A DNA stretch of 64,000 bases from Paeniglutamicibacter kerguelensis (lineage in GTDB: Bacteria; Actinomycetota; Actinomycetes; Actinomycetales; Micrococcaceae): NCBI RefSeq assembly GCF_017876535.1, contig NZ_JAGIOF010000004.1:451525-515524 (forward strand), in the 5' to 3' direction. Positions 1 to 64,000 of the stretch are shown one piece after another. The translations under genes and the position numbers were made by a program. The notes under the pieces are model-generated. The model worked only from the letters and a program-made list of their open reading frames with translations. It had not been told where the DNA came from and searched no databases. The number at the start of each line of letters is the position of its first letter. Within the stretch, counting starts at the first letter, position 1.

Positions 1-151
1 CTGCGGCCGATTCGTGGCGGACGGCGGTGAAGCGGAATCCGGTGCGAACCGAGGCGTCAAGGAAGTGCGCATTTCCGTTGCCCATGACCCCGAAGATTTC
101 GGAAGTGCAGGTTAAAAGGGCGCGGGAAACCGCGGCAGAAATTGTAGGCAT
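1..151 (-). CDS. Thiamine-diphosphate-dependent enzyme, N-terminal fragment (cut by window edge)
   Basis: Only the first 50 codons are in the window; the gene runs off the left edge. The reading starts MPTISAAVSRAL and continues with a FGVMGNGN segment and a VRHE segment. This is the layout of the pyrimidine-binding domain of acetolactate synthase-like enzymes: a glycine-rich G(V/M)xGN turn, then R-H-E whose Glu activates the thiamine cofactor. The frame is open from the ATG to the edge. No clear Shine-Dalgarno sequence precedes the ATG. Which member of the family it is (acetolactate synthase, sulfoacetaldehyde acetyltransferase or another decarboxylase-like enzyme) cannot be told from this piece. 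It is divergent from helR. Confidence 0.7.
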   Translation of the reverse strand, partial: MPTISAAVSRALLTCTSEIFGVMGNGNAHFLDASVRTGFRFTAVRHESAA

Positions 152-736
152 TTTTGTGACTTTCGAATGTAGCAAACAACTGTGAGGGCCATATTCGTCT
201 TCGGGCAATGAACCCGGATCTCGCCCATTTTTAGAGCGACGGCAGAAACTTCAGAAGTGTTTCGCCTGACCCGTTAAACATAGTGGGAAAAATGTGCCCC
301 ACGCAACATTTGGCATTTCGCGTGCATCTTTCGTGCCCGCTGAACGGGTCGGCGGCCCGAAGCGCAGTCCTACCGCAAGGTTCACGCCCCTACATCCGCC
401 GCACGTGATTCACATGCCTGGTCATCAGCCAGCTTCCGCGTGGTTCAGCCATAGCGGTCGATGCAGCGGACCCAAAGGAAAATCCCCGTTCCAATACTGG
501 AAACAGGGATTGCTTCGTGCCACAAAACAGGAGAAAACGTTCCTCTCCATTTCCAATTTATAACGCACGGGGGGCCTTGCCGCAAGGACCCCTGCAAGGC
601 GCATACTCAATGTTCGGAAACGCGTCCTTGTGCCCGCGGGCAGCGAAACCAGCCCACGCCACGGGGCCTCCCCCTCCCGGCCGAGGATGCTGTTCGGCCG
701 TTTCACGCGCCCCGTATCGATACCGGAGATGATCCC
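152..736. other. Intergenic region between the TPP enzyme and helR
   Basis: 585 bp between two divergent genes. I see no convincing coding sequence; short open frames here are in sequence that also holds the helR regulatory element. The notable content is the inverted repeat at 571-592 and a possible -10 box TATAAC at 559-564, about 170 bp before the helR start, so helR would have a long leader. Confidence 0.6.
571..592 (+). promoter_or_regulatory. Rifamycin-associated-element-like inverted repeat upstream of helR
   Basis: The site has a GGGGC left flank, the dyad CTTGC-C-GCAAG, and a GACCCC right flank. Known rifamycin-associated elements (RAE) in actinobacteria, found before rifamycin-inactivating genes and helR, have a GGGG-CTTGC-N-GCAAG-N-CCCC layout. 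The dyad here is exact and the G/C flanks are shifted by one base. It lies just downstream of a possible -10 (TATAAC, 559-564) and 145 bp before the helR start. Identification is by memory of the consensus, not by a search. Confidence 0.7.
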
Positions 737-2959
737 ATGACCCAGGTCAAGACCACTGCGTTCAACCTCCCCGCCCACCTGGCCGCCAAGGCCGACCCGA
801 TGCTGATAGCCCGCGACGAACAGCACTTCGCGGCGATCGCCCGGAGCCTGGACCTGCAGATCGCCGACCTTGCCCGGCACCTCGATGCCCAGCGCAAGGC
901 ACCGGGCGGCAAGGGCCAGGAGGGAGTGGAACGCGACGCCGAAATCCGCCGGATCAGCTCCAGGTTGGGCCTTCTGCAGCGCTACGGCATGGACCTCTGC
1001 CTGGGTCGCCTTGTCATGACCGACGATCCGGAACCCGTGTACATCGGGCGGATCGGCCTGACCGACGGTGACGGCCGCAGGCTTCTTGTCGATTGGCGGG
1101 CACCTGCCGCAGAACCGTTCTTCGCCGCAACCCACGCCAACACGATGGGCCTTGCGAGCCGCCGCCGGTACCGCTGGACCCGCGGCCGGGTCGGCGACTA
1201 CTGGGACGAGGCGTTCACGCGGGACGGGCTGGAATCCAACGCCGCGCTCGATGACCAGTCCGCTTTCATCGCGAGCCTCGGCGGCAGCCGGTCGCCCAGG
1301 ATGCGCGACGTTGTCGGCACCATCCAGGCGGACCAGGACGCAATCATCCGTGCCGGATCCCGCGGGGCGCTGGTTGTCGACGGCGGCCCCGGCACCGGCA
1401 AGACGGTCGTGGCCCTGCACCGGGCCGCCTACCTGCTCTACTCGGACCCGCGACTCGGCGAGCGCCGGGGTTCGGTGCTGTTCGTCGGTCCGCACCAGCC
1501 CTACCTGGCCTATGTTGCGGACGTGCTGCCGAGCCTTGGCGAGGAGGGCGTGCAGACCTGCACCCTGCGGGACCTGGTCGCCGAGGGCGGCACCGCCGCC
1601 GTCGAATCCGACCCGGAGATTGCCCGACTGAAGTCCCTGGCCACCATGGTGAAGGCCATCGAACCGGCCGTTGCCATGTATGAGCAGCCACCCTCCGAGG
1701 GCCTGCTGGTGGAGACCCCCTGGGCGGAACTCTGGCTGGGCCCCGCCGACTGGGCGGACGCGTTCGGGGCCGCGGAACCTGGAACGCCCCACAACGAGGC
1801 CCGCGACCAGGTCTGGGAGGCGCTGCTGTCGATCCTGGCCGGCAAGCTCGCCAACGACGGGGAAGCCAGCGAAGACGGTGGCGTTCCCTCTGGACTGTTG
1901 CGCCGCGCCCTGCTGCAGAACACGGAACTGGCCGGGGCCTTCAACCGGGCGTGGCCGCTTTTCGACGCAACGGTCCTCGTCGCGAACCTGTTCTCCGCAC
2001 CCGGGTACCTGCACGCATGCGCACCCTGGCTCACCGACGCGGAGGTCCGCCTGCTGCAGCGCCCGGACCCCCGGGCCTGGACCGTGTCCGACCTGCCGCT
2101 GCTGGACGCGGCACGGCAACGCCTCGGCGACCCGCAAGCCTCCCGGCGCCGGCAGGCGCACCGGGCCGCCGTCGCCGCCGAGCGGGAACAGATGGCCAGG
2201 GTCGTTGACGAGTTGATCGCGGCGGACGACGACGGCACGGGCCTCGTGACAATGTTGCGCCAGGCGGACCTCCAGCCGGTCATCATCGACGAGGACGCCC
2301 TGGCGGAGAACAACCCGGACCGGCTGGCCGGCCCGTTTGCGCACATCGTCGTCGACGAGGCACAGGAACTGACCGATGCCCAGTGGCACATGCTGCTGAG
2401 CCGCTGCCCGTCGCGGAGCTTCACCATCGTCGGGGACAGGGCCCAGGCCAGGCACGGATTCACCGAGTCGTGGGGGCAACGCCTGGAACGCGTAGGGTTC
2501 CGCGACATCGCCATGGCTTCCCTGAACATCAATTACCGCACGCCGACGGAGGTCATGATGGAGGCAGAACCGGCGATCCGGGCCGCCCTGCACGATGCCA
2601 ACGTGCCGACCTCGGTGCGCAGCAGCGGCATCCCTGTGGTCCACGCACACGTCAGGGAACTGGATTCGATCCTGCAGCGATGGCTGGCCGCGCACGAGGA
2701 CGGCATTGCCTGTGTCATCGGGGATCCCGCGTTCACATCTACCTCACGCATCAGGTCGCTGACCCCGGAACTGGCCAAGGGCCTCGAGTTCGACCTCGTT
2801 GTCCTCGTCGACCCGGAGGAATTCGGGACCAGCATCGAGGGTGCCGTCGACCGCTACGTCTCGATGACCCGGGCCACCCAAAGGCTTGTGCTGCTCTCCG
2901 GCCGCAGTGCCCCGGCAGCGCCTCAAGGAAATGTGGCAACCCGCAACTCAACGCCGTAG
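737..2959 (+). CDS. helR: HelR/HelD-type RNA polymerase recycling ATPase (UvrD/SF1-like)
   Basis: A 740-residue SF1-type ATPase. Walker A is GGPGTGKT at residues 216-223 and the Walker B/DEAQ segment is VVDEAQ near residues 538-543. The N-terminal part (to about residue 150) is the non-helicase arm seen in HelD proteins, and the C-terminal part keeps the SF1 motifs near KGLEFDLVVLVDP and YVSMTRAT. Family knowledge: HelD/HelR removes stalled RNA polymerase from DNA, and in Streptomyces HelR protects against rifamycins by displacing the drug from RNA polymerase. The ATG at 737 is chosen because CCGGAG lies 8 nt upstream and the protein starts MTQVKTTAFN; the frame is open further upstream but without homology-like sequence. 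The RAE-like repeat at 571-592 supports the HelR (drug-inducible) reading over a general HelD. Confidence 0.88.
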   Translation: MTQVKTTAFNLPAHLAAKADPMLIARDEQHFAAIARSLDLQIADLARHLDAQRKAPGGKGQEGVERDAEIRRISSRLGLLQRYGMDLCLGRLVMTDDPEPVYIGRIGLTDGDGRRLLVDWRAPAAEPFFAATHANTMGLASRRRYRWTRGRVGDYWDEAFTRDGLESNAALDDQSAFIASLGGSRSPRMRDVVGTIQADQDAIIRAGSRGALVVDGGPGTGKTVVALHRAAYLLYSDPRLGERRGSVLFVGPHQPYLAYVADVLPSLGEEGVQTCTLRDLVAEGGTAAVESDPEIARLKSLATMVKAIEPAVAMYEQPPSEGLLVETPWAELWLGPADWADAFGAAEPGTPHNEARDQVWEALLSILAGKLANDGEASEDGGVPSGLLRRALLQNTELAGAFNRAWPLFDATVLVANLFSAPGYLHACAPWLTDAEVRLLQRPDPRAWTVSDLPLLDAARQRLGDPQASRRRQAHRAAVAAEREQMARVVDELIAADDDGTGLVTMLRQADLQPVIIDEDALAENNPDRLAGPFAHIVVDEAQELTDAQWHMLLSRCPSRSFTIVGDRAQARHGFTESWGQRLERVGFRDIAMASLNINYRTPTEVMMEAEPAIRAALHDANVPTSVRSSGIPVVHAHVRELDSILQRWLAAHEDGIACVIGDPAFTSTSRIRSLTPELAKGLEFDLVVLVDPEEFGTSIEGAVDRYVSMTRATQRLVLLSGRSAPAAPQGNVATRNSTP

Positions 2960-3295
2960 CTTGCCCGGATATGTTCCCCATCCGCGCATTTCCCAAACGA
3001 TCCCCCTTGCTCTTTGGGGTGCCCCGGGCATCGGAGCCGACTCGCCAGATGAAGTCGGGGTCGTTGCCGACGGACCTGGACCTGTCGACGATTCCCGGTT
3101 GCCGACCACTCTTCGCTACGGTTCGAACACCGAAAAATGAGGGTCCCGGCGCAGTCAAGATCCGCACATGGCGGGTAAACAACTTCCCCCCCCCGGCCAG
3201 TTGGCGGGAAATCCACCGGCAAGGTGATGGCGAATGGCATCTTGGGTTGGGCCACCAGCAACTGAACCGGCTCCATTCCTATACTTGCGGGCATC
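2960..3295. other. Gene-less stretch between convergent helR and the siderophore-interacting protein
   Basis: 336 bp with a run of nine cytosines near 3187. I see no plausible gene, tRNA or clear intrinsic terminator. Several frames are open because of base composition, but they have no start-site support. Confidence 0.5.
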
Positions 3296-4105
3296 TCAGT
3301 GCGCCGCGTCGTGCTGGTGCTGGTGCTCGTCCTGCTCGAAGTGTCCAATGTGCCCATCAGTCCAGTACCCAACGGCGATGTGACTGCGGCGATCAAGCCC
3401 GAGCCCTGCGCGCAGGTGACGACGGATACGACGGCTCGCGGCCGCCTCGCAGGCCACCCAGGCATAATCGAGTTCGGTCGGTGCAGACCAAGCCTCGACG
3501 GCCTTGGGCAGCGCACTGCGGGTCCGTCCAAGGCCGGTGCCGATGAGCCAATCGAAGGTGACCTCCGCAGCGGTTTCGAACAGCTGCTGGTCATCCTCGG
3601 ACGGCACCTCGACGATTGCGTGCGCCGCCGTTCCGGGCGGCAGACCCTCGATGATGCGCCCTAGTCCGGGCAGTCCCGTCGCGTCGGCCACGAGCAGCAG
3701 CTGCCGCATATTGCCGGGCGGAGCGAAGTAGGCGCGGGGTGCGTCCGTGCTGAACACGCCGAGCACCTGCCCGGGTTCCGCGCGAGCAGCCCACTCGGAG
3801 GCGAATCCGCCCTCGTGCACCACGAAGTCGATGTCGAGGACGGCGCCGCCGTCGTGCACGCGGCGCACCGTGTAATGCCGCCATGGGGGCTCGCCCGTGG
3901 ATGCGCCCGAGCCATAGTCGTCGCGGTTAAAATATTCGACGTCGGCCCTGGTCTCCCCTGCTCGCGGGAATGCGAGGTCGATCTTATCGTCGCCAATCCC
4001 GTGGGTCGGCCACCGCCAGTTGCCCAGAATTTCCAGGCGGATGCGGATCATATGGGGAGTGAGATATTGCGCGTCAATCACGCGGGCGGGTTCGCAGAAC
4101 TGCAT
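3296..4105 (-). CDS. Siderophore-interacting FAD-binding protein (ferric-siderophore reductase family)
   Basis: 269 residues with the SIP layout: an N-terminal FAD-binding barrel with RHYTVR (residues 76-81; the R-x-Y-T/S flavin motif) and a C-terminal NAD(P)H-binding half ending near RRHLRAGLGLDR and VGYWTDGHIGHF, typical of ViuB/YqjH-like proteins. Known role: cytosolic reduction of ferric siderophores to release iron. The C-terminus is rich in histidine and acid residues (last 15 residues contain five His), which is unusual and could bind metal; that is inference. Single gene, convergent with helR. No siderophore biosynthesis genes are in the window. Confidence 0.9.
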   Translation of the reverse strand: MQFCEPARVIDAQYLTPHMIRIRLEILGNWRWPTHGIGDDKIDLAFPRAGETRADVEYFNRDDYGSGASTGEPPWRHYTVRRVHDGGAVLDIDFVVHEGGFASEWAARAEPGQVLGVFSTDAPRAYFAPPGNMRQLLLVADATGLPGLGRIIEGLPPGTAAHAIVEVPSEDDQQLFETAAEVTFDWLIGTGLGRTRSALPKAVEAWSAPTELDYAWVACEAAASRRIRRHLRAGLGLDRRSHIAVGYWTDGHIGHFEQDEHQHQHDAAH

Positions 4106-4338
4106 TTCTCCACGCTAGCAACGGCTTTTGTTGCCAGGCGGTCAATCCATGTTTCCATGCGGCCATACTCTGTAGCGGTCGTCCCGAACAATGTAGCGGA
4201 ACAGCGGGGGTGGCAATCGCGAACAGCATATGTCTGGAAGGGGAAGGGCGTTAAAGGGCTTGTGGTGATCATGATTCAAAACTGAACTGGTGGACCTTGG
4301 GCATCGGCGTTTCGACTGGCCACATCGTCCTAGCAACA

Positions 4339-4371
4339 GAAAACCCCCGCTCCCACAAGGGGAACGGGGGT
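4339..4371 (-). terminator. Rho-independent terminator of tRNA-Lys
   Basis: Read on the minus strand directly after the tRNA: a G/C stem with arms CCCCCGT-TCCC and GGGA-GCGGGGG, a short CTTGT loop, then TTTT. Confidence 0.8.
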
Positions 4372-4378
4372 GGTTCTG

Positions 4379-4451
4379 TGCGCCCTGCGGGGGTCGAACC
4401 CGCGACCAATGGATTAAAAGTCCAGTGCTCTACCAACTGAGCTAAAGGCGC
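4379..4451 (-). tRNA. tRNA-Lys (anticodon TTT)
   Basis: The minus strand folds as a 73-nt tRNA without encoded CCA. The acceptor arms GCGCCTT and AGGGCGC pair (one G-T), followed by discriminator A. The D-arm is AGCTCAGTTGGTAGAGC. The anticodon loop is CTTTTAA, giving TTT, and the T-arm contains GGTTCGA. An intrinsic terminator follows at once. Confidence 0.95.
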
Positions 4452-4522
4452 ATGGCACAAGGCCAACACCTATATTAGCTGATAATCGGGCAGGTTTTGG
4501 ACAACCTTGGTAAATTCATGAA

Positions 4523-5272
4523 GTGTTTGAATACATCAGGTTTGCCGTGGTCATCCTTGCGATGGTCCTTGCAGCGACGGCCTTGTTGCCCCATGCGGGC
4601 ATCCGACTGGGCGCGCTTCCGCTGGTGGCAATCATTCGCGCCGGGGTCCAGCTGGCCGCAATCACCCTACTGCTGCGCGGGGTCGAATCCGTCCCGTGGA
4701 CGGCCGTGCTCTTTGTCATCCTTATGCTTTCGACGGCGTCTTTCACCACGGCCCGGCGAGCGGCATCCCTGCCTCTGGGCGCACGCGCCGGCATAGCGGA
4801 GACCGTCTGCGGGGCATTGCTATCCCTCGCTGTCATCCTGGGAACCGGACTGGTCGGTTTGGGGGCCCAATCGGTCATTGCCGTCGCCGGCATCATCATT
4901 GGTGGACGCATGACCGCTTCAACAATGGCGCTGCGCCACTATCTGGTGAATGTGCGCGCACAGCGCGGCGAGGTCGAGGGCTGGCTCGCGCTCGGTGCAT
5001 GGCCTCGCGAATCCACCAAGACCGCACGGAGCATGGCCGTGCGCGAAGCCCTGATCCCGAACCTCGACCAAACCAAGTCAACCGGACTTGTCACGCTGCC
5101 CGGCGCCTTCGTTGGCGCCCTCTTTGGCGGCGCCCCCGCTTTGGAGGCAGCCCAGTTCCAGCTGGTGGTGCTCGCCGGCCTTGCCTTGGGCGGAACCGTG
5201 ACGGCATTGGTCGCAACCCACATCGCAGCAGGGTCGTCCCGGCTTCCGCTCGATGAGCAAGCATCCAGCTGA
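4523..5272 (+). CDS. FetB/YbbM-like ABC transporter permease (UPF0014)
   Basis: 249 residues, almost all hydrophobic, with about seven transmembrane segments. The pattern PLVAIIRAGVQLAAITLLLRG at the N-terminus, the IIIGGRMTASTMALRHY segment and the LIPNLDQTKSTGLVTLPG...GALFGG segment are characteristic of FetB/YbbM proteins, known in E. coli as the permease of an iron exporter. Start taken as the GTG giving MFEYIRFAVVIL; no good Shine-Dalgarno is visible. The usual ATPase partner FetA is not next to it, so a distant ATPase is needed or the function differs. Its last codons overlap the next gene. Confidence 0.8.
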   Translation: MFEYIRFAVVILAMVLAATALLPHAGIRLGALPLVAIIRAGVQLAAITLLLRGVESVPWTAVLFVILMLSTASFTTARRAASLPLGARAGIAETVCGALLSLAVILGTGLVGLGAQSVIAVAGIIIGGRMTASTMALRHYLVNVRAQRGEVEGWLALGAWPRESTKTARSMAVREALIPNLDQTKSTGLVTLPGAFVGALFGGAPALEAAQFQLVVLAGLALGGTVTALVATHIAAGSSRLPLDEQASS

Positions 5273-5951
5273 ACAGAGTATCCTCAAGGCCATGAAGGGC
5301 CACCCAGCGACGACTCCCCCGGTAACCACGTTCCGCCACCACAAACCCAAACCTTTCGCCCCCATGGACTTTGATCCATTCGAGGGCGGGGTTGATCCCG
5401 CACGGATTTCCGAGGCTGCGCACCTGACCGCCCAGGCGTTGGTGCGTGCCGGCAAGGTCAGTGCCGATCCCCAGGTGCGCGAACGGCTCGTGACCCTTGC
5501 CGAGGACGAAGGGCTGGAGATCGTTGCCGAGCTCTGGTCCAAGACCCCGGCGCGGTCGCTGCCCGGCGCACTCTGGCGGCTCTACGCGATTCGTGCCGCG
5601 ACGTTGGGCAACGCCGAGGCCATGGCTTCCTTCTTTGCGGCGGGCGCCCGGAAAGCCGAGGTCGCCCGGGCCATCGCCGGGGCCGCCGAGCCCCCGGGAG
5701 CGGATGAGCTGCGCGAAATGACAACTTCGATCCTCACTGGAGCCTTCGAGGGCGACTTCGACGTGGCATTGGAGCGCACCGCTGCCTACTGCCGGGTCAT
5801 TGCCCTGGGGCAGGCCGAACAGGCGGATGCCGCCGAACTTTCACACGAGTCGCGCGCCTCGGTGATGACACGCAGGGCCCACTCGCTGCTAAAGACGGCC
5901 GAGGACCTGGAAGCCTCCGCCGAGTTGTGGCGGCGTGGGGAACTCGACTGA
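5253..5951 (+). CDS. Hypothetical protein, mostly alpha-helical
   Basis: 232 residues; I do not recognise the family. No signal peptide or membrane segment is visible. After about 40 Pro/His-rich residues it is a series of Ala/Leu/Glu-rich helices, reminiscent of small helical-repeat proteins. It overlaps the fetB-like gene by 20 nt on the same strand, so the two are probably translated from one message. An alternative start is the ATG at 5292, 13 codons in, where AAGG is only 2 nt away; neither start has a strong ribosome site. Codon use matches the neighbours, which supports a real gene. Confidence 0.7.
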   Translation: MSKHPAEQSILKAMKGHPATTPPVTTFRHHKPKPFAPMDFDPFEGGVDPARISEAAHLTAQALVRAGKVSADPQVRERLVTLAEDEGLEIVAELWSKTPARSLPGALWRLYAIRAATLGNAEAMASFFAAGARKAEVARAIAGAAEPPGADELREMTTSILTGAFEGDFDVALERTAAYCRVIALGQAEQADAAELSHESRASVMTRRAHSLLKTAEDLEASAELWRRGELD

Positions 5952-6244
5952 GAGTTCCTTCACGCTAAGCGCGTATTGACACCTTTCGTGTTGACAGCAG
6001 GGGCCCGATACGAGAAAAATTGACTCATGGTGCCGGATCGCGGCAGCCCCGGGCTCCAACTTTCAGCCGCTACGAGCGGCCTTCCGCCGAGAGGCGCTCC
6101 CGGTTCGGCACCACTAAACTTCACCCATCCGGGCTCCCGGATATCTGCCCCAGGCACCCTCCACCAACGAAACCGGGCTTGTTAACCTTTGCCCCGTAAA
6201 CTGGGCACGACCTGTTTCCATACATTCGCACCCGGTGGTACTTC

Positions 6245-6859
6245 GTGAAGTTTAGATTTTTCCCTTCGGACACGCGTGGCCTCGAGTTGTTGCGCGAGCT
6301 GGCCACCGAAGTCCACCAATGCGTTGGCATTCTTTCCGAAATGCTCGGATCCGACGAGGACCGCCAACAGCATCTGGACGAACTGAACGCCTCCGAGGTA
6401 AAAACCACCGACCTCCACTACGCGGTGCTCACCCACCTGCGCACCAGCTACGTGAACCCGTTGCCGCGCGAGGACATCTACACTTTTTCCCGGTTGCTGC
6501 ACGAAGCCGTCGAACAGCTCAGCGGCGCCGGCGACCTCATCGCCCATCTGGGGAGCAGGCAGCTCTCCCACCGGGCAGCCGAGCAGCTTGAGCTCATCGG
6601 CCGCCAGGCCGAACTCACCACGGACGCACTGGGCAATTTGCAGCGCATGGACGACCTCGAAGACCTGTGGCTCGAGCTGGTCAGGATTTCCAAGCGCGCC
6701 CACCGCACGCACCGCACCTGGATCGGGGAAATCGGCGAGCTGAGCAAGGCTGGCACCATCATCCGGCACCGCTCGGTGGCCGAGCAGTTCCTTGCCTCGG
6801 CGCAATCCTTGCGTGCGGTGGCCGACCACTTGGGACGCGTCCTGGTCAAGGAATCCTGA
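6245..6859 (+). CDS. DUF47/PhoU-like Pit accessory protein
   Basis: 204 residues, all helical, starting MKFRFFPSDTRGLELLREL. The first third has a V-H-Q-C-V-G pattern, then TDLHYAVLTHLRTSYVNPLPREDIYTFSRLLHEAVE. This matches the DUF47 family (PhoU-like helical bundle; metal-ligand E/D motif near the PLPREDIY segment). Such genes almost always precede a Pit phosphate transporter and are thought to regulate it. The start codon is GTG. The pit gene begins 8 nt after the stop, so the two form an operon. Confidence 0.88.
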   Translation: MKFRFFPSDTRGLELLRELATEVHQCVGILSEMLGSDEDRQQHLDELNASEVKTTDLHYAVLTHLRTSYVNPLPREDIYTFSRLLHEAVEQLSGAGDLIAHLGSRQLSHRAAEQLELIGRQAELTTDALGNLQRMDDLEDLWLELVRISKRAHRTHRTWIGEIGELSKAGTIIRHRSVAEQFLASAQSLRAVADHLGRVLVKES

Positions 6860-6867
6860 GCCTCCCC

Positions 6868-7890
6868 ATGACCGCTCTATCCCTGATGATGTACCTTGTC
6901 CTGGCATGCACCTGCGGTTTTGCTTTTCTCAACGGTTTTCGAGATGCCTCGAATTCCGTTGCGGCAGCGGTGCGCACCCGGGCGCTGACCCCCACCTACG
7001 CCGTCTTGGTCGCATCGTTCTTTACGTTTGTCGGCACCATGCTCTCAACCAGCTTTGGCGTGTACCTGATTTCGGCCGTTGAACTCAATGTCCCCGACGG
7101 CACACCCGGCCTCACGCTTCTGCTTGCGGCGCTGCTGGCGGCCGGCGCATGGGGAATCCTGTGTTGGTGGCGGGGCCTTCCAATTTCGTCAACACATGCA
7201 CTGATTTCCGCGCTGGCCGGGGCCAGCGGCGCTTCGGCTTTCCTGGGCGACGACGGGGTTCACGATTCCTTGCGCATGCTCTTCGGCGGCGTATTGCTCC
7301 CGCTGGTCTTCACCCCGCTGGTTGCCTTTGCCTTTTCCTACCTGCTGGTGGTTCCGGCCACCTGGCTGGTGCGGCATTCGAGCGCCGCCGACGTCAACGG
7401 GGTTTCCCGGGCCGGTCAGGCAGTTGCCGCCTGTGCGGTGGCATTGGGCCACGGCATCCAGGACGGACAGCGCACCGGAGCCATGCTCACCTTGACCCTG
7501 GTGACCGCCCACGCGGCCCAACCCGGGTCGATCATGCTCGGCACGCAGCTGCTTGGGGCCACGTTCCTGTCGGCCGGCGTGCTCTTTGGCGGCTGGCGCA
7601 TCGCCCACACCATTGCCTACCGGCTGGTGAGCCTTGATCCTCTGCGCGGAATGATCGCCCAGTCCGTGTCCGCGACCATGCTCTTCCTTGGCGCCATGGT
7701 CTTCCATCTGCCGTTGTCCACCACGCAGGCCGTCACCAGCTCCATTGTTGGAGCCGGCGCCAACCAGCGTTTCGAATCCGTCATTTGGCGTAACGTGAAC
7801 CGGGTGCTGAGGCACTGGGTGGCGACCCCCGTGGTGTGTGCATTGCTGGCCGGGGTCCTCCTCCTGGCCATGCACCCGTTGCTCGGCTGA
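6868..7890 (+). CDS. pit: Inorganic phosphate transporter, PiT family
   Basis: 340 residues with about ten membrane segments. It carries both PiT signature halves: GFRDASNSVAAAVRTRAL near the N-terminus and GHGIQDGQRTGAM in the second half, each with the conserved D-A-x-N or D-G-x-x-T core, plus the LPISSTHALISALAG and LPLSTTQAVTSSIVGAG repeats. Known role: low-affinity, proton- or sodium-coupled uptake of metal phosphate. Start ATG at 6868 (MTALSLMMYLVLA) because upstream residues are not PiT-like. It is co-transcribed with the DUF47 gene and ends 41 bp from a convergent gene. The high-affinity pst operon lies 2 kb away. Confidence 0.92.
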   Translation: MTALSLMMYLVLACTCGFAFLNGFRDASNSVAAAVRTRALTPTYAVLVASFFTFVGTMLSTSFGVYLISAVELNVPDGTPGLTLLLAALLAAGAWGILCWWRGLPISSTHALISALAGASGASAFLGDDGVHDSLRMLFGGVLLPLVFTPLVAFAFSYLLVVPATWLVRHSSAADVNGVSRAGQAVAACAVALGHGIQDGQRTGAMLTLTLVTAHAAQPGSIMLGTQLLGATFLSAGVLFGGWRIAHTIAYRLVSLDPLRGMIAQSVSATMLFLGAMVFHLPLSTTQAVTSSIVGAGANQRFESVIWRNVNRVLRHWVATPVVCALLAGVLLLAMHPLLG

Positions 7891-7931
7891 CGCGGGGAAC
7901 GGTCCCGCACGGCCGACCCACGGCCCGGGCC

Positions 7932-9152
7932 CTACTTGCCTTTCGGGGCCTCTGACGGTTCACCGGACGATTCGCCCGAGGGCGCGGACGGCTTGGCCGA
8001 TTCCTTCGGCGCCTTGGATTCCCCCGGTTCCGGCGTGCCCGGGATTTGACTTGGGGACGGGCTGGCGCTGGTGCTTTCGCCACCCTTGGCGTCGGTGGCC
8101 TTCATTCCCTCCGGATCGAGCGTCGGTGCCGTTGGCATTGTGCTTGGCAGGATGGCCTCCTGCTGCTTCGGTGCCTCCGGAGCGCACTCATTGAGCAGCG
8201 GCTGGACGGTGTCGAATGGCAGGGGCGCCTGGACACGTCCAAAGTCGATTCCGCCGCCTTGGTATGGGCTTTCCTCGGTGACGTCCAGCGGGAAGATGTT
8301 CCACCCCTCGCCCCTGGAGGCGAACCTGTTTGATACGCCGTAGATCTCTTCCCCACGTTCTTGGTTGTAGTACGAGGAGAACTCATCGTCGAACGGGCTG
8401 ACAGAGAGTTTTCTGCCGTCCTGATTGAATAGCTGCACATTGTGCAACGGCTTGCCTGAGCAGTCGTAAGCGAAAACATTCGACACGTTTCCTCCGTCGA
8501 TGGAGACGCCCTCCTGAACCGGGGAAACTGCGGATGCGTAGTTGAACGACTGGTCGGAGAGCGCTCGATTGACCGAGTCAAGAGAGATGACTGTGAGCGG
8601 CAACAGCAACAGCGCCGCAACAACGCTCGCGGTGGCCTTGAAGGCCACGCCAATCTGCCCAGCACCCAACCAGCGCCCGCGACCCCATTGAATGCTCACG
8701 ATGATCAGGGCAACCCACAGGATGAACTCGAAGAAGCTGCGCGGGAAGAACGGCCATTCCTGCTTCAGCAGAACAATGAGCAGGCCGAAAACGATCCAGC
8801 CGCGCAGCACCCACCAGACGGGGCGCAGTGCTATCAGGAAATCGAGCAGCGAGACCGTGGACGGATGAGTCCGCAGGGCAGCAAGGATTTCACGCGCTTT
8901 GAAGGCCAGGGATCGATGCAAGGGGACTGCAGCCGGAAGCGGAGCCTTGGCCGCGAGGCCGGCCGACGCGCGCAGCTCGGCGGCATAGGCAACCGGGTCG
9001 CCCAGATCCGAGCCGTCCTCGGCCAGGCGTTCGGCGAGGTCCGCCTCGAGGCCCTCGGTGAGCTCCTCGACATCGAGCGCGGGAAGGTCGGACAACTGGG
9101 CGCGTACGGAGCGCGCGAATTCGCCGACGGTTTTCTGGTGGTTCGTGTTCAT
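7932..9152 (-). CDS. HAAS-domain membrane protein with a Pro/Ser/Glu-rich tail
   Basis: 406 residues. The N-terminal 60 residues (ARSVRAQLSDLPALDVEELTEGLEADLAERLAEDG with acidic pairs) resemble the HAAS/DUF1700 domain that is usually encoded beside PadR regulators. Residues of about 110-210 contain three or four transmembrane helices. An extracytoplasmic-looking domain of about 120 residues follows, then a low-complexity tail of about 70 residues rich in P, S, E and K. Translation is coupled to the PadR gene (TGATG overlap). Known context: PadR/HAAS pairs are envelope stress-type modules; the target here is unknown. The tail and soluble domain are longer than in simple HAAS proteins. Confidence 0.75.
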   Translation of the reverse strand: MNTNHQKTVGEFARSVRAQLSDLPALDVEELTEGLEADLAERLAEDGSDLGDPVAYAAELRASAGLAAKAPLPAAVPLHRSLAFKAREILAALRTHPSTVSLLDFLIALRPVWWVLRGWIVFGLLIVLLKQEWPFFPRSFFEFILWVALIIVSIQWGRGRWLGAGQIGVAFKATASVVAALLLLPLTVISLDSVNRALSDQSFNYASAVSPVQEGVSIDGGNVSNVFAYDCSGKPLHNVQLFNQDGRKLSVSPFDDEFSSYYNQERGEEIYGVSNRFASRGEGWNIFPLDVTEESPYQGGGIDFGRVQAPLPFDTVQPLLNECAPEAPKQQEAILPSTMPTAPTLDPEGMKATDAKGGESTSASPSPSQIPGTPEPGESKAPKESAKPSAPSGESSGEPSEAPKGK

Positions 9153-9511
9153 CAGTTGGATCCGTTCCGGCTCGCGGCGACTGCCGATGGCGGTTGTTGG
9201 TTGATCAATGCGGAGAACAGCGCGGCAAACTCGTTCCAGGTTTCCCGCTGCTCATCAAGCATGGCGATTCCCTCCGCCTTGATCGCGTAGTACTTGCGGT
9301 TGGGCCCGCCCTCGGAGGGCACCACGTACGTTGAGAGCGCCCCCGCGGCGTAGAGCCGGCGCAGTGTCCCGTACACCGAGGCGTCGCCGATCTCCGCGAG
9401 TCCCGCGGCGCGCAGGCGCCTGACGATGTCATAGCCGTAGCCGTCTTCCTCGCGGACCACGGCCAATACCGCGACGTCCAGCACTCCCTTGAGCAATTGC
9501 GTGGTGTCCAC
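9152..9511 (-). CDS. PadR-family transcriptional regulator
   Basis: 119 residues with the PadR winged helix-turn-helix: LLKGVLDVAVLAVV, then DGYGYDIVRRLRAAG, GDASVYGTLRRLYAAG (recognition helix) and GGPNRKYYAIKAEG (wing). Start chosen as the GTG at 9511 (translating MDTTQLLKG) because AGAAGGGAG lies 7 nt upstream. The longer frame to 9532 would place that ribosome site inside the gene. It overlaps the HAAS gene by one base. PadR proteins normally repress their own operon. Confidence 0.88.
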   Translation of the reverse strand: MDTTQLLKGVLDVAVLAVVREEDGYGYDIVRRLRAAGLAEIGDASVYGTLRRLYAAGALSTYVVPSEGGPNRKYYAIKAEGIAMLDEQRETWNEFAALFSALINQQPPSAVAASRNGSN

Positions 9512-9643
9512 CAGGCACTCCCTTCTCCGCACACCACAGTATTACGCTTTGCACAGTAGTGCGCATATTGCGGCAGTTGGTTGTGCCGTGTCGCGCGTCG
9601 CGCCGCGGCCCGCGACACCTCCGGGCACACCCGTTAAACACGG

Positions 9644-9690
9644 CAGCGGCGGGGCAATGCGCCGACTTCATGCGCACTGCCCCGCCGCTG
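9644..9690. terminator. Strong stem-loop downstream of pstB
   Basis: Two 13-nt arms, CAGCGGCGGGGCA and TGCCCCGCCGCTG, are perfect complements and enclose a second TGCGC/GCGCA stem. It lies after pstB and before the PadR gene. No U-run follows on either strand, so it may act as a transcript-end stabiliser or a Rho-assisted terminator rather than a classic intrinsic terminator. Confidence 0.6.
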
Positions 9691-9784
9691 TGATCCCCTC
9701 CAGGATCCCCGGAAGATCCCCCTTCCGGTACCGCCCCCGGTCCTTGGACCCGGGGCGAAGCTCTACTGTTGTGTTGCTTCGGGG

Positions 9785-10564
9785 TTATCCGAAGCGGCCC
9801 GAGACGTAGTCCTCGGTGGCCTTGACCGACGGGTTGGAGAAGATCGTCGCGGTGTCCGCGTATTCGATCAGCTTGCCCGGCTTGCCGGTGCCTGCGATGT
9901 TGAAGAACGCGGTCTTGTCGCTCACACGCGCGGCCTGCTGCATATTGTGCGTCACGATCACCACGGTGAACTCGCTCTTGAGCTCGTTGATCAGGTCTTC
10001 AATGGCCAAGGTGGAGATCGGGTCCAGCGCCGAGCACGGCTCGTCCATCAGGATCACCTGGGGCTTCACCGCAATGGTGCGGGCGATGCACAGGCGCTGC
10101 TGTTGGCCGCCGGAGAGGCCCGATCCGGGCTTGTCCAGGCGGTCCTTGACCTCGTTCCAGAGGTTTGCGCCACGCAGGGACTTCTCCACCAGGTCATCGG
10201 CGTCGGAACGGGAAATCTTCTTGCCGTTGAGCTTCACCCCGGCGAGCACGTTGTCCTTGATGGACATGGTCGGGAACGGGTTCGGGCGCTGGAAGACCAT
10301 GCCGATCTGGCTGCGCACGGTCACCGGGTCGACGCCGCTTTCGTAGAGGTTGTCGCCGTCGAGCAGCACCTCGCCCTCGACGCGGCCGCCGGGGATGACC
10401 TCGTGCATGCGGTTCAGCGTGCGCAGGAAGGTCGACTTGCCGCAGCCGGACGGGCCGATGAAGGCCGTCACGGACTTGGCTTCGATTTCTATGTTCACGT
10501 CTTCCACGGCCAGGAACTTGGAGTAGTAGACGTTGAGGTCTTTGACGTCGATGCGCTTGGACAT
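9785..10564 (-). CDS. pstB: Phosphate ABC transporter ATPase PstB
   Basis: 259 residues. Walker [10 protein letters not shown] is at residues 37-45, the ABC signature LSGGQ at 150-154, and Walker B is [13 protein letters not shown]. The PstB-specific [21 protein letters not shown] and [15 protein letters not shown] segments are present. It powers high-affinity phosphate import through PstCA and also takes part in phosphate sensing with PhoU and the phosphate two-component system. It is the last gene of pstS-C-A-B; no phoU follows in this window, so phoU must be elsewhere. A strong hairpin follows at 9644-9690. Confidence 0.97.
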
Positions 10565-10614
10565 TTTGGTTATTCCTTAGAAAGTTTGTGTGCGTCGGGT
10601 CCGGAGCGGGGTGC

Positions 10615-11784
10615 TCAACGGCCCTTCTTGGGGGCGAACAGGTTTGCGACCAGGCGGGCGCCGAGGTTCAGCACCATGACCATGACGATCAGCAGCAAGG
10701 CTGCGGCCCAGGCGCGCTGGATCGACGGGTCGACGTTCGTCGGGGAGGTCGGCGCGAGGATCTGGTAGTAGATGAAGGTCGGCAGGGTGGCCATCCAGTT
10801 GGCGAAAACGTTCACGTTGATGTTGTTGGCCAGGCCGGCCGTCACCAGGATCGGTGCCGTTTCGCCGATAACGCGGGCGATGGCCAGGGTGACGCCGGAG
10901 GCGATGCCGGAGATCGCCGTGGGGATGACAACCTTCACCACGGTGCGCCATTTGCGCACGCCCAGCGCGTAGGCGGCCTCGCGCAGCTCGTTCGGGACGA
11001 TCTTAAGCATTTCCTCGGTGGAGCGAACCACCGTCGGAATCATCAGCACGCTCAGGGCGACAGCTGCGACGATGCCCATGCGGGCGGTCGGGCCGAAGAG
11101 CACCGCGAAGAGCGCAGTGGCGAACAGGCCGGCGACGATCGAGGGGATGCCCGTCATGACGTCAACGAAGAAGGTGATGGCGCGGGCCAGCGGGCCGTTC
11201 TTGCCGTATTCGACCAGGTAGATGGCCGTCAGCATGCCGACCGGCACGGAGATGACGGTGGCCCACAGGGTGATCAGCAGGGTGCCGATGACCGCGTGGT
11301 ACGCGCCGCCCAGCACCGGGGTGCCGTTCTCGACGCTGGCGTTGTCGACGGCGCCGGTGATCCCGTTCATGGAGTGGAACAGGAAGTGCATGTTGATGCC
11401 CGGCAGGCCCTTTTGCAGCACCGTGAACAGTACGCTTGCCAACGGGATCAGCGCCAGCAGGAACGCGCCGTAGACCAGGTAGGTGGCCAGGGCGTTCTTG
11501 CCGCGGCGCGGGCCTTCCACCGCGGTGGTGGTGACGGCGGCGGCGACAACGAAGATGACGGCGGTGTAGATCGCCAGCGACGCCACCGAGAACCCGGTGA
11601 GCGTCGAGGCCGCGGCGCCAAGCACCAGCGAACCGGCGGCGATGGCCGGAACCGCGAAGCGCGGCAGGTGGCCCTTGGCCAGCGAGTTGCGCCTGCGCGC
11701 CAGCGGCGCCTTGGGGGTCTTGGGGGTCTTGTCCGGCACGCCGGGAACGTCGTTCTTGGTCTGCTTGGCTGTTGTGGCACTCAT
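10615..11784 (-). CDS. pstA: Phosphate ABC transporter permease PstA
   Basis: 389 residues, about 100 longer than E. coli PstA because of an N-terminal extension with a Lys/Pro-rich cytosolic stretch (residues 1-40) and two extra hydrophobic segments (about 42-90). The core has the usual six helices and the EAA-type loop ELREAAYALGVRKWRTVVKVVIPTA. With PstC it forms the membrane channel for phosphate. Its start codon overlaps the end of pstC by one base, and pstB begins 50 nt downstream. Confidence 0.95.
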   Translation of the reverse strand: MSATTAKQTKNDVPGVPDKTPKTPKAPLARRRNSLAKGHLPRFAVPAIAAGSLVLGAAASTLTGFSVASLAIYTAVIFVVAAAVTTTAVEGPRRGKNALATYLVYGAFLLALIPLASVLFTVLQKGLPGINMHFLFHSMNGITGAVDNASVENGTPVLGGAYHAVIGTLLITLWATVISVPVGMLTAIYLVEYGKNGPLARAITFFVDVMTGIPSIVAGLFATALFAVLFGPTARMGIVAAVALSVLMIPTVVRSTEEMLKIVPNELREAAYALGVRKWRTVVKVVIPTAISGIASGVTLAIARVIGETAPILVTAGLANNINVNVFANWMATLPTFIYYQILAPTSPTNVDPSIQRAWAAALLLIVMVMVLNLGARLVANLFAPKKGR

Positions 11785-12716
11785 CAGTTCGCTCCCGAGA
11801 ATTCCTTGTGGCGGGCGATGATGGCCCGGGCAATCATGTTGACCACCAGGGTGATGACAAAGAGCACCAGGCCGGCGGCGATTAGTTCGGAAAGTCGCAG
11901 GCCGAAGGCTTCGGGGAAGTTCAGGGCGATTTCCGCGGCGATGGTCTGGTTGCCGGACTTGATGATCGAGGGAATCAGCGCGCCGGTGGAGAGCACCAGT
12001 GCCACGGCCATCGTTTCACCCAGTGCGCGGCCCAGGCCCAGCATGACTGCCGAGATGATGCCGGGGCGGGCGAAGGGCAGCACCGACATGGTGACCATTT
12101 CCCAGCGGGTCGCGCCCAAGGCGAGCGCGGCTTCCTCGTGGAGCTTGGGTGTCTGCAGGAAGATTTCGCGGCTCAGCGAAGTGATGATCGGCAGGATCAT
12201 CACGGCAAGCACGATGCCGGCGGTCAGGATGGTCTTGCCCGTCTGCGAGGCGGGGCCACCGAAGATCGGGATGAATCCCAGGTTCTCGGCCAGCCACTGG
12301 TAGGCGGGAACCAGCGCCGGGGCCAGCACCAGGTAGCCCCAGGCACCGTAGATGACCGACGGGATCGCTGCCAGCAGGTCGATCACGTAGCCCAGGCCCG
12401 CGGCCAACTTGCGCGGCGCGTAGTGGGAGATGAACAGCGCGACCGCGATGCCCACCGGGGTGGCGATCAGCAGCGCAATGCCCGCGGCGATCACGGTGCC
12501 GATGACGATCGGGAAGATGTAGCTGGCGAACCCTTCGCCGCCGGTGATCAGCGCCGGGTCGGCGGAGAAGGTCGGCAGCGCCTGGATGAACAGGAACAAC
12601 GCCACAGCGAAAAGAGTGAGGAGGATGAGGATGCCCGCGCCGAGCGTGGCGCCGGAGAAGATCTTGTCTCCGGCCTGCCCGTTGGATCCTTTGCGCCGTA
12701 GCGCGTTGGTGGTCAT
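11784..12716 (-). CDS. pstC: Phosphate ABC transporter permease PstC
   Basis: 310 residues with six core transmembrane helices. The EAA-type loop is HEEAALALGATRWEMVTMSVLPFARPGI and the PstC hallmark GAWGYLVLAPAL is present. The N-terminus starts MTTNALRRKGSNGQAGDK before the first helix (GAGILILLTLFAVALFLFI). It pairs with PstA. A 23-bp inverted repeat separates it from pstS, which would let the binding protein be made in excess over the membrane part. Confidence 0.96.
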   Translation of the reverse strand: MTTNALRRKGSNGQAGDKIFSGATLGAGILILLTLFAVALFLFIQALPTFSADPALITGGEGFASYIFPIVIGTVIAAGIALLIATPVGIAVALFISHYAPRKLAAGLGYVIDLLAAIPSVIYGAWGYLVLAPALVPAYQWLAENLGFIPIFGGPASQTGKTILTAGIVLAVMILPIITSLSREIFLQTPKLHEEAALALGATRWEMVTMSVLPFARPGIISAVMLGLGRALGETMAVALVLSTGALIPSIIKSGNQTIAAEIALNFPEAFGLRLSELIAAGLVLFVITLVVNMIARAIIARHKEFSGAN

Positions 12717-12802
12717 GAGGGTGAGCCTTCAAAAGTTGTGCAAGCGGATACGGGGATCGGGTGGCCGCTTGCCGTGGGATGAGGAGGGGGGGAAACCGTG
12801 TG

Positions 12803-12859
12803 GTCCGCGCCTTCCCGCCCGATGCGGCGGTTGCCGGCATCGGGCGGGAAGGCGCGGAC
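12803..12859. terminator. 23-bp perfect inverted repeat between pstS and pstC
   Basis: Arms 12803-12825 and 12837-12859 are exact reverse complements (outer bases GTCCGCGCC / GGCGCGGAC) with an 11-nt loop. In the direction of transcription it lies 12 bp after the pstS stop, and a C/T-rich stretch follows it. It probably acts as a partial terminator or 3'-end stabiliser giving more pstS than pstCAB message; that is inference from position. Confidence 0.75.
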
Positions 12860-12871
12860 AGGGGGTCTTGG

Positions 12872-13990
12872 CTAGGAGCCGACCTTGATGGATTCGACGG
12901 ACTTGATGGCGGCTTCGCTCATCTTGCTGGAGAGCGGGGCGCTGCCCGAGGAAGTTGCTGCTTCCTTCTGTCCGGCGTCGGAGAGGACGTACTTGCCGAA
13001 GCTCTTGACCAGGTCCACGGTGGCCTGGTCCTTGTAGCTGGAGCAGAAGATGTGGTACGAAACCAGGATGATCGGGTAGGTGCCCGATTCGGCGGAGTCG
13101 CGCTTCAGGTCCAGCGCGATGTCCTGTGCACCGCGGCCGGTGACCGGGGTGGCGGCCTCGACGGCCTTTGCTGCGGCCTCCGAGGAGATCTTGGTGTAGT
13201 CCTCGCCGACCTTCACGTTGGCGGTGCCCAGCTTGCCCACGGCCGAGTGGTCGGCGTAGGTGATGGCGCCGACGGTGCCGGTGGTGGTTGCGACAACGCC
13301 GGAGGTGCCCTTGGCGTTTTCGCTTGCCAGCTCGGTGGGCCAGTCGCCGCTGACGTCATAGGTCCAGACGTCCTTGGCGGCCTGCGACAGGTAGTCGACG
13401 AAGTTCTCGGTCGTGCCGGACTCGTCATTGCGGTGCACCACGGTGATTGCGGTGTCCGGAAGCTCCACGCCCGGGTTGGCCGCGGCGATGGCCGGGTCGT
13501 TCCACTTGGTGATCTCCAGCTTGAAGATCTTGGCGATGGTTGCCGCGTCCATGTTCAGCGATTCGACGCCCGGCAGGTTGAAGGCCACGGCGATCGGGGA
13601 AACGTAGGCCGGAACGTCGAATGCGCCCTCGGGTCCGCAGATGCTCTTGGAGGCTTCGATCTCTTCGGTCGCCAGGTAGGCGTCCGAGCCGGCGAACTGC
13701 GCGCCGCCGGCCAGGAAGGCCTTGCGCCCGGCGCCGGAGCCGTCCGGGGAGTACTGGACCATGGTGCCGGCATTGGCGGCTTCGAAGCCGGCCTTCCAGG
13801 CTTCCATGGCCGACTTCTGCGAGGAAGCACCGCTACCGGTGAGCGTGCCGGAAACCGCACCGGCGGCTGCGCCTCCGGTGGAGGCGCTGGTTCCTGCCGT
13901 GGCGGTCGGGCTGTCCGAACCACACGCGGTCAGTGCCAGTGCGGCTACGGTAAGGACAGCAGCCGCGCTGCCAATGCGATTGAGCTTCAC
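12872..13990 (-). CDS. pstS: Phosphate-binding lipoprotein PstS
   Basis: 372 residues. A lipoprotein signal peptide ends in LALTAC (Cys23 would be lipidated), then a Ser/Thr/Ala/Gly linker. The mature protein has the PstS fold with phosphate-binding segments such as SGTLTGSGASSQ, SPDGSGAGRKAF and HRNDESGTTENF. It captures phosphate outside the membrane for PstCAB. The start codon is GTG, with AGAGGAAAA 5-8 nt upstream. First gene of the operon, preceded by PHO-box repeats at 14098-14137, so expression is expected under phosphate limitation through a PhoP-type regulator. Confidence 0.96.
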   Translation of the reverse strand: MKLNRIGSAAAVLTVAALALTACGSDSPTATAGTSASTGGAAAGAVSGTLTGSGASSQKSAMEAWKAGFEAANAGTMVQYSPDGSGAGRKAFLAGGAQFAGSDAYLATEEIEASKSICGPEGAFDVPAYVSPIAVAFNLPGVESLNMDAATIAKIFKLEITKWNDPAIAAANPGVELPDTAITVVHRNDESGTTENFVDYLSQAAKDVWTYDVSGDWPTELASENAKGTSGVVATTTGTVGAITYADHSAVGKLGTANVKVGEDYTKISSEAAAKAVEAATPVTGRGAQDIALDLKRDSAESGTYPIILVSYHIFCSSYKDQATVDLVKSFGKYVLSDAGQKEAATSSGSAPLSSKMSEAAIKSVESIKVGS

Positions 13991-14097
13991 GAATTTTCCT
14001 CTTTCAAATACCTGTCAATGATGGTCCGAATCGTCGTGGTTCGCACCCGTCGATGCACGCGCTGGCACATCGCTTCAATACGAAGTTAGGCCCCGCA

Positions 14098-14137
14098 GGT
14101 AACCAGAGGTTGCGACGAAGGTGAACGGACGGTGAAC
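14098..14137 (-). promoter_or_regulatory. PHO box (11-nt direct repeats) upstream of pstS
   Basis: On the minus strand two exact GTTCACC units begin 11 nt apart (plus-strand GGTGAAC at 14131-14137 and 14120-14126), followed by two weaker 11-nt repeats (TCGCAACCTCT, GGTTACC). This is the actinobacterial PhoP operator pattern, and it lies about 110-150 bp before the pstS start. Confidence 0.85.
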
Positions 14138-14215
14138 AACCCCGGGATACTTCAGTGATTCGGGTCACTTTCGCCGCGCGAGCCGCGGAAGTCCGGGCCG
14201 TGACAGACTGGGAAC

Positions 14216-15343
14216 ATGGGCGTGAAGAGTTCAATTGCCACCAGCTGGGGCTTTATCAAGCGTCGCAACCGGGTCGGTATGCGCAGGGCACAAACGTCCA
14301 TGCCAAAAATCATCCAGATGACCCTGTGCGCGATCCTGGCCTACTGGATTGCCGAACGCGTACTGGGGCACGAGGATCCCATCTTTGCCGCGACCAGCGC
14401 CCTTCTCGCGCTGGGCTTCGGCACCCAAACCACACTGCGGCGCACCATGGAGGTGGCGATCGGCTGCACGCTGGGCGTGGCCGTCGGCGACCTGATGCTC
14501 ACCGTCCTGGGAACCGGCCTCTGGCAGGCCGCCACCGTCCTGTTCCTTTCCCTGACGATCGCCCGCTACCTGGACTCAGGGCCCATCTTCACCACACAGC
14601 TGGGCCTGCAATCGCTGCTTGTGGTCCTGCTTCCCATCGGCGAGGCGGGCCCGTTCGCCAGGTCGCTGGACGCCGTGGTGGGCTCGGTCTGCGCCCTGCT
14701 GATCCTGATGATCCTGCCGCGCGATCCCCGGCGGACCCCCATGGCCGACCTCGGAAAGCTCCTGAACGAGCTCTCCGGCGTGCTCCAGGATTGCGGGCGC
14801 GCGGTCAGCACCTCCGATTCCAGGCTCGCCTTCCATGCCCTGATCCGCGCCCGCGCCACGCAGCCGCTCATGGACGCGCTGCCCGGCGCGCTTGACCTTG
14901 CCCGGGAAGTCGCCACCCTGGCGCCGGCCCACCGTCGACACCGTTCGGACATCGGCAGGCTCGTGGTGACCGCCGAGAAAACCGACTTGGCGGTGAGAAA
15001 CGCCAGGGTCCTGGCCCGCCGCCTCACCACCGTGATCGACAACGCAGCGTTGAGCGACAGGGGCGTGGAGACGGTCGCCGGCCTGCTGACCGAACTCGCG
15101 GAGGCCGTCGATGCGCTGGGCCACGCGGTCCTCGAACCGACGGAATCGGGATACTCCCGCGCCATTTCGCGGGCCAAGCGCGAGCTGTCCGATTGCGCCG
15201 CCCGGCTGGACCCCAGGTCGCTGCATGTCAGCGGCCTGCAGGGCGAAGGCATGGTGCTCTTGCTGCGCCCCTTGGTCGTCGACCTGCTCGAGGCGACGGG
15301 AACCCTGCACGAGGATGCGGCGGCGCTGCTCCCCCGCCTCTAG
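14216..15343 (+). CDS. FUSC / aromatic-acid-exporter family membrane protein
   Basis: 375 residues. The N-terminal 150 residues hold a block of transmembrane helices (MTLCAILAYWIAERVLG, then FAATSALLALGFGTQTTLRRTMEVAIGCTLGVAVGDL and further helices), as in FUSC/DUF939 proteins. The C-terminal 200 residues are cytosolic and helical. The FUSC family includes fusaric acid and p-hydroxybenzoate efflux proteins; the substrate here is unknown. The gene is divergent from pstS and lies 56 nt before radA. Confidence 0.85.
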   Translation: MGVKSSIATSWGFIKRRNRVGMRRAQTSMPKIIQMTLCAILAYWIAERVLGHEDPIFAATSALLALGFGTQTTLRRTMEVAIGCTLGVAVGDLMLTVLGTGLWQAATVLFLSLTIARYLDSGPIFTTQLGLQSLLVVLLPIGEAGPFARSLDAVVGSVCALLILMILPRDPRRTPMADLGKLLNELSGVLQDCGRAVSTSDSRLAFHALIRARATQPLMDALPGALDLAREVATLAPAHRRHRSDIGRLVVTAEKTDLAVRNARVLARRLTTVIDNAALSDRGVETVAGLLTELAEAVDALGHAVLEPTESGYSRAISRAKRELSDCAARLDPRSLHVSGLQGEGMVLLLRPLVVDLLEATGTLHEDAAALLPRL

Positions 15344-15399
15344 CGAACGGCGCACCGCGCTTGCGCAAACCGTCGGTGCAAGGCACTAGCATCAAGCAC

Positions 15400-16785
15400 A
15401 TGGCTAAGAGCGCACGCACCAAATCCACTCCCTCCTACCGCTGCGCGGAATGCGGTTGGAGCACGGTGAAGTGGGTGGGCCGCTGCGGCGAATGCCAGGC
15501 GTGGGGCACCGTCGAGGAAATGGGAGCCGTCAGCGCCAAGACCACCGTCGCAAGCACCATCGCCAGCCCGGCCCAGCCCATCGGCGACATCGACGCCTCG
15601 GCCGCTTCCTACCGGCCCTCCGGGGTCGACGAGCTCGACCGGGTGCTGGGCGGCGGCTTCGTGCCCGGCGCCGTGATCCTCCTGGCGGGCGAACCCGGCG
15701 TGGGCAAGTCCACCCTGTTGCTCGATGTCGCTGCCCGTGCGGCCCGCGGCAACCGCAAGGTCCTATACATCACCGGCGAGGAATCGGCCGCCCAGGTCAA
15801 GGTCCGCGCCGAACGCATCGACGCGATCGCCGAGACGCTTTTCCTGACCGCCGAAACCGACCTTGGCATCGCCCTGGGCCAGATCGAAAAGATCGACCCG
15901 GAACTGCTGGTCGTCGACTCCGTGCAGACACTGGCCTCGGGCGAGGTCGACGGCACGGCCGGAGGCATCTCCCAGGTCCGCGAGGTTGCGGCATCAATAA
16001 TCAACGCGGCCAAGCGCCGGAACATGACCACCGTGCTGGTTGGCCACGTGACCAAGGAAGGATCGATTGCCGGGCCCCGGCTGCTGGAACACCTGGTCGA
16101 TGTGGTGTGCCAGTTCGACGGCGAGCGCCATTCCCGCCTGCGCCTGCTACGGGCCCTGAAAAACCGCTACGGCCCCACCGACGAGGTGGGCTGCTTCGAC
16201 TTGACCGAAACCGGCATCCACGGACTGGCTGATCCCTCGGGCCTGTTCGTCACCCGCACCAAGGACCCGGTTCCGGGAACCTGCATCACCGTCACCCTCG
16301 AGGGCCGGCGGCCCTTGGTTGCCGAGGTCCAGACCTTGCTCTCCCGTTCGGTGAGTGCGATCCCGCGCCGGGCCACCAGCGGCCTGGATGCGGCGCGCAC
16401 CCAGATGATCATTGCCGTACTGCAATCGCGGGCAAAGATGGAGCTCAGCGGTCTGGATTCCTACGTGGCAACCGTCGGCGGGGTCAAGCTCAGCGAACCG
16501 GCAACCGACCTTGCCACGGCGCTGGCATTGGCTTCCTCGATGCACAACCACCCGCTGCCGCCGCAGTTCGTTGCGTTCGGCGAAGTCGGCCTGGCCGGGG
16601 AGGTTCGCCCGGTGCCGGAGATCGGCAGGCGCATCACGGAAGCCGAACGCCTCGGGTTCCGGTACGCGATGGTTCCGGATTCGCCGCAGCCGACCAAGAA
16701 CTTCCCGGATTCCATCAGGGTATTCACCGTCTCCTCGGTGCACGAAGCCCTCAACATCGCCTTTGAGCAACGGGTCAAAAACTAG
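15400..16785 (+). CDS. radA: DNA repair protein RadA (Sms)
   Basis: 461 residues. N-terminal C4 zinc finger (Cys15, 18, 29, 32), a RecA-like ATPase with Walker A GEPGVGKST (97-105), the RadA-specific KNRYG motif near 253, and a C-terminal Lon-like domain (LSEPATDLATALALASS through IGRRITEAERLG). It drives branch migration of recombination intermediates. Start ATG at 15400 (MAKSARTKS); upstream codons are not RadA-like. The next gene is disA; RadA and DisA are known to interact in other bacteria, so the pair is a functional neighbourhood. Confidence 0.97.
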   Translation: MAKSARTKSTPSYRCAECGWSTVKWVGRCGECQAWGTVEEMGAVSAKTTVASTIASPAQPIGDIDASAASYRPSGVDELDRVLGGGFVPGAVILLAGEPGVGKSTLLLDVAARAARGNRKVLYITGEESAAQVKVRAERIDAIAETLFLTAETDLGIALGQIEKIDPELLVVDSVQTLASGEVDGTAGGISQVREVAASIINAAKRRNMTTVLVGHVTKEGSIAGPRLLEHLVDVVCQFDGERHSRLRLLRALKNRYGPTDEVGCFDLTETGIHGLADPSGLFVTRTKDPVPGTCITVTLEGRRPLVAEVQTLLSRSVSAIPRRATSGLDAARTQMIIAVLQSRAKMELSGLDSYVATVGGVKLSEPATDLATALALASSMHNHPLPPQFVAFGEVGLAGEVRPVPEIGRRITEAERLGFRYAMVPDSPQPTKNFPDSIRVFTVSSVHEALNIAFEQRVKN

Positions 16786-16902
16786 GTTTTTGGACACATT
16801 GGTAACGAAGCGGTACCGATACCGGGCATTTGCGTTCATTTCCGCATTCACCACTACAGACATGGCCATACCATTGTATTGATCCCCCGGAAGGAAATGG
16901 CC

Positions 16903-17979
16903 ATGTCCAAAAGCCCCGAAGATGCACTGCGCACCACCCTGGCGCGGGTTGCCCCGGGCACGGAGTTGCGCGATGGCCTTGAACGCATCCTGCGCGGCCG
17001 GACCGGCGCGCTCATCGTTTTGGGCCACGACAAGGTCGTCGACGCGATCTGTTCCGGCGGATTCGATATCAACATCAATTTCTCCCCCACCAGCCTTCGC
17101 GAACTAGCCAAGATGGATGGGGCAATCGTCTGCGACAAGGACGGTTCACACATCCTGCGCGCAGGCGTCCAGCTGGTCCCCGACCACAGCATTCCCACCC
17201 AGGAATCGGGCACGCGCCACCGCACGGCCGAACGCGTTGCGATCCAAACGGGATTCCCCGTGGTCTCGGTATCCCAATCGATGCACATCATCGCGCTCTA
17301 CGTTCAGGGCATCCGATACGTCCTGGAAGGTTCCGAACCCGTGCTGGCCCGCGGCAACCAGGCCCTGGCAACACTCGAACGCTACCGTTCACGCCTTGAC
17401 CAGGTCACCAATGCGCTCTCGGCTGCCGAGATCGAGGCAGTGGTAACGGTCAGGGACGTTGCGGCGATGCTGCAACGGCAGGAAATGGTTCGGCGCATTT
17501 CAGAGGAAATCGCCCAATACGTGTTGGAGCTCGGCGCCGACGGACGCCTTCTCGCCTTGCAGCTCGATGAGCTGTCCGCAGGGCTCGGACCCGGCTCCGA
17601 CCTGCTGCTGAAGGACTACTCGTCACTGGGCAAGGCAGAACTCGACATCGATGCGGCCCTGCGCAAATTGCAGAACCTGGACAGCACCGACCTCATTGAC
17701 CTGGGAAAGATTGCCTCGATTCTTGGCGTCAGCCCCGGAATCGATTCCCTGGAAGCAGTCGTCACCCCCAAGGGATACCGCTTGCTCGCCGGCATCAAGT
17801 CCGTTCCGCGAGCCGTCTCCGATCGCCTGGTCACAAGCTTCGGTGGCCTGCAGCGCCTGATGGCCGCCAATATTGAAGATCTCATGGCGGTTGACGGCAT
17901 CGGAGAGCAACGCGCACGCACGGTGCGCGAGGGGCTCTCCCGGATTGCCGAGTCCTCGCTGCTGGATCGATTCATCTAG
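16903..17979 (+). CDS. disA: DNA integrity scanning diadenylate cyclase DisA
   Basis: 358 residues, the usual length. The N-terminal DAC domain has the catalytic DGA motif (72-74) and RHRTAE (105-110). A helical spine follows, and a C-terminal helix-hairpin-helix region (LMAVDGIGEQRARTVREGL) binds branched DNA. It makes c-di-AMP from two ATP and stops on damaged or recombining DNA. Start taken as the ATG at 16903 because GGAAGG lies 8 nt upstream; ATG 16897 and TTG 16879 are in frame but poorly spaced. Located 117 nt after radA. Confidence 0.97.
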   Translation: MSKSPEDALRTTLARVAPGTELRDGLERILRGRTGALIVLGHDKVVDAICSGGFDININFSPTSLRELAKMDGAIVCDKDGSHILRAGVQLVPDHSIPTQESGTRHRTAERVAIQTGFPVVSVSQSMHIIALYVQGIRYVLEGSEPVLARGNQALATLERYRSRLDQVTNALSAAEIEAVVTVRDVAAMLQRQEMVRRISEEIAQYVLELGADGRLLALQLDELSAGLGPGSDLLLKDYSSLGKAELDIDAALRKLQNLDSTDLIDLGKIASILGVSPGIDSLEAVVTPKGYRLLAGIKSVPRAVSDRLVTSFGGLQRLMAANIEDLMAVDGIGEQRARTVREGLSRIAESSLLDRFI

Positions 17980-18017
17980 CCGCTGCTTCCGGCGCGGGCC
18001 GGCGGACGGTCTCCGAG

Positions 18018-18644
18018 CTATTTCAGTTCGAAGCCGTTCTTCTGGCTTGTGATGTTCCCGAGTTTCGCGGTGAACCCGTACCACCCGGGACGCGGCTTCG
18101 CGTTGACGACCTTGCACCCGGGGGCGCTGCGCACGCGTTCCCAGGTGAACCGTGCGCTTTCGCTGCCGCCCGGCTTCATGGTGATATCAATGTCGCTGGG
18201 ATCCGCCAGGCAATCGGACGTTGAAAAGATCCTGTCGCTGCCGCTCATGACCGTGAATTCCTGCTGGCTTGTTCCGACATTCACGCTGCACTCGAACTGG
18301 CCGTCGTTCTTGATCGTCATGACAAGCACCGGGTTCTCCGAGGGCCCGTGCGTTGCCTGTACCGTCGTTGCCGAAACGCTGATGTCGCCTTCCAAGCACC
18401 CAGCTGGCCCGTTGCTTGGCTCCGCCACGGGGCCGGAGCTTTCTGGTGCCGCCGGGGCGTCGCTCGGCGCCGTGGTCTGCGTTGGCTTTTCGGCTGCTTC
18501 CTTCGGGCGCAGCGACGAGGCAATGGCGATTCCCGCCCACACCAGAAGCACGATCACCAGAAGCCCGGCGATCAGCGCCGCCAGACGACGGCGTCGATAC
18601 ACCTTTGGGGACGGGCGAGTGGAACGGACCTGCTTTTCTGCCAT
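18018..18644 (-). CDS. Membrane-anchored extracytoplasmic protein of unknown function
   Basis: 208 residues. A basic N-terminus (SPKVYRRRRL) precedes one transmembrane helix (about 22-45). A Pro/Thr/Ser/Glu-rich linker (about 50-82) leads to an outside domain of about 125 residues that starts CLEGDISVSATTVQATHG and has four spaced cysteines, probably forming disulfides. The fold reads like an immunoglobulin-like beta domain (TIKNDGQFECSVNVG, GGSESARFTWERV). I do not recognise a named family. Transcribed against disA and mutY. Confidence 0.75.
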   Translation of the reverse strand: MAEKQVRSTRPSPKVYRRRRLAALIAGLLVIVLLVWAGIAIASSLRPKEAAEKPTQTTAPSDAPAAPESSGPVAEPSNGPAGCLEGDISVSATTVQATHGPSENPVLVMTIKNDGQFECSVNVGTSQQEFTVMSGSDRIFSTSDCLADPSDIDITMKPGGSESARFTWERVRSAPGCKVVNAKPRPGWYGFTAKLGNITSQKNGFELK

Positions 18645-18736
18645 ACTTCAAGGCTACGAAGCTATCGCGTTTCGCCACGGCTCCCACGCCGCCCGATAGA
18701 GTAATGTTGTCCCATTTAACATTCCCGAGGTTTTTC

Positions 18737-19732
18737 GTGCCACACCCGCAATTACCGGTGCTTCACCAGCACATCGCAGACTGGTACTCCACGCATGCCA
18801 GGACCCTTCCCTGGCGGGAAAAATCGGCCAGCCCCTGGGCTGTCATGGTCTCCGAATTCATGCTTCAGCAAACCCCCGTGGTCCGGGTCCTGCCGGTCTG
18901 GGAAACGTGGATGGAGCGCTGGCCGACACCGGCGGATCTTGCCGCCGAACCCGTGTCCGAGGTCGTGCGCGCCTGGGGCCGATTGGGCTACCCGCGCCGC
19001 GCCCTGCGCCTGCATGCCGCTGCGATCGTGATTTCCGAGCAGCACGGCGGGCAGGTTCCCGGGACCGAAGCCGAACTGTTGGCATTGCCCGGAGTGGGCA
19101 CCTATACGGCTGCCGCGATCGCATGCTTTGCCTTTGGGGTGCCCACGGTTGTGGTCGACACGAACATCCGCCGGGTCCACGCGCGGTTGGTCAGCGGCAA
19201 GGCCTTGCCCGAGCAGAACCAGAATGCCGCCGAACTGGCCCTGGCCGCCCGGCTCCTGCCGAAATCAAACCCGCAAAATGCCGGCGAGGTTGCGCTGGCA
19301 AACACCTGGAACATCGGTGTCATGGAGCTTGGCGCCTTGGTGTGCACCGCGCGTTCCCCGCGCTGCGAGGACTGCCCGGTCATTGACCAATGCGCGTGGA
19401 TTGCGGCAGGACGCCCGGAACCACACTATGTTCCCAAGGGACAACCCTGGCACGGGACCGACCGCCAGGTCCGCGGCGCGATGATGGCCGTGCTGCGCCA
19501 TTCGCCGGGGCCGGTCAAACGGGAAGACTTGCTTGGGGCTCCCGATCTGGCCGCAGTGGCAAGCGAGCCACGGATCGCGGCCTCCGCCCGGCAGGGAGAC
19601 CCTGACCATGAGTCGTGGGTGACCCTGCACGCGCTACCTGCCCTTGCCGAACAGCGCGAGCGGGCACTGGATTCGCTGTTGGCCGACGGGCTGGCACAGC
19701 AAAGTGCGGCAGGCATCGGACTGCCGCACTAG
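18737..19732 (+). CDS. mutY: A/G-specific adenine glycosylase MutY
   Basis: 331 residues. Catalytic Glu40 is in SEFMLQQT, the helix-hairpin-helix LPGVGTYTAAAI is followed by Asp141 in VVDTNIRRV, and a 4Fe-4S cluster loop carries Cys203, 210, 213 and 219 (C-x6-C-x2-C-x5-C). It removes adenine mispaired with 8-oxoguanine. The C-terminal 8-oxoG recognition domain is short, as in other actinobacteria. Start taken as the GTG at 18737 with CCCGAGG 6 nt upstream; an in-frame ATG at 18704 lacks a ribosome site. Confidence 0.94.
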   Translation: MPHPQLPVLHQHIADWYSTHARTLPWREKSASPWAVMVSEFMLQQTPVVRVLPVWETWMERWPTPADLAAEPVSEVVRAWGRLGYPRRALRLHAAAIVISEQHGGQVPGTEAELLALPGVGTYTAAAIACFAFGVPTVVVDTNIRRVHARLVSGKALPEQNQNAAELALAARLLPKSNPQNAGEVALANTWNIGVMELGALVCTARSPRCEDCPVIDQCAWIAAGRPEPHYVPKGQPWHGTDRQVRGAMMAVLRHSPGPVKREDLLGAPDLAAVASEPRIAASARQGDPDHESWVTLHALPALAEQRERALDSLLADGLAQQSAAGIGLPH

Positions 19733-20039
19733 CCCGGTTTTCAGGATGACCGGCGGCCCAATCCCGCCTTGGTGCTGATGCGCGCCCGAACCTTCCGCGG
19801 GTCACCATCCTCTTTGCCACGGGTTCCTCACCGGCTCCCGGTCCGCTGCGAAGCCCGGGACCGGTTGATACGTTTTCGGGCATGGGTGATAGCCAAATAG
19901 GTCTTGGAGTTTCCTGACCACCTTTGAGAGCGTGGTACTGAACCGCTCGGCAGCCGGGCCCTTGTGCGCCTTGCGGCCATTCCAATGTTCCGGACTGCCG
20001 AGATGAACCATCACGCTTTTTCTTGGAAACGGAGCAGTC
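19733..20039. other. Gene-less stretch between mutY and an acyl-CoA dehydrogenase
   Basis: 307 bp. An 83-codon frame is open on the minus strand, but it has no ribosome site and no family-like sequence. No terminator hairpin with a U-run was found. The ribosome site of the next gene (GGAG, 5 nt before the ATG) is at the right end. Confidence 0.5.
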
Positions 20040-21236
20040 ATGAACGACATCACCGACTTTTACCTGTTGGGGGAATCGCTCAACGATACCCAGCGCGATA
20101 TCCAGCTGCGCGTGCGGAAATTCGCCCGCGAAGACGTGCTGCCCGTCATCAACGACTACTGGGAACGAGCCGCTTTCCCGTTCGAGTTGCTGCCCAAGCT
20201 GGCCAAGCTCAACGTCGTGGGCACCTTCATCGAAGGCTACGGCTGCCCGGGCATGGACCGGTTGTCCGCGGCCATGGTCTCCCTGGAAATGTCCCGCGTC
20301 GATGGCAGCATGAACACCTTCCTAGGTGTCCAGTCGGGCCTGACCATGGGATCGATCGCACTGCTGGGCGACGAGGACCAGAAAAACCACTGGCTCCCGG
20401 CCATGGCCAAGATCGAGAAGATCGGTTCCTTCGCACTGACCGAACCCGAGCACGGTTCCGACTCCGTCGCGCTGGAGACCTCGGCCCGCCGTGAAGGCGA
20501 CCACTGGGTGCTCAACGGCAAGAAGCGCTGGATCGGCAACGCCAGCTACGCCGACGTCATCGTGCTCTGGGCCCGCGACGAGGCCGACGGCAAGGTCCAG
20601 GCATTCGTCGTCGAACGCAATGCCGACGGCAGCTACCCGGAGGGGTACAACGCCGAGGTCATCACCGGGAAGATCGGCAAGCGCGCGATCCTGCAGCCGG
20701 ACATCACCATCACCAACCTGAAGGTTCCGGCGGAGAACAAGCTCGCGGAGTCCTCGAGCTTCAAGGACGTCGGCCGGGTGCTGATGAACACCCGCGGCAA
20801 CGCTTCCTGGGAATCCCTGGGCCATGCCATCGCCGCCTACGAGTGCGCCGTGGAATATGCCAAGGGCCGGATCCAGTTCGGCAAGGCGATCGCCAGCTTC
20901 CAGCTGGTCCAGAACAAGCTCGCCAACATGCTCGCCGAGCTGACCGCGATGCAGCTGATCTGCTTCCGCATCACCAACCTGCAGGAACAGGGCAAGCTCA
21001 CCGGGCCGATGGCCTCGCTGGCCAAGATGCACACCGCACAAAAGGCACGCTGGATCTGTGCCGAGGCACGCGACATCCTCGGCGGCAACGGCCTGCTGCT
21101 GGAATACCACGTGGCCCGCCACATGACAGACATGGAGGTCGTCCACACCTACGAGGGCACCGACTCCATCCAGTCACTGATCCTGGGACGCGAGATCACC
21201 GGGATCTCGGCCTTCAACGGCGCCGAAACCAGGTAA
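20040..21236 (+). CDS. Acyl-CoA dehydrogenase, glutaryl-CoA dehydrogenase-like
   Basis: 398 residues with the complete acyl-CoA dehydrogenase fold. FAD-binding FALTEPEHGSDS is in the middle domain. The RDILGGNGLLLEYHVARHMTD segment and the catalytic-Glu region VHTYEGTDSIQSLILGREITG are at the C-terminus, a glutaryl-CoA dehydrogenase-type arrangement (Y-E-G-T). It oxidises an acyl-CoA to the enoyl-CoA and passes electrons to ETF. The substrate is not fixed by the sequence; the glutaryl-CoA-specific Arg was not assigned. Ends in a 14-bp terminator shared with the convergent enoyl-CoA hydratase. Confidence 0.88.
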   Translation: MNDITDFYLLGESLNDTQRDIQLRVRKFAREDVLPVINDYWERAAFPFELLPKLAKLNVVGTFIEGYGCPGMDRLSAAMVSLEMSRVDGSMNTFLGVQSGLTMGSIALLGDEDQKNHWLPAMAKIEKIGSFALTEPEHGSDSVALETSARREGDHWVLNGKKRWIGNASYADVIVLWARDEADGKVQAFVVERNADGSYPEGYNAEVITGKIGKRAILQPDITITNLKVPAENKLAESSSFKDVGRVLMNTRGNASWESLGHAIAAYECAVEYAKGRIQFGKAIASFQLVQNKLANMLAELTAMQLICFRITNLQEQGKLTGPMASLAKMHTAQKARWICAEARDILGGNGLLLEYHVARHMTDMEVVHTYEGTDSIQSLILGREITGISAFNGAETR

Positions 21237-21250
21237 CACCGAAGTTCGGA

Positions 21251-21285
21251 AAGGGGGATGGCGCTAGGCGCCATCCCCCTTTCTT
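21251..21285. terminator. Bidirectional intrinsic terminator
   Basis: Stem of 14 bp with arms AAGGGGGATGGCGC and GCGCCATCCCCCTT, a 3-nt loop and TCTT after it. It lies between convergent genes at 21236 and 21310. Confidence 0.85.
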
Positions 21286-21309
21286 GGCTTTATCGCCAAC
21301 CCGCGGAAA

Positions 21310-22128
21310 TTACCGCGTGAACTCCTGCTCCGGACCGGAACGCAGGGCAGCGAACCGGGCGTCACGCCGTTCCAGGACCGCCGCGATGCCCTCGGCCGCC
21401 TCGGGGTCGACCATGCTGGCGACCATGGATCGGGCTTCGTCATCCAGCTGTTCTTCCAGGTTTTGCGTGTGCGCGGTGCGGCACAACCCGAGGATCCGTC
21501 CTGTGGCTCGTTCCGGGCCCCGGGCCAGTTGGTTTGCCAGTTCAATGGCTTCGGCCTCGGCCTGCCCGGCGTCCACCAGTGAAGTCACCGCACCCAGTGC
21601 GTGCAATCGTTCCGCGCCGACGCGTGCGCCGGTGAGGCACATGTGGGTCAGCGCCTGGCGCGGCACGGATTCGGCAAGCAAGGCCGTCAGCCCGCCGTCT
21701 GGGGTCAGCCCGGCCTTGATGTAGGCGGCGGAGAAGAACGCATTGCGGGCAGCCACGAGCAGGTCGCCGGCAAGTGCCAGCGACAGGCCAGCCCCGGCGG
21801 CACCGCCCTCCACGGCCGTGATGACCGGCTTGGGGCAGGCCCTGATGTCAAGGATCATCCGGTGCAACAGTCCGATCCGGGCATACCGGGTCTCCGTGTC
21901 GAGGTCCCGGGTGGTGGCGAGCTGGTGGAGGTTGCCGCCGGAGCAGAAGAAGCCGCCGGCACCCGTGAACACGATGGCTCCCACGCCAGGGTCTTCCGCG
22001 GCCGCCCTCATCGCATTGCTGGCAGCCTGGAAGAACTCAGGCCCTATCGAGTTGCGCGTGGACGGGTTGTTGATGGTCAGTACCAGTACCGGGCCTTCGT
22101 TGCGGGCCAAGAGAACGTCGGTGTTCAT
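21310..22128 (-). CDS. Enoyl-CoA hydratase/isomerase family protein
   Basis: 272 residues of the crotonase fold. The oxyanion-hole residues are in FFCSGGNLHQL and in VEGGAAGAGLSLALAGDLLVA. The N-terminus (MNTDVLLARNEGPVLVLTINNPSTRNSIGP) is typical. The catalytic Glu of the second motif is not obvious at AAYIKAGLTPDGG, where hydratases usually have a Glu, so isomerase or another crotonase activity is possible. Start ATG at 22128 because the longer frame adds residues unlike the family. Single gene, divergent from the histidine phosphatase. Confidence 0.85.
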   Translation of the reverse strand: MNTDVLLARNEGPVLVLTINNPSTRNSIGPEFFQAASNAMRAAAEDPGVGAIVFTGAGGFFCSGGNLHQLATTRDLDTETRYARIGLLHRMILDIRACPKPVITAVEGGAAGAGLSLALAGDLLVAARNAFFSAAYIKAGLTPDGGLTALLAESVPRQALTHMCLTGARVGAERLHALGAVTSLVDAGQAEAEAIELANQLARGPERATGRILGLCRTAHTQNLEEQLDDEARSMVASMVDPEAAEGIAAVLERRDARFAALRSGPEQEFTR

Positions 22129-22493
22129 GCTGCGGATTCCTGTCCAAGATCGGTTCGTGTTGCGGCTGGATGCCGTCCCGGCCGCCATGCTGCGGCAGCG
22201 GCACGGGAGGGGGAAGTTTCAATTGCGGGTTCCAGGACCCGGGAGGCGAGTGCGGCCGCTTCGGGCGGCCCGCTGGGCGACGCCGTGGCGGGTCCCGTGC
22301 TCCACTCAAGATAGCCGATCGCCAGCGGCTGGCACGCCGAGATCCGGGCTTCATGACGTCGTTCTTGCCTGATGCCCACGGATGTCCGGGGTGCAACAAC
22401 CGGCACGGAACGGCCAGCTACACGGGAACGGTATACCCGTGATTACCCCTGGATACTGTGAAGCAGGGCACTTGGTCGGCTAACGTCCAGAAC
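22129..22493. other. Divergent intergenic region with a 21-bp palindrome
   Basis: 365 bp between a minus-strand enoyl-CoA hydratase and a plus-strand phosphatase. Near the phosphatase start, 22421-22441 reads CACGGG-N9-CCCGTG, a perfect 6-bp dyad that could be an operator. Otherwise I see only composition-driven open frames. Confidence 0.45.
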
Positions 22494-23147
22494 GTGAGCG
22501 TTCTCTATTTGGTCCGGCACGGACAAGCATCCTTCGGCACCGAGGACTATGACCGCCTGTCGCCCCGCGGCAAGGACCAGAGTCAGTCCCTCGGCAACTT
22601 TCTGATGCGGGCCGGGACAACCCCGACCAGCATCACCAGCGGCGACATGAAGCGCCAGCGCCAGACGGCACAAGGGCTCATCGAGGCCGCCGACTGGGAC
22701 ACGACGCTCGACATCGACCCGGGTTGGGACGAATTCAACGCCTCCGACCTGATCAGCGCCTATCCCACGGACGACCCGAGCGCCAAGAGCGATTCACGCG
22801 CCTTCCAGCGGTTGCTCGAAAAGGCCTCCACCCGGTGGGCCTCCGGCGACCACGACGCCGACTACCTCGAAACGTTCACCGCATTCACCGACCGGGTCGA
22901 CGCGGCCCTCGACAGGGCCGTGGACGGACTCGGATCGGGACAGAGCGCGGTCGTCGTCTCGAGTTCCGGCGTCATCGCTTGGGCGGCAGCCCGACTGTTG
23001 GACGGCGGATTCCAGCAATGGCTCGCACTGAACCGGGTCACCGTGAATTCCGGCGTCACCAAAATCGTCTCCGGCGCCTCCGGGAAGACCATGGTGACGT
23101 TCAACGACCACGGCCATCTCCCCAGCTCCTGGATCACCTACCGCTAG
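22494..23147 (+). CDS. Histidine phosphatase family protein
   Basis: 217 residues. The catalytic LVRHGQASFG (phosphohistidine His) is at the N-terminus, with SPRGKDQSQSLGNFL, and the distal part is VVVSSSGVIAWAAARLL. In that last segment the usual second histidine (S-H-G) is replaced by SSSG. The loss of that acid/base partner makes the activity uncertain. Start taken as GTG 22494 by family alignment; no good ribosome site is visible, so the message could be leaderless. The following FabG-like gene is 56 nt away on the same strand. Confidence 0.8.
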   Translation: MSVLYLVRHGQASFGTEDYDRLSPRGKDQSQSLGNFLMRAGTTPTSITSGDMKRQRQTAQGLIEAADWDTTLDIDPGWDEFNASDLISAYPTDDPSAKSDSRAFQRLLEKASTRWASGDHDADYLETFTAFTDRVDAALDRAVDGLGSGQSAVVVSSSGVIAWAAARLLDGGFQQWLALNRVTVNSGVTKIVSGASGKTMVTFNDHGHLPSSWITYR

Positions 23148-23203
23148 GGCGGCAAGGGAACAAGTTTTTGCTTCACACCCGACACAAGGAAACAGGTCTC
23201 ACC

Positions 23204-23962
23204 ATGACTGAACAAAAGCGCACGGCAATCGTCACCGGAGCTGGACGCGGCATCGGCGCCGAAATTGCGCGCCGCCTCGCTTCCGACGGATTCAACGTCG
23301 CGGCGATCGACCTCGACCAGAAGGGCCTCGACGCCCTCACCAGCGACCTGCGCGCCCAGGGCCATTCGGCCATCGGCATCGTCGCCGACATCTCCGACGA
23401 GGAAGCGGTCGATGCGGCGGTCGCCCGCACCGCCGACGAGCTGGGAGCCCCGGTCGTGGTGGTCAACAACGCGGGCATCATCCGCGACAACATGCTGTTC
23501 AAGATGTCGGTCTCCGACTGGGATCTGGTCATGAACGTGCACCTGCGCGGATCCTTCCTGGTCTCCCGCGCGGCCCAGAAGCACATGGTCGAGGCCAAGT
23601 GGGGGCGCATCGTCAACCTCTCGAGCACCTCGGCACTGGGCAACCGCGGCCAGGCCAACTACTCGGCCGCCAAGGCCGGCCTGCAGGGATTCACCAAGAC
23701 CCTCGCCCTGGAACTTGGCCAGTTCGGTGTCACCGCCAACGCGATCGCCCCGGGCTTCATCGAAACCGAGATGACCGCCTCCACCGCCGAGCGCATGGGC
23801 ATCACCTTCGAGGACTTCACCGCGAAGGCCGCCGCGGCAATCCCGGTGCGCCGCACCGGCAAGCCAACGGACATCGCCAATGCCGTGTCCTTCTTCGCCT
23901 CCGAGAACGCCGGTTTCGTCTCCGGCCAGGTCCTCTACGTGGCGGGTGGACCGAAGGCATGA
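23204..23962 (+). CDS. FabG-like short-chain dehydrogenase (3-oxoacyl reductase type)
   Basis: 252 residues of a classical SDR. Cofactor motif TGAGRGIG at residues 11-18, NNAG, catalytic Ser in NLSSTSALG, and YSAAK. A short sequence DLDQKGLDAL after the second strand suggests NAD(H) preference because of the Asp. It most resembles 3-oxoacyl-CoA/ACP reductases, hence interconversion of 3-hydroxyacyl and 3-oxoacyl thioesters. Its last bases overlap the MaoC gene (ATGA), and a thiolase follows, giving a compact beta-oxidation set. Confidence 0.88.
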   Translation: MTEQKRTAIVTGAGRGIGAEIARRLASDGFNVAAIDLDQKGLDALTSDLRAQGHSAIGIVADISDEEAVDAAVARTADELGAPVVVVNNAGIIRDNMLFKMSVSDWDLVMNVHLRGSFLVSRAAQKHMVEAKWGRIVNLSSTSALGNRGQANYSAAKAGLQGFTKTLALELGQFGVTANAIAPGFIETEMTASTAERMGITFEDFTAKAAAAIPVRRTGKPTDIANAVSFFASENAGFVSGQVLYVAGGPKA

Positions 23963-24429
23963 GGATCTTCAACGGGGTGGACGACTTTGCGCAGTGCGTG
24001 GGTGAGGAAATCGGCGTCACCGAATGGCGCACCATCACCCAGGAAGATATCGATGCGTTCGCCAAGGTGACCAACGACCACCAGTGGATCCATGTCGACA
24101 CCGAGCGTGCGGCCTCGGGCCCGTTTGGCACCACGCTGGTGCACGGCTACCTGACGCTCTCGCTGGTCTCCGGGTTCATGTTCAACACCTACCGCATCGA
24201 CGGGCTGTCCATGGGCGTGAACTACGGATCGAACAAGGTCCGCTACCCGGCCCCGGTCCTGGTCGGCTCGCGCGTGCGTGGCCGGGTCAAATTGGTGTCC
24301 GTTGACCGCGAGGGCACCTGGGCGCAGTCAACGGTCCAGGTCACCGTCGAACAGGAGCTCAACGGGGAGGCGAAGAAGCCTGGCTGTGTCGCCGAGGTCG
24401 TCTCCCGGCTCTACGAGGCCAAGGTCTAG
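23959..24429 (+). CDS. MaoC-like (R)-enoyl-CoA hydratase
   Basis: 156 residues of the hot-dog fold. The catalytic segment is DIDAFAKVTNDHQWIHVDTERA, with the Asp and His of the hydratase-2 motif (D-x4-H), followed by FGTTLVHGYLTLSLV. It hydrates a trans-2-enoyl-CoA to the (R)-3-hydroxyacyl-CoA, which fits a FabG-like partner of R-specificity directly upstream. Translationally coupled to that gene by a 4-nt overlap. Confidence 0.9.
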   Translation: MRIFNGVDDFAQCVGEEIGVTEWRTITQEDIDAFAKVTNDHQWIHVDTERAASGPFGTTLVHGYLTLSLVSGFMFNTYRIDGLSMGVNYGSNKVRYPAPVLVGSRVRGRVKLVSVDREGTWAQSTVQVTVEQELNGEAKKPGCVAEVVSRLYEAKV

Positions 24430-24507
24430 GGCAGCCCTGACCCGGGGGCACGGTCCCCAGCCCCGGCCGCCCCACATACATCACCCCCTGCATTAAGGAG
24501 CACGCGC

Positions 24508-25710
24508 ATGTCCAGAGCAGCCATAGTTGCCACCGCCCGCACCCCCATCGGCAAGGCGCACCGCGGCGCCTTCAACAACACCTCGGCTCCCGAGCTGGCC
24601 GGGCACGCGATTGCCGCGGCGTTGGCCAAGACCGGAATCGACCCGTCACTGGTCGAGGACGTCATCATGGGTGCCGCCGCGCAGCAAGGGACGCAAAGCT
24701 TCAACGTCGCCCGCCAGGGCGCCCTGCGCGCGGGCCTGCCGGTGACGGTTCCCGGGCAGACCATCGACCGGCAATGTTCCTCCGGCCTGATGGCCGTCGC
24801 CACGGCCGCCAAGCAGATCCTCGTCGACTCCATGGCGGTGACCGTGGGCGGCGGCGTAGAGTCCATCTCGCTGGTGCAGAACGAACACCTCAACAAGTAC
24901 CGCAGCCGCGATCCCTGGCTTGAGGCCAACATCCCCGGCACCTACATGCCGATGCTGCGGACCGCCGAACTCGTGGCCGAGCGCTACGGCATCAGCCGCG
25001 AACGGCAGGACCACATGGGCGCACTCTCCCAGCAGCGGGCCGCAAATGCCCAGGCGAGCGGCAGGTTCAATGACGAGATCGCGCCGATCTGGGTGACCAC
25101 GCTGAAGACCGACAAGGAAACCGGCGAGGTCACCGAGTTCGAGCAGCTGGTCTCACAGGACGAGGGCGTGCGCGCCGGCACCACCGCCGAGACCCTCGCG
25201 GGGCTTCGCACGGTCCTGCAGCCCGGGGAATTCACGGCACAACCGACCGTGACGGCCGGAAACGCCTCGCAGCTGTCCGACGGCGCCTCCGCCAACGTCC
25301 TGATGAACAGCGATTTCGCGGCCTCCCTGGGCCTTGCACCCCTGGGCTACTACTGCGGCATCGCCGTGACCGGATGCGAGCCCGACGAGATGGGGATCGG
25401 CCCGGTTTCCGCGATCCCGAAGCTCCTGAGGAACCACGGCCTGACCGTGGATGACATCGGGCTGTGGGAGCTGAACGAGGCCTTCGCCTCGCAGGCGGTT
25501 TACTGCCGTGATTTCCTGGGGATCGACCCGGAAAAGATGAACGTCAACGGCGGCGCGATCGCCCTGGGCCACCCCTACGGGATGACGGGCTCGCGGGCCG
25601 TGGGCAGCGCGCTGCTCGAGGCGCGGCGCCGCGATGCGCAATTCGTGGTGGTTTCAATGTGTGTGGGCGGCGGCATGGGCGCCGCCGGCCTCTTTGAGGT
25701 CGCGCGCTAA
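24508..25710 (+). CDS. Acetyl-CoA acyltransferase (thiolase)
   Basis: 400 residues. Nucleophilic Cys90 in RQCSSGLMA, His355 in GHPYGMTGSR, and Cys385 in SMCVGGGMGAAGLFE are the thiolase triad. It cleaves 3-oxoacyl-CoA to acetyl-CoA and a shortened acyl-CoA (or condenses two acetyl-CoA). AAGGAGC lies 8 nt before the ATG. It completes the SDR-MaoC-thiolase run and ends near a strong terminator shared with the convergent NIPSNAP gene. Confidence 0.93.
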   Translation: MSRAAIVATARTPIGKAHRGAFNNTSAPELAGHAIAAALAKTGIDPSLVEDVIMGAAAQQGTQSFNVARQGALRAGLPVTVPGQTIDRQCSSGLMAVATAAKQILVDSMAVTVGGGVESISLVQNEHLNKYRSRDPWLEANIPGTYMPMLRTAELVAERYGISRERQDHMGALSQQRAANAQASGRFNDEIAPIWVTTLKTDKETGEVTEFEQLVSQDEGVRAGTTAETLAGLRTVLQPGEFTAQPTVTAGNASQLSDGASANVLMNSDFAASLGLAPLGYYCGIAVTGCEPDEMGIGPVSAIPKLLRNHGLTVDDIGLWELNEAFASQAVYCRDFLGIDPEKMNVNGGAIALGHPYGMTGSRAVGSALLEARRRDAQFVVVSMCVGGGMGAAGLFEVAR

Positions 25711-25756
25711 ACACTCGCTCGCTCAACGGACGCCGTGGCCGCGGCAGAAATGAGTA

Positions 25757-25804
25757 CAGGCGGTTCCCCTCGGCGTCACGCCAAGGGGAACCGCCTGCGT
25801 TTTC
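25757..25804. terminator. Bidirectional intrinsic terminator
   Basis: Arms CAGGCGGTTCCCCT and AGGGGAACCGCCTG pair perfectly around a 13-nt loop, with GTTTT after on the plus strand. It separates the thiolase from the end of the P450 operon. Confidence 0.85.
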
Positions 25805-25810
25805 CACCCG

Positions 25811-26422
25811 CTACTGCAGTGGAGAGAACTCCGCCGGTGCCAACCGCTTCACCAACGTGGAGAGCGGTGCCGGGCAATCGGCCGGCCGCGTGGCACCGGC
25901 CCCTGCGACAGCGACCGCCCGCGCACGGTGCTCCTCGTCCGGGTGCGCCCAGATCTGGACGATCCCGTTGGTCTGCCCGAACTCCAGGCGTCCGGCAAGC
26001 ACGAGCGAATCGTGCTTGCTGCGCTCCCGGATCGCTTTCGACCAGGCCTCGCCGGCGGCGCGAAGGTCGGCGACCTTGAAGTAGTCGTAGCGGATCTCAA
26101 AGACCGGTCCGACGGCTGCGGGGGCCGGTTCCTCGACGAAGTCGAACGGGATCACCAGCTCCACCATCATCCGGTCCACGAATTCGCCCGTCGCCGGCGG
26201 CCAGTTCGGGTGCCGGGCGGCGAGGGCGCGCCGCTCGGTGCGCTCGGCCTGGTCCCGGTAGGGCCACACGTGGATTACTTCGCTCTGCGGCTGGTCCGTG
26301 GTGCGCCAGAAGCCGGCCAGGGACGAGAATTCAGCACGGTCGACATACCCGGTGCCGAACCGCCGCTCGAACTCCGGCACATTCTCCGAATCCACCTGGT
26401 AGGAACGGATTTCGTAAATCAT
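25811..26422 (-). CDS. NIPSNAP-family protein, tandem ferredoxin-like barrel
   Basis: 203 residues. The first half starts MIYEIRSYQVDSENVPEFERRF and the second half repeats the pattern from PVFEIRYDYFKVADLRAAGEAW. Each half is a NIPSNAP-type alpha/beta-barrel unit. Function of the family in bacteria is poorly known; members often lie in catabolic operons. Start ATG at 26422 because GAAGGAAA precedes it by 7 nt. Last gene of the reductase-P450-amidase operon, just before the terminator. Confidence 0.82.
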   Translation of the reverse strand: MIYEIRSYQVDSENVPEFERRFGTGYVDRAEFSSLAGFWRTTDQPQSEVIHVWPYRDQAERTERRALAARHPNWPPATGEFVDRMMVELVIPFDFVEEPAPAAVGPVFEIRYDYFKVADLRAAGEAWSKAIRERSKHDSLVLAGRLEFGQTNGIVQIWAHPDEEHRARAVAVAGAGATRPADCPAPLSTLVKRLAPAEFSPLQ

Positions 26423-26487
26423 TGGCATTTCCTTCTCGTGTTGGTCGAACGGGTTCTCGGTGCCGGGGCGGCCTGTCCCCCGGAGGT

Positions 26488-26907
26488 TCAATTGCGCAGG
26501 CTCAGCAATCCGTCCAGCGCTGCTACGCCGGCGCCCGCGCATTCTTCGTCCTGCTCACCGGTGCCGCCGCCCACGCCACAGGCACCGACCAGGATGCCGT
26601 CGCAGAAGATCGGGACGGCGCCCTTGGCGTAGAAGATGTGCCCGCCCTCGGCCTGGGCGATGCCGGACATGATCGGCGAGGCGGCACGCTCTGCGAGCAG
26701 GCCGCTGGGCTTGGCGAAGCCGGCGGAGGTAATGGCCTTGCCCTGCGAGCCATAGCCGGCACCCCAGTGCCCGCCGTCCATTCGCCCGAAGGCGAGGAGC
26801 CGGCCGCCGGCATCACAGACCGAGACGCTGATCCTGATGTCCAATTCCGTGGCTTTGTCGATGGCGCTTGCAATGACGAGGTTTGCCTGTGCGAGGGTGA
26901 GTGTCAT
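26488..26907 (-). CDS. GlcG/HbpS-like heme-binding family protein
   Basis: 139 residues: a sensory-like fold starting LTLAQANLVIASAIDKATEL, with VSVCDAGGRLLAFGRMDG and a C-terminal GGHIFYAKGAVPIFCDGILVGACGVGGGTGEQDEECAGAGVAAL. This matches the GlcG/HbpS (PduO C-terminal-like) family. Some members bind heme or cobalamin, and many are orphan proteins in catabolic gene clusters. A role in handling heme for the P450 of the same operon is a guess. Confidence 0.85.
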   Translation of the reverse strand: MTLTLAQANLVIASAIDKATELDIRISVSVCDAGGRLLAFGRMDGGHWGAGYGSQGKAITSAGFAKPSGLLAERAASPIMSGIAQAEGGHIFYAKGAVPIFCDGILVGACGVGGGTGEQDEECAGAGVAALDGLLSLRN

Positions 26908-26959
26908 GACCTGTCTTTCGGGTGGTTTCGGAAAAAGGGTTTCTGAAGTCGCGGACGCG

Positions 26960-27277
26960 CTAGGGAATGGCCCGGAACATGGACAGCGAGGCGTTGGAGG
27001 TGTGCGGCCTGATCTTCGACGCCCAGTCGCCCTGTGAGGATGCGGCCTTCCATTCCGGGGTCTGCGGCAGGTCCGGGGAATCCACGCGATAGACCGTTGC
27101 GTAGCGCTGCACGCCCGCGTTGGGCCGTTCCAGGACGTAACGCTGGACGCCCAGGACGCCCGGGACCTTCGCGATGAATGGAACGTGCTCGTCGTTGTAG
27201 ATGCGGTTGAACTCGTCGTCGAGCTCCTCCGGGATATCAAGCTGGACGAGCCACATGTATTCGGTGTTTTCCTTCAC
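26960..27277 (-). CDS. Small dimeric alpha/beta-barrel protein (EthD-like)
   Basis: 105 residues, with WLVQLDIPEELDDEFNRIYNDEHVPFIAKVPGVLGVQRYVLE. The N-D-E-H near the start of helix one followed by a P-G-V-x-x-x-x-R-Y strand is the layout of EthD and related small dimeric barrels. EthD proteins are needed for some P450-driven oxidations (for example ethyl tert-butyl ether attack) though their chemistry is unclear, so its presence in a P450 operon is notable. Start taken as the GTG at 27277, about 9 nt after GAAAGG. Confidence 0.75.
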   Translation of the reverse strand: MKENTEYMWLVQLDIPEELDDEFNRIYNDEHVPFIAKVPGVLGVQRYVLERPNAGVQRYATVYRVDSPDLPQTPEWKAASSQGDWASKIRPHTSNASLSMFRAIP

Positions 27278-27487
27278 GTGCCTTACCTTTCGACGGCCGC
27301 CCTGGCCGCGGGGCAACACGTCCCGGCACTTCGGTGCAGGTCAGTGCCCCGCGTCGGCGGCATTCTTTATGGATCGCCCGTTGCTGGTTGCTCAACGGGC
27401 AAGGTCAAGGGGTGGTGCTCAAGAGGAAGTGTTCAATTGTTTGCGCTCTGGAGTGCACCCCGCGGTTGGCGCGGGTGCGGGAAGGGT

Positions 27488-29140
27488 TCAGGGCGAGCGG
27501 AGCGAGAACACGTTGGCCGGCGCTTCGGCGTACGCGTGGTCGCGCGGCATGCGGTCGGCCATCGCGAGGGCGTAAGGTGCGCCCTCCAACAGCTGTTCGA
27601 GCATCCGCCCGTCGAGATCCAGGCCGGCCCGGCCGACTGCCGCCAGGCACTCCCCCCGAAGCACCGGGTCGACGTCCCCCAGCGTTCCCGTCGACAACCG
27701 GGGTACTTCGACCGGCGGCGCAATGGCGCCGGCGACCAGTTCGGGATGCCGCAAGTGCCACCCCGTCGCCATCTGGTACGCGTGTCCGATGCGCAGGATC
27801 GTCGCTTCGCCGAATGGCCTGCCGAGGATCTGCATGCCCAGCGGCAGCCCGCCGGAACCGAAGCCGTTGGGCAGCGCGAGGACCGGCTGGCCGGTGACGT
27901 TGGCCGCGGTGAAGTGGTTGGAGTTCTTCCAGAAGGCCAGCGGGTCGTGCGCGGAGAAGGTCGGCGCCTCGCCCGAGCAGATGGTGATGAAGGCGTCGAA
28001 GCGACGGTACAGGGGTTGCATCTCGGCAATGGCCCGCTGGTGTTCGCGCCCGGCCCGGATGAGGTCGTTGGCCGTGAACAGCACGGCCGGCAGCATGCGG
28101 CCCAGGATGTCGTCGCCGAAGTGGTCGGGACGGGCGATCAGCTCACGCTGGTGCACATTGAGCACCTCGGTTTCGGCAATGATCGTCTTGATGTCGCCGT
28201 AGCTTTGCATCGGCCGTATCCGGCAGTCCTCCAGTGTGGCACCCAGCTCCTCAAGCACGCCGAGGGCTGCATCCATGGCCCGGCACTCATCCTTGCTTAC
28301 CGAGACCTCTTCCTCCCAGTTGTGACGCAGCACGCCGATCCGCAGACCGCGCAGGTCACCGGTCAAGGCGCCGACGTAGTCGGGAATCTCGCGGGCCACG
28401 CTGGCGGGGTCGGCAGGGTCGTGGCCGGCGATTGACTGGAGCAGGATCGCACAGTCCTCGGCGGTGCGCGCCATGGGGCCGCTGCGGTCGAAGGTGTGCG
28501 AATGGGGAATGACCCCGGAGCGGCCGACCAGCCCGGGGGTTGGCATCAGGCCGGTGATGCCGCAGCGGGATGCGGGCACACGGATCGAACCGCCGGTGTC
28601 GGTGCCGATGCTTGCCGGCACCATGCCCGCGGCGATCGCCGCCGCCGAACCGCTCGAGGAGCCTCCCGTGACGCGGGTCAGGTTCCAGGGGTTTCGCGGT
28701 GGCGGCCAGGGAAGGTCGAACGACGGTCCCCCATGGGCAAACTCGAAAAGAGCCAGCTTGCCCATCAGCAGCGCGCCGGCGTCCCGCAGCTTCCCCGTCA
28801 CCACGGCGTCCCGGTCCGGCACGTTGTCCGCCAGCACCCTTGAATGCCCGGTGGTCGGGATGCCCGCGGTGTTGAAACAATCCTTAAGCGCAAAGGGGAT
28901 CCCATGCAGTGGACCGCGGTAGCGGCCGGCGGCGATCTCGTCGGATGCCTTCCGCGCCCCGTCGAGCGCCTGCTCGAAGGTCCGGGTGACGTACGCCTGA
29001 ACCTGCACGTCGACGGCCTCGGCGCGGGCAACCAGCGCCTCGACATACTCGACCGGGGAGAGCCGGTGCGAACCGATAAGCTCCCCCGCTTGCGCCAGTG
29101 TCAGTTGGTGGAGCCCGGCGGTTTCAACGGCAGCGGTCAT
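27488..29140 (-). CDS. Amidase (amidase-signature family)
   Basis: 550 residues. The Ser-cis-Ser-Lys triad is readable: Lys86 in FALKDCFN, the GGSSSGSA glycine/serine loop (159-166), and nucleophile Ser185 in GTDTGGSIRVPA. Such enzymes hydrolyse amides, and some act on esters or carbamates. AAGGAG lies 8 nt before the ATG. Located after the P450 in the same direction, with 102 nt and a hairpin between them. Cellular location is cytosolic (no signal peptide). The substrate is unknown; in this operon it could release a carboxylic acid for the P450 or act on a downstream amide. Confidence 0.92.
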   Translation of the reverse strand: MTAAVETAGLHQLTLAQAGELIGSHRLSPVEYVEALVARAEAVDVQVQAYVTRTFEQALDGARKASDEIAAGRYRGPLHGIPFALKDCFNTAGIPTTGHSRVLADNVPDRDAVVTGKLRDAGALLMGKLALFEFAHGGPSFDLPWPPPRNPWNLTRVTGGSSSGSAAAIAAGMVPASIGTDTGGSIRVPASRCGITGLMPTPGLVGRSGVIPHSHTFDRSGPMARTAEDCAILLQSIAGHDPADPASVAREIPDYVGALTGDLRGLRIGVLRHNWEEEVSVSKDECRAMDAALGVLEELGATLEDCRIRPMQSYGDIKTIIAETEVLNVHQRELIARPDHFGDDILGRMLPAVLFTANDLIRAGREHQRAIAEMQPLYRRFDAFITICSGEAPTFSAHDPLAFWKNSNHFTAANVTGQPVLALPNGFGSGGLPLGMQILGRPFGEATILRIGHAYQMATGWHLRHPELVAGAIAPPVEVPRLSTGTLGDVDPVLRGECLAAVGRAGLDLDGRMLEQLLEGAPYALAMADRMPRDHAYAEAPANVFSLRSP

Positions 29141-29174
29141 GCGTCAAGCTCCTTGGTGTTCGATGTGAATCACG

Positions 29175-29226
29175 GTGCACACCCCCGCCGGCATCGAGGG
29201 GTCCCTCCCCGATGCCGGCGTGCACA
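29175..29226. other. Intercistronic stem-loop between P450 and amidase genes
   Basis: Arms CGCCGGCATCG (29186-29196) and CGATGCCGGCG (29210-29220) are perfect complements and are extended by GTGCAC on both sides. No U-run follows. Possible mRNA processing or stabilising element that separates reductase-P450 expression from the rest of the operon. Confidence 0.55.
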
Positions 29227-29242
29227 CACCTTAGGGATCTAC

Positions 29243-30460
29243 CTAGGCGAGCGTCAGGCGCAGCGGCACGGACTTCAAGCCGCGCAGCGTGTTGTTGTGC
29301 TGGCGCCCGATCGGCGCGGCAAGCTCAATGCTCTTCACGCGCGGGATCAGCTTCTCCAGCAGGGACGCTGCCTGCAGGCGGGCCGCATGCTGGCCCACGC
29401 ACTGGTGCATTCCCATGCCGAAGGAGAGGTGGCCGGACGGGTCGCGTGTCAGGTCGAACTTGTCCGGGTTTTCCCAGCGGCGCGGGTCGCGGTTTGCCGC
29501 GGCGAAGCACAACATGACACGGCTTTCGGCGGGGATGGTGCTTCCGCCGAAGTTCACCTCCGCGGTGGTCTTGCGGAAGATCTGCTGGACCGGGGATTCC
29601 CAGCGCAGCGATTCGTCGAAGGCTACGCGGGCCAGGCCCGGGTTGGCGCGCAGGGCATCCCACTGTTCCGGGTGCGAGGCGAAGGCGTAGAGCATGCCGG
29701 AGATGCCGTAGACCGTGGTGTCGACGCCTGCGGAGAGCAGTGAACGGGTCAGCAGCGGCGCGTGTTCGTGCAGGATCTCGCCGCGGTCGGCGGCAGCCCA
29801 GATGTCCGCACCGAAGCCCACGGGCTTCAGCGAGTCACGCTGGCACTTAGCGGTGGCCCATTCCTGGTATTCGGCGGCCTTGCATTCGCCCTTCTTGACC
29901 AAATCGTTGGTCGGGCCCAGTGCGTTGAAGATGTGGTCGGCGTACGGAACCAGGTTCTCGCGGTCCGTCTCGTCGATGCCGGAGGCGTCCGGGAAGAAGT
30001 TCACCGGGAAGACCGAGCCGATCTGGCCGTGGCCGTCGATCTCGATCTGCTGGCCGGATGTGGTTCCCTGCAGGATCTCGTCGATCAGGGTTCCGGCACG
30101 TTCCAGGCAGTTGTCCTTCATGGCACGCAACGCACGCGAGGAGAGGATTTCCTGGAGCACCTCGCGCGGGGCGTCGTGCTCCGGCGGATCCATCTGCAGC
30201 AGGCCGCGGGCCCGCCACGGCTCGTTGAGTCCCACACCGGAACCGGAGGAAAGACCCTGCCAGTTGGCCACGGCGCTTGAGAGGTCCTCGTACCCGCCCA
30301 TGGCGTGGACGTTGTACTTGGAAAGGAATACCACCGGGCCGGCCTCGCGCATGCGCTTTTGGAACGGCACCGGGTTTTCAAGGATTTCCGGAGAGAACGG
30401 ATCATCGTCAAGGACGGGGATGGTCCCGTGGTTCACCGGGCATTGGGTGGGGGCAGTCAT
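29243..30460 (-). CDS. Cytochrome P450, CYP199-like
   Basis: 405 residues. Heme-ligand Cys354 in FGMGMHQCVGQ, ExxR motif E283-x-x-R286, and I-helix SAGVDTT (243-249). Many stretches match my memory of CYP199A enzymes closely: REAGPVVFLSKYNV, FPDASG, YADHIFNALGP, RSLLSAGVDTTV, ANRDPRRW and the NNTLRGLKSVPLRLT end. CYP199A enzymes hydroxylate or O-demethylate para-substituted benzoates and hold the carboxylate with an Arg in a PWR segment and with Arg-Ser before the I-helix. Here PWR (Arg83) and RS (239-240) are kept, while the Ser three residues after the PWR Arg is Gly. So an aromatic acid substrate is likely. AGGAG is 8 nt before the ATG, and the reductase gene is 11 nt upstream. Confidence 0.92.
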   Translation of the reverse strand: MTAPTQCPVNHGTIPVLDDDPFSPEILENPVPFQKRMREAGPVVFLSKYNVHAMGGYEDLSSAVANWQGLSSGSGVGLNEPWRARGLLQMDPPEHDAPREVLQEILSSRALRAMKDNCLERAGTLIDEILQGTTSGQQIEIDGHGQIGSVFPVNFFPDASGIDETDRENLVPYADHIFNALGPTNDLVKKGECKAAEYQEWATAKCQRDSLKPVGFGADIWAAADRGEILHEHAPLLTRSLLSAGVDTTVYGISGMLYAFASHPEQWDALRANPGLARVAFDESLRWESPVQQIFRKTTAEVNFGGSTIPAESRVMLCFAAANRDPRRWENPDKFDLTRDPSGHLSFGMGMHQCVGQHAARLQAASLLEKLIPRVKSIELAAPIGRQHNNTLRGLKSVPLRLTLA

Positions 30461-30471
30461 GGGGATATCTC

Positions 30472-31488
30472 CTAAAGATCCAGGACGAGTTTGTCGGTGA
30501 TGGAACGCGAGACACAGACAAACATCCGGTCGTTCTTGGCGCGTTCGGCGTCGTTGAGCAGCGAGTCGCGGTGCTCGGGTGTGCCACGCAACACGGAGAC
30601 CTCGCAGGTTCCGCAGACACCCTCCATGCAGGAGGCAAGCACCGGAACACCGGCATTTCCCAGGGCCGAAAGGACTGTCTCATTGGTGCCGACCGTGACG
30701 CACTTCTTGGAACGGGTCAGTTCAAGCTCGAACGGTTCGGTGCGCACCGGTGGTGGCTGGGTGGCCGGCACGAAGCGCTCGAAGCGCACCGCCCACTTCG
30801 GCCACTCGGAGGCTGCCCCGGCCACGGCGTTGAGCAGCGGCTCCGGGCCGCAGCAGTACACGCGGCCGTTTTCGATCGGCTCGTTGAGGAAGGAAAGGTT
30901 CAGGTGGCCCAGCTCGTCCTGCGGCCAGACGGTGACGCGGTCACCGTACTGGGCCAGCTCGTCCAGGAAAGCCATCGAGACGCGACTGCGGCCGCCGTAG
31001 TGCAGGTGCCAGTCGATGCCCAGCTTCTCGGCCGCGGCGATCATCGTCATGATCGGGGTGATCCCGATGCCGCCGGCGATGAATTCGTATCGGGTGCCCT
31101 GGGTGAGCAGGAAGTTGTTGCGCGGGGTGCCCACGGTGATCATGTCCCCGACGGCCAGCACGTCGTGGATGTAGTGCGATCCTCCGCGTGAATTCGGTTC
31201 GCGCAGCACGGCGACCTCGTAGGCGTGTGCGTCCCAACGGTCCCCGCACAGCGAGTAGTGGCGCGAGAGCGCGCCCTGGTCCTCGGTGGGGAGCACCAGC
31301 TCGATGTGGGATCCGGGCGTCCAGTCGGGGACGCGGGCGTTGTTTGGTTCTTCGAGCCTCAGCCGCACGACACCGTCGGCGAGGACATCTTTCCGCGCCA
31401 CCCTCAAGGACTGGATTCCCGGGTGGCCGACAGCGGGTTTGGGGGTCGGCGAGGCATCGACCGGGAGCGAAGCGGCTGTAGTAGGCAT
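30472..31488 (-). CDS. Phthalate-dioxygenase-reductase-type flavin/2Fe-2S oxidoreductase
   Basis: 338 residues. Flavin-binding RHYSLCGDR (76-84), NAD-binding GGIGITP (139-145) and CCGPEPLL (212-219), and a C-terminal plant-type 2Fe-2S domain with Cys287, 292, 295 and 325 (C-x4-C-x2-C-x29-C), ending LVLDL. This FMN-NAD-FeS order is that of vanillate demethylase and phthalate dioxygenase reductases and of the P450RhF reductase domain. No separate ferredoxin gene is present, so this protein is the probable direct electron donor to the adjacent P450. First gene of the operon; a LysR-type palindrome lies 45 nt upstream. Start ATG at 31488, the first Met consistent with the family. Confidence 0.92.
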   Translation of the reverse strand: MPTTAASLPVDASPTPKPAVGHPGIQSLRVARKDVLADGVVRLRLEEPNNARVPDWTPGSHIELVLPTEDQGALSRHYSLCGDRWDAHAYEVAVLREPNSRGGSHYIHDVLAVGDMITVGTPRNNFLLTQGTRYEFIAGGIGITPIMTMIAAAEKLGIDWHLHYGGRSRVSMAFLDELAQYGDRVTVWPQDELGHLNLSFLNEPIENGRVYCCGPEPLLNAVAGAASEWPKWAVRFERFVPATQPPPVRTEPFELELTRSKKCVTVGTNETVLSALGNAGVPVLASCMEGVCGTCEVSVLRGTPEHRDSLLNDAERAKNDRMFVCVSRSITDKLVLDL

Positions 31489-31536
31489 GCTTCGATCATG
31501 CGTGCTGGCGGGTGCTGTAAGCAATCTCACATGGCT

Positions 31537-31549
31537 TATCGAGGTGATA
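31537..31549. promoter_or_regulatory. LysR-type operator candidate, site 1 (TATC-N5-GATA)
   Basis: TATC-GAGGT-GATA, a T-N11-A dyad as used by LysR regulators, 49 nt before the start of the reductase-P450 operon. The same element (TATC-GAGGC-GATA) occurs at 47571-47583 in another promoter region of the cluster; 12 of 13 bases and the following AGCC are identical. Confidence 0.6.
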
Positions 31550-31602
31550 GCCGCGTTGCAGCGGACGGTTGCTTGACAGCGAACTGCGGCTGTTTTCATC
31601 AC

Positions 31603-31647
31603 AAAAAAGCATCCCCACGTGCCGCAAGCTGCGGTACGTGGGGATGC
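31603..31647 (-). terminator. Intrinsic terminator of the first binding-protein gene
   Basis: On the minus strand: arms GCATCCCCACGT and ACGTGGGGATGC extended by an inner CCGCA/TGCGG stem, then TTTTTT. It lies 190 bp after the stop of the binding-protein gene at 31838. Confidence 0.9.
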
Positions 31648-31837
31648 TGTTCCTGCTTGGGTGACGGCAAGGGCGCCGCCGAATGTGAACTGGCGCATGG
31701 GGGCGTTGCGGGCCGGTCGCCTCCCGGGGAACTCGTCCCGGTCTCAGGCGGCTAATCCCCACCGTCCCCCACCGAGCCACGCCAATGGCTTACCCGGGGC
31801 AGGACGGCGAACCATTCGGTGCGTTTTGCGTTCCCGC

Positions 31838-32959
31838 TTAGGCGCGCGCGAATTCGGGGACGAGCTGCGCGTAGGTGATATCGCCCTTCTTGACGCTGCC
31901 GAAACGCAGCGCGAGTTCGGCCATCTTATCCACGGTTTCCTCCGTCGCCTTGAACATCGGGTTCAGTTTCGGCTGCACGTCGGCAACATAGTGCTCCACG
32001 TACTCCGTGGCAATCTCCAGCCCCTTGCCGCCAAGCCCGTTGTCGTTGAGCAGCTTGGCCGCAGCTTCCTTGTTCTCGCCGATCCACCAGTTGGCGGCGT
32101 CCTGCGCCGCCAACCAGTTCTGCACAACCTCCGGCTGCTGCTGTGCCATCTCTTCACGCACGGCAATGGCCACAACCGCCTGGTTGCGCAGCAGGTCCGG
32201 CGCACTGGCTTCGGCGAAGTCCAGCAGGATCGTCCCGCCGGTTTCCTTGCTGATAAACCGCGTTGCCGTCCACTGGACACCGACATAGGCGTCGATGCGC
32301 TTGGCCTTGATGTTCGGGATGGCCTGGGCGGTGGGGCCCACGGCAAGCACCGTGACGTCGCCGGGCTTCATGCCCGCCAGTTCGAGGGCCAACCGCAGCT
32401 GCAGGTCGCCACCGGCTCCAACGGCCGTGACGCCGATCTTCTTGCCCTTCAACGAGTGCATCTTCTCCTCGAAGCTTGCATCCGCAGCCGGCCACTGACT
32501 GTCCGGGCCGCCAATGATCCCGTAGGTGGAATCCAGGTTACGGAAACCAACCAGCACCGGGCGCTTGCCCTTGGAGCTGTTGGCGTGGGTTGCCATCAAC
32601 AGCCCCGTGTCGGAGGCATAGCCGTCAACGGCACCGGCAACGAGCAGCTGGAACGCCTGGACGCCGCTTTGTGGGGTGATGTGCTTGGCAACCTCGAGCT
32701 GGTGCTGCGCGTAGAACTTGTTTTCCAGGTTGATGGTGTCAAGGAAGTACGCATCGCCCGGGAACGCCGCAGCGTTGAACTTGCGCATGGCACCGGTCGC
32801 TGCGGGTGCCGCGTTGCTCCCGCAGGCCGCCAGCAATGGCGCCGCGCCAATGGCTGCAGCACCAAGTCCCGCAAACCTCAATATCGATCGGCGCGAGACT
32901 CCGTTGTCCAATGCCCGCAGACCTCCAAGAGGCGACCCGCCATTCTGTGACTCAAACAT
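31838..32959 (-). CDS. ABC transporter substrate-binding lipoprotein (SsuA/NitT/TauT type), copy 1
   Basis: 373 residues. A twin-arginine signal (SRRSILRFAG) leads to a lipobox LLAAC, so it should be exported folded by Tat and anchored as a lipoprotein. The mature part resembles NMT1/SsuA binding proteins: KIGVTAVGAGGDLQLRLALELAG, IKAKRIDAYVGVQWTA, EEMAQQQPEVVQNWLAAQ. Such proteins bind sulfonates, nitrate, taurine or aromatic acids. The permease (45716-46567) and ATPase (47796-48680) of the cluster are the probable partners. Same length as copy 2 (35753-36874) and nearly identical to it, without gaps. Monocistronic, with its own terminator. Confidence 0.9.
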   Translation of the reverse strand: MFESQNGGSPLGGLRALDNGVSRRSILRFAGLGAAAIGAAPLLAACGSNAAPAATGAMRKFNAAAFPGDAYFLDTINLENKFYAQHQLEVAKHITPQSGVQAFQLLVAGAVDGYASDTGLLMATHANSSKGKRPVLVGFRNLDSTYGIIGGPDSQWPAADASFEEKMHSLKGKKIGVTAVGAGGDLQLRLALELAGMKPGDVTVLAVGPTAQAIPNIKAKRIDAYVGVQWTATRFISKETGGTILLDFAEASAPDLLRNQAVVAIAVREEMAQQQPEVVQNWLAAQDAANWWIGENKEAAAKLLNDNGLGGKGLEIATEYVEHYVADVQPKLNPMFKATEETVDKMAELALRFGSVKKGDITYAQLVPEFARA

Positions 32960-33416
32960 TCATACTCCTGCGTGGTTGATTCGTGCTCGGTGAAGCTGAT
33001 TTCGTCGGAAGCAAGATATTGCGGCCCTTGGTCAGGGCGCGTTCCATGGCTATTGCTCCCGCCGCTTCCGTTAGGGCAAAACTTTGAGGTGAGGTGGGTG
33101 CGAAACCCGCCGGGCTGCCAGGCTGTTGTTTGCATGGACTGGCCGCCGCAATATTTTTGGTGTTGCGCAGGCCTTGGTGGATCCCCCATTGGCCAAGCGA
33201 CTCTTGACCAATCCACGGCCCGTCTTCGCAGACCGGGCCTTTCCCCGGCGCACTAAACGCCCGGTGTGACCCAAGTCTCTTTGGTGGCTGCCTGCATTGA
33301 AAGTACCGCAACTTGCGCAGGGTGATAAGAGACGGCTATCGGGTGCTGAACGGGCTGCGGGCACGCAAAAGTCCCCCGCGCCGCAGTCGCGGCACGGGGG
33401 ACTTTTTGGTTCTGCT
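32960..33416. other. Intergenic region upstream of binding-protein copy 1
   Basis: 457 bp. The 20-nt leader with AGGAG before the binding-protein gene is shared with copy 2. Position 33324-33340 has GATA-N9-TATC, and a terminator for the dehydrogenase gene is at 33367-33407. No gene is supported; the open frames are short and overlap these elements. Confidence 0.55.
33367..33407. terminator. Bidirectional intrinsic terminator of the eight-gene operon
   Basis: Arms AGTCCCCCG and CGGGGGACT with an inner GCCGC/GCGGC stem, AAAA on the left and TTTTT on the right. It follows the acyl-CoA dehydrogenase stop (33417) on the minus strand. Confidence 0.9.
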
Positions 33417-34670
33417 TTAGGCCTTGGCTGCTGCGGCCGCTCGGGCCTCACGGCGGGCGCGCTGGCGCTTGAGTTCGTTGCGGGCCAACGAATTCTTGTG
33501 GACCTCGTCCGGACCGTCAGCGAAACGCAGCGTGCGCGCGTAGGCGAACGCCGATGACAGGAAGAAGTCCTGTGACAGGCCGCCGGCACCGTGCACCTGG
33601 ATTGCCTTGTCAAGGATCCATTCAACGGTGGACGGGGTGGCGATCTTGATGGCCTGGATCTCGGTGTGGGCGCCCTTGTTGCCAACGGTGTCCATGAGCC
33701 AGGCGGTCTTGAGGACCATCAGGCGGAGCTGCTCGACGCGGACGCGCGACTCGGCGATCCAGTCGCGGATCACGCCCTGGTCGCTCAGCGGCTTGCCGAA
33801 GGCAACACGGCTGTCCGCACGCTCGCACATCATGGAGATGGCGCGCTCGGCCATGCCGATGGCACGCATGCAGTGGTGGATTCGGCCGGGGCCCAGACGG
33901 GCCTGGGCGATGGCGAACCCGTCGCCTTCCCCGCCGATCAGGTTCGTCGCGGGAACGCGCACGTTCTCGAACACGATCTCGGCGTGGCCGCCGTTGTAGG
34001 TGTCCTCGAAGCCGAGGATCTTCATGCCGCGCTTGATGTTCACGCCCGGGGTGTCGCGCGGAACCAGGATCTGGCTCTGCTGGCGGTGGCGATCGGCCGT
34101 CGGGTCGGTCTTTCCCATGACGATCAGGATCTTGGCGTTCGGGTTCATCGCACCGGTGATGAACCACTTGCGGCCGTTGATCACGTAGTCGTCGCCGTCG
34201 CGCACGATCGAGGTCTCGATGTTCGTCGCGTCCGAGGAAGCAACGTCCGGTTCCGTCATGGCGAAGGCCGAGCGGATCTCGCCGTTCAGCAGTGGCTTGA
34301 GCCACTTTTCCTTCTGCTCCTCGGTGCCGAACTCCGCAAGCAACTCCATGTTGCCGGTGTCAGGCGCCGCGCAGTTCAGTGCCGCCGGGGCAAGGGTGCG
34401 GCTGCGGCCGGTGATTTCGGCCAGCGGCGCGTACTGCATGTTGGTCAGGCCGGCACCACCCTCACCGGGAAGGAACAGGTTCCACAGCCCGCGGCTGCGT
34501 GCCTCGGCGCGCAGCTCGTTGAGGATCTTGGACTCGGAGAACGCGTAAGGGTTCTCGAGGCCGTCCAGTTCTTCCTGGTAGGCGGCTTCGTTCGGGTACA
34601 CATGCCCGTACATGAAGTCGACAAGTTCCTTCTTGAGCAGTTCAGTCCGCTCGTCTGTCGAGAAATCCAT
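33417..34670 (-). CDS. Acyl-CoA dehydrogenase, ACAD10/ACAD11-like
   Basis: 417 residues with an acyl-CoA dehydrogenase fold: FAMTEPDVASSDATN (FAD-binding) and the KWFITGAMNPNAKILIVMGKT segment. The C-terminal active-site region is RFADGPDEVHKNSLARNEL in place of the usual Y-E-G-T segment. The DGPDEVH signature is that of ACAD10/11 and of the dehydrogenase of levulinate catabolism. Family knowledge: these enzymes take 4-phosphorylated hydroxyacyl-CoA made by an APH-type kinase and release phosphate to give an enoyl-CoA. The kinase gene lies directly upstream with no gap. Last gene of the operon. Confidence 0.88.
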   Translation of the reverse strand: MDFSTDERTELLKKELVDFMYGHVYPNEAAYQEELDGLENPYAFSESKILNELRAEARSRGLWNLFLPGEGGAGLTNMQYAPLAEITGRSRTLAPAALNCAAPDTGNMELLAEFGTEEQKEKWLKPLLNGEIRSAFAMTEPDVASSDATNIETSIVRDGDDYVINGRKWFITGAMNPNAKILIVMGKTDPTADRHRQQSQILVPRDTPGVNIKRGMKILGFEDTYNGGHAEIVFENVRVPATNLIGGEGDGFAIAQARLGPGRIHHCMRAIGMAERAISMMCERADSRVAFGKPLSDQGVIRDWIAESRVRVEQLRLMVLKTAWLMDTVGNKGAHTEIQAIKIATPSTVEWILDKAIQVHGAGGLSQDFFLSSAFAYARTLRFADGPDEVHKNSLARNELKRQRARREARAAAAAKA

Positions 34671-35756
34671 TTACTTGTACTCCTTCATTGATTCGAGTCC
34701 GAGTTCCAGCAGCAGGGGAACAGTGTTGCCGCTATCCTCGAAGCCCTCGCCAACAGTCTGGCGGTTGATGTGTCTGTAACGGACCCCCTCGGAAATCCCT
34801 GCCAGCTTGAAGCAGGCAAGGCCCAGATGGAATCCAAATCCGTCAAGCGAGCGTCCGCTCTCTTGCTCGTAGAGGTCCATGATTTCTTCTTGCGACAGGT
34901 ACCCGGGAGCCAAGGTCACGTCGTAGGTTGCGGGGTCGGTGGTGTCCCGGTCCGCAACGATCTTGGCGCGTCGCTGGTAGGTGAGCATCAGCGCAAGGTC
35001 CAACAGCGGGTCCCCGAGCGTTGCCATTTCCCAGTCGATGACCGCGGCAGGCATGTCGTCGCTGCCCATCAGCACGTTGTCCAGGCGGAAGTCGCCGTGG
35101 ACGATGCCGGAGGCCGAGACCGAGGGAACCGCGGCGACGAGCTTTTCGTAGAGTTCCTCGGCACCCGGAAGTTCGCGGGTGAACGAGGCATCCAGCTGGG
35201 TCTTCCAGCGCTTGACCTGGCGGGCCAGGAAGCCCTCCGGACGGCCGAAGTCGGACAAGCCGACGGTCGCGGGATCCACTGCATGCAGCTTGGCCAGGGT
35301 GCGCACCAATTCGGTCGAAATAGCGCGGGTGCGCTCTTCGCCCAGCAGACGCAGTTCATCGGCGTATCGGTAGGGCACGCCGTCGATGCGTTCCATGATG
35401 TAGAACTCGGCGCCGATGACGTCCTTGTCCCCACAGTAGGCGAACATCTTCGCCACCGGGACATCGGTGCCGCCCAGCGCATCCGCCATGGTGTATTCGC
35501 GGCGCATGTCATGCGCCGTGGCCATGATGGTGCCCAGCGGCGGGCGACGCACGATCCACTGCTGGGTTCCGTCGGTGAGTTCGTAGGTCAGGTTCGACTT
35601 TCCGCCCTGGATCAGGGTCGCCGAAAGCTCGCCGGCAACCATGCCGGGGCGCTCGGCGGCCAGCCACCGGGTGAGCTTTTCCAGGTCGAGCCCGGTCGGG
35701 GACGCGGAATCCACTGACATTTCCTCTGTGCCCTTCTGGGCCGTCGCATTACTCAT
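34671..35756 (-). CDS. APH-type phosphotransferase (ACAD10/LvaA-like hydroxyacyl-CoA kinase candidate)
   Basis: 361 residues. Aminoglycoside-phosphotransferase fold: nucleotide loop GGKSNLTYEL (51-60), catalytic HGDFRLDN (220-227) and metal-binding DWEMATLGDP (241-250). The sequence is the ACAD10/11 kinase type rather than drug-resistance type (WIVRRPPLG, YIMERIDGVPYR, FGFHLGLACFKLAGI). In mammals this domain is fused to the dehydrogenase, while in levulinate degraders the kinase (LvaA) is separate. Here it is separate but adjacent to an ACAD10/11-like gene. Likely reaction: phosphorylation of a gamma- or delta-hydroxyacyl-CoA. Overlaps the upstream binding-protein gene by 4 nt. Confidence 0.87.
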   Translation of the reverse strand: MSNATAQKGTEEMSVDSASPTGLDLEKLTRWLAAERPGMVAGELSATLIQGGKSNLTYELTDGTQQWIVRRPPLGTIMATAHDMRREYTMADALGGTDVPVAKMFAYCGDKDVIGAEFYIMERIDGVPYRYADELRLLGEERTRAISTELVRTLAKLHAVDPATVGLSDFGRPEGFLARQVKRWKTQLDASFTRELPGAEELYEKLVAAVPSVSASGIVHGDFRLDNVLMGSDDMPAAVIDWEMATLGDPLLDLALMLTYQRRAKIVADRDTTDPATYDVTLAPGYLSQEEIMDLYEQESGRSLDGFGFHLGLACFKLAGISEGVRYRHINRQTVGEGFEDSGNTVPLLLELGLESMKEYK

Positions 35757-36874
35757 GCGCGCGCAAATTCGGGTACGAGCTGCTCATAGGTGATATCGCC
35801 CTTCTTGACGCTGCCAAAGCGCAGCGCGAGTTCTGACATTTTTTCAACGGTTTCCTGAGGTGCCTTGAACATCGGGTTCAGCTTCGGCTGCACCGTGGAA
35901 ACGTAGTGCTCCACGTACTCCGTGGCAATCTCCAGCCCCTTGCCGCCAAGCCCGTTGTCGTTGAGCAGCTTGGCCGCAGCTTCCTTGTTCTCACCGATCC
36001 ACCTGCTGGCTTTATCCTGCGCCGCCAACCAGTTCTGCACAACCTCCGGCTGCTGCTGTGCCATCTCTTCACGTACGGCGATGGCCACAACTGCCTGGTT
36101 GCGCATCAAATCGGGCATGCCCTCTTCGGCGAAGTCGAGCAAGACCGATCCGCCGGTTTCCTTTGCAATGAATCGGGTTGCCGTCCACTGGACGGTCACG
36201 TAGGCATCGATGCGCTTGGCCTTGATGTTCGGGATCCCCTGGGCGGTGGGGCCCACGGCAAGCACCGTGACGTCGGTGGGCTTCAGGCCCGCCAGCTCCA
36301 GGGCCAAACGCAACTGCAGGTCGCCACCGGCTCCAACCGCAGAGACGCCGATCTTTTTGCCCTTCAGGGAGCGCATCTTCTCCTCGAAGCTTGCATCCGC
36401 GGACGGCCACTGGGTGTTCGGGCCGCCAACAATCCCGTAGGTGGTTTCGACGGCCCGGAAGCCCACCAGCACCGGGCGTTTCCCCTTGGAGCTGTTGGCG
36501 TGGGTCGCCATCAACAGCCCCGTGTCGGAGGCGTAGCCGTCGGCGGCGCCGGCAACCATCAGCTGGAACGCCTGGACACCGCTTTGCGGGGTGACGTGCT
36601 TGGGAACCTCGAGCTGGTGCGATGTGTAGAACTTGTTTTCCAGGTTGATGGTGTCCAGGAAGTATGCATCGCCGGGGAACGCCGCAACACCGAATTTCTG
36701 CGTGGCGCCCGCCTTGGCGGGGGCCCCGCCGCCGCCACAGGCCGACAGCAACGGGGCGGCACCCAGGGCCGCCGCACCCAGTCCCGCATACCTCAACAGC
36801 GACCGGCGTGAGACTCCGTTGTCCAATGCCCGCAGGCCTCCGAGAGGCGACCCGCCATTCTGTGACTCAAACAT
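35753..36874 (-). CDS. ABC transporter substrate-binding lipoprotein (SsuA/NitT/TauT type), copy 2
   Basis: 373 residues, the same length as copy 1 at 31838-32959 and well over 80% identical by eye without gaps. It keeps the Tat motif (SRRSLLRYAG), the lipobox LLSAC and the same leader with AGGAG. Differences cluster in the linker after the lipobox and in possible ligand-contact segments (VETTYGIVGGPNTQW against LDSTYGIIGGPDSQW; EEGMPDLM against EASAPDLL). This suggests recent duplication with divergence of ligand range. It lies inside the eight-gene operon, coupled to the kinase. Confidence 0.9.
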   Translation of the reverse strand: MFESQNGGSPLGGLRALDNGVSRRSLLRYAGLGAAALGAAPLLSACGGGGAPAKAGATQKFGVAAFPGDAYFLDTINLENKFYTSHQLEVPKHVTPQSGVQAFQLMVAGAADGYASDTGLLMATHANSSKGKRPVLVGFRAVETTYGIVGGPNTQWPSADASFEEKMRSLKGKKIGVSAVGAGGDLQLRLALELAGLKPTDVTVLAVGPTAQGIPNIKAKRIDAYVTVQWTATRFIAKETGGSVLLDFAEEGMPDLMRNQAVVAIAVREEMAQQQPEVVQNWLAAQDKASRWIGENKEAAAKLLNDNGLGGKGLEIATEYVEHYVSTVQPKLNPMFKAPQETVEKMSELALRFGSVKKGDITYEQLVPEFARA

Positions 36875-36894
36875 TCATACTCCTGTGTGGTTGA

Positions 36895-36914
36895 CCCGGG
36901 CCTGACGGCCCGGG
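36895..36914. other. Intercistronic hairpin upstream of binding-protein copy 2
   Basis: CCCGGGCC-TGAC-GGCCCGGG, an 8-bp perfect stem with a 4-nt loop between the quinone oxidoreductase and binding-protein genes. No U-run. It may protect the downstream part of the message. Confidence 0.5.
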
Positions 36915-36945
36915 CTGTGCTCATTCACCGCATCTGAAAACTTGG

Positions 36946-37962
36946 TTATTCGGTGTTGCCCGCGTGCTCCATAACCACTCGGCCCACCGTCTTGCCATCG
37001 GCGAGCCGCTGAAGTCCCGCGGGCACGCCGTCCAACGTGAACCGTTCGCTGACGAACGGGCTGATGGCCCCGGAGTCCGCCAGCCTGACCAGTTCCTTGT
37101 GGCACTCGTCGACGGCGGCAGGGTTCTTGGTGTTGTACAAGCCCCAGTGGATGCCGATGATCGAGTAGTTCTTCACCAGTGCGTGGTTCAGCGAGGCGGA
37201 CTGGATCTCCCCGCCGGCGAAACCGACGACGATGATCCGGCCCTCGAACGCGATGCACTTGGTGGACTTCTGGTAGGTCTCGCCGCCGACCGGGTCGTAG
37301 ATGACATCCGCGCCCTTGCCGCCGGTGAACACCTTGACCTGCTCGACGAAGTCCTCCTTGCGGCGGTCGATGACCAGGTCGGCGCCGAGCTTCCTGGCGT
37401 ATTCGGCCTTGGCCTCTCCGCCGACCACGCCGATCACCTTCGCGCCGGCGGCCTTGCCGAGCTGGATGGCTGCACTGCCCACCCCGCCCGCGGCGGCGTG
37501 GACCAGCAGCGTCTCGCCGGGCTGTATCCGGGCAAGCCGGTGCAGGCCGAACCATCCGGTCTGGTAGCCGATGAACAGGCTTGCGGCCTGCGCGTCGTCG
37601 AGCGAGGCGGGTGCCTGGTGCACCTTGTCCTGGTCCATCAGCGCGTACTCGGCGAAACCGCCGTGCGGCAACGTGGTCAGGCCCAGCACCCTGTCGCCCA
37701 CCGCGGCGCGGGTGACGCCCGGGCCCGTGGCGACGACCTCGGCGCAGACCTCGCGACCGGGGGTGAAGGGCAGTTCAGGCTTGACCTGGTAGACCCCGCG
37801 GCACATCAGCACGTCCGGGAAGTTGGCGGCCGAGGCCAGGACACGCACAACCAGCTGGCCTTCGCCCGGTTCGGGCACTGCGCGTTCAACAAGCTGCAGT
37901 GCGTCAACCGGCTCGCCGAGCTCGGTGACGTTCCATGCCTTCAGGGCGCTGGGGATCGACAT
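36946..37962 (-). CDS. NADPH:quinone oxidoreductase-like MDR-family reductase
   Basis: 338 residues. The MDR superfamily core without catalytic zinc: GREVCAEVVATGPGV, VHAAAGGVGSAAIQLGKAAGAKVIGVV (nucleotide-binding AAxGGVG), DVIYDPVGGETYQKS and FVSERFTLDGVPAGL. The family includes quinone reductases, enoyl reductases and zinc-free crotonyl-CoA reductase-like enzymes. Between carboxylase and kinase genes it may be an enoyl-CoA or 2-enone reductase; that is inference. It starts 2 nt after the biotin-carrier stop, so the genes are coupled. Confidence 0.87.
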   Translation of the reverse strand: MSIPSALKAWNVTELGEPVDALQLVERAVPEPGEGQLVVRVLASAANFPDVLMCRGVYQVKPELPFTPGREVCAEVVATGPGVTRAAVGDRVLGLTTLPHGGFAEYALMDQDKVHQAPASLDDAQAASLFIGYQTGWFGLHRLARIQPGETLLVHAAAGGVGSAAIQLGKAAGAKVIGVVGGEAKAEYARKLGADLVIDRRKEDFVEQVKVFTGGKGADVIYDPVGGETYQKSTKCIAFEGRIIVVGFAGGEIQSASLNHALVKNYSIIGIHWGLYNTKNPAAVDECHKELVRLADSGAISPFVSERFTLDGVPAGLQRLADGKTVGRVVMEHAGNTE

Positions 37963-37964
37963 GG

Positions 37965-38186
37965 TTACTCCGACTCGAACTGGATCAGTGCCTGGCCGGG
38001 GGCCACGACGTCGCCCTCTGCCACGTCAATCGAAAGCACGGTGCCGGAGTCCTCGGCCGTGACCGGGATTTCCATCTTCATGGCCTCGAGGATCATGAAG
38101 ACGTCGTCTTCCTCGACCTTGTCGCCCGGGGCAACGAGGATCTTCCACACGTTGGCGCCCATGTCTGCCGCAATTGTCTCTGCCAT
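37965..38186 (-). CDS. Biotin carboxyl carrier protein, stand-alone
   Basis: 73 residues, just the biotinyl domain: WKILVAPGDKVEEDDVFMILEAMKMEIPVTAEDSGTV. Lys37 in the AMKM motif is the biotin site. It carries carboxybiotin between the neighbouring biotin carboxylase and carboxyltransferase. Start taken as the ATG at 38186, 9 nt after GAGGAG; ATG 38192 is only 3 nt from it. Most actinobacterial acyl-CoA carboxylases have the carrier fused to the carboxylase, so the separate form is notable. Confidence 0.92.
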   Translation of the reverse strand: MAETIAADMGANVWKILVAPGDKVEEDDVFMILEAMKMEIPVTAEDSGTVLSIDVAEGDVVAPGQALIQFESE

Positions 38187-38188
38187 TT

Positions 38189-39574
38189 TCATGCACTCCT
38201 CTTGGCCAGCTTGGCCTGTTCTTTAAGTCGTATCTGGATGCGCTCCACCAGTCCGGTGTCATAGCGTCCATCGTTGAATTCCTCATCGGCGAGGATCTCC
38301 TCGAGGAACGGCTGGTTGGTGACCAGGCCCTCGATCTGGAATTCCCCGCAGGCCTGGATGGCCCGTGCCAGTGCGTCCTCGCGGGTTTCCCCGTACGCGC
38401 AGACCTTGGCGATCAGCGAGTCGAAGTGCGGGGTGACCTCGGTGCCGGCAGTGTAGCCGGAATCCACGCGGATTCCCTCGCCGGTCGGTTCGATCCAGCC
38501 GTCGATCGGGCCGGGGCGCGGGAAGAACTTCTTCGGGTCCTCGGCGCAGATCCGCAGCTCGATCGCGTGTCCGCGGGACACCGGGTTGAAGTCCGCGGTG
38601 GTGGTGCCCGAGGCCGCGATGCTCAGCTGCTGCTCGATCAGGTCGACGCCGTGGGTGAGCTCGGTGATCGGGTGTTCGACCTGGATGCGGGTGTTCATCT
38701 CGAGGAAGACGAAGTCGCCGGTGCGGGTGTCGAGCAGGAACTCGACGGTGCCCGCGTTGCGGTAGCCGACCGAGCCTGCGGCCGCGATGGCCGATTCGAT
38801 GAGCCGTGCGCGGGTCTCCGGGGCCAGGTGCGGCGCCGGGGATTCCTCGATCAGCTTCTGGTGGCGGCGCTGGGTGGAGCAGTCGCGCTCGCCCAGGGCC
38901 ACGATGGTGCCGTCGTTCAGGCCCAGGACCTGGATCTCGACGTGGCGTGCGGACTCGACGAAGCGCTCGACGAAGACCCGGTCGGAGCCGAAGCTGCGCT
39001 CGGACATCGACCTGGTGTTCTCGAAGGCCTTGCGCAGTTCCTCGGCGTCGTGTGCCACGGCCATGCCGATGCCGCCGCCGCCGGCGGAGGCCTTGACCAT
39101 CACCGGGTAGCCGACGCGTGCGGCTTCCTCGACGGCCTCGTCGCCGGTCTTCAAGGCCGCACCCGCGTCGCCGCTGATCGGCACGCCTGCAGCCGCAACG
39201 GCGCGGCGGGACTCGACTTTGTCCCCCATGACGTCAATGACGTCGGCCGAGGGGCCGACCCAGGTCAGTCCGGCGTCGGCGACCTCGCGGGCGAAACCGG
39301 CGTTTTCGGCCAGGAACCCGTAGCCCGGGTGGATGGCGGTGGCGCCGAATTCCTTGGCGATCGCGATGATCTGCTCGCGGTCAAGGTAGGACTGCACGGG
39401 CATGTCGCCCTTGAGCTCGATGGCCACGGAGGCCTCGGAAACGTACGGCAGGGACGCATCGACCTTGTGGTAGACGGCGATGGTGCGGACACCGAGGCGG
39501 TTTGCCGTCTTGATGATGCGCCGCGCGATTTCGCCGCGGTTGGCGATCAACAGGGATTCTGGGAATGAACTCAT
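38189..39574 (-). CDS. Biotin carboxylase subunit (acyl-CoA carboxylase alpha without carrier)
   Basis: 461 residues of the biotin carboxylase fold: SLLIANRGEIARRIIKTA, the ATP-grasp glycine loop KASAGGGGIGM, ERDCSTQRRHQKLIEE, and EMNTRIQVEHPITE with the catalytic Arg. The protein ends where a fused carrier would begin, matching the separate carrier gene downstream. It makes carboxybiotin from ATP and bicarbonate. AAGGAG lies 8 nt before the ATG. Part of the three-gene carboxylase set with 37965-38186 and 39585-41159. Confidence 0.94.
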   Translation of the reverse strand: MSSFPESLLIANRGEIARRIIKTANRLGVRTIAVYHKVDASLPYVSEASVAIELKGDMPVQSYLDREQIIAIAKEFGATAIHPGYGFLAENAGFAREVADAGLTWVGPSADVIDVMGDKVESRRAVAAAGVPISGDAGAALKTGDEAVEEAARVGYPVMVKASAGGGGIGMAVAHDAEELRKAFENTRSMSERSFGSDRVFVERFVESARHVEIQVLGLNDGTIVALGERDCSTQRRHQKLIEESPAPHLAPETRARLIESAIAAAGSVGYRNAGTVEFLLDTRTGDFVFLEMNTRIQVEHPITELTHGVDLIEQQLSIAASGTTTADFNPVSRGHAIELRICAEDPKKFFPRPGPIDGWIEPTGEGIRVDSGYTAGTEVTPHFDSLIAKVCAYGETREDALARAIQACGEFQIEGLVTNQPFLEEILADEEFNDGRYDTGLVERIQIRLKEQAKLAKRSA

Positions 39575-39584
39575 GATGCTCTCC

Positions 39585-41159
39585 TTAGAAGCTCGTCGGC
39601 CAGGTACGCAACAGGTGTTCGCCAACACCGTTGGTCCGGGCCCGGTAGTGGTCCTTCAAGGCGCCGAGGATGAACTCGCGCGTTTCGGACGGATCGATGA
39701 CCTGCTCGAAGCCGAAGACCTGGGCCACGTCGTAGGCCGTGGTGCCCTTGTTCATCTCCGCGAGGCGCAGCTCGTACATTTCAGGGTCGGTTTCCTTGTC
39801 GATGCCGTGGACCACGGAGACCGCGGAGGTCGGATCCATGAAGCTGACCTCGGAGGACCACCAGCCGGCGGTGGCGTCGGCGGTGCCGCCGCCACCCATG
39901 TTGATCAGGGCCTGGCCGTAGTTCTTGCGCATGGTGACGGCGATCTTCGGCACGGTGACCAGCGAGAGCGCGTTCATCCAGTTGATGATCTTGCCGGCGA
40001 CCTTGCTCCGTTCGGCCTCGAGGCCGATCAGGAAGCCCGGCTGGTCCACCAGCATTACCACGGGGATGTTGTAGGAGTCGCAGAGGACCAGGAAGCTGGT
40101 CGCCTTGTCACAGGCTGCACCGTCCAGCGCGCCGCCCTTGAACATCGGGTTGTTGGCGATGATGCCCACGGACTGGCCGCCGATGCGGGCCAGCGAGGTG
40201 ACCAGGGACTTGCCGTAGCGAGCCTTGATCGGGAACACCGAGCCGGTGTCGGCGACGATGTCGATGACCTTGCGCACGTCGTAGGTCTGGGTGCGCGACT
40301 CGGGGACGATGTTCTTGATTTCCTCGGCACGTTCGCCGGATCCGTGCGGGATCGGCGCGAGCGGCGGGGTCTCGCCGTTGTGCGAGGGCAGGTAGGAGAG
40401 GAAGCGGCGGATCAGTTCGATCGCTTCCTCGTCGCTGTCGGCAACGGCGTCGGCGAAGCCGGTGACCTCTGCGTGCATCTTCCAGCCGCCGAGCTCCTGC
40501 GCGTCGACCTGCTGGCCGGTGGCGCGGGCGACCAGGTTGGGGCTGGACACCGCGAGCACTGCGCCCTTGCGGAAGACCGCGAAGTCGGAGGCCATGGTGT
40601 GCCAGGCGGCCGAACCGAAGCAGTAGCCGAAGGCCGCGGATACCCACGGGCTTTCACGCTGGCGCAGGAAGCGGGTCTTGCCGCTGGCGGACCCCATGCC
40701 GGTGCCGCCCATGGCGTCGGGCATGCGCACGCCCGTGGATTCGGAGAGGTAGACCAGCGGCTGGCCGGTCTTGACGACCAGTTCCTTGAAGTGGGACATC
40801 TTCTTGTTGCTGATCGGGGACGAGGACGATCCTTTGACGGTGAAGTCGTAGGCGACAACGCTCGCGCGGCGGCCGTCGACCTCTCCGGTTCCGGTGATCT
40901 TGCCGTCGGCAGGGGTCTTGTCGCGGTCCGCCGGCACTGCGGAGGTCACGAACAGGCCGCTCTCGCGGAAGGTTCCCGGGTCCAGCAGCAGCGCGATGCG
41001 CTCCCGTGCGTTCAGTTCGCCCTTGGCACGGCGCGCCTCAAGCTTCCTGGAACCGCCCATGGCCAGCGCAGCGGCACGCTTCTTCTCGTGCTCCTGCTCG
41101 CGGGTCAGCTTGGCTTCCTCGATGTCGACCACGTCGGTCTTGACTGCTTCGGTTGTCAT
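39585..41159 (-). CDS. Acyl-CoA carboxylase carboxyltransferase subunit, divergent
   Basis: 524 residues of two crotonase-like halves, as in propionyl-CoA carboxylase beta: RKLEARRAKGELNARERIALLLDPGTF, and SARPNLVARATGQQVDAQELGG-like segments (here SSPNLVARATG). The first oxyanion motif, usually GGARIQEG, reads ESTGVRMPDAMGG (140-152), and the second, usually PGFLPGxxQE, reads PGFLIGLEAERSK. These changes surround the acyl-CoA pocket and argue for an unusual substrate rather than acetyl- or propionyl-CoA. A glycine-rich GGGGTAD segment is in place. Operon position: after the acyl-CoA ligase (2 nt) and before biotin carboxylase (10 nt). Confidence 0.88.
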   Translation of the reverse strand: MTTEAVKTDVVDIEEAKLTREQEHEKKRAAALAMGGSRKLEARRAKGELNARERIALLLDPGTFRESGLFVTSAVPADRDKTPADGKITGTGEVDGRRASVVAYDFTVKGSSSSPISNKKMSHFKELVVKTGQPLVYLSESTGVRMPDAMGGTGMGSASGKTRFLRQRESPWVSAAFGYCFGSAAWHTMASDFAVFRKGAVLAVSSPNLVARATGQQVDAQELGGWKMHAEVTGFADAVADSDEEAIELIRRFLSYLPSHNGETPPLAPIPHGSGERAEEIKNIVPESRTQTYDVRKVIDIVADTGSVFPIKARYGKSLVTSLARIGGQSVGIIANNPMFKGGALDGAACDKATSFLVLCDSYNIPVVMLVDQPGFLIGLEAERSKVAGKIINWMNALSLVTVPKIAVTMRKNYGQALINMGGGGTADATAGWWSSEVSFMDPTSAVSVVHGIDKETDPEMYELRLAEMNKGTTAYDVAQVFGFEQVIDPSETREFILGALKDHYRARTNGVGEHLLRTWPTSF

Positions 41160-41161
41160 TT

Positions 41162-43375
41162 CTACTGCCTTCCGTCTGCGCCAAGCGACGCCTGGTGGAT
41201 CTGCTTGCTCTGTTCGAGCACTGCCCGTGAGGCCAGTGCCGCGTCTTCGAAGGCCCCGAAGACCGGGATGCCGATGGCCCGTGCGCGCTGGGCGTAGGCC
41301 TTGACCATGTCGCCGGTTCCGGCGCTGCCGTCGGACTTCAGCACCAAGAGCTGGTGGGTGTTTGATTGTGATTCGTCGCGGGCCGCGGCGATCGAGTCGA
41401 TGATGGTTCCCGTCACGTCGCCGTGGGTGGCCCCGAGGTTGCGCTGGATGATGCCCACGTTCAGGTGGGTGATCAGCACGGCGGGTTCGCTGCCGGCCAG
41501 GACGACCTTGAGAATGTCCCCTGCCACGCCGCCGCTCTTGACGGCCAGCGTGCCGGCCGGAACATCGATCGGGTTGTGGAACCCGTTGCCCGGCGGAACC
41601 TCGAGGGATTCCAGTTCGGCAATGACCGATTCCGGAAGCGGCGTGGTGGAGATGCCCTGGCGGTCAAGTGCGTCGGCGCCGAGCACGCTGGCCCCGCCGC
41701 CGTTGCCGAACAGGACCGCCTCGTTGCCGTTCGGCTTGACGCCGAGGTCGACGGTCGAGAGGGCGTGGAGGGCTGTGGCGAAGTCGGCGAGCGAATCCAC
41801 CAGGGTGATCCCGGCCTGGCGGGCGATGGCCGGCCACAGCCGGTGGTTGCCTGCCAGGGCGCCGGTGTGGCTGGTGGCGGCGCGCGATCCGCCGCTGGTG
41901 CGTCCGCCGGCAAGCAGCACGACCGGCTTGCGGGTTTCGGCCGCGTCGAGCACGTCCAGTACCTCGCGGGCGATGCTGAGGGATTCCAGGTACAGGCCGA
42001 TGACGCGGATCTCGTCGTTGACCAAGTGGGACGAGACGAGTTCGGCGGCGCTGACATCGGCGCTGTTGCCGATGCTGACGACCGAGTGGAAGTCGATGCC
42101 GCTCGAGGCGCCGACGCGCAGGATGTCGACCGACAGGCCGCCGCTCTGCGAGACCACAGCAGTGGTGCCCGGGGTCAGCGGCGCCTCTGGAACGAAGGAG
42201 AGCTTTCCGGCCGAGGCGTGGGTGCCCAGGCAGTTCGGGCCGATCAGGCGGATGCCTGCATCGCGGACCGTCGAGACAAGCTGTGCCTCGAGTTCGATGC
42301 CCTCTTCGATTTCGCTGAAGCCGCTGGATACGACCTGTGCGAAGCGCACGCGGCCGGCGCCGGCGCCCAGCGCCTCGGCGACGCGTGCCGCCGGAAGGGC
42401 GACGAAGGCGTAGTCGATCGGCTCGATGACCTCTGCCAGCGAAGCGACGGCCGGGAGGCCCTCGATGACGGGGGTGGTGGGGTTGACCGGGATGATGGTC
42501 CCGTCGAAGCCGCCGGCCACGAGGTTGCGAATGAAGCGGTTGGCCAGGTTCGGGCGCTTGCCGCTGGCACCGAGGACTGCGATGCGGCGCGGGGCGAACA
42601 GCGGGGCGAAGTCGGTGGACTTGGCCTCGATCGCGGCGGCCGGCTTTGCCTCGACCTCTCCGACGACGAAGCGGGCGTCAACTGCCACGGCGCGAGTGTC
42701 TGAAACGATGACCGGGTTCAGGTCGATTTCCGTGACGTCTTCCGGCAACGAGGCCAGCAGCCCGGCGGGGCCGGCGAGGCGGGAGATCAGGGCGACCAGT
42801 GCGTCGATGTCGGCTTTGACGCCACCGCGGGCGCCGTTGAGCACCTTCATGCCGCGCAGTTCGGCGAGCATGTCGCGGATCTGGTTTTCGGACAGGGGCG
42901 CCAGGCCGAAGGCCACGTCTTCGAAGACCTCGACCAGGACGCCGCCCAAGCCGACCATGACGGTCCAGCCCAGTCCCGGCGCGCGGACCGCGCCGACAAT
43001 GATTTCGTGGCCGGCCGGGACCATTTCCTCGACCAGCAGGCCGTCGAGCTTGTGCCCGAAATCGGCAAGGCTGTCGCGCATCTGCGAAGCGACCTCGTTG
43101 ATTTCGGCGCGGGTCACTCCGACGCGGACACCGCCCGCATCTGACTTGTGGACGAGAGTCGTGGAGATCGCCTTGACGACGAGCGGTTCGCGAAGGTGGC
43201 TGGGAAGTTCCTCACCCACGGCGATTTCAACGCCCTGGGGGGTATCGATTCCGAATGCCGAAAGCAGGGATTTTCCTTCTGCCTCGGTGAACATGGCCGA
43301 CTCTCGGGTCTTGGCCTGCGCAATGAACTCAACGATGGTGGCGGAGCTACTAGGCTTGGCTGTATCGACTAACAA
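41162..43375 (-). CDS. ADP-forming acyl-CoA ligase (fused beta-alpha acetate-CoA ligase family)
   Basis: 737 residues. An N-terminal ATP-grasp domain (LLSAFGIDTPQGVEIA ... LVVKAISTTLVHKSDAGGVRVGV) is followed by a CoA-binding Rossmann domain (PRRIAVLGASGKRPNLANRFI) and succinyl-CoA-synthetase-like domains with the phosphohistidine His503 in ATSHTGALAG. Reaction: carboxylic acid + CoA + ATP to acyl-CoA + ADP + phosphate. Start taken as the TTG at 43375 because GAGG is about 9 nt upstream and the ATIVEFIAQAKTR stretch is family-like. ATG 43294 is the alternative. First gene of the eight-gene operon. Confidence 0.88.
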   Translation of the reverse strand: MLVDTAKPSSSATIVEFIAQAKTRESAMFTEAEGKSLLSAFGIDTPQGVEIAVGEELPSHLREPLVVKAISTTLVHKSDAGGVRVGVTRAEINEVASQMRDSLADFGHKLDGLLVEEMVPAGHEIIVGAVRAPGLGWTVMVGLGGVLVEVFEDVAFGLAPLSENQIRDMLAELRGMKVLNGARGGVKADIDALVALISRLAGPAGLLASLPEDVTEIDLNPVIVSDTRAVAVDARFVVGEVEAKPAAAIEAKSTDFAPLFAPRRIAVLGASGKRPNLANRFIRNLVAGGFDGTIIPVNPTTPVIEGLPAVASLAEVIEPIDYAFVALPAARVAEALGAGAGRVRFAQVVSSGFSEIEEGIELEAQLVSTVRDAGIRLIGPNCLGTHASAGKLSFVPEAPLTPGTTAVVSQSGGLSVDILRVGASSGIDFHSVVSIGNSADVSAAELVSSHLVNDEIRVIGLYLESLSIAREVLDVLDAAETRKPVVLLAGGRTSGGSRAATSHTGALAGNHRLWPAIARQAGITLVDSLADFATALHALSTVDLGVKPNGNEAVLFGNGGGASVLGADALDRQGISTTPLPESVIAELESLEVPPGNGFHNPIDVPAGTLAVKSGGVAGDILKVVLAGSEPAVLITHLNVGIIQRNLGATHGDVTGTIIDSIAAARDESQSNTHQLLVLKSDGSAGTGDMVKAYAQRARAIGIPVFGAFEDAALASRAVLEQSKQIHQASLGADGRQ

Positions 43376-43772
43376 CTGGGGGCACCTCACTGAACGTTGG
43401 ATCGGACGGCAAGAACTCGCGCCCGGTGTGACTTCAGTCTCCTGAGTCAAGCCAATTCTGGGAAGCATTCTGGCGCTGGCACGGTGATATGCCTGAGCTA
43501 TCGGAGGCCTTTATCGCCGGCATTTTTCCGGCCCTGCATGCAGCGAAAACGCGAATCGTACCCTTCAGCGGGACACTTTTCGAACCCCGGCTGCCACCCT
43601 CGAACCGCCCTTTTCGCCGCCTTGGTCCACCCCTGCCCGGGTCGCCCGCACGCCGCAGGAATGCGGAATGCCCGGCAGTTTCCTGCCGGGCATTCGTGGG
43701 TTGCTCGTTGCCGGGGGCCGGGCCCGCCTGGGCCTTCTCGAGCCGTCAAGACGTTCGTATCGAGGCTGGCCC
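43376..43772. other. Intergenic region between the ligase operon and the LysR gene
   Basis: 397 bp. It holds the ligase promoter side with a GATA-N9-TATC element at 43486-43502 and a hairpin at 43666-43695 that ends the LysR transcript. No gene is supported. Confidence 0.55.
43666..43695. terminator. Stem-loop downstream of the LysR gene
   Basis: GAATGCCCGGCAG and CTGCCGGGCATTC pair perfectly around TTTC. It lies 78 bp after the LysR stop. No U-run follows, so its strength is uncertain. Confidence 0.6.
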
Positions 43773-44675
43773 CTAGATGGCTTTGGCGCTCTCCCGCAGG
43801 AGGCGCAGGAACGCCTGCACTGCCGAGGACCTGGCCTCATCCTTCCGCACGATGGCCGCGGTGCTGGCATGCGCCCACTCGAAGGGAAGCGGGACGAGTG
43901 AAACGCCGTTGCCGCTGACGGTCGAGTCCAGCAGCGTGTTCGCCATGCAAATGCCGACACCCGCACGCACCATGGCCTGCGACGCCTCGGAGTTGGGAGT
44001 GGTGTAGACGATCTTGGCCTCGACCCCCTCGAGCAAGCGCTCCCACGCCTTACAGAAGATGCTTGAGTCCGCGGGGAAGATCAGCGCCTCCCCCTCCAGG
44101 TCCGAAGGGACGAAGTCGTCCTTGTCGGCGAGCCTGTGCCCTTCGGGAACGCACAGGACCAACCGGCCGGAACTCAGGTCGATGTGGTGGATCAGGGTGT
44201 CTTCGGCCGGGGCCAGTTCGATGCCCGGCAGCCGGGTCACTAGTCCCACGTCCAGCTGGCCGCTGATGACGCCGCTGACAACCATTTTCGACGGCCCCTC
44301 ATCCACCTCAAACCGGACGTTCGGAAACTCCGTCAGCAGGCGCTTGACCACCCTGGGAAGGATGGTCTGGGACGCGGCCGGCACCGTGCCGAGCCGGACG
44401 GTGCCAAGCTTCAGTCCGCCGATGGCACTGGCTTCCTCGCGCAGCATCCTCTCGGCTTGGACCGCCGCAACCACATGCGGCAGGATCCTTTCCGCGGCAT
44501 AGGTCGGGCGCACGCCCTTGGCCCCGCGGGTTACCAGAATGACACCGAGATCTTCTTCGAGGCGCTGCACCTGGTTGGTGATTGTTGGTTGGGAGATATC
44601 GAGCTCCTTGGCTGCCTGGCGGAATGAACCCGTCCGCAGCGCCGCCTCCAGGTATCGCAATTGCGCGAATCTCAT
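43773..44675 (-). CDS. LysR-family regulator of the catabolic cluster
   Basis: 300 residues. The winged helix-turn-helix is at residues 1-60 (MRFAQLRYLEAALRTGSFRQAAKELDISQPTITNQVQRLEEDLG), followed by a periplasmic-binding-like effector domain. The type resembles regulators of aromatic catabolism (CynR/CatR group). Start ATG at 44675, with GGAG 8 nt upstream; the longer frame adds an unrelated stretch. It lies in the middle of the cluster, and the T-N11-A palindromes at 31537 and 47571 are the obvious candidate binding sites. Its inducer should be a pathway intermediate. Preceded by an SDR gene on the same strand. Confidence 0.9.
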   Translation of the reverse strand: MRFAQLRYLEAALRTGSFRQAAKELDISQPTITNQVQRLEEDLGVILVTRGAKGVRPTYAAERILPHVVAAVQAERMLREEASAIGGLKLGTVRLGTVPAASQTILPRVVKRLLTEFPNVRFEVDEGPSKMVVSGVISGQLDVGLVTRLPGIELAPAEDTLIHHIDLSSGRLVLCVPEGHRLADKDDFVPSDLEGEALIFPADSSIFCKAWERLLEGVEAKIVYTTPNSEASQAMVRAGVGICMANTLLDSTVSGNGVSLVPLPFEWAHASTAAIVRKDEARSSAVQAFLRLLRESAKAI

Positions 44676-44774
44676 GGCATTTTCTCCTCTTGTCTCTCGT
44701 GGCCCATGGCCACCGGAGGCCAATGTTACCCCGCTCACAACTTTGCGGCCGAAACCGGAGGACTCGTTGGCGTA

Positions 44775-44804
44775 GCATTCGGGCGGGCTGCCCCGCCCGA
44801 ATGC
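44775..44804. terminator. Stem-loop between SDR and LysR genes
   Basis: GCATTCGGGCGGG and CCCGCCCGAATGC pair perfectly around CTGC. It lies directly after the stop of the SDR gene at 44813 (minus strand), so the LysR gene may have its own promoter. Confidence 0.6.
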
Positions 44805-44812
44805 GCCACCCC

Positions 44813-45622
44813 CTAGAGCTCGTCGAGACCCGTGGAATCCCGGGACAAAGCACCGCCCTCAACGGGGATCGTGGTTCCGGTGATGTAACCCGCCGCAGGT
44901 GAAAGCAGGAAAACAAGCGCGGCAGCGATTTCAAACGGCTGCCCGAGCCGGCCGAGCACCGACCGCGAAGACAGTACCTGTGCATCACGGCTGCTGCGCT
45001 CCTTGGCGGCCATGCGCGGCGACAGGAAAAGGCCGGGTGCTACTGCGTTGATGCGCACGCCGCGGGGGCCGTGCTCCGCGGCCATCTGCTTGACCCAGAT
45101 TTCCAGCGCGGCCTTGGCCGGGCCGTAACCCGGCGCCAGCAAGCCGCCGCGTGAGGCGACGGTGCTGGAGACGTACGCAATCGACCCGTTGGAAACCAGG
45201 GGCGCCAGCGCCCGCGCGGCCAGGAACGCGTGGCCGAGGTTCGTCTTGAAGTCCTGTTCCCAGGCGTCCAGCGAGTACCCGGAGATCTCGTTGCGGTGCA
45301 TCTGCCCGATCACATCGACATAGCCGTTGATCTGCCCGAATTCCGCGACGACAGCCTCCGCGATGGCGGCCGCACCCTCCTCGCTGGTGGCGTCGGCAAC
45401 CAGGAACGGCATGCCCAGTTCCTCGGCCAGCGACCGGAGGGGTTCGGTGTTGATGTCCACGCCGAGCACGCGTCCACCCAGGCCGACGATCGTGCGTGCA
45501 ACGTGCTCGCCCAGGCCGCTGCCGCCGCCGAGGATGACATATGACTTGCCATCGAGCCTGAACAGGTTTGTGTGGACGATGCCGGTGGCGGGAAGCGGTC
45601 GTGCAGGATTGCTGATTTCCAT
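44813..45622 (-). CDS. Short-chain dehydrogenase/reductase
   Basis: 269 residues. The cofactor motif is LGGGSGLGEHVA, the catalytic Ser is in AYVSSTVASRGG and Tyr-Lys in YGPAK. After the second strand an acidic residue (LGVDINTEPL) points to NAD. Oxidises or reduces an alcohol/ketone pair; in this cluster it could act on an alicyclic or benzylic alcohol before the monooxygenase step. Start ATG 45622 with GAGAGGAA upstream. A 15-bp stem-loop separates it from the permease gene. Confidence 0.85.
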   Translation of the reverse strand: MEISNPARPLPATGIVHTNLFRLDGKSYVILGGGSGLGEHVARTIVGLGGRVLGVDINTEPLRSLAEELGMPFLVADATSEEGAAAIAEAVVAEFGQINGYVDVIGQMHRNEISGYSLDAWEQDFKTNLGHAFLAARALAPLVSNGSIAYVSSTVASRGGLLAPGYGPAKAALEIWVKQMAAEHGPRGVRINAVAPGLFLSPRMAAKERSSRDAQVLSSRSVLGRLGQPFEIAAALVFLLSPAAGYITGTTIPVEGGALSRDSTGLDEL

Positions 45623-45640
45623 GGGGTTCCTCTCGTTGCA

Positions 45641-45684
45641 CGAAACCGGCCGGGGACGCATTGAATGTGCCCCGGCCGGTTTCG
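45641..45684. terminator. 15-bp stem-loop downstream of the ABC permease
   Basis: CGAAACCGGCCGGGG and CCCCGGCCGGTTTCG are exact complements with a 14-nt loop, 31 bp after the permease stop on the minus strand. Only a short U-stretch (TTTCG) follows. Confidence 0.65.
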
Positions 45685-45715
45685 TTCGGACCATTGTTTT
45701 TGAATCGTTAGCGAA

Positions 45716-46567
45716 TTAGCGCGTCCACTTGGTAACTGCTTTTTGCACGCCCGAGATGGAAAGGTCCAGGACCATGGACAGCAAGCCCATGGCCAGCAGG
45801 ATTGCGAAGGTCTCCGAAACCTGGAAGTTGTTTGTCACCACGACCAGGCGCTGACCCAGGCCGGTGTAGGCGCCGACCATTTCAGAAACCACGGCGCCAA
45901 GCACCGAGTAGACGGCACCCAGGCGCAGACCGCCGATGATCGACGGCAGCGCCGAGGGCAGCTCGATCTTGAAGAAGCGCTGCCTGCGCGTCATGCCCAG
46001 CGACTGGGTCAACTGCTTGATGTCGTGGTCGATGCTCTGCAGTGCGCCCATGGTGCTGGTCATCAGCACGAAGAACACGACGCTGAAGGCAACCAGTGCC
46101 TTCGGTCCGAAGCCCAAGCCGAACCAGAGGATGAAGATCGGTGCCAACGCCGGACGCGGAAGGCTGTTCATCAGGGTCAGGAAGGGCCTAGCCGCGACGT
46201 GGAGGACCTCGACGCGGGCGAAGGTGACGCCCGCTAGGATGCCGAGGATCGCACCGGAGACCAGCCCGGCCATGGCACCACTGAACGTCGCCGAGACGTC
46301 GACCCAGAATGTCCCGTCGCCCAGCTGCTTGATGAACGACGTCCCGACATCGCCGGGGGTTGAAATCAGCGTCGGGTCCATGATTCCCTGGCCGGTCACA
46401 AAGGCCCAGGTGAAGACGAATGCGGCGAGCACGCCGACCCTCAGGCCCCAGACGCTCAGCTGTCGGTTGATGCGCGATCGGCGACGTTCCGCGAGGATCG
46501 TGCTGTCGCTGTAGGCCGGGGCGCCAGAGGTGGCGACCAACTTCTCGGCCGTGGAGATCGTTTCCAT
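45716..46567 (-). CDS. ABC transporter permease (SsuC/TauC type)
   Basis: 283 residues with about six membrane helices and the EAA-type loop QLTQSLGMTRRQRFFKIELPSALPSIIGGLRLG, typical of SsuC/TauC/NitT permeases. Works with the ATPase at 47796-48680 and the two binding lipoproteins. Start ATG at 46567, 6 nt after AAGGGAAAGG; the frame is open far upstream but overlaps the SDR gene. Together with one ATPase this is a complete importer, with two alternative binding proteins. Confidence 0.9.
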   Translation of the reverse strand: METISTAEKLVATSGAPAYSDSTILAERRRSRINRQLSVWGLRVGVLAAFVFTWAFVTGQGIMDPTLISTPGDVGTSFIKQLGDGTFWVDVSATFSGAMAGLVSGAILGILAGVTFARVEVLHVAARPFLTLMNSLPRPALAPIFILWFGLGFGPKALVAFSVVFFVLMTSTMGALQSIDHDIKQLTQSLGMTRRQRFFKIELPSALPSIIGGLRLGAVYSVLGAVVSEMVGAYTGLGQRLVVVTNNFQVSETFAILLAMGLLSMVLDLSISGVQKAVTKWTR

Positions 46568-46608
46568 GTCAAACCTTTCCCTTACGGTATTCGGTGGTGC
46601 TGGATGAA

Positions 46609-47442
46609 TTAGGCGTCGCGCGGAGCTCGGACGAGCTTCGAGTCCAGGGGCGACGAGGTGTGCGGTCCACCGGTGACCTGCAGTACGGTTCCGGTGATGA
46701 AGCTGGAGGCGCCCGAGCACAGGTACAGGCAGGCGTCGGCGACTTCCTCCGGCAGGCCCACGCGGCCGAGGGCCAGGAACTCGCCGAAGGACTTCTCGAC
46801 CTCTTCCGAGGCGAAACGCGAGGACGGCGTCAGGGTGGCGCCGGGCTCGACGCAGTTGGCGCGCACGCCGCGGTCGGCCCATTCCCAGGACATGGTCTTC
46901 GTCAGCGAGGCAAGCCCCGCCTTGGCGGCGGCGTAGGCGCCGCGCATCGGGTGGGCGTAGTTCGCCGAGCCCGAGCCGACGTTGACGATGTTGCCGCCGC
47001 CCTGTTTCTCGAAGACCGGGAGGCAGGCGACCGCCGTGTGGAACGCACCGGTGAGGTTGGTGCCGATCGTCGCGTTCCACGCATTTGCGGAGAGGTCCTC
47101 CAGGCGTGCGGCGAAGTTGCCGCCGGCGTTGTTGATCAGGATGTCGATGCGGCCGAATTCCTCGAGGGCGGCGCGGACCAGCTTGTCGGCGGTTTCCGGT
47201 TCCTTGATGTTGCCGGTGACCACCACGGCCTTGCGTCCGAGCGCACGGATCTGCTCGGCCTTGGCTTCCAGCGTCTCGGCCTTGCGGCCGTGCAGGACCA
47301 GGTCCGCGCCGGCTGCGGCGAACTTGTCGGCGAGCGCCTGTCCGATGCCACCGGATGCGCCCGTCACGATGACGACCTGGCTGGTGAAATCGAATGTGGT
47401 CTGGCCAACCTTCTTGCTGGCGGTGATGGCTGTGTTCGTCAT
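46609..47442 (-). CDS. Short-chain dehydrogenase/reductase (classical)
   Basis: 277 residues. TGASGGIG cofactor motif at about residues 27-34, NNAGG, the catalytic Ser in VGSGSANY, the YAAAK Tyr-Lys pair, and the SDR end GTVLQVTGG. After the second strand LHGRKAETL has Arg and Lys, which favours NADP. First gene of the SDR-permease-SDR-LysR unit, and it reads away from the ATPase operon. The shared upstream region holds the palindrome at 47571-47583. Confidence 0.88.
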   Translation of the reverse strand: MTNTAITASKKVGQTTFDFTSQVVIVTGASGGIGQALADKFAAAGADLVLHGRKAETLEAKAEQIRALGRKAVVVTGNIKEPETADKLVRAALEEFGRIDILINNAGGNFAARLEDLSANAWNATIGTNLTGAFHTAVACLPVFEKQGGGNIVNVGSGSANYAHPMRGAYAAAKAGLASLTKTMSWEWADRGVRANCVEPGATLTPSSRFASEEVEKSFGEFLALGRVGLPEEVADACLYLCSGASSFITGTVLQVTGGPHTSSPLDSKLVRAPRDA

Positions 47443-47795
47443 CTGACGTCCTCCTGAATTGATGCGCGCCCGGTGTGTGCGGCTGACTCACGCACGGCGG
47501 GCCCTCATGGCAATGGTGCGTTTTGAGAAAGCTTCCTTCCATTCGGGCCCGGGGGCAATGAACTAATCGCTATCGAGGCGATAGCCCCGGATCGGCCGAC
47601 TTTTTCTTGACTCTGTCGCCAAGGTGTTCAACGATTCATGGACAGGTTGGTGACGTGCACCACAACTCAAACCACCCCGGTTTCCTCTTGTTCAAGGCTG
47701 TTCCAGCGTGACCAATGACGGTGCCGGCTCAGCAATCGTGAACCACAGCAGACTGCCAAACGGGTCGGCCCCGCAAACTAATGACTGGAGCGACA
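47443..47795. other. Divergent promoter region of the catabolic cluster
   Basis: 353 bp between the minus-strand SDR operon and the plus-strand ATPase-BVMO operon. It contains the 17-bp palindrome GCTATC-GAGGC-GATAGC at 47569-47585. No protein-coding content is supported. Confidence 0.6.
47569..47585. promoter_or_regulatory. LysR-type operator candidate, site 2 (17-bp palindrome)
   Basis: GCTATC-GAGGC-GATAGC; the core TATC-N5-GATA is a T-N11-A dyad. It lies 127 nt before the SDR operon and 211 nt before the ATPase operon, so one site could serve both. It matches site 1 at 31537-31549. Confidence 0.65.
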
Positions 47796-48680
47796 ATGCC
47801 CAATACAACCCTCCGCTCAAACGGCGATAGCGACACTCTTGCAACGGAATCGACGGCCAAGCCGTCCACAGCCAGCGGGGTCTCGGTCGAGTTCGAGAAC
47901 GTGAACCACAGCTTCCTCCATGGCGATCGGCCGGTGCGGGTGTTGGACAACTTCAATCTCCGCATCGAGCCTTCGGAGTTCGTCAGCATTGTCGGCCCGT
48001 CCGGCTGCGGCAAGACGACGGCCCTTGGCATGGTCGGCAACCTCCTGAAGCCACGCGCGGGCAAGGTCCTGATCGACGGCAAGCCGGTGCGTCCCGGAAG
48101 CAACGACGCCGCCTTCCTCTTCGCCCGCGACGCACTACTCCCCTGGCGCCGTGTCCGCAGCAACGTGGAACTCGGCATGGAGATCCGCGGGGTGCCCAAG
48201 GAAGAGCGCCGTGTGCGCGCCGAGGAATGGTTGCGCAAGGTCCGCCTGCACGAGTTTGCCGATTCCGACGTCCTGCACCTCTCGCAGGGCATGCGCCAGC
48301 GCGTGGCCATCGCACGCACTCTGGTGCAGAACCCCAAGGTCTTGCTGATGGACGAACCGTTCGCGGCCCTCGACGCACAGACCCGTGCGATCCAGCAGGA
48401 GGAGTTCACCGGCCTGTGGGAGGCCGAGCGTCCCACCGTCATCTTCGTGACACACGATTTGGAGGAAGCCATCCTGCTGAGCGACCGTGTGATTCTGATG
48501 GCCAGCCGCCCAGGGCGCATGGTCGTCGACATGAAGATCGAGCTCGAGCGCCCGCGACGCCAGGAAATGCGCCGGGATTCCGACCTCTTCAAGTCCTATT
48601 TCCACGACATGTCCGATCGGCTTCGCAGCGAAGTCGATCTCGCCGAACAGCGCATCCGGGAGGAGAGCAAGAATGGCTAA
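47796..48680 (+). CDS. ABC transporter ATPase (SsuB/TauB type)
   Basis: 294 residues. Walker A GPSGCGKTT, the LSQGMRQRVAIARTL signature and Walker B VLLMDEPFAALDA with a D-loop and the H-loop VTHDLEEAILLSDRV. The start region is Ser/Thr-rich. The ATG at 47796 is chosen because GGAG lies 6 nt upstream. Energises the importer formed with the permease at 45716-46567. It is the first gene of the plus-strand operon and overlaps the hydrolase gene by 8 nt. Confidence 0.93.
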   Translation: MPNTTLRSNGDSDTLATESTAKPSTASGVSVEFENVNHSFLHGDRPVRVLDNFNLRIEPSEFVSIVGPSGCGKTTALGMVGNLLKPRAGKVLIDGKPVRPGSNDAAFLFARDALLPWRRVRSNVELGMEIRGVPKEERRVRAEEWLRKVRLHEFADSDVLHLSQGMRQRVAIARTLVQNPKVLLMDEPFAALDAQTRAIQQEEFTGLWEAERPTVIFVTHDLEEAILLSDRVILMASRPGRMVVDMKIELERPRRQEMRRDSDLFKSYFHDMSDRLRSEVDLAEQRIREESKNG

Positions 48681-49485
48681 GACCCTGCAAAAAGTTGCCG
48701 GCGCCGAGGGCGCCACCGTCGCCTACCGCCAGTACGGCCAAGGCCCGCGCCTGATCACCGTCCTGCACTCGCTGGCGCTGGACGGGTCCTGGTACGAACC
48801 CCTGGCCGAGGCGCTCGGTGAAGAATACCGACTGCTCGCGCCGGACTTCCGCGGCCACGGGGAAACCGCGCGCGGTGAAACCGCCCCCACACTGGGCCTC
48901 GTTGCCCGCGACATCGCCGCCATGTGGGACGCTGAAAATGTCGAGAGCTCGGTCACCCTGGGAATCTCGCTGGGCGGCATGGTCGCCCAGGCCCTCACCG
49001 GTAGCTTCCCCGAGCGCGTCGACGCACAGATCCTGATGGCAACGCGGGGCGCTTACGACGAGGCGGCAGCCCGCGGCACCTTGGCCCGAGCAGCCGAGGT
49101 CCGGGTCCCGAACGGGCTCGAGGACGTCGAAGACGTGACCATGCACCGCTGGTTCGGCGAGAACTCGACCGATGCATCCAACCCCATGGTCCAGCAGGCC
49201 CGCGCACAGTTCCTCGGGGCCGGCGGCAACACGATCGCCGAGTACTTCGAGGCCATGACCCTGGTCGGCGACTTCCAGCTGGACTCGCCGCCGCCAACCC
49301 TCGTCGTCGGCGGCGACGACGACCGAAGCATCCCCCGCCCGGTCGTCGAGCAGCTTGCCGCCTCGATCGCCGGCGCAGAGCTGCTCTTCGCCAAGGGCGG
49401 ACACCTCGTCGCCTTCGAGAACCCCCAGGAGGTCGCCGTAACCGTGCGGCCCTTCCTCGACAGCCTTGATTGCTGGACACGCTAA
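48673..49485 (+). CDS. Alpha/beta hydrolase (PcaD/esterase-like)
   Basis: 270 residues with LHSLALDGSWYEPL (oxyanion region), RLLAPDFRGHGETAR, nucleophile Ser in TLGISLGGMVAQAL, acid VVGGDDDRSIPRP and His in KGGHLVAFENPQEV. Type of enol-lactone hydrolases and small esterases. Directly precedes the Baeyer-Villiger monooxygenase, so hydrolysis of the ester or lactone it makes is the natural guess. Overlaps the ATPase gene, so translation is coupled. Confidence 0.88.
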   Translation: MAKTLQKVAGAEGATVAYRQYGQGPRLITVLHSLALDGSWYEPLAEALGEEYRLLAPDFRGHGETARGETAPTLGLVARDIAAMWDAENVESSVTLGISLGGMVAQALTGSFPERVDAQILMATRGAYDEAAARGTLARAAEVRVPNGLEDVEDVTMHRWFGENSTDASNPMVQQARAQFLGAGGNTIAEYFEAMTLVGDFQLDSPPPTLVVGGDDDRSIPRPVVEQLAASIAGAELLFAKGGHLVAFENPQEVAVTVRPFLDSLDCWTR

Positions 49486-49534
49486 CGGGCCTTCGAGCCC
49501 GCCGCACCCTTTATAACTGCCTTACGGAGAAGAA

Positions 49535-51448
49535 ATGAACAAGACCCTGGATCGCACCACGACGCAGGTCAGCGAAGAAGAACTTGCCGCCCACCTTGAG
49601 TCGGCCCAGGTCCCCGCGCTGATCATGCTGACAGCCCACGTCACCGGCGACGCCAGCGTGCTGCGCGACGACTGGCGCCCGAACCTCCGGGCCCTGCCGA
49701 GCAGCGGCCTGGATGCGGAAACCGAGGCGGCGGCGCGCGCCCGCTGCTTCGAGCTGCTGGCACCGTTCCTGCCGACCCAGAACACCTGGGACTCCGTACC
49801 CAGCGAGGAACTCCGCCTGGCCATGAGCACCTGGCTGATGGGCGCGCCCGTCGAGGACGCCCTGGCCATGTCCGAGGTCGCGTTCATCCCGAACAACACC
49901 GACCCGCGCCAGCCCGAGTGGAAGCTCGACGAGATTGCCCCGGACACCGCCCTGAACGCCGTCGTCATCGGCGCCGGGTTCTCCGGACTGCTCGCCGGCC
50001 TGCGCCTGAAGCAGGCGGGCGTGCCGTTCAAGATCATCGAGAAGAGCCACGACGTCGGCGGCACCTGGTGGGAAAACACCTACCCCGACTGCCGCACAGA
50101 CGTGCGCAGCCACATCTACACCTACTCCTTCACCCAGCACGACTGGGAGACGCACTTCGGGCGCCAGGACAAGATCCACGGCTACCTGCACCAGTTCGCC
50201 GCCGACAACGGGCTGCTCGAGCACATGGTCTACGGCACCGAGGTCACCGCAACCCGCTGGAACGAGGACACCAACAGCTGGACGCTGGAAACCAAGACCG
50301 CGCAGGGCGTCGGGGAAACCATCGAAGCCACGGTCGTGGTCAGTGCCGTGGGCCAGCTCAACCGCCCCTCGATCCCGAACTTGGAAGGCATCGACTCCTT
50401 CAAGGGCCCCATCGTGCACTCCGCGCAGTGGGACCACAGCATCGACTTCACCGGCAAGAAGGTCGTCGTCGTCGGCACCGGCGCCAGCGCCCTGCAATTC
50501 GCGCCGGCAGTGGCGAAGGTCGCCGAACAGGTCACCATCTTCCAGCGCAGCGCCCCGTGGCTGCGTTCCACCCCGGTGCTCCGCCAGGAGATCGCGGACG
50601 GCGAGCGCTGGCTGCTGAACAACCTGAACCAGTACCGCGCCTACTACCGCTTCTCGATCTTCCTGCCCCGCGTCGTCGGCAACCTGCCGGCCGCCACCGT
50701 CGATCCGAGCTTCCCGCCGACCGAGGTATCGGTCTCCGCGGCCAACGAGGCGCTGCGCAAGGAGCTCACCGAGTACCTGCTGGAGCAGGCGGGCGACGAC
50801 GCCGAGCTGGCCAAGCAGATCATCCCGAACTACCCGCCGGCCGCCAAGCGCATCATCTGCGACGACGGCACCTGGGTCAAGACCCTCAAGCGCGAGAACG
50901 TGCGCCTGGTGTCGCAGGGCGTGAACCGCATCGACGAGACCGGCGTGTGGCTCGGCGACGAGCACATCGAGGCCGACGTGATCTTGCTGGGCACCGGCTT
51001 CAAGGCCTCCGACTTCCTGCTTCCCATGTCCGTTGCGGGCATCGGCGGCAAGGACCTGCACGAGACCTGGGGCATCGACGCCAGCGCTTACCTGGGCTCC
51101 ACACTTCCGGGCTTCCCGAACTTCTTCTGCATGTACGGGCCGAACACCAACACCGTCATCCACGGCAACCTGGTGTTCTTCCTGGAGTGCCAGGCCGTCT
51201 ACATGATCGATGCGATCAAGACCCTGGCGACCGGCGGCTACAAGTCGATGAACCTGCGCGACGACGTATTCGCCGAGTACGACAAGGAAATCGTGGCCGA
51301 AAGCGCCAAGCGCACCTGGGGCTGGTCCAAGACCCACTCCTGGTACATGAACGCCGAGGGCCGCTCCACCATCATGTGGCCGTTGCCGGCCCGCAACTAC
51401 TTCGAGCGCACCACCCAGGTCCGCACCGAAGACTACAAGCTCGGCTAA
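49535..51448 (+). CDS. Baeyer-Villiger monooxygenase, 4-hydroxyacetophenone-monooxygenase-like
   Basis: 637 residues. FAD Rossmann GAGFSG at 146-151, BVMO fingerprint FKGPIVHSAQWD (F-x-G-x3-H-x3-W-D) at 289-300, and NADPH Rossmann GTGASA at 314-319. The roughly 140-residue N-terminal extension before the first Rossmann motif is the mark of the HAPMO subgroup (640 residues). HAPMO turns aryl ketones into phenyl esters. It inserts one oxygen next to a ketone using NADPH and O2. Flanked by two hydrolases and an SDR in a single operon. Substrate could be an aryl ketone or a cyclic ketone. Confidence 0.92.
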   Translation: MNKTLDRTTTQVSEEELAAHLESAQVPALIMLTAHVTGDASVLRDDWRPNLRALPSSGLDAETEAAARARCFELLAPFLPTQNTWDSVPSEELRLAMSTWLMGAPVEDALAMSEVAFIPNNTDPRQPEWKLDEIAPDTALNAVVIGAGFSGLLAGLRLKQAGVPFKIIEKSHDVGGTWWENTYPDCRTDVRSHIYTYSFTQHDWETHFGRQDKIHGYLHQFAADNGLLEHMVYGTEVTATRWNEDTNSWTLETKTAQGVGETIEATVVVSAVGQLNRPSIPNLEGIDSFKGPIVHSAQWDHSIDFTGKKVVVVGTGASALQFAPAVAKVAEQVTIFQRSAPWLRSTPVLRQEIADGERWLLNNLNQYRAYYRFSIFLPRVVGNLPAATVDPSFPPTEVSVSAANEALRKELTEYLLEQAGDDAELAKQIIPNYPPAAKRIICDDGTWVKTLKRENVRLVSQGVNRIDETGVWLGDEHIEADVILLGTGFKASDFLLPMSVAGIGGKDLHETWGIDASAYLGSTLPGFPNFFCMYGPNTNTVIHGNLVFFLECQAVYMIDAIKTLATGGYKSMNLRDDVFAEYDKEIVAESAKRTWGWSKTHSWYMNAEGRSTIMWPLPARNYFERTTQVRTEDYKLG

Positions 51449-51455
51449 TCCCGCC

Positions 51456-52361
51456 ATGACTTCCACCATTCGATCCACTTCAACGGAGGCCACCTTGCTC
51501 ACCGAGACACCCCTGATCACCGAGACGACCGACGTCGTCGCCAACCTTGAAACCCGCTACCTGTCCGGCGGCCCGACCGACGGGGTTCCCGTCGTTGTGT
51601 TCCTGCACGACGGCGCCTGGGGTGGCGCTTCGGATGTGACCTGGGGTGACATGCTGCCGCTGGCCGCCGAGAAGTTCCGTGTGATCGCACCGGACCTGCT
51701 CGGCTACGGCGGGTCAGCCAAGTCGATCCGGTTGGACGTCTCGCCCTTCGCATTCCGCCTGACCCACCTGTTCTCGCTGCTGGACCACCTGGGAATCACC
51801 GAACCGGTGCACCTGGTCGGCAACTCCTTCGGCGGTTCGCTGACCCTGCGCGCACTGACAAACCCGGCGCTGCGCGAGCGGATCGCCTCGGTGACCACCA
51901 TCGCCGGCACCGGCGGTGCCTGGCGGGGGGCCGACCTGGCCAAGATCGGCGACTTCGACGGCACTCCCGAGCGCATGGAAGAAATCGTCGGCTACCTGTG
52001 CGAGCCCTTCGACAACAAGGACGCCCAGCTCGAGGCCCGCATGCGGTGGGCTGTCGCACCGGGGCACTTCGCGTCCATGAAGGCCCCGCACACCGCGGTG
52101 CCCGGGGCCATGGCGGTCCAGCGTCCGGCGGACCCGTACCCGGGCAACCTGGCAGGGGTCACCACCCCGGCCCTGCTGATCGAGGGCAAGGACGACACCC
52201 TGTTCGAAAGCGGCTGGAGCGCCAAGCTGCAGGAATTCCTGCCGCAGGCCAAGGCCGAGGTCATGGATTCCAAGCACAGCCCGAACATCAGCCAGCCAAC
52301 GCAGACCTGGGAACTCATCAATGGGTTCCTGGCAGAGATCACGAAGGGTGACAACGCATGA
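51456..52361 (+). CDS. Alpha/beta hydrolase (meta-cleavage-product-hydrolase-like)
   Basis: 301 residues. Oxyanion segment FLHDGAWGGASD, nucleophile Ser in LVGNSFGGSLTLRAL, acid in LLIEGKDDTLFE and a His in DSKHSPNISQP. The G-N-S-F-G-G motif is common in C-C hydrolases such as BphD/MhpC and in related esterases. The first 13 residues are Ser/Thr-rich and may not be translated: a TTG at 51495 has GGAGG 5 nt upstream and would start the protein at LTETPLITE. It follows the monooxygenase by 7 nt and overlaps the SDR gene by 4 nt. Confidence 0.87.
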   Translation: MTSTIRSTSTEATLLTETPLITETTDVVANLETRYLSGGPTDGVPVVVFLHDGAWGGASDVTWGDMLPLAAEKFRVIAPDLLGYGGSAKSIRLDVSPFAFRLTHLFSLLDHLGITEPVHLVGNSFGGSLTLRALTNPALRERIASVTTIAGTGGAWRGADLAKIGDFDGTPERMEEIVGYLCEPFDNKDAQLEARMRWAVAPGHFASMKAPHTAVPGAMAVQRPADPYPGNLAGVTTPALLIEGKDDTLFESGWSAKLQEFLPQAKAEVMDSKHSPNISQPTQTWELINGFLAEITKGDNA

Positions 52362-53056
52362 GCGCGCCGGCACTGGTTATTTCGGGCGGTTCCTCGGGAA
52401 TCGGCGAGGGCCTGGTCAATGACCTGCGCAATGACTGGGATGTCACCTCGGTCTCCCGCTCCCTGCCGAGCAACCCGCTGGACGGGGTCAACTACGTAGC
52501 GGGCGACGTCGCCGGAAACGCACCGGAGGCCGTGCGCGAGTCGCTGGCTGCACAGGGCCGCACCAGCGTCCACTCGCTGATCCACTGTGCCGGTGTTGGC
52601 CTGTTCGGCAAGTTCCTGGATACCTCCAAGGCCGACTGGGAGCGCGCGCTGCTGCTGAACCTGCACGGCACGCTGAACTTCATCCAGGGAACCGCCGACC
52701 TGGTGGAGGACGGCGGACGCATCGTGCTGTACTCCTCGGGCACCGTGTTCAAGGCTCCGGGTGGCACTGCCGCCTACGCCGCGTCCAAGGCCGGCATCAT
52801 CGGTTTTGCCCGTAGCTTCGCCGTGGAGATGGGCGAACGCAACATCACCGTCAACGTGATCGCCCCCGGGCTGGTCATGACGCCGCTGGCCGCCAAGCTC
52901 GCCGGTGGCGAGGCCAAGAATATCGAGACCCGCGCCATCAAGCGCGCCTCGGTGGTCGAGGACTACGTGGGGCCGACCCGCTTCTTCCTCTCGGAGGGCG
53001 CAGGGTTTGTCACCGGACAGACGCTGGTCGTCGACGGCGGCTCGATCCGCCGCTGA
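52358..53056 (+). CDS. Short-chain dehydrogenase/reductase
   Basis: 232 residues, one of the shorter SDRs. SGGSSGIGEGL cofactor motif, LIHCAGVG, Ser in LYSSGTVFKAPG and YAASK Tyr-Lys, ending TGQTLVVDGGS. Translationally coupled to the hydrolase (ATGA). Last gene of the plus operon, followed by a terminator. It probably oxidises an alcohol or reduces a ketone within the pathway. Confidence 0.88.
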   Translation: MSAPALVISGGSSGIGEGLVNDLRNDWDVTSVSRSLPSNPLDGVNYVAGDVAGNAPEAVRESLAAQGRTSVHSLIHCAGVGLFGKFLDTSKADWERALLLNLHGTLNFIQGTADLVEDGGRIVLYSSGTVFKAPGGTAAYAASKAGIIGFARSFAVEMGERNITVNVIAPGLVMTPLAAKLAGGEAKNIETRAIKRASVVEDYVGPTRFFLSEGAGFVTGQTLVVDGGSIRR

Positions 53057-53075
53057 TCCCCGCTTCCATCTCAGG

Positions 53076-53119
53076 CCGCCGGCCCGCACCCCTCACGGGG
53101 TTTGGGCCGGCGGTTTTTT
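53076..53119 (+). terminator. Intrinsic terminator of the ATPase-BVMO operon
   Basis: CCGCCGGCCC and GGGCCGGCGG pair, then TTTTTT on the plus strand; 20 bp after the SDR stop. Confidence 0.9.
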
Positions 53120-53472
53120 GCGTGCCGTGAGACGTCCGCCCATGCCCCTCATGCTCCGGGGCGCGGCATGGGTGCACGAGGCACTCGGCCCCTGCGCCCT
53201 GCACGAGGCATTCGGCATGAGGCGTGCCGCACCCAGTGGGCTTCCGGCGCCTTGGCCGGCGCTGGGGGGGGCGAATCGCCTGTCCCGGCGCCCGCGGGCA
53301 GGGCATTGCGGGGCGGTTCTGGCCCAGGGGCCCGCCGGGCGGCCACACCGCTGGCTACAAGCCCCACGCTCGCCTCAGGCGACTCCGGGCCCACAGGCAT
53401 GGTCTCCGCCCGGTCGCGGCGGGGCGGGGCGGCGAACGCTCCGTCATCCCGGCCGGGTTTCCCGGGTAACGC

Positions 53473-53517
53473 AAAATCCCGGCACGCGCCCCGCTTCGGG
53501 GGTGCGTGCCGGGATTT
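53473..53517 (-). terminator. Intrinsic terminator of the YeiH-family gene
   Basis: Arms AAATCCCGGCACGC and GCGTGCCGGGATTT with a tight inner CCCCG/CGGGG stem, followed by TTTT on the minus strand. Confidence 0.85.
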
Positions 53518-53566
53518 GTATCCAGGCCTTGGATCTGGTGGAGGCAGCTGCCGGCAGCCGCCCCGG

Positions 53567-54640
53567 CTAGGACAACGGCGGGAAGAGCATCGTTCCGGCG
53601 GCCGCAACCACCAGGATCACCAGCGTTGCCAGGGCTGCGAGCACCAGCGAGCGGCTGCCCGAACGCATCAGGCCCTTGATGTGGACGCCGAGTCCGAGCC
53701 CGAACATGGCGGCGGCCAGCAGGAAGGTCTGGGCCACCTTGGCGGCATCCAGCAGCCCCTCCGGCACCACGCCGGTGGTGCGCAGCAGCATCATGGCAAT
53801 GAATCCGAGGACGAACAGTGGCACGAGCGGCGGCTTCTTGGCATCCGTCACGTCATGCTTCTTGCGCATGTAGATGCTCACGCCGGCCACGATCGGGGCC
53901 AGGGTGACCACGCGGGCCAGCTTGACCGTCACGGCCACGGCCAGGGCGCTTGAGCTGACCGCGCCGCCGGCGGCGACCACCTGGGCCACCTCGTGGGTGG
54001 AGGCTCCGATGAACATGCCGATGGCCTCCTCGTTCATGCCCATGAGAGCGCCGAGCGCGGGGACGATCGGGATCATCAGGGTGCCGAAGAGCACCACCAG
54101 GCCGATGGCCGTGGCCACCTGGTCCTGCTTGGCCTTGGTCGCGCCTTCGGTGGCAGCCACGGCCGCCGCGCCGCAGATGGAGAAGCCGGCGGCGATCAGC
54201 AGGCGCTGCGGCAGTTCGATGCCCAGCCACTTGCCGATGACCAGCGAGGCGCCAAAGGTCACGCCGACGCTGAACAACACCACCAGCAGCACCCCCGGGC
54301 CGAGGCCGAGGATCTGGGAGAGCGAAAGCTGCAGCCCCAGCAGCACGATGCCGGTGCGCAGCAGCTTCTTGGAGGACACCGTCACCCCGGGCATCAGGAT
54401 CGCGGGGACATTCATAGTGTTGCGCCATATCGCGCCGAGCAGGATGGCAATCAGCAGCGGGCTGGCCCCGGGCAGCAGCTTGGCGGCCGCCAGTGCGATC
54501 GCCCCGCCGATGATGCAGGCCACCAGGCCCGGCAGCAGGCGGCGAAACCCCGAATCGGGGCCCGGTGCCGGGGTCGGCTCCACGGCTTTCGGCGCCGGAA
54601 TGCTCCTCCGGGATTCGAGTGATATGTCTTCTTTTCGCAT
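53567..54640 (-). CDS. YeiH/UPF0324-family membrane protein (putative sulfate exporter family)
   Basis: 357 residues with about ten membrane helices. Typical YeiH patterns: LLAIALLGAIWRN-like segment (LLIAILLGAIWRN), SSKKLLRTGIVLLGLQLSL, GFSICGAAAVAATEG, GASTHEVAQVVAAGGAVS, and a C-terminal GLGLGVHIKGL. The family is annotated as putative sulfate exporter without firm proof. A cytosolic Pro-rich N-terminus of 35 residues precedes the first helix. It is divergent from a LysR regulator, the common arrangement for this family. Confidence 0.88.
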   Translation of the reverse strand: MRKEDISLESRRSIPAPKAVEPTPAPGPDSGFRRLLPGLVACIIGGAIALAAAKLLPGASPLLIAILLGAIWRNTMNVPAILMPGVTVSSKKLLRTGIVLLGLQLSLSQILGLGPGVLLVVLFSVGVTFGASLVIGKWLGIELPQRLLIAAGFSICGAAAVAATEGATKAKQDQVATAIGLVVLFGTLMIPIVPALGALMGMNEEAIGMFIGASTHEVAQVVAAGGAVSSSALAVAVTVKLARVVTLAPIVAGVSIYMRKKHDVTDAKKPPLVPLFVLGFIAMMLLRTTGVVPEGLLDAAKVAQTFLLAAAMFGLGLGVHIKGLMRSGSRSLVLAALATLVILVVAAAGTMLFPPLS

Positions 54641-54697
54641 ACTACGACGTTTTCACGCCCGGGCCGTCACAGGTAGGCACAGGCTGGCCATCACGGA

Positions 54698-54714
54698 CAT
54701 ATGATGTTGATATG
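54698..54714. promoter_or_regulatory. LysR-type dyad overlapping the LysR start codon
   Basis: CATAT-N7-ATATG, a perfect 5-bp dyad with T-N11-A spacing. It ends in the ATG of the LysR gene at 54712. Position in a divergent promoter suggests autoregulation and control of the YeiH gene. Confidence 0.45.
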
Positions 54715-55641
54715 GATAGCGCTGCGGGACGAATGCCCGGCATAGAACACTGGATACAAATGTCTTCGCTCGCCCTGCTGGTCGGCATCGCCGACCACGG
54801 CAGCCTCAGCGCCGGCGCACGCTCCGTGGGCATGGCCCAATCCAACGCGACGCGGGCCGTGAAGACCCTGGAGCGGCGCCTCGGATTCCCGCTGCTTTCC
54901 CGTGCGACCACCGGCTCGAAGCTCACCCAGGAGGGCACGCTGGTCGTCGAATGGGCGCGCGAGGCGCTCCAGAGCCTGAACACCCTGTGGACCGGCGCGC
55001 AGGCCCTGGCCGCCCCGGCGGACAGGGAGTTCACCTTCGCGGCCAGCATGACGGTCGCCGAGCACCTGGCGCCGACGTGGATCGGCCGCCTGCATGAGGT
55101 CGATCCGCGCATCAAGACCAAGCTGCGGGTGATGAATTCCCGCGAGGTCATCGCCGCCGTAAACAACCGCGACGTTGCACTCGGGTTCGTCGAGACCCCT
55201 GATGTGCCCCCGCAGCTGTCCTCCACGACGGTGTGGACCGACGAGCTCGTGCTCATCGCCCCTCCCGGCCACCCCTGGGCCACGCGCCGGGAACCCGTCA
55301 CCCTGCGGGAATTGGCGGCAACCCACCTGGTGGAACGGGAAGCCGGATCGGGAACCAGGGCCTTCCTCGACGAGCGCGTCGGCGCGGCCAGGGCAACGCC
55401 GATCGTGGAGTTCAACAGCAACTCCGCAATCTGCCAATCGGTCTCTGCCGGCATGGGACCGGCGGTGCTGAGCCGTTTGGCCGTGGAAGGCTCCCTGCGC
55501 ATGGGCAGCTTCATCCAGGTGCCCCTGCACGAGGGAAACCTGGTGCGCAACCTGCAGGCCATCTGGAGGGGACCAGCCCCGTCGGAAGGGCCCGCGGCAA
55601 TGCTGTTGGGAATCTGCGCCCAGGCGCGGTCCGGCTTCTGA
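54712..55641 (+). CDS. LysR-family regulator, divergent from YeiH
   Basis: 309 residues. Winged helix-turn-helix in residues of about 15-75 (LALLVGIADHGSLSAGARSVGMAQSNATRAVKTLERRLG) and an effector-binding domain. Start taken as the ATG at 54712 (MDSAAGRMPG), which has no ribosome site and may be leaderless; the N-terminus could also begin later at Met8. Likely controls the adjacent YeiH-family gene. Confidence 0.88.
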   Translation: MDSAAGRMPGIEHWIQMSSLALLVGIADHGSLSAGARSVGMAQSNATRAVKTLERRLGFPLLSRATTGSKLTQEGTLVVEWAREALQSLNTLWTGAQALAAPADREFTFAASMTVAEHLAPTWIGRLHEVDPRIKTKLRVMNSREVIAAVNNRDVALGFVETPDVPPQLSSTTVWTDELVLIAPPGHPWATRREPVTLRELAATHLVEREAGSGTRAFLDERVGAARATPIVEFNSNSAICQSVSAGMGPAVLSRLAVEGSLRMGSFIQVPLHEGNLVRNLQAIWRGPAPSEGPAAMLLGICAQARSGF

Positions 55642-55661
55642 GAGCAGCCCGGGTCGGCAAG

Positions 55662-56168
55662 TTAGAAGCGGACGATCATCCGGGTGTTGCCCAGCGTATT
55701 GGGCTTAACCCGCGCCAGATCCAGGAACTCAGCCACGCCCTCATCGGTGGAACGCAGCAGTTCGGAGTAGACCTCCGGGTCGACGGCACTTTGCTCTTCC
55801 ATCACGCTGAAGCCGTGCCGCAAGAAGAAGTCGACCTCGAACGTCAGGCAGAACACCCGTGCGACGCCAAGCTCCCGAGCCTCGGCCAGCAGGCGGTCCA
55901 GGATCTGGTGGCCAACCCCCTTGCCACGCCACGCACCATCGGTGGCCAGCGTCCGCACCTCAGCGATGTCCTCCCACATGACGTGCAGGCCGCCGCAACC
56001 GATGACGGCTCCGGCTTCATCCTCGGCGACGAAGAATTCCTGCAGGTTTTCATAGTAGGCAACAGCTTCCTTTTCCAGCAGCACCCTGTCGTTGGCCAGC
56101 GGCTTGACTAGTGCACGGATGCTTTTCACATCGCTGGTACGGGCGCGCCTGACGGTAAAGGAAGTCAT
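55662..56168 (-). CDS. argA: Amino-acid N-acetyltransferase ArgA (Rv2747 type)
   Basis: 168 residues of a short GNAT fold: VRRARTSDVKSIRALVKPL, EEFFVAEDEAGAVIGCGGLHVMWEDIAEVRTLA, acetyl-CoA loop GAWRGKGVGHQILDRLL, ARVFCLTFEVDFFLRHGF and a GVAEFLDLARVKPNTLGNTRM end. These segments match the M. tuberculosis ArgA (Rv2747) from memory, an N-acetylglutamate synthase of the first arginine step. No arginine genes are nearby. A convergent arrangement with the LysR gene is seen. Confidence 0.88.
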   Translation of the reverse strand: MTSFTVRRARTSDVKSIRALVKPLANDRVLLEKEAVAYYENLQEFFVAEDEAGAVIGCGGLHVMWEDIAEVRTLATDGAWRGKGVGHQILDRLLAEARELGVARVFCLTFEVDFFLRHGFSVMEEQSAVDPEVYSELLRSTDEGVAEFLDLARVKPNTLGNTRMIVRF

Positions 56169-56228
56169 GTTTTTATCCTATGCCCACCGGGCCCGGGTCC
56201 CGCGTTTTATGTAGCCCCCGGGACGCCA

Positions 56229-56266
56229 AGAAGCCCGCAATCCATATGTCTGGATTGCGGGCTTCT
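56229..56266. terminator. Terminator hairpin of clpC
   Basis: AGAAGCCCGCAATCCA and TGGATTGCGGGCTTCT pair perfectly (16 bp) around a 6-nt loop, 22 bp after the clpC stop on the minus strand. There is no long U-run. Confidence 0.75.
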
Positions 56267-56287
56267 AGTTGGTGGTTCGTTTGGCGG

Positions 56288-58801
56288 TTAGCCCTCGATG
56301 GCGACCGGAGCCGATTCGCCTTCGAGCTGCGGAGTGCCACCCTCACCATGGAAGGTGAAGGTCGCGTCGTCGCCTTCGCCCTCGACGTCGACCTTGATGT
56401 GCTGGCCGGCCCTCAGTTCCCCAAAGAGGATCTTCTCCGAGAGCTGGTCCTCGATGTCGCGCTGCATGACGCGGCGCAACGGGCGGGCACCCATCGACGG
56501 GTCGTAGCCGCGGGTTGCCAGCAACACGCGGGCGGCCGGGGAAAGCTCGATGGTCATCTTGCGGTCGACCAGACGCTTCTGCAGGCGGGCGAGGAACAGG
56601 TCCACGATTTCCACGATCTCGTCCTGGGTCAGCTGCGGGAAGACCACAACGTCGTCAACACGGTTCAGGAACTCGGGGCGGAAGTGCTGGCGCAGTTCTT
56701 CCTGCACCTTGGCCTGCATGCGGTTGTAACCGGTGCGGGTGTCGGTGGCCGACTGGAAGCCGGTCATCACACCCTTGGAGATGTCCCGGGTGCCGAGGTT
56801 CGTGGTCATGATGATCACGGTGTTCTTGAAGTCGACCACGCGGCCCTGGCTGTCGGTCAGGCGACCGTCTTCCAGGATCTGCAGCAACGAGTTGAACAGG
56901 TCGGCGTGTGCCTTCTCGACCTCGTCGAACAGCACTACGGAGAACGGACGACGGCGGACCTTCTCGGTGAGCTGGCCGCCTTCTTCATAACCGACGTATC
57001 CCGGGGGGGCACCGAAGAGGCGCGAAACCGTGTGCTTCTCCGAGTATTCGGACATGTCCAAGGTGATCAGCGCATCTTCCTCACCGAAGAGGAATTCTGC
57101 GAGGGCCTTGGCCAGCTCGGTCTTGCCGACGCCCGTCGGGCCGGCGAAGATGAACGAGCCGCCGGGGCGGTTCGGATCCTTCAGGCCGGCACGGGTTCGG
57201 CGGATGGCCTGGCTGATGGCCTTGATTGCCTGGTCCTGGCCGATGACCCGCTTGTGCAGCTCGTCTTCCATGTTCAGCAGTCGCGTGGACTCTTCCTCGG
57301 TCAGCTTGATGACCGGGATGCCGGTGGAGTTGGCAAGGACCTCGGCAATGAGTTCGGCGTCGACCTCGGCGATCTCATCGAGTTCACCGTTCTTCCAGGC
57401 CTTTTCCTTCTCGGCGCGGGCCTCCTGGAGCTTGCCTTCCTTGTCACGCAAGGCTGCAGCACCCTCGAAGTCCTGGGCGTCGATCGCCGCTTCCTTCTCC
57501 AGTCGAACGGTGGAGATTTCCTCGTCCATCATCTTCAGAGCCGGAGGGGCGGTCATACGGCGGATACGCAGGCGCGCACCGGCTTCGTCGATCAGGTCGA
57601 TCGCCTTGTCAGGCAGGAAGCGATCGGAAATGTAGCGGTGGGCCAGCTGGGCAGCTGCAACCAAGGCGCCATCGGTGATCGAGACGCGGTGGTGCGCCTC
57701 GTAGCGGTCTCGCAGGCCGCGCAGGATCTGCGTGGTGTGCTCCACGGAGGGTTCCTTGACCTGGATTGGCTGGAAGCGTCGCTCGAGCGCTGCGTCCTTT
57801 TCGATGTGCTTGCGGTACTCGTCCAGCGTGGTGGCACCGATGGTCTGCAGTTCGCCACGGGCCAGCATGGGCTTGAGGATCGATGCTGCATCGATTGCGC
57901 CCTCGGCGGCACCGGCACCAACCAAGGTGTGGATCTCGTCGATGAACAGGATGATGTCACCGCGGGTGCGGATTTCCTTGAGGACCTTCTTCAGGCGTTC
58001 CTCAAAGTCGCCGCGGTAGCGGGAGCCGGCAACCAACGAACCAAGGTCCAGCGTGTAGAGCTGCTTGTCCTTGATCGTTTCGGGGACATCGCCACGCACG
58101 ATCGACTGGGCCAGGCCCTCCACGACAGCGGTCTTGCCCACACCGGGTTCGCCGATGAGCACCGGGTTGTTCTTGGTGCGGCGGGAGAGGACCTGCATGA
58201 CGCGTTCCATCTCGAACTCGCGCCCGATGACCGGGTCCAGCTTGCCTTCACGGGCGGCAGCGGTGAGGTTCCGGCCGAACTGGTCCAGCACCGCGGAACC
58301 GGCCGGGGTGCCTTCGCTCTGGCCACCGGAGCTTACGCCGGCACCTGCGGTTTCCTTGCCGCCCTGGTATCCGGAGAGCAGCTGGATGACCTGCTGGCGT
58401 ACGCGGGACAGGTCTGCACCGAGCTTCACGAGGACCTGGGCGGCGACGCCCTCGCCTTCGCGAATCAGGCCGAGCAGGATGTGCTCGGTTCCGATGTAGT
58501 TGTGGCCCAGCTGCAAGGCTTCACGCAGGGAAAGTTCCAGGACCTTCTTGGCGCGCGGGGTGAAGGGGATGTGACCGGAAGGAGCCTGCTGGCCCTGTCC
58601 GATAATCTCTTGAACCTGCTCGCGGACTGCACCAAGCGAGATATTCAGCGACTCAAGGGCTTTGGCCGCGACTCCCTCGCCCTCATGGATGAGGCCGAGC
58701 AAAACGTGCTCGGTTCCGATGTAGTTGTGGTTGAGCATGCGCGCCTCTTCTTGGGCAAGCACGACAACGCGACGGGCACGGTCGGTAAATCTCTCAAACA
58801 T
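56288..58801 (-). CDS. clpC: ATP-dependent Clp protease ATP-binding subunit ClpC
   Basis: 837 residues. Two N-terminal Clp repeats (1-150), first AAA+ module with Walker A GEPGVGKT (217-224), a UVR/linker helical segment (about 420-460), and a second AAA+ module with [10 protein letters not shown] and the [20 protein letters not shown] sensor. The C-terminal end is short and acidic. Unfolds substrates for ClpP; essential in mycobacteria. ATG at 58801 with AGGAG 9 nt upstream; two extra codons upstream are not family-like. Lsr2 gene is 218 nt upstream on the same strand. Confidence 0.97.
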
Positions 58802-59018
58802 GCGGCACACTCCTAGCTAACACGTATTTCGATGCTACGCATCAATTTCCCGCTCGTGTGAAATGTTCGCCCAAGGGATAACCTTGTTCACCCTCGGCGT
58901 TTTCCATAAGCATTAAACGCGCAAGGGGATCGGGCCTGTTCGGACCCAATCCCCCGCGGACAATCATTTCCCCAATCGGGCTCCCACTAATAGCAACGTG
59001 GCAGTCCTCCGGGCATGA

Positions 59019-59339
59019 CTACTTCGACTTCGAACGAGACTTCTTAGCCATCGCAGCATGGTAAGCGGCAATTACATCTGCCTGCAGACGACCACGGGCG
59101 TTGACCTTAACGTTGTTCTCCTTGGCCCAGGCACGAATGGCCGGGGCTTCCTTGGGAGTGAACTGCTTCGATGCACGCGCAACCTTGATGTACGGCTTCA
59201 AGGCTTCGCGGAATGCTTCAGCATTCGCTTCGTTTAGATCAATTTCATAGTGTTGCCCACCAATGCCAAAAACGATGGATTCGCTTGCCTCAGAACCGTC
59301 AATATCGTCAATCAATGCAATCTGAACCTGACGTGCCAT
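59019..59339 (-). CDS. lsr2: Nucleoid-associated protein Lsr2
   Basis: 106 residues. N-terminal dimerisation domain (MARQVQIALIDDIDGSEASESIVFGIGGQHYEIDL) and a C-terminal helix pair with the AT-minor-groove-binding R-G-R motif (82-84) in VNARGRLQADVI. Silences AT-rich, often horizontally acquired DNA, so it may influence accessory regions such as the catabolic island. AAGGAG is 7 nt before the ATG. A -10-like TATGAT is at 59409-59414 on the minus strand. Confidence 0.96.
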   Translation of the reverse strand: MARQVQIALIDDIDGSEASESIVFGIGGQHYEIDLNEANAEAFREALKPYIKVARASKQFTPKEAPAIRAWAKENNVKVNARGRLQADVIAAYHAAMAKKSRSKSK

Positions 59340-59459
59340 TAGCTACTCCTTGTGTTGATGGGAATACGCATGAACCTAATAACGGTTTCAATCCATGCGC
59401 TCACCCTTATCATAAACACAAGTAAGCATCATCTAACAAGTAGAAATTATGGCATTCAG

Positions 59460-59636
59460 CTAATTCTCAGACTGAGAACTATTTTTGCCTGTTTCACCTA
59501 AGTTCGATTTCATTTGTTCGTCGACTTCAGCTTCAGCCAAGCGTTCAGTGCGATCGACATTTGATACGGCTCGAATAACAAACCAAAAAATCAGCGCCAC
59601 AACTACCGTGGGGAGCAGTGCCTCGATATAAGGCAT
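59460..59636 (-). CDS. Small single-pass membrane protein downstream of lysS
   Basis: 58 residues. One hydrophobic helix (LLPTVVVALIFWFVIRAV, residues 7-24) then a charged, mostly acidic cytosolic tail. No family name is known to me. It starts 1 nt after the lysS stop, which strongly suggests translational coupling. A membrane helix plus acidic tail at this locus appears in other actinobacteria from memory, but I cannot check conservation. Confidence 0.75.
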   Translation of the reverse strand: MPYIEALLPTVVVALIFWFVIRAVSNVDRTERLAEAEVDEQMKSNLGETGKNSSQSEN

Positions 59637-59637
59637 T

Positions 59638-61158
59638 TTAGGCCTCCGGCTTGAGCAAGGGGAATAGAATGGTTTCGCGAATTCCGGTGTCGGCAAAGAG
59701 CATGACCAGTCGATCAATACCCAATCCAATGCCACCCATGGGCGGGGCCCCATATTCAAGGGCTCGGAGGAAGTCTTCGTCCAACTGCATGGCTTCGTCA
59801 TCGCCATCCGCGGCCATACGCGACTGCTGGGTCAGGCGTTCGCGCTGAACCACCGGGTCGATAAGCTCCGAGAAGGCAGTGCCGCGTTCCATGCCGCCTA
59901 TGACCAAGTCCCAGGCTTCAATGACACCCGGCTTGCTACGGTGGGGGCGCGCCAGCGGCTGTGCTGCGGGCGGGTAATCGTAGACGAAAGTCGGATTAAT
60001 CAAAGTCGGCTCAACAATTTCACCGAACAATTCAATGACAATTTTTTCGGATCCCCATTTAGGGTTGACCTTTACTTCATGCTTCTCTGCGATTGCGCGC
60101 AGGGTTTCAGCATCGGTATCAGGAGTAATTTCCTGGCCCACCGCTTCAGAGAGGCCCGGGTAGACGCCAAGCCATGCCCATTCACCGTCAAGGTTTACAG
60201 TTCCCTTGGACGTTTCGAGAACGCGGCCGGCACCGATGGCATCGGCCGCGTTAAGGATGATTTCCTTGATGCGATCAGCCATTACGAACTGATCTGCGTA
60301 CGCTTCGTAGCATTCCAACGTGGTGAATTCCGGCGAGTGGGTGGAGTCCACGCCCTCGTTGCGGAAGATGCGTCCCAATTCGAAGACACGGTCGATTCCG
60401 CCAACCACTGCGCGCTTGAGGTAAAGCTCGGTCGCGATACGCAGCGTCATGTGCTGGTCAAAAGCGTTCAGGTGCGTCTCGAACGGACGGGCAGAAGCGC
60501 CGCCATGAATTAGCTGAAGCATCGGGGTTTCAACTTCAACGTAGCTATGCGAGTGCAAGGTATCGCGGACCGCGCGGGTGATTGCGGCGCGCTTGTAAAC
60601 CATTTGGCGGGCTTCATCACGGACAATGAGGTCGGCGTAGCGCTGACGTACGCGGGTTTCCTCGCTAAGCTCCGCGTGCAGGACCGGCAACGGACGCAGG
60701 GCCTTGGAAGCCATCTGCCAATCCGTGGCCATGACCGAAAGCTCGCCACGGCGCGAAGAAATCACTTCACCGGTGATCAAGACATGGTCACCGAGATCGA
60801 CCAGCGACTTCCAGTCGGCTAGTTTTTCTTCGCCTACGTTGGCCAGGGAAAGCATGGCTTGGAGGCGGGTTCCGGAGCCTTCCGGACCGCCTTCCTGCAA
60901 AGTGGCGAAGCAGAGCTTTCCGGTGTTTCGCATGAAGACGATACGCCCGACGATGCCTACCTGGACGCCGGTGGCGGTGTCTGGTTCAAGTTCCGGGAAC
61001 AGCGCGCGGACTTCTTGAAGCGAGTGAGTGCGTGCGACTCCCACCGGGTATGCTTCTTCGCCGCGTGCCAACAATGCGGCGCGCTTATCCAGGCGCACTT
61101 GACGCTGGTCGTTGGTGTCGGTGGTGTTAGCTACAGGGGAAGTTTTTTCGGCAGTCAC
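59638..61158 (-). CDS. lysS: Lysyl-tRNA synthetase, class II
   Basis: 506 residues. OB-fold anticodon domain (QVGIVGRIVFMRNTGKLCFATLQE) and the class II catalytic core: motif 2 FRNEGVDSTHSPEFTTLE and motif 3 GIGLGIDRLVM. Charges tRNA-Lys. Start taken as the GTG at 61158 (MTAEKTSPV); no good ribosome site, so another start is possible. Base composition here and in the M13 peptidase gene is less GC-rich than in the island. Confidence 0.95.
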   Translation of the reverse strand: MTAEKTSPVANTTDTNDQRQVRLDKRAALLARGEEAYPVGVARTHSLQEVRALFPELEPDTATGVQVGIVGRIVFMRNTGKLCFATLQEGGPEGSGTRLQAMLSLANVGEEKLADWKSLVDLGDHVLITGEVISSRRGELSVMATDWQMASKALRPLPVLHAELSEETRVRQRYADLIVRDEARQMVYKRAAITRAVRDTLHSHSYVEVETPMLQLIHGGASARPFETHLNAFDQHMTLRIATELYLKRAVVGGIDRVFELGRIFRNEGVDSTHSPEFTTLECYEAYADQFVMADRIKEIILNAADAIGAGRVLETSKGTVNLDGEWAWLGVYPGLSEAVGQEITPDTDAETLRAIAEKHEVKVNPKWGSEKIVIELFGEIVEPTLINPTFVYDYPPAAQPLARPHRSKPGVIEAWDLVIGGMERGTAFSELIDPVVQRERLTQQSRMAADGDDEAMQLDEDFLRALEYGAPPMGGIGLGIDRLVMLFADTGIRETILFPLLKPEA

Positions 61159-61531
61159 AATCGTTAATTCTACGTTGCATTTGCTGAGTGTGGGCTGCGA
61201 GGTGTCCAGCGACACCACAACGCCTGTTGACAACCCTCTCCAGGAAACTAGGGAGCCTGGAAGAATACATTCCGGCAACGGGCGACGGGGCGCTCTTGTC
61301 GTAAGCCCGTATGGCAATACCCAGATCAGCGCAAAGCGCAGGACCCCATCAACACACCAAGAGGAAAACACGACTCTTTGCCGGCTGCTTTAAAGTACAC
61401 CTCGTTGAAATCGGAGCCTCTTTTTTGGGATGGAAAGAAATGAATGATTCCTTCGTTCCAAGGAAGGTTCTCCTTGGAACGAAGGAATCATCGTTGTCCA
61501 CAAATATTCTGTTGTGAATGGTGCCAGCCAA
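61159..61531. other. Intergenic region between M13 peptidase and lysS
   Basis: 373 bp, AT-richer than average. Contains a 21-bp inverted repeat at 61444-61491 and an actinobacterial DnaA-box consensus TTGTCCACA at 61494-61502. No coding sequence is supported. Confidence 0.6.
61444..61491. terminator. 21-bp perfect inverted repeat downstream of the M13 peptidase gene
   Basis: Arms 61444-61464 and 61471-61491 (outer ATGATTCC / GGAATCAT) pair exactly around a 6-nt loop. It starts 40 bp after the peptidase stop on the minus strand. Likely a transcript end; a U-run is lacking. Confidence 0.65.
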
Positions 61532-63538
61532 TTACCAGATCTTTACGCGGTCTTCCGGATCCAGCCACATTCCGTCACCAGGCTTGGTTCCGAATGCCTC
61601 ATGGAAGGCGTCCATGTTCTTCGGAACCTGGTTGCAGCGGAACTCGCCCGGCGAATGCGGATCAGTAGTAATTCGAGTGACCATGGTTTCCGGACGCATC
61701 AAGGTACGCCAGCATTCAGCCCAAGAGTAGAAGAACCGCTGATCGCCAGTGAGCCCGTCGACAACCTCATCAAGTTCCACGCCGTTTGCTGCAAGATCCA
61801 TCTTGTAAGCGGTGTAGGCGATGCCCAGTCCGCCAAGATCGCCGATGTTTTCGCCCAGGGTCAGTTTGCCATTGACGTGGTGCTCGGGCGCTTCTGGCGG
61901 CACAAGCGCATCATATTGCTCGACAAGCTTTCCGGTCAGTGCGTCGAAGGCCGCACGGTCCTCGTCGGTCCACCAATTCTTCAGTTCACCGGTCCCGTCG
62001 AATTGGGACCCTTGGTCGTCAAAGCCGTGACCGATCTCGTGGCCAATTACGGCGCCGATTGCCCCGTAGTTCGCTGCGGCGTCTCGATCTGCGTCAAAGA
62101 AAGGGAAGCGCAAGATGGCTGCAGGGAATGCGATCTCGTTGAGCAGCGGGTGGTAGTAGGCATTGACGGTCTGCGGGTACATGAACCAAAGTTCGCGATT
62201 GACTCCGTCATCGATCTTCTTCAGCTCGCGCAGGAACTCGAATTCGTTAGAGGCAGCAACGTTGGAAATAACGTCATCTGCAACCGCGGCAATCGAGGAA
62301 TAGTCGATCCATTCATTGGGGTAGCCGATCTTGGAGCGGAACATCGAGAGTTTCTCGAGGGCCTTCTCCTTGGTTTCAGGGCTCATCCATTCAAGGTTGG
62401 CAATGGAAATCCTATAAGCGTCAATCAGCTTGGCGACCAATGCCTCCATCTTGTCCTTGCTGCGCTGCGGGAAGTGCTCTGCCACGTACAGCTGACCAAT
62501 ATCTTCGCCAACAGATCCTTCAGTAAAGGCAACACCGCGCTTCCAACGCTCACGCAGCTCCTGTACACCGGACAGCTTTGCCGAATAGAAGGAGAAGTTC
62601 TCGTTGACGAAAGCGCTCGACAGGTATGGCGCATTTGAGCGAATCAGTTGGACGGCAAGCCAGTGCTGCCAGGATTCCAATGGAGCATCGCGCAAGATTT
62701 CTTCAAGGCCGCTGAGGTAGCTGGGTTGCCACACATCGACCTCGTTGTAGTACTTCTCGGCGATGCCAGCGCCCTGCAGCCAAAGCTCGAGGGAAGGAAC
62801 GAGTTCAAGCAGCTGCTTGTTGCTCATCAAGTTGTATCGGGCTTGTGCATCCCGGCATTTCACGCGGTCCCAGTGGTGCGAAGCAAGCTTGGTTTCCAAG
62901 TCGATGACGGCTTGGGCTGCCGCTTCGGTGTCCTTCAGCTCACCCAATGCCATCAAACGGGCGAGGTGCTCCTGATATTCTCCACGAAGTTCGGCAAACT
63001 GCTCCTCGCGGTAGTACGACTCGTCGGGCAATCCGAGGCCGCCCTGTGTGAAGGTCAGCAGGTTACGCTCAGGGGCGCCTGCATCCGAGCTCGCGCCAGC
63101 CTGGATGAACCCTGATACTCCGCGTCGATAAAACGAGCCACTCAGACGTATGAGTTCCTCGATGTTGGTGGTCTCATAGATTGCTGAGACATCCGCACGG
63201 ATCGGCTCGACACCGTTTGCTTCGATTCGCGCCTCGTCCATGAAGCTCGTGTAGATATTGGCAATACGCTCTTTGCGCCCGTCGATTTCCCCGGCGTTCT
63301 GAAGGGTTTCCTCTTGCGCAGCTTCAATGATGGCGCGCACCGCCGCCTCGGAGTCATCGCGCAAGGCCATGAAGGACCCATAGGTGCCTTGATCCGCGGG
63401 GATCTGAGCAGTGCTCAGCCAGGAACCGTTGGCATGACGATATAGGTCGTCCTGGGGGCGCACGTTCTCGTCCCGATGGCTCGTACGAACTGTCGACGTC
63501 TCTGCTTCATTGGCTGGAACTAGAGATTTGGCGTTCAT
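61532..63538 (-). CDS. M13-family zinc metallopeptidase (neprilysin/PepO/Zmp1-like)
   Basis: 668 residues. Zinc site HEIGH (500-504) in VIGHEIGHGFDDQGSQFDG, with the third ligand Glu in GENIGDLGGLGIAY, and the C-terminal R-V-K-I-W-like end of M13 enzymes. No signal peptide is visible, so it should be cytosolic or secreted by an unknown route, as for mycobacterial Zmp1. It degrades peptides. ATG at 63538 chosen because AGAGGA is 6 nt upstream; ATG 63541 and GTG 63553 are alternatives. Confidence 0.93.
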   Translation of the reverse strand: MNAKSLVPANEAETSTVRTSHRDENVRPQDDLYRHANGSWLSTAQIPADQGTYGSFMALRDDSEAAVRAIIEAAQEETLQNAGEIDGRKERIANIYTSFMDEARIEANGVEPIRADVSAIYETTNIEELIRLSGSFYRRGVSGFIQAGASSDAGAPERNLLTFTQGGLGLPDESYYREEQFAELRGEYQEHLARLMALGELKDTEAAAQAVIDLETKLASHHWDRVKCRDAQARYNLMSNKQLLELVPSLELWLQGAGIAEKYYNEVDVWQPSYLSGLEEILRDAPLESWQHWLAVQLIRSNAPYLSSAFVNENFSFYSAKLSGVQELRERWKRGVAFTEGSVGEDIGQLYVAEHFPQRSKDKMEALVAKLIDAYRISIANLEWMSPETKEKALEKLSMFRSKIGYPNEWIDYSSIAAVADDVISNVAASNEFEFLRELKKIDDGVNRELWFMYPQTVNAYYHPLLNEIAFPAAILRFPFFDADRDAAANYGAIGAVIGHEIGHGFDDQGSQFDGTGELKNWWTDEDRAAFDALTGKLVEQYDALVPPEAPEHHVNGKLTLGENIGDLGGLGIAYTAYKMDLAANGVELDEVVDGLTGDQRFFYSWAECWRTLMRPETMVTRITTDPHSPGEFRCNQVPKNMDAFHEAFGTKPGDGMWLDPEDRVKIW

Positions 63539-63700
63539 CATTGTCCTCTTCACATGAGCGGGCTCATTCCCATAGGTAGGGGTTCGAGCGATATGTCCGG
63601 GGTCTCACTGATTCACTTTACGCGTCTGAAACAAGAATTTGAGACTATTTTTCTTCGTTACTCCAGCGGTGAACCAACCACTGTTTGCATCCTTAGCTAG

Positions 63701-63723
63701 TTATCCACAGCGCTTGTGGATAA
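63701..63723. promoter_or_regulatory. Inverted pair of consensus DnaA boxes
   Basis: TTATCCACA-GCGCT-TGTGGATAA: both arms equal the E. coli-type consensus DnaA box. It lies in an AT-rich stretch upstream of the peptidase gene. A DnaA-titration or DnaA-regulated promoter role is possible; the window has no dnaA, dnaN or parAB, so an origin is unlikely. Confidence 0.5.
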
Positions 63724-63802
63724 GAGAAAAGGCGCCGGGGGCGGTGCGGCCCGCACGGGACGCCGGCCGGGAAGGACCCCCCGGCCCCCGGGCGGCGGTC
63801 CC

Positions 63803-63912
63803 GTTAAAGGGAAAAGGCCCCCGCAACGTGCGGGGGCCGGGGGCGGGGCGGGGCGGGGCGGTTAAAAGGGAAAAGGCCCCCCGCAACGTGCGGGGGCCGG
63901 GGGCCGGCCACC
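63803..63912. repeat. Tandem GC-rich hairpin repeat, two copies
   Basis: Each copy has TTAAA(A)GGGAAAAGG, a hairpin GGCCCCCGC-AACGT-GCGGGGGCC, and a G-rich tail with GGGGC. The second copy starts about 50 bp after the first. Read on the minus strand each hairpin is followed by TTTTCCC, so they could be tandem terminators for a gene beyond the right edge. Confidence 0.6.
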
Positions 63913-64000
63913 GGAGGCCCGGCAGGAACCCCGCACCCGACTGGGAAGCGCCCCCATCCCCCACAACCCCCACCACCGACACCGGCCCGGTGCAGCCAGG

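Follow-up and report, generated by a model that had tools for sequence, protein, structure and literature searches.

A block of about 20 genes in Paeniglutamicibacter kerguelensis, apparently common to soil actinobacteria and placed under one switch, seems to take up and degrade a putative non-aromatic acid. The island occupies positions 25811..53056 (about 27 kb) of the window, that is, of the whole 64,000-nt stretch of contig NZ_JAGIOF010000004.1 that was analysed, and 12 other genomes, from at least five genera, carry it too, complete or up to the end of the available sequence. Very probably, it forms one LysR-controlled catabolic regulon. On balance, we favour a scheme in which an alicyclic acid would be opened by a Baeyer–Villiger monooxygenase (BVMO) and would then pass through a 4-hydroxyacyl-CoA.

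Gene content of the island

The preliminary description had listed an importer, a P450, an amidase, a BVMO, two hydrolases, three SDRs, a ligase, a carboxylase, an MDR reductase, a kinase/acyl-CoA dehydrogenase (ACAD) pair and a LysR. Pfam and NCBIfam scans recovered every one of these classes within 25.8–53.1 kb, and no ring-cleavage dioxygenase was among the listed matches of the genes scanned in this interval, as had also been claimed. Among the matches listed, none of 20 scanned island proteins reaches an NCBIfam family cut-off, so each island reaction is assigned from the superfamily. The features are as follows.

25811..26542, minus: NIPSNAP-domain protein, accessory (Pfam NIPSNAP, 74.5 bits; probable start about 26422; orthologues in G141, G151 and Saccharopolyspora)
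26488..27240, minus: HbpS/GlcG-like protein, accessory (Pfam HbpS-like, 97 bits; probable start about 26907; also in G141, G151 and G549)
26960..27319, minus: EthD-domain-like small protein, accessory (probable GTG start about 27277; Pfam EthD, E 0.00037, 22 bits, exactly the gathering threshold)
27488..29140, minus: amidase-signature amidase, accessory (Pfam Amidase, 324 bits; orthologues in G141, G151 and Saccharopolyspora, 72%)
29243..30460, minus: cytochrome P450, sister clade to PbdA/CYP199A (PDB 9g9q, 466 bits; CYP199A2, 365 bits; pocket comparison)
30472..31698, minus: PDR-type reductase with C-terminal 2Fe-2S, P450 partner (Pfam Fer2 and NAD_binding_1; probable start about 31488, from relatives)
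31535..31551, no strand: degenerate LysR-type dyad ahead of the reductase–P450 operon (3 mismatches in 14 specified positions)
31838..32959, minus: SBP1, substrate-binding lipoprotein, paralogue of SBP2 (Pfam NMT1_2; 87% identity to SBP2)
33417..34670, minus: ACAD10/11-LvaC type acyl-CoA dehydrogenase (human ACAD11; HCMR motif)
34671..35756, minus: APH-fold kinase, LvaA/ACAD10/11 type (ACAD11 chain, 168 bits; HGDFRLDN)
35753..36874, minus: SBP2, substrate-binding lipoprotein of the NitT/SsuA/ThiY importer class (Pfam; model pLDDT 83; Foldseek Thi5, ThiY, SsuA)
36946..37962, minus: MDR reductase, PIG3 quinone reductase-like (TIGR02824, 241 bits, below the cut-off of 296.8)
37965..38192, minus: biotin carboxyl carrier protein (BCCP), 75 aa (EAMKM motif)
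38189..39628, minus: biotin carboxylase (BC; Pfam Biotin_carb_N, CPSase_L_D2 and Biotin_carb_C; ORF overlaps CT, true start probably downstream)
39585..41159, minus: carboxyltransferase (CT), distinct from propionyl-CoA carboxylase beta chains (Pfam Carboxyl_trans, 324 bits; alignments)
41162..43468, minus: ADP-forming acyl-CoA ligase, fused chains, 768 aa (Pfam ATP-grasp_5, CoA_binding_2 and Succ_CoA_lig)
43773..44738, minus: LysR-type regulator (Pfam HTH_1 and LysR_substrate; 13 of 13 island genomes)
44813..45694, minus: SDRa (Pfam adh_short_C2, 157 bits)
45716..46567, minus: ABC permease (BPD_transp_1 at residues 430–607 of a 608-aa ORF; separate genes of about 280–310 aa in relatives)
46609..47442, minus: SDRc (Pfam adh_short_C2, 196 bits; kept in 13 of 13 genomes)
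47569..47585, no strand: LysR-type dyad GCTATCGAGGCGATAGC in the SDRc/ATPase divergent promoter (found with 0–2 mismatches and a non-conserved spacer in 13 of 13 genomes)
47781..48680, plus: ABC ATPase (Pfam ABC_tran)
48673..49485, plus: hydrolase 1, enol-lactonase-like (TIGR02427 pcaD, 133 bits, below the cut-off of 255.9)
49535..51448, plus: type I BVMO with N-terminal extension (steroid/phenylacetone monooxygenase matches; FKGPIVHSAQW fingerprint)
51456..52361, plus: hydrolase 2, alpha/beta fold (Pfam Abhydrolase_6/_1)
52358..53056, plus: SDRb (Pfam adh_short_C2, 125 bits)

Several of these entries correct the first annotation. The 75-aa biotin carrier was added, as was the EthD-like gene between HbpS and the amidase, which had been overlooked. 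The 608-aa ORF at 45716–47542 is over-long; its first half overlaps the 277-aa SDRc in another frame, and the permease is only its C-terminal part, probably 45716–46567. The NIPSNAP, HbpS, EthD-like and amidase genes are accessory, and the conserved core is thus shorter than 27 kb; the amidase occurs in 4 of 13 island genomes, each counted as far as its sequence reaches. At the position equivalent to the EthD-like gene, G151 has a 105-aa ORF without a Pfam match.

A predicted route through a 4-hydroxyacyl-CoA

The chemical constraint comes from the kinase/ACAD pair. Against known structures, the ACAD scores 441 bits with ACAD11 (2wbi) and 158 bits with the best ordinary ACAD. The hallmark R-x4-R-x2-HCMR (RLGPGRIHHCMR) and ADGPDEVH are present in all 12 ACADs, and HGDFRLDN, with the catalytic Asp and Asn of HGDxxxxN, in all 11 island kinases, whose genes adjoin that of the ACAD. 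The diagnostic residues are those described for ACAD10/11 (PMC12440821), and the position of the catalytic Asp in the island ACADs was assigned in this analysis. These sequence hallmarks place the pair in the ACAD10/11-LvaA/LvaC family, and since both proteins carry them, a 4-hydroxyacyl-CoA is expected as an intermediate of the pathway. Similar to the lva operon of Pseudomonas putida and mammalian ACAD10/11, as described in PMC11342911 and PMC12440821, the island has kinase and ACAD in adjacent genes with the diagnostic residues; in contrast, it adds an ADP-forming ligase, a P450, a BVMO and a carboxylase beside them. On a Tsukamurella plasmid, counterparts at 79% of the ACAD, the kinase and genes close by lie in a beta-oxidation cluster, and this match was set aside as carrying no island.

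In the favoured scheme, the importer would bring in a carboxylic acid, most probably alicyclic, and the P450, whose family binds the carboxylate and oxidises the opposite position, would hydroxylate the ring. An SDR would convert the alcohol to a ketone, the BVMO would insert oxygen, and an alpha/beta hydrolase would cleave the lactone or ester, giving a hydroxy acid from which the ADP-forming ligase would make the CoA ester. The kinase would then phosphorylate the 4-hydroxyacyl-CoA and the ACAD would eliminate the phosphate, yielding an enoyl-CoA for beta-oxidation by further SDRs and possibly a neighbouring thiolase/MaoC/SDR operon. For a 4-oxocyclohexanecarboxylate-type intermediate, opening of the Baeyer–Villiger product would give the 4-hydroxy acid 2-(2-hydroxyethyl)glutarate, and jasmonate-type cyclopentanone acids would likewise yield a 4-hydroxy acid. 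Cyclohexanecarboxylate itself is quite unlikely to be the substrate. The chc aromatisation of cyclohexanecarboxylate (PMC9795900), as described, similarly proceeds by P450 hydroxylation opposite the carboxylate and dehydrogenation to 4-oxocyclohexanecarboxylate; however, it then uses two desaturases to form 4-hydroxybenzoate, for which no candidate was found among the island Pfam matches, whereas the island has a BVMO and a lactonase-like hydrolase.

The importer is of the NitT/SsuA-type ABC class, with two substrate-binding proteins, a permease and an ATPase. The fold model of the binding protein retrieved Thi5, ThiY, SsuA and nitrate and bicarbonate binders in Foldseek at 12–19% identity, and a ligand assignment from these predicted-fold relatives was rejected as they give no hint of one. 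Of 7,998 candidates scored, 65 reach E 1e-30 or better and make up the binding-protein family, whose named members come mostly from island-bearing genera; because the family is so small and so placed, ligand screening of the binding protein is a direct route to the substrate, whose identity would give roles to several island enzymes.

The P450 is a sister to the benzoate O-demethylase PbdA (54% identity). With residue numbers of PbdA/CYP199A transferred by alignment mapping in this analysis, the window P450 retains Arg84, Arg236 and Ser237. Across 12 distinct island-type P450s, Arg84 is kept in 11 and Ser237 in all, and Ser87 of the CYP199A carboxylate clamp (Arg84, Ser87, Ser237) is replaced by Gly in all. 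In the aromatic pocket, Phe176 becomes L, A or G and Phe291 becomes I, L or M in all 12, and the loop is 6 residues shorter than that of PbdA. Compared with PbdAB of Rhodococcus jostii RHA1, as described in PMC11530827, the P450 family is the same and a reductase gene adjoins, whereas the island P450 has these substitutions and the shorter loop, and sits among about 20 genes. In Terrabacter, the island carries a CYP105-like P450 with a different reductase. This P450 is therefore not a fixed member of the island, and what it suggests about the substrate may not apply to every island. Moreover, the Terrabacter and G549 islands contain no kinase, and only relatives at 54–55% occur elsewhere in those genomes. 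The P450/reductase and the kinase are thus replaceable parts of the island.

Type I BVMOs carry the fingerprint FxGxxxHxxxW, which is found in all 13 island BVMOs. The fingerprint is general to the type I class; the earlier label "HAPMO-like" goes back to the names that sources gave to homologues, several of them being called 4-hydroxyacetophenone monooxygenase. Two BVMO–hydrolase fusions (P0039 and P0042) occur among the 120 homologues listed, and hydrolase 1 is closest to enol-lactonase, below the cut-off.

The names of these BVMO homologues would also suit an aromatic side-chain route, in which a p-alkyl or p-acyl benzoate is converted by the P450 and an SDR to an aryl ketone, and by a HAPMO-like BVMO to an aryl ester and then 4-hydroxybenzoate, which leads to protocatechuate outside the island. 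PbdA also hydroxylates p-ethylbenzoate, and 9 of 11 island genomes encode a PobA-like protein, as such a route would need; however, Terrabacter has no match and G549 only a 20-bit fragment. The loss of clamp and pocket residues (Ser87 and both Phe in every distinct P450), together with these two genomes, disfavours a p-substituted benzoate route and weakens 4-hydroxybenzoate as the end product. Furthermore, this route has no job for the ligase, the carboxylase or the 4-hydroxyacyl-CoA kinase/ACAD pair, and we consider it unlikely. The putative alicyclic or lactone-type route that the preliminary description had suggested thus fits better than aromatic cleavage, given the ACAD10/11-type pair, the altered P450 pocket and the two genomes without a PobA match.

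The carboxylase

With the 75-aa carrier, the carboxylase is complete: BC, BCCP and CT, the subunits of a propionyl/acetyl-CoA carboxylase, are all present. The enzyme has no place in the alicyclic scheme. The best PDB match of the CT is a propionyl-CoA carboxylase (PCC) beta chain (301 bits), which, with the LvaA/LvaC type of the kinase/ACAD pair, would agree with a levulinate-like acyclic route, where a 4-oxo or 4-hydroxy acid, trimmed first by the P450 and BVMO, is turned into acetyl-CoA and propionyl-CoA by ligase, kinase and ACAD, with the carboxylase acting as PCC. In contrast, the CT core reads GKIINWMNAL against RHGAKLLYAY or RRGAKLIFAY in two PCC beta chains, and the alignments differ at both Gly-Gly pairs as well. 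None of the seven Micrococcaceae island genomes has a match to methylmalonyl-CoA mutase (PF01642), which sets back the PCC reading; the mutase is present in 4 of 4 other island genomes. The levulinate-like route therefore appears very unlikely.

Relatives of the CT at 53–57% occur in Cupriavidus and Variovorax plasmid clusters. GKIINWM does not mark the CT family as a whole and was rejected as its signature, since the four plasmid relatives examined have GRVMNWMNAL. Its presence in the scanned CT loci is partly by construction, because the heptapeptide was one of two search patterns; G549, reached through its BVMO, carries it independently of that search. The neighbourhoods of distant CTs contain MR_MLE enzymes, tricarboxylate-type transporters, CoA transferases and a second CT, share no common substrate, and were rejected as a guide to one. 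Tentatively, the island may represent a novel aerobic alicyclic-acid route with an ACAD11/kinase rescue and a hitherto unassigned kind of CT (NWMNAL core) that would carboxylate one intermediate. If true, this would unite Baeyer–Villiger ring opening with kinase/ACAD removal of the 4-hydroxyl, so far known apart, and would give a function to a CT kind also found on catabolic plasmids of proteobacteria.

The Hpe pathway for acetovanillone in Rhodococcus rhodochrous GD02, as described in PMC9618137, likewise groups a kinase, a three-part biotin carboxylase and a CoA ligase in one cluster; in addition, a distinct BVMO/esterase pair for acetophenone is found in this strain. However, Hpe has a CreHI-type two-part kinase, a NagD-type phosphatase and an AMP-forming ligase; the island kinase is of a different family, and no HpeHI-type kinase, NagD-type phosphatase or AMP-forming ligase has a Pfam match among the island genes. 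An Hpe-like carboxylation of a phosphorylated aryl ketone was rejected because the kinase family differs. Two CT motifs over one genome per species gave no locus in Rhodococcus rhodochrous or Aromatoleum, a soft negative.

Distribution and regulation

Among 197 Micrococcaceae genomes, CT occurs in seven, BVMO in the same seven, and the kinase in those seven and, more weakly (40–51%), in three more. Core gene order is kept in all six other Micrococcaceae genomes, with the exception that the P450 pair of G094 lies about 10 kb away. The island is present in 10 of 37 CT-bearing named contigs, namely the 10 with CT identity of at least 75%, and a divergent copy occurs in G549, a member of another family. 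Double rows were counted once (L027=G156, L029=G181, L030=G151, L032=G094, L033=G051), and absences were not counted in L026, L028, L031 and L034, where the islands extend partly past the available sequence. For CT, BC, ligase, BVMO, LysR and SDRc, the distances co-vary with r of 0.87–0.96 (taken without a core-gene control), and the island behaves as one evolutionary unit. Prior assignment of homologous clusters to a known substrate would have refuted the preliminary description; none of the 12 other clusters is annotated with a substrate. Searches of open-licence full-text literature, partly aimed at single enzymes or carrier species, returned no cluster of this composition, and the abscisate and jasmonate literature likewise gave no gene cluster of this make-up.

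LysR-type regulators bind dyads of the form T-N11-A. All 13 genomes have the dyad GCTATCG-N3-CGATAGC in the central divergent promoter; its TATCG-N3-CGATA fits that form, and with a LysR gene in every genome it is a predicted LysR site. In the window, the 17-bp dyad at 47569–47585 is perfect, and it is beyond chance: five Markov-shuffled 64-kb sequences contained 0, 0, 0, 1 and 0 sites with at most 2 mismatches. A weaker second dyad precedes the reductase–P450 operon in 11 of 11 genomes, G549 included. Judged from this window by itself, the copy at 31535–31551 would be unremarkable (4 sites with at most 3 mismatches seen, 1–2 expected), and it is credible because it recurs at the same place in relatives. 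Operator-like sites had been described as shared among the units; this stands for these two promoters, while no comparable dyad was found before the ligase operon.

Collectively, gene content, operon structure, co-distribution, the common dyad and the family to which the kinase/ACAD pair belongs are established at the sequence level, and the co-distribution, the gene set kept in 13 genomes and the shared dyads bear out the earlier view of one regulon-like island. A mosaic of independent catabolic units, merely adjacent and answering to different inducers, would accord with the looser co-variation of kinase, MDR, P450 and reductase (r 0.48–0.90), the lone P450–reductase pair in G023, the optional amidase block and the weak second dyad, but one core gene set is kept across several families with dyads at two identical places, which leaves the mosaic only a slim chance. 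As a single regulon, the conserved, co-regulated set provides a short gene list for testing, together with a strong chemical constraint in the 4-hydroxyacyl-CoA. In L034, the central dyad has one mismatch, on the SDRc side.

Gene content and distribution of the island

The catabolic island at 25.8–53.1 kb of the window is real and conserved. Based on Pfam and NCBIfam scans, all enzyme classes named in the preliminary description are found there, and, in line with its statement that ring-cleavage dioxygenases are absent, none occurs among the island's Pfam and NCBIfam matches. The genes form the following groups.

Gene groups of the island (SDR, short-chain dehydrogenase; SBP, substrate-binding protein)
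Minus strand, first group, read 5' to 3': SDRc, permease, SDRa, LysR
Minus strand, operon: ADP-forming ligase, carboxyltransferase (CT), biotin carboxylase (BC), 75-aa biotin carrier, MDR reductase (MDR), SBP2, APH-type kinase, acyl-CoA dehydrogenase (ACAD)
Minus strand, after ACAD: SBP1, PDR-type reductase, P450, amidase, EthD-like small protein (weak match), HbpS-like protein, NIPSNAP
Plus strand, divergent from the minus-strand genes: ABC ATPase, hydrolase 1, type I Baeyer-Villiger monooxygenase (BVMO), hydrolase 2, SDRb

The junctions of the ligase-to-ACAD operon are few-base gaps or overlaps, except for 71 bp ahead of SBP2 and an overlap of the CT and BC reading frames, which reflects a BC start called too early. 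The permease reading frame (608 aa) is over-long, and SDRc overlaps its first half in another frame. Genes for an ACAD, an enoyl-CoA hydratase, an SDR, a MaoC hydratase and a thiolase adjoin the island at 20040–25710; in each of the six other Micrococcaceae stretches, the island likewise has thiolase and MaoC orthologues nearby. With ClpC and lysyl-tRNA synthetase on its right-hand side, the island appears to have chromosomal surroundings. The window edge coincides with the contig end, toward which (58000–64000) the G+C content drops from ~65% to 56–58%; LysS and an M13 peptidase are located there, with ClpC adjacent.

Among 197 genomes of the family, CT (E 1e-100) and BVMO (E 1e-150) are present in the same seven. 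The kinase occurs in these seven and as three weaker relatives at 40–51%, and the P450 (E 1e-100) occurs in 17, namely the seven, genome G023 and nine at 42–53%. G023 carries the reductase-P450 pair alone (locus L090, 15107–17392; P450 70%) beside a Cons_hypoth698 gene; CT, BVMO and a strong kinase match were sought in this genome and not found. The core gene order is the same in the six other family genomes, except that the P450 pair of Arthrobacter sp. MYb227 lies ~10 kb off. MYb227 also has a second partial cluster (locus L092, 6082–14081; BVMO 70%, binding protein 66%, ACAD 78%, P450 67%).

A scan of named genomes with two CT peptide motifs, which CT-less islands would escape, yielded 37 loci. 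All 10 loci with a CT identity of at least 75% show the island within the stretch examined; no island was seen at the 27 with at most 58%, several of which lie on short contigs. The carriers are Arthrobacter cavernae, Arthrobacter sp. C2, MYb213 and MYb227, A. hankyongi, Pseudarthrobacter siccitolerans, Glutamicibacter soli, Rhodococcus koreensis, Saccharopolyspora shandongensis and Terrabacter sp. Ter38. Strain C2 is described as a lignin-degrading isolate (PMC9327799). At the Saccharopolyspora island end, a reading frame between NIPSNAP and SDRb (locus L101, 5925–6731) has an IS200-like transposase domain. Across 394 genomes of the class, BVMO was found at E 1e-170 in four, the window's own among them. 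G549, from another family, has a divergent island with most genes at 50–69%. Two class genomes with a 46% BVMO showed no island in the stretches examined, one of which extends only 3 kb past BVMO on one side.

Island enzymes and the predicted route

The type I fingerprint is present in 13/13 island BVMOs. Two of the 120 homologues listed (P0039 and P0042) are BVMO-alpha/beta hydrolase fusions, which supports a sequence in which BVMO would act before a hydrolase. Hydrolase 1 is nearest the enol-lactonase PcaD, with a score below the PcaD cut-off.

The island ACAD scores 441 bits against human ACAD11, versus 158 for the best ordinary ACAD, and the kinase scores 168 bits against an ACAD11 chain and 186–190 against two bacterial chains. 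Residues that set ACAD10/11 and LvaC apart (PMC12440821), namely the upstream Arg and the HCMR motif, are present in 12/12 island ACADs, as is an Asp at the catalytic position; the kinase motif is present in 11/11 island kinases. The Terrabacter and G549 islands contain ACAD and no kinase, with a 54–55% kinase elsewhere in the genome. ACAD10-dependent phosphorylation was reported for 4-hydroxyhexanoate and not for 5- or 6-hydroxyhexanoate, and ACAD10 domains are replaceable by bacterial orthologues (PMC11342911).

Aerobic degradation of cyclohexanecarboxylate is described as passing through 4-oxocyclohexanecarboxylate (PMC9795900). Reasoning from established chemistry, Baeyer-Villiger oxidation of this keto acid and lactone opening would give 2-(2-hydroxyethyl)glutarate, whose hydroxyl would lie on carbon 4 counted from the former ring carboxylate and would suit the need of the kinase/ACAD pair. 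Jasmonate would likewise yield a 4-hydroxy acid.

The island P450 is 54% identical to PbdA, a CYP199A-family benzoate O-demethylase (structure 9G9Q, PMC11530827), and 45% identical to CYP199A2. We compared 12 distinct island-type sequences (11 by alignment, G549 by eye), with PbdA numbering mapped from the alignment. In all 12, one loop is six residues shorter than in PbdA, Ser87 is replaced by Gly, Phe176 by Leu, Ala or Gly, and Phe291 by Ile, Leu or Met; in contrast, Arg84 is retained in 11/12 and Ser237 in 12/12. Substitution of Arg84, Ser87 or Ser237 in PbdA reduces p-methoxybenzoate affinity (PMC11530827). Since the clamp residues Arg84 and Ser237 are largely retained while pocket residues are changed, the island P450 likely accepts a carboxylate substrate in a pocket of greater size or altered shape. 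In the Terrabacter island (locus L035, 14373–17108), a P450 nearest CYP105-type entries and a Pyr_redox_2 reductase replace the CYP199-like P450 and its reductase.

Alternatively, p-substituted benzoates might be processed to 4-hydroxybenzoate as the end of the route. A protein resembling PobA (4-hydroxybenzoate hydroxylase) occurs in 9/11 of the island genomes searched; one of these matches exceeds the curated cut-off, and the other eight fall below it at 387–475 bits. However, a search for PobA found none in Terrabacter and only a 20-bit fragment in G549, which speaks against this route, although these two islands are the most divergent and might serve another substrate.

A propionyl-CoA route was weighed through the carboxylase, for which all three parts (CT, BC and biotin carrier) were found. 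The nearest PDB entries to CT are propionyl-CoA carboxylase (PCC) beta chains (301 bits), whereas bacterial geranyl- and methylcrotonyl-CoA enzymes reach about 160 bits at most and a mitochondrial one reaches 173. Where two PCC beta chains have RHGAKLLYAY or RRGAKLIFAY, island CTs instead have GKIINWMNAL or GKVINWMNAL, and plasmid CT relatives (53–57%) have GRVMNWMNAL. Additionally, the island CTs and plasmid relatives carry Gly-Ser and Gly-Gln in place of the Gly-Gly pairs that have an oxyanion role in the PCC core. These plasmid relatives belong to Cupriavidus and Variovorax clusters (loci L094, L095, L096 and L097), which also hold CoA transferases, tricarboxylate-type binding proteins and a second CT only 32–34% similar. 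Methylmalonyl-CoA mutase, present in the four other genomes tested, gave no match in 7/7 Micrococcaceae island genomes, which makes a propionyl-CoA route unlikely at least there.

Collectively, the alicyclic or lactone-type route suggested earlier is the better supported reading, with the carboxylation step left without a place in the scheme. In a full-text literature search, no described cluster with the island's make-up was among the matches listed. The island represents a testable catabolic cluster variant containing one kind of enzyme without an assigned role.

Co-variation of island genes and shared dyads

Between-genome distances of the backbone genes CT, BC, ligase, BVMO, LysR and SDRc co-vary strongly (r 0.87–0.96), and those of kinase, MDR, P450 and reductase less so (r 0.48–0.90); computed without a core-gene control, these correlations partly reflect shared ancestry. 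MYb227, a member of the window's genus, groups with Glutamicibacter in the concatenated tree (support 1.0), and this placement points to horizontal transfer. In several relatives the binding protein, ACAD, P450 or BVMO is present twice, suggesting that these strains process congeners of a single substrate.

The island genes are apparently co-regulated. Between SDRc and the ATPase, a 17-bp dyad, GCTATCG-N3-CGATAGC, recurs with 0–2 mismatches in 13/13 genomes with a differing spacer, and fits the T-N11-A form of LysR sites. A weaker copy with 1–4 mismatches lies near the reductase-P450 operon start in all 11 genomes covering this region (at most three in eight); among 350-bp segments drawn at random from the same regions, with real sites counted in, ~3% reach ≤3 mismatches and ~15% reach ≤4. 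Within the window alone, the second dyad is not beyond chance (four sites with ≤3 mismatches versus 1–2 in shuffles). Terrabacter, without a reductase-P450 operon of this type, has a 1-mismatch site ahead of its binding protein. No comparable dyad was found upstream of the window's ligase operon. A different half-site arrangement, GATA-N9-TATC, recurs upstream of the ligase operon in four compared genomes (G156, G141, G181 and G051) and at locus L031.
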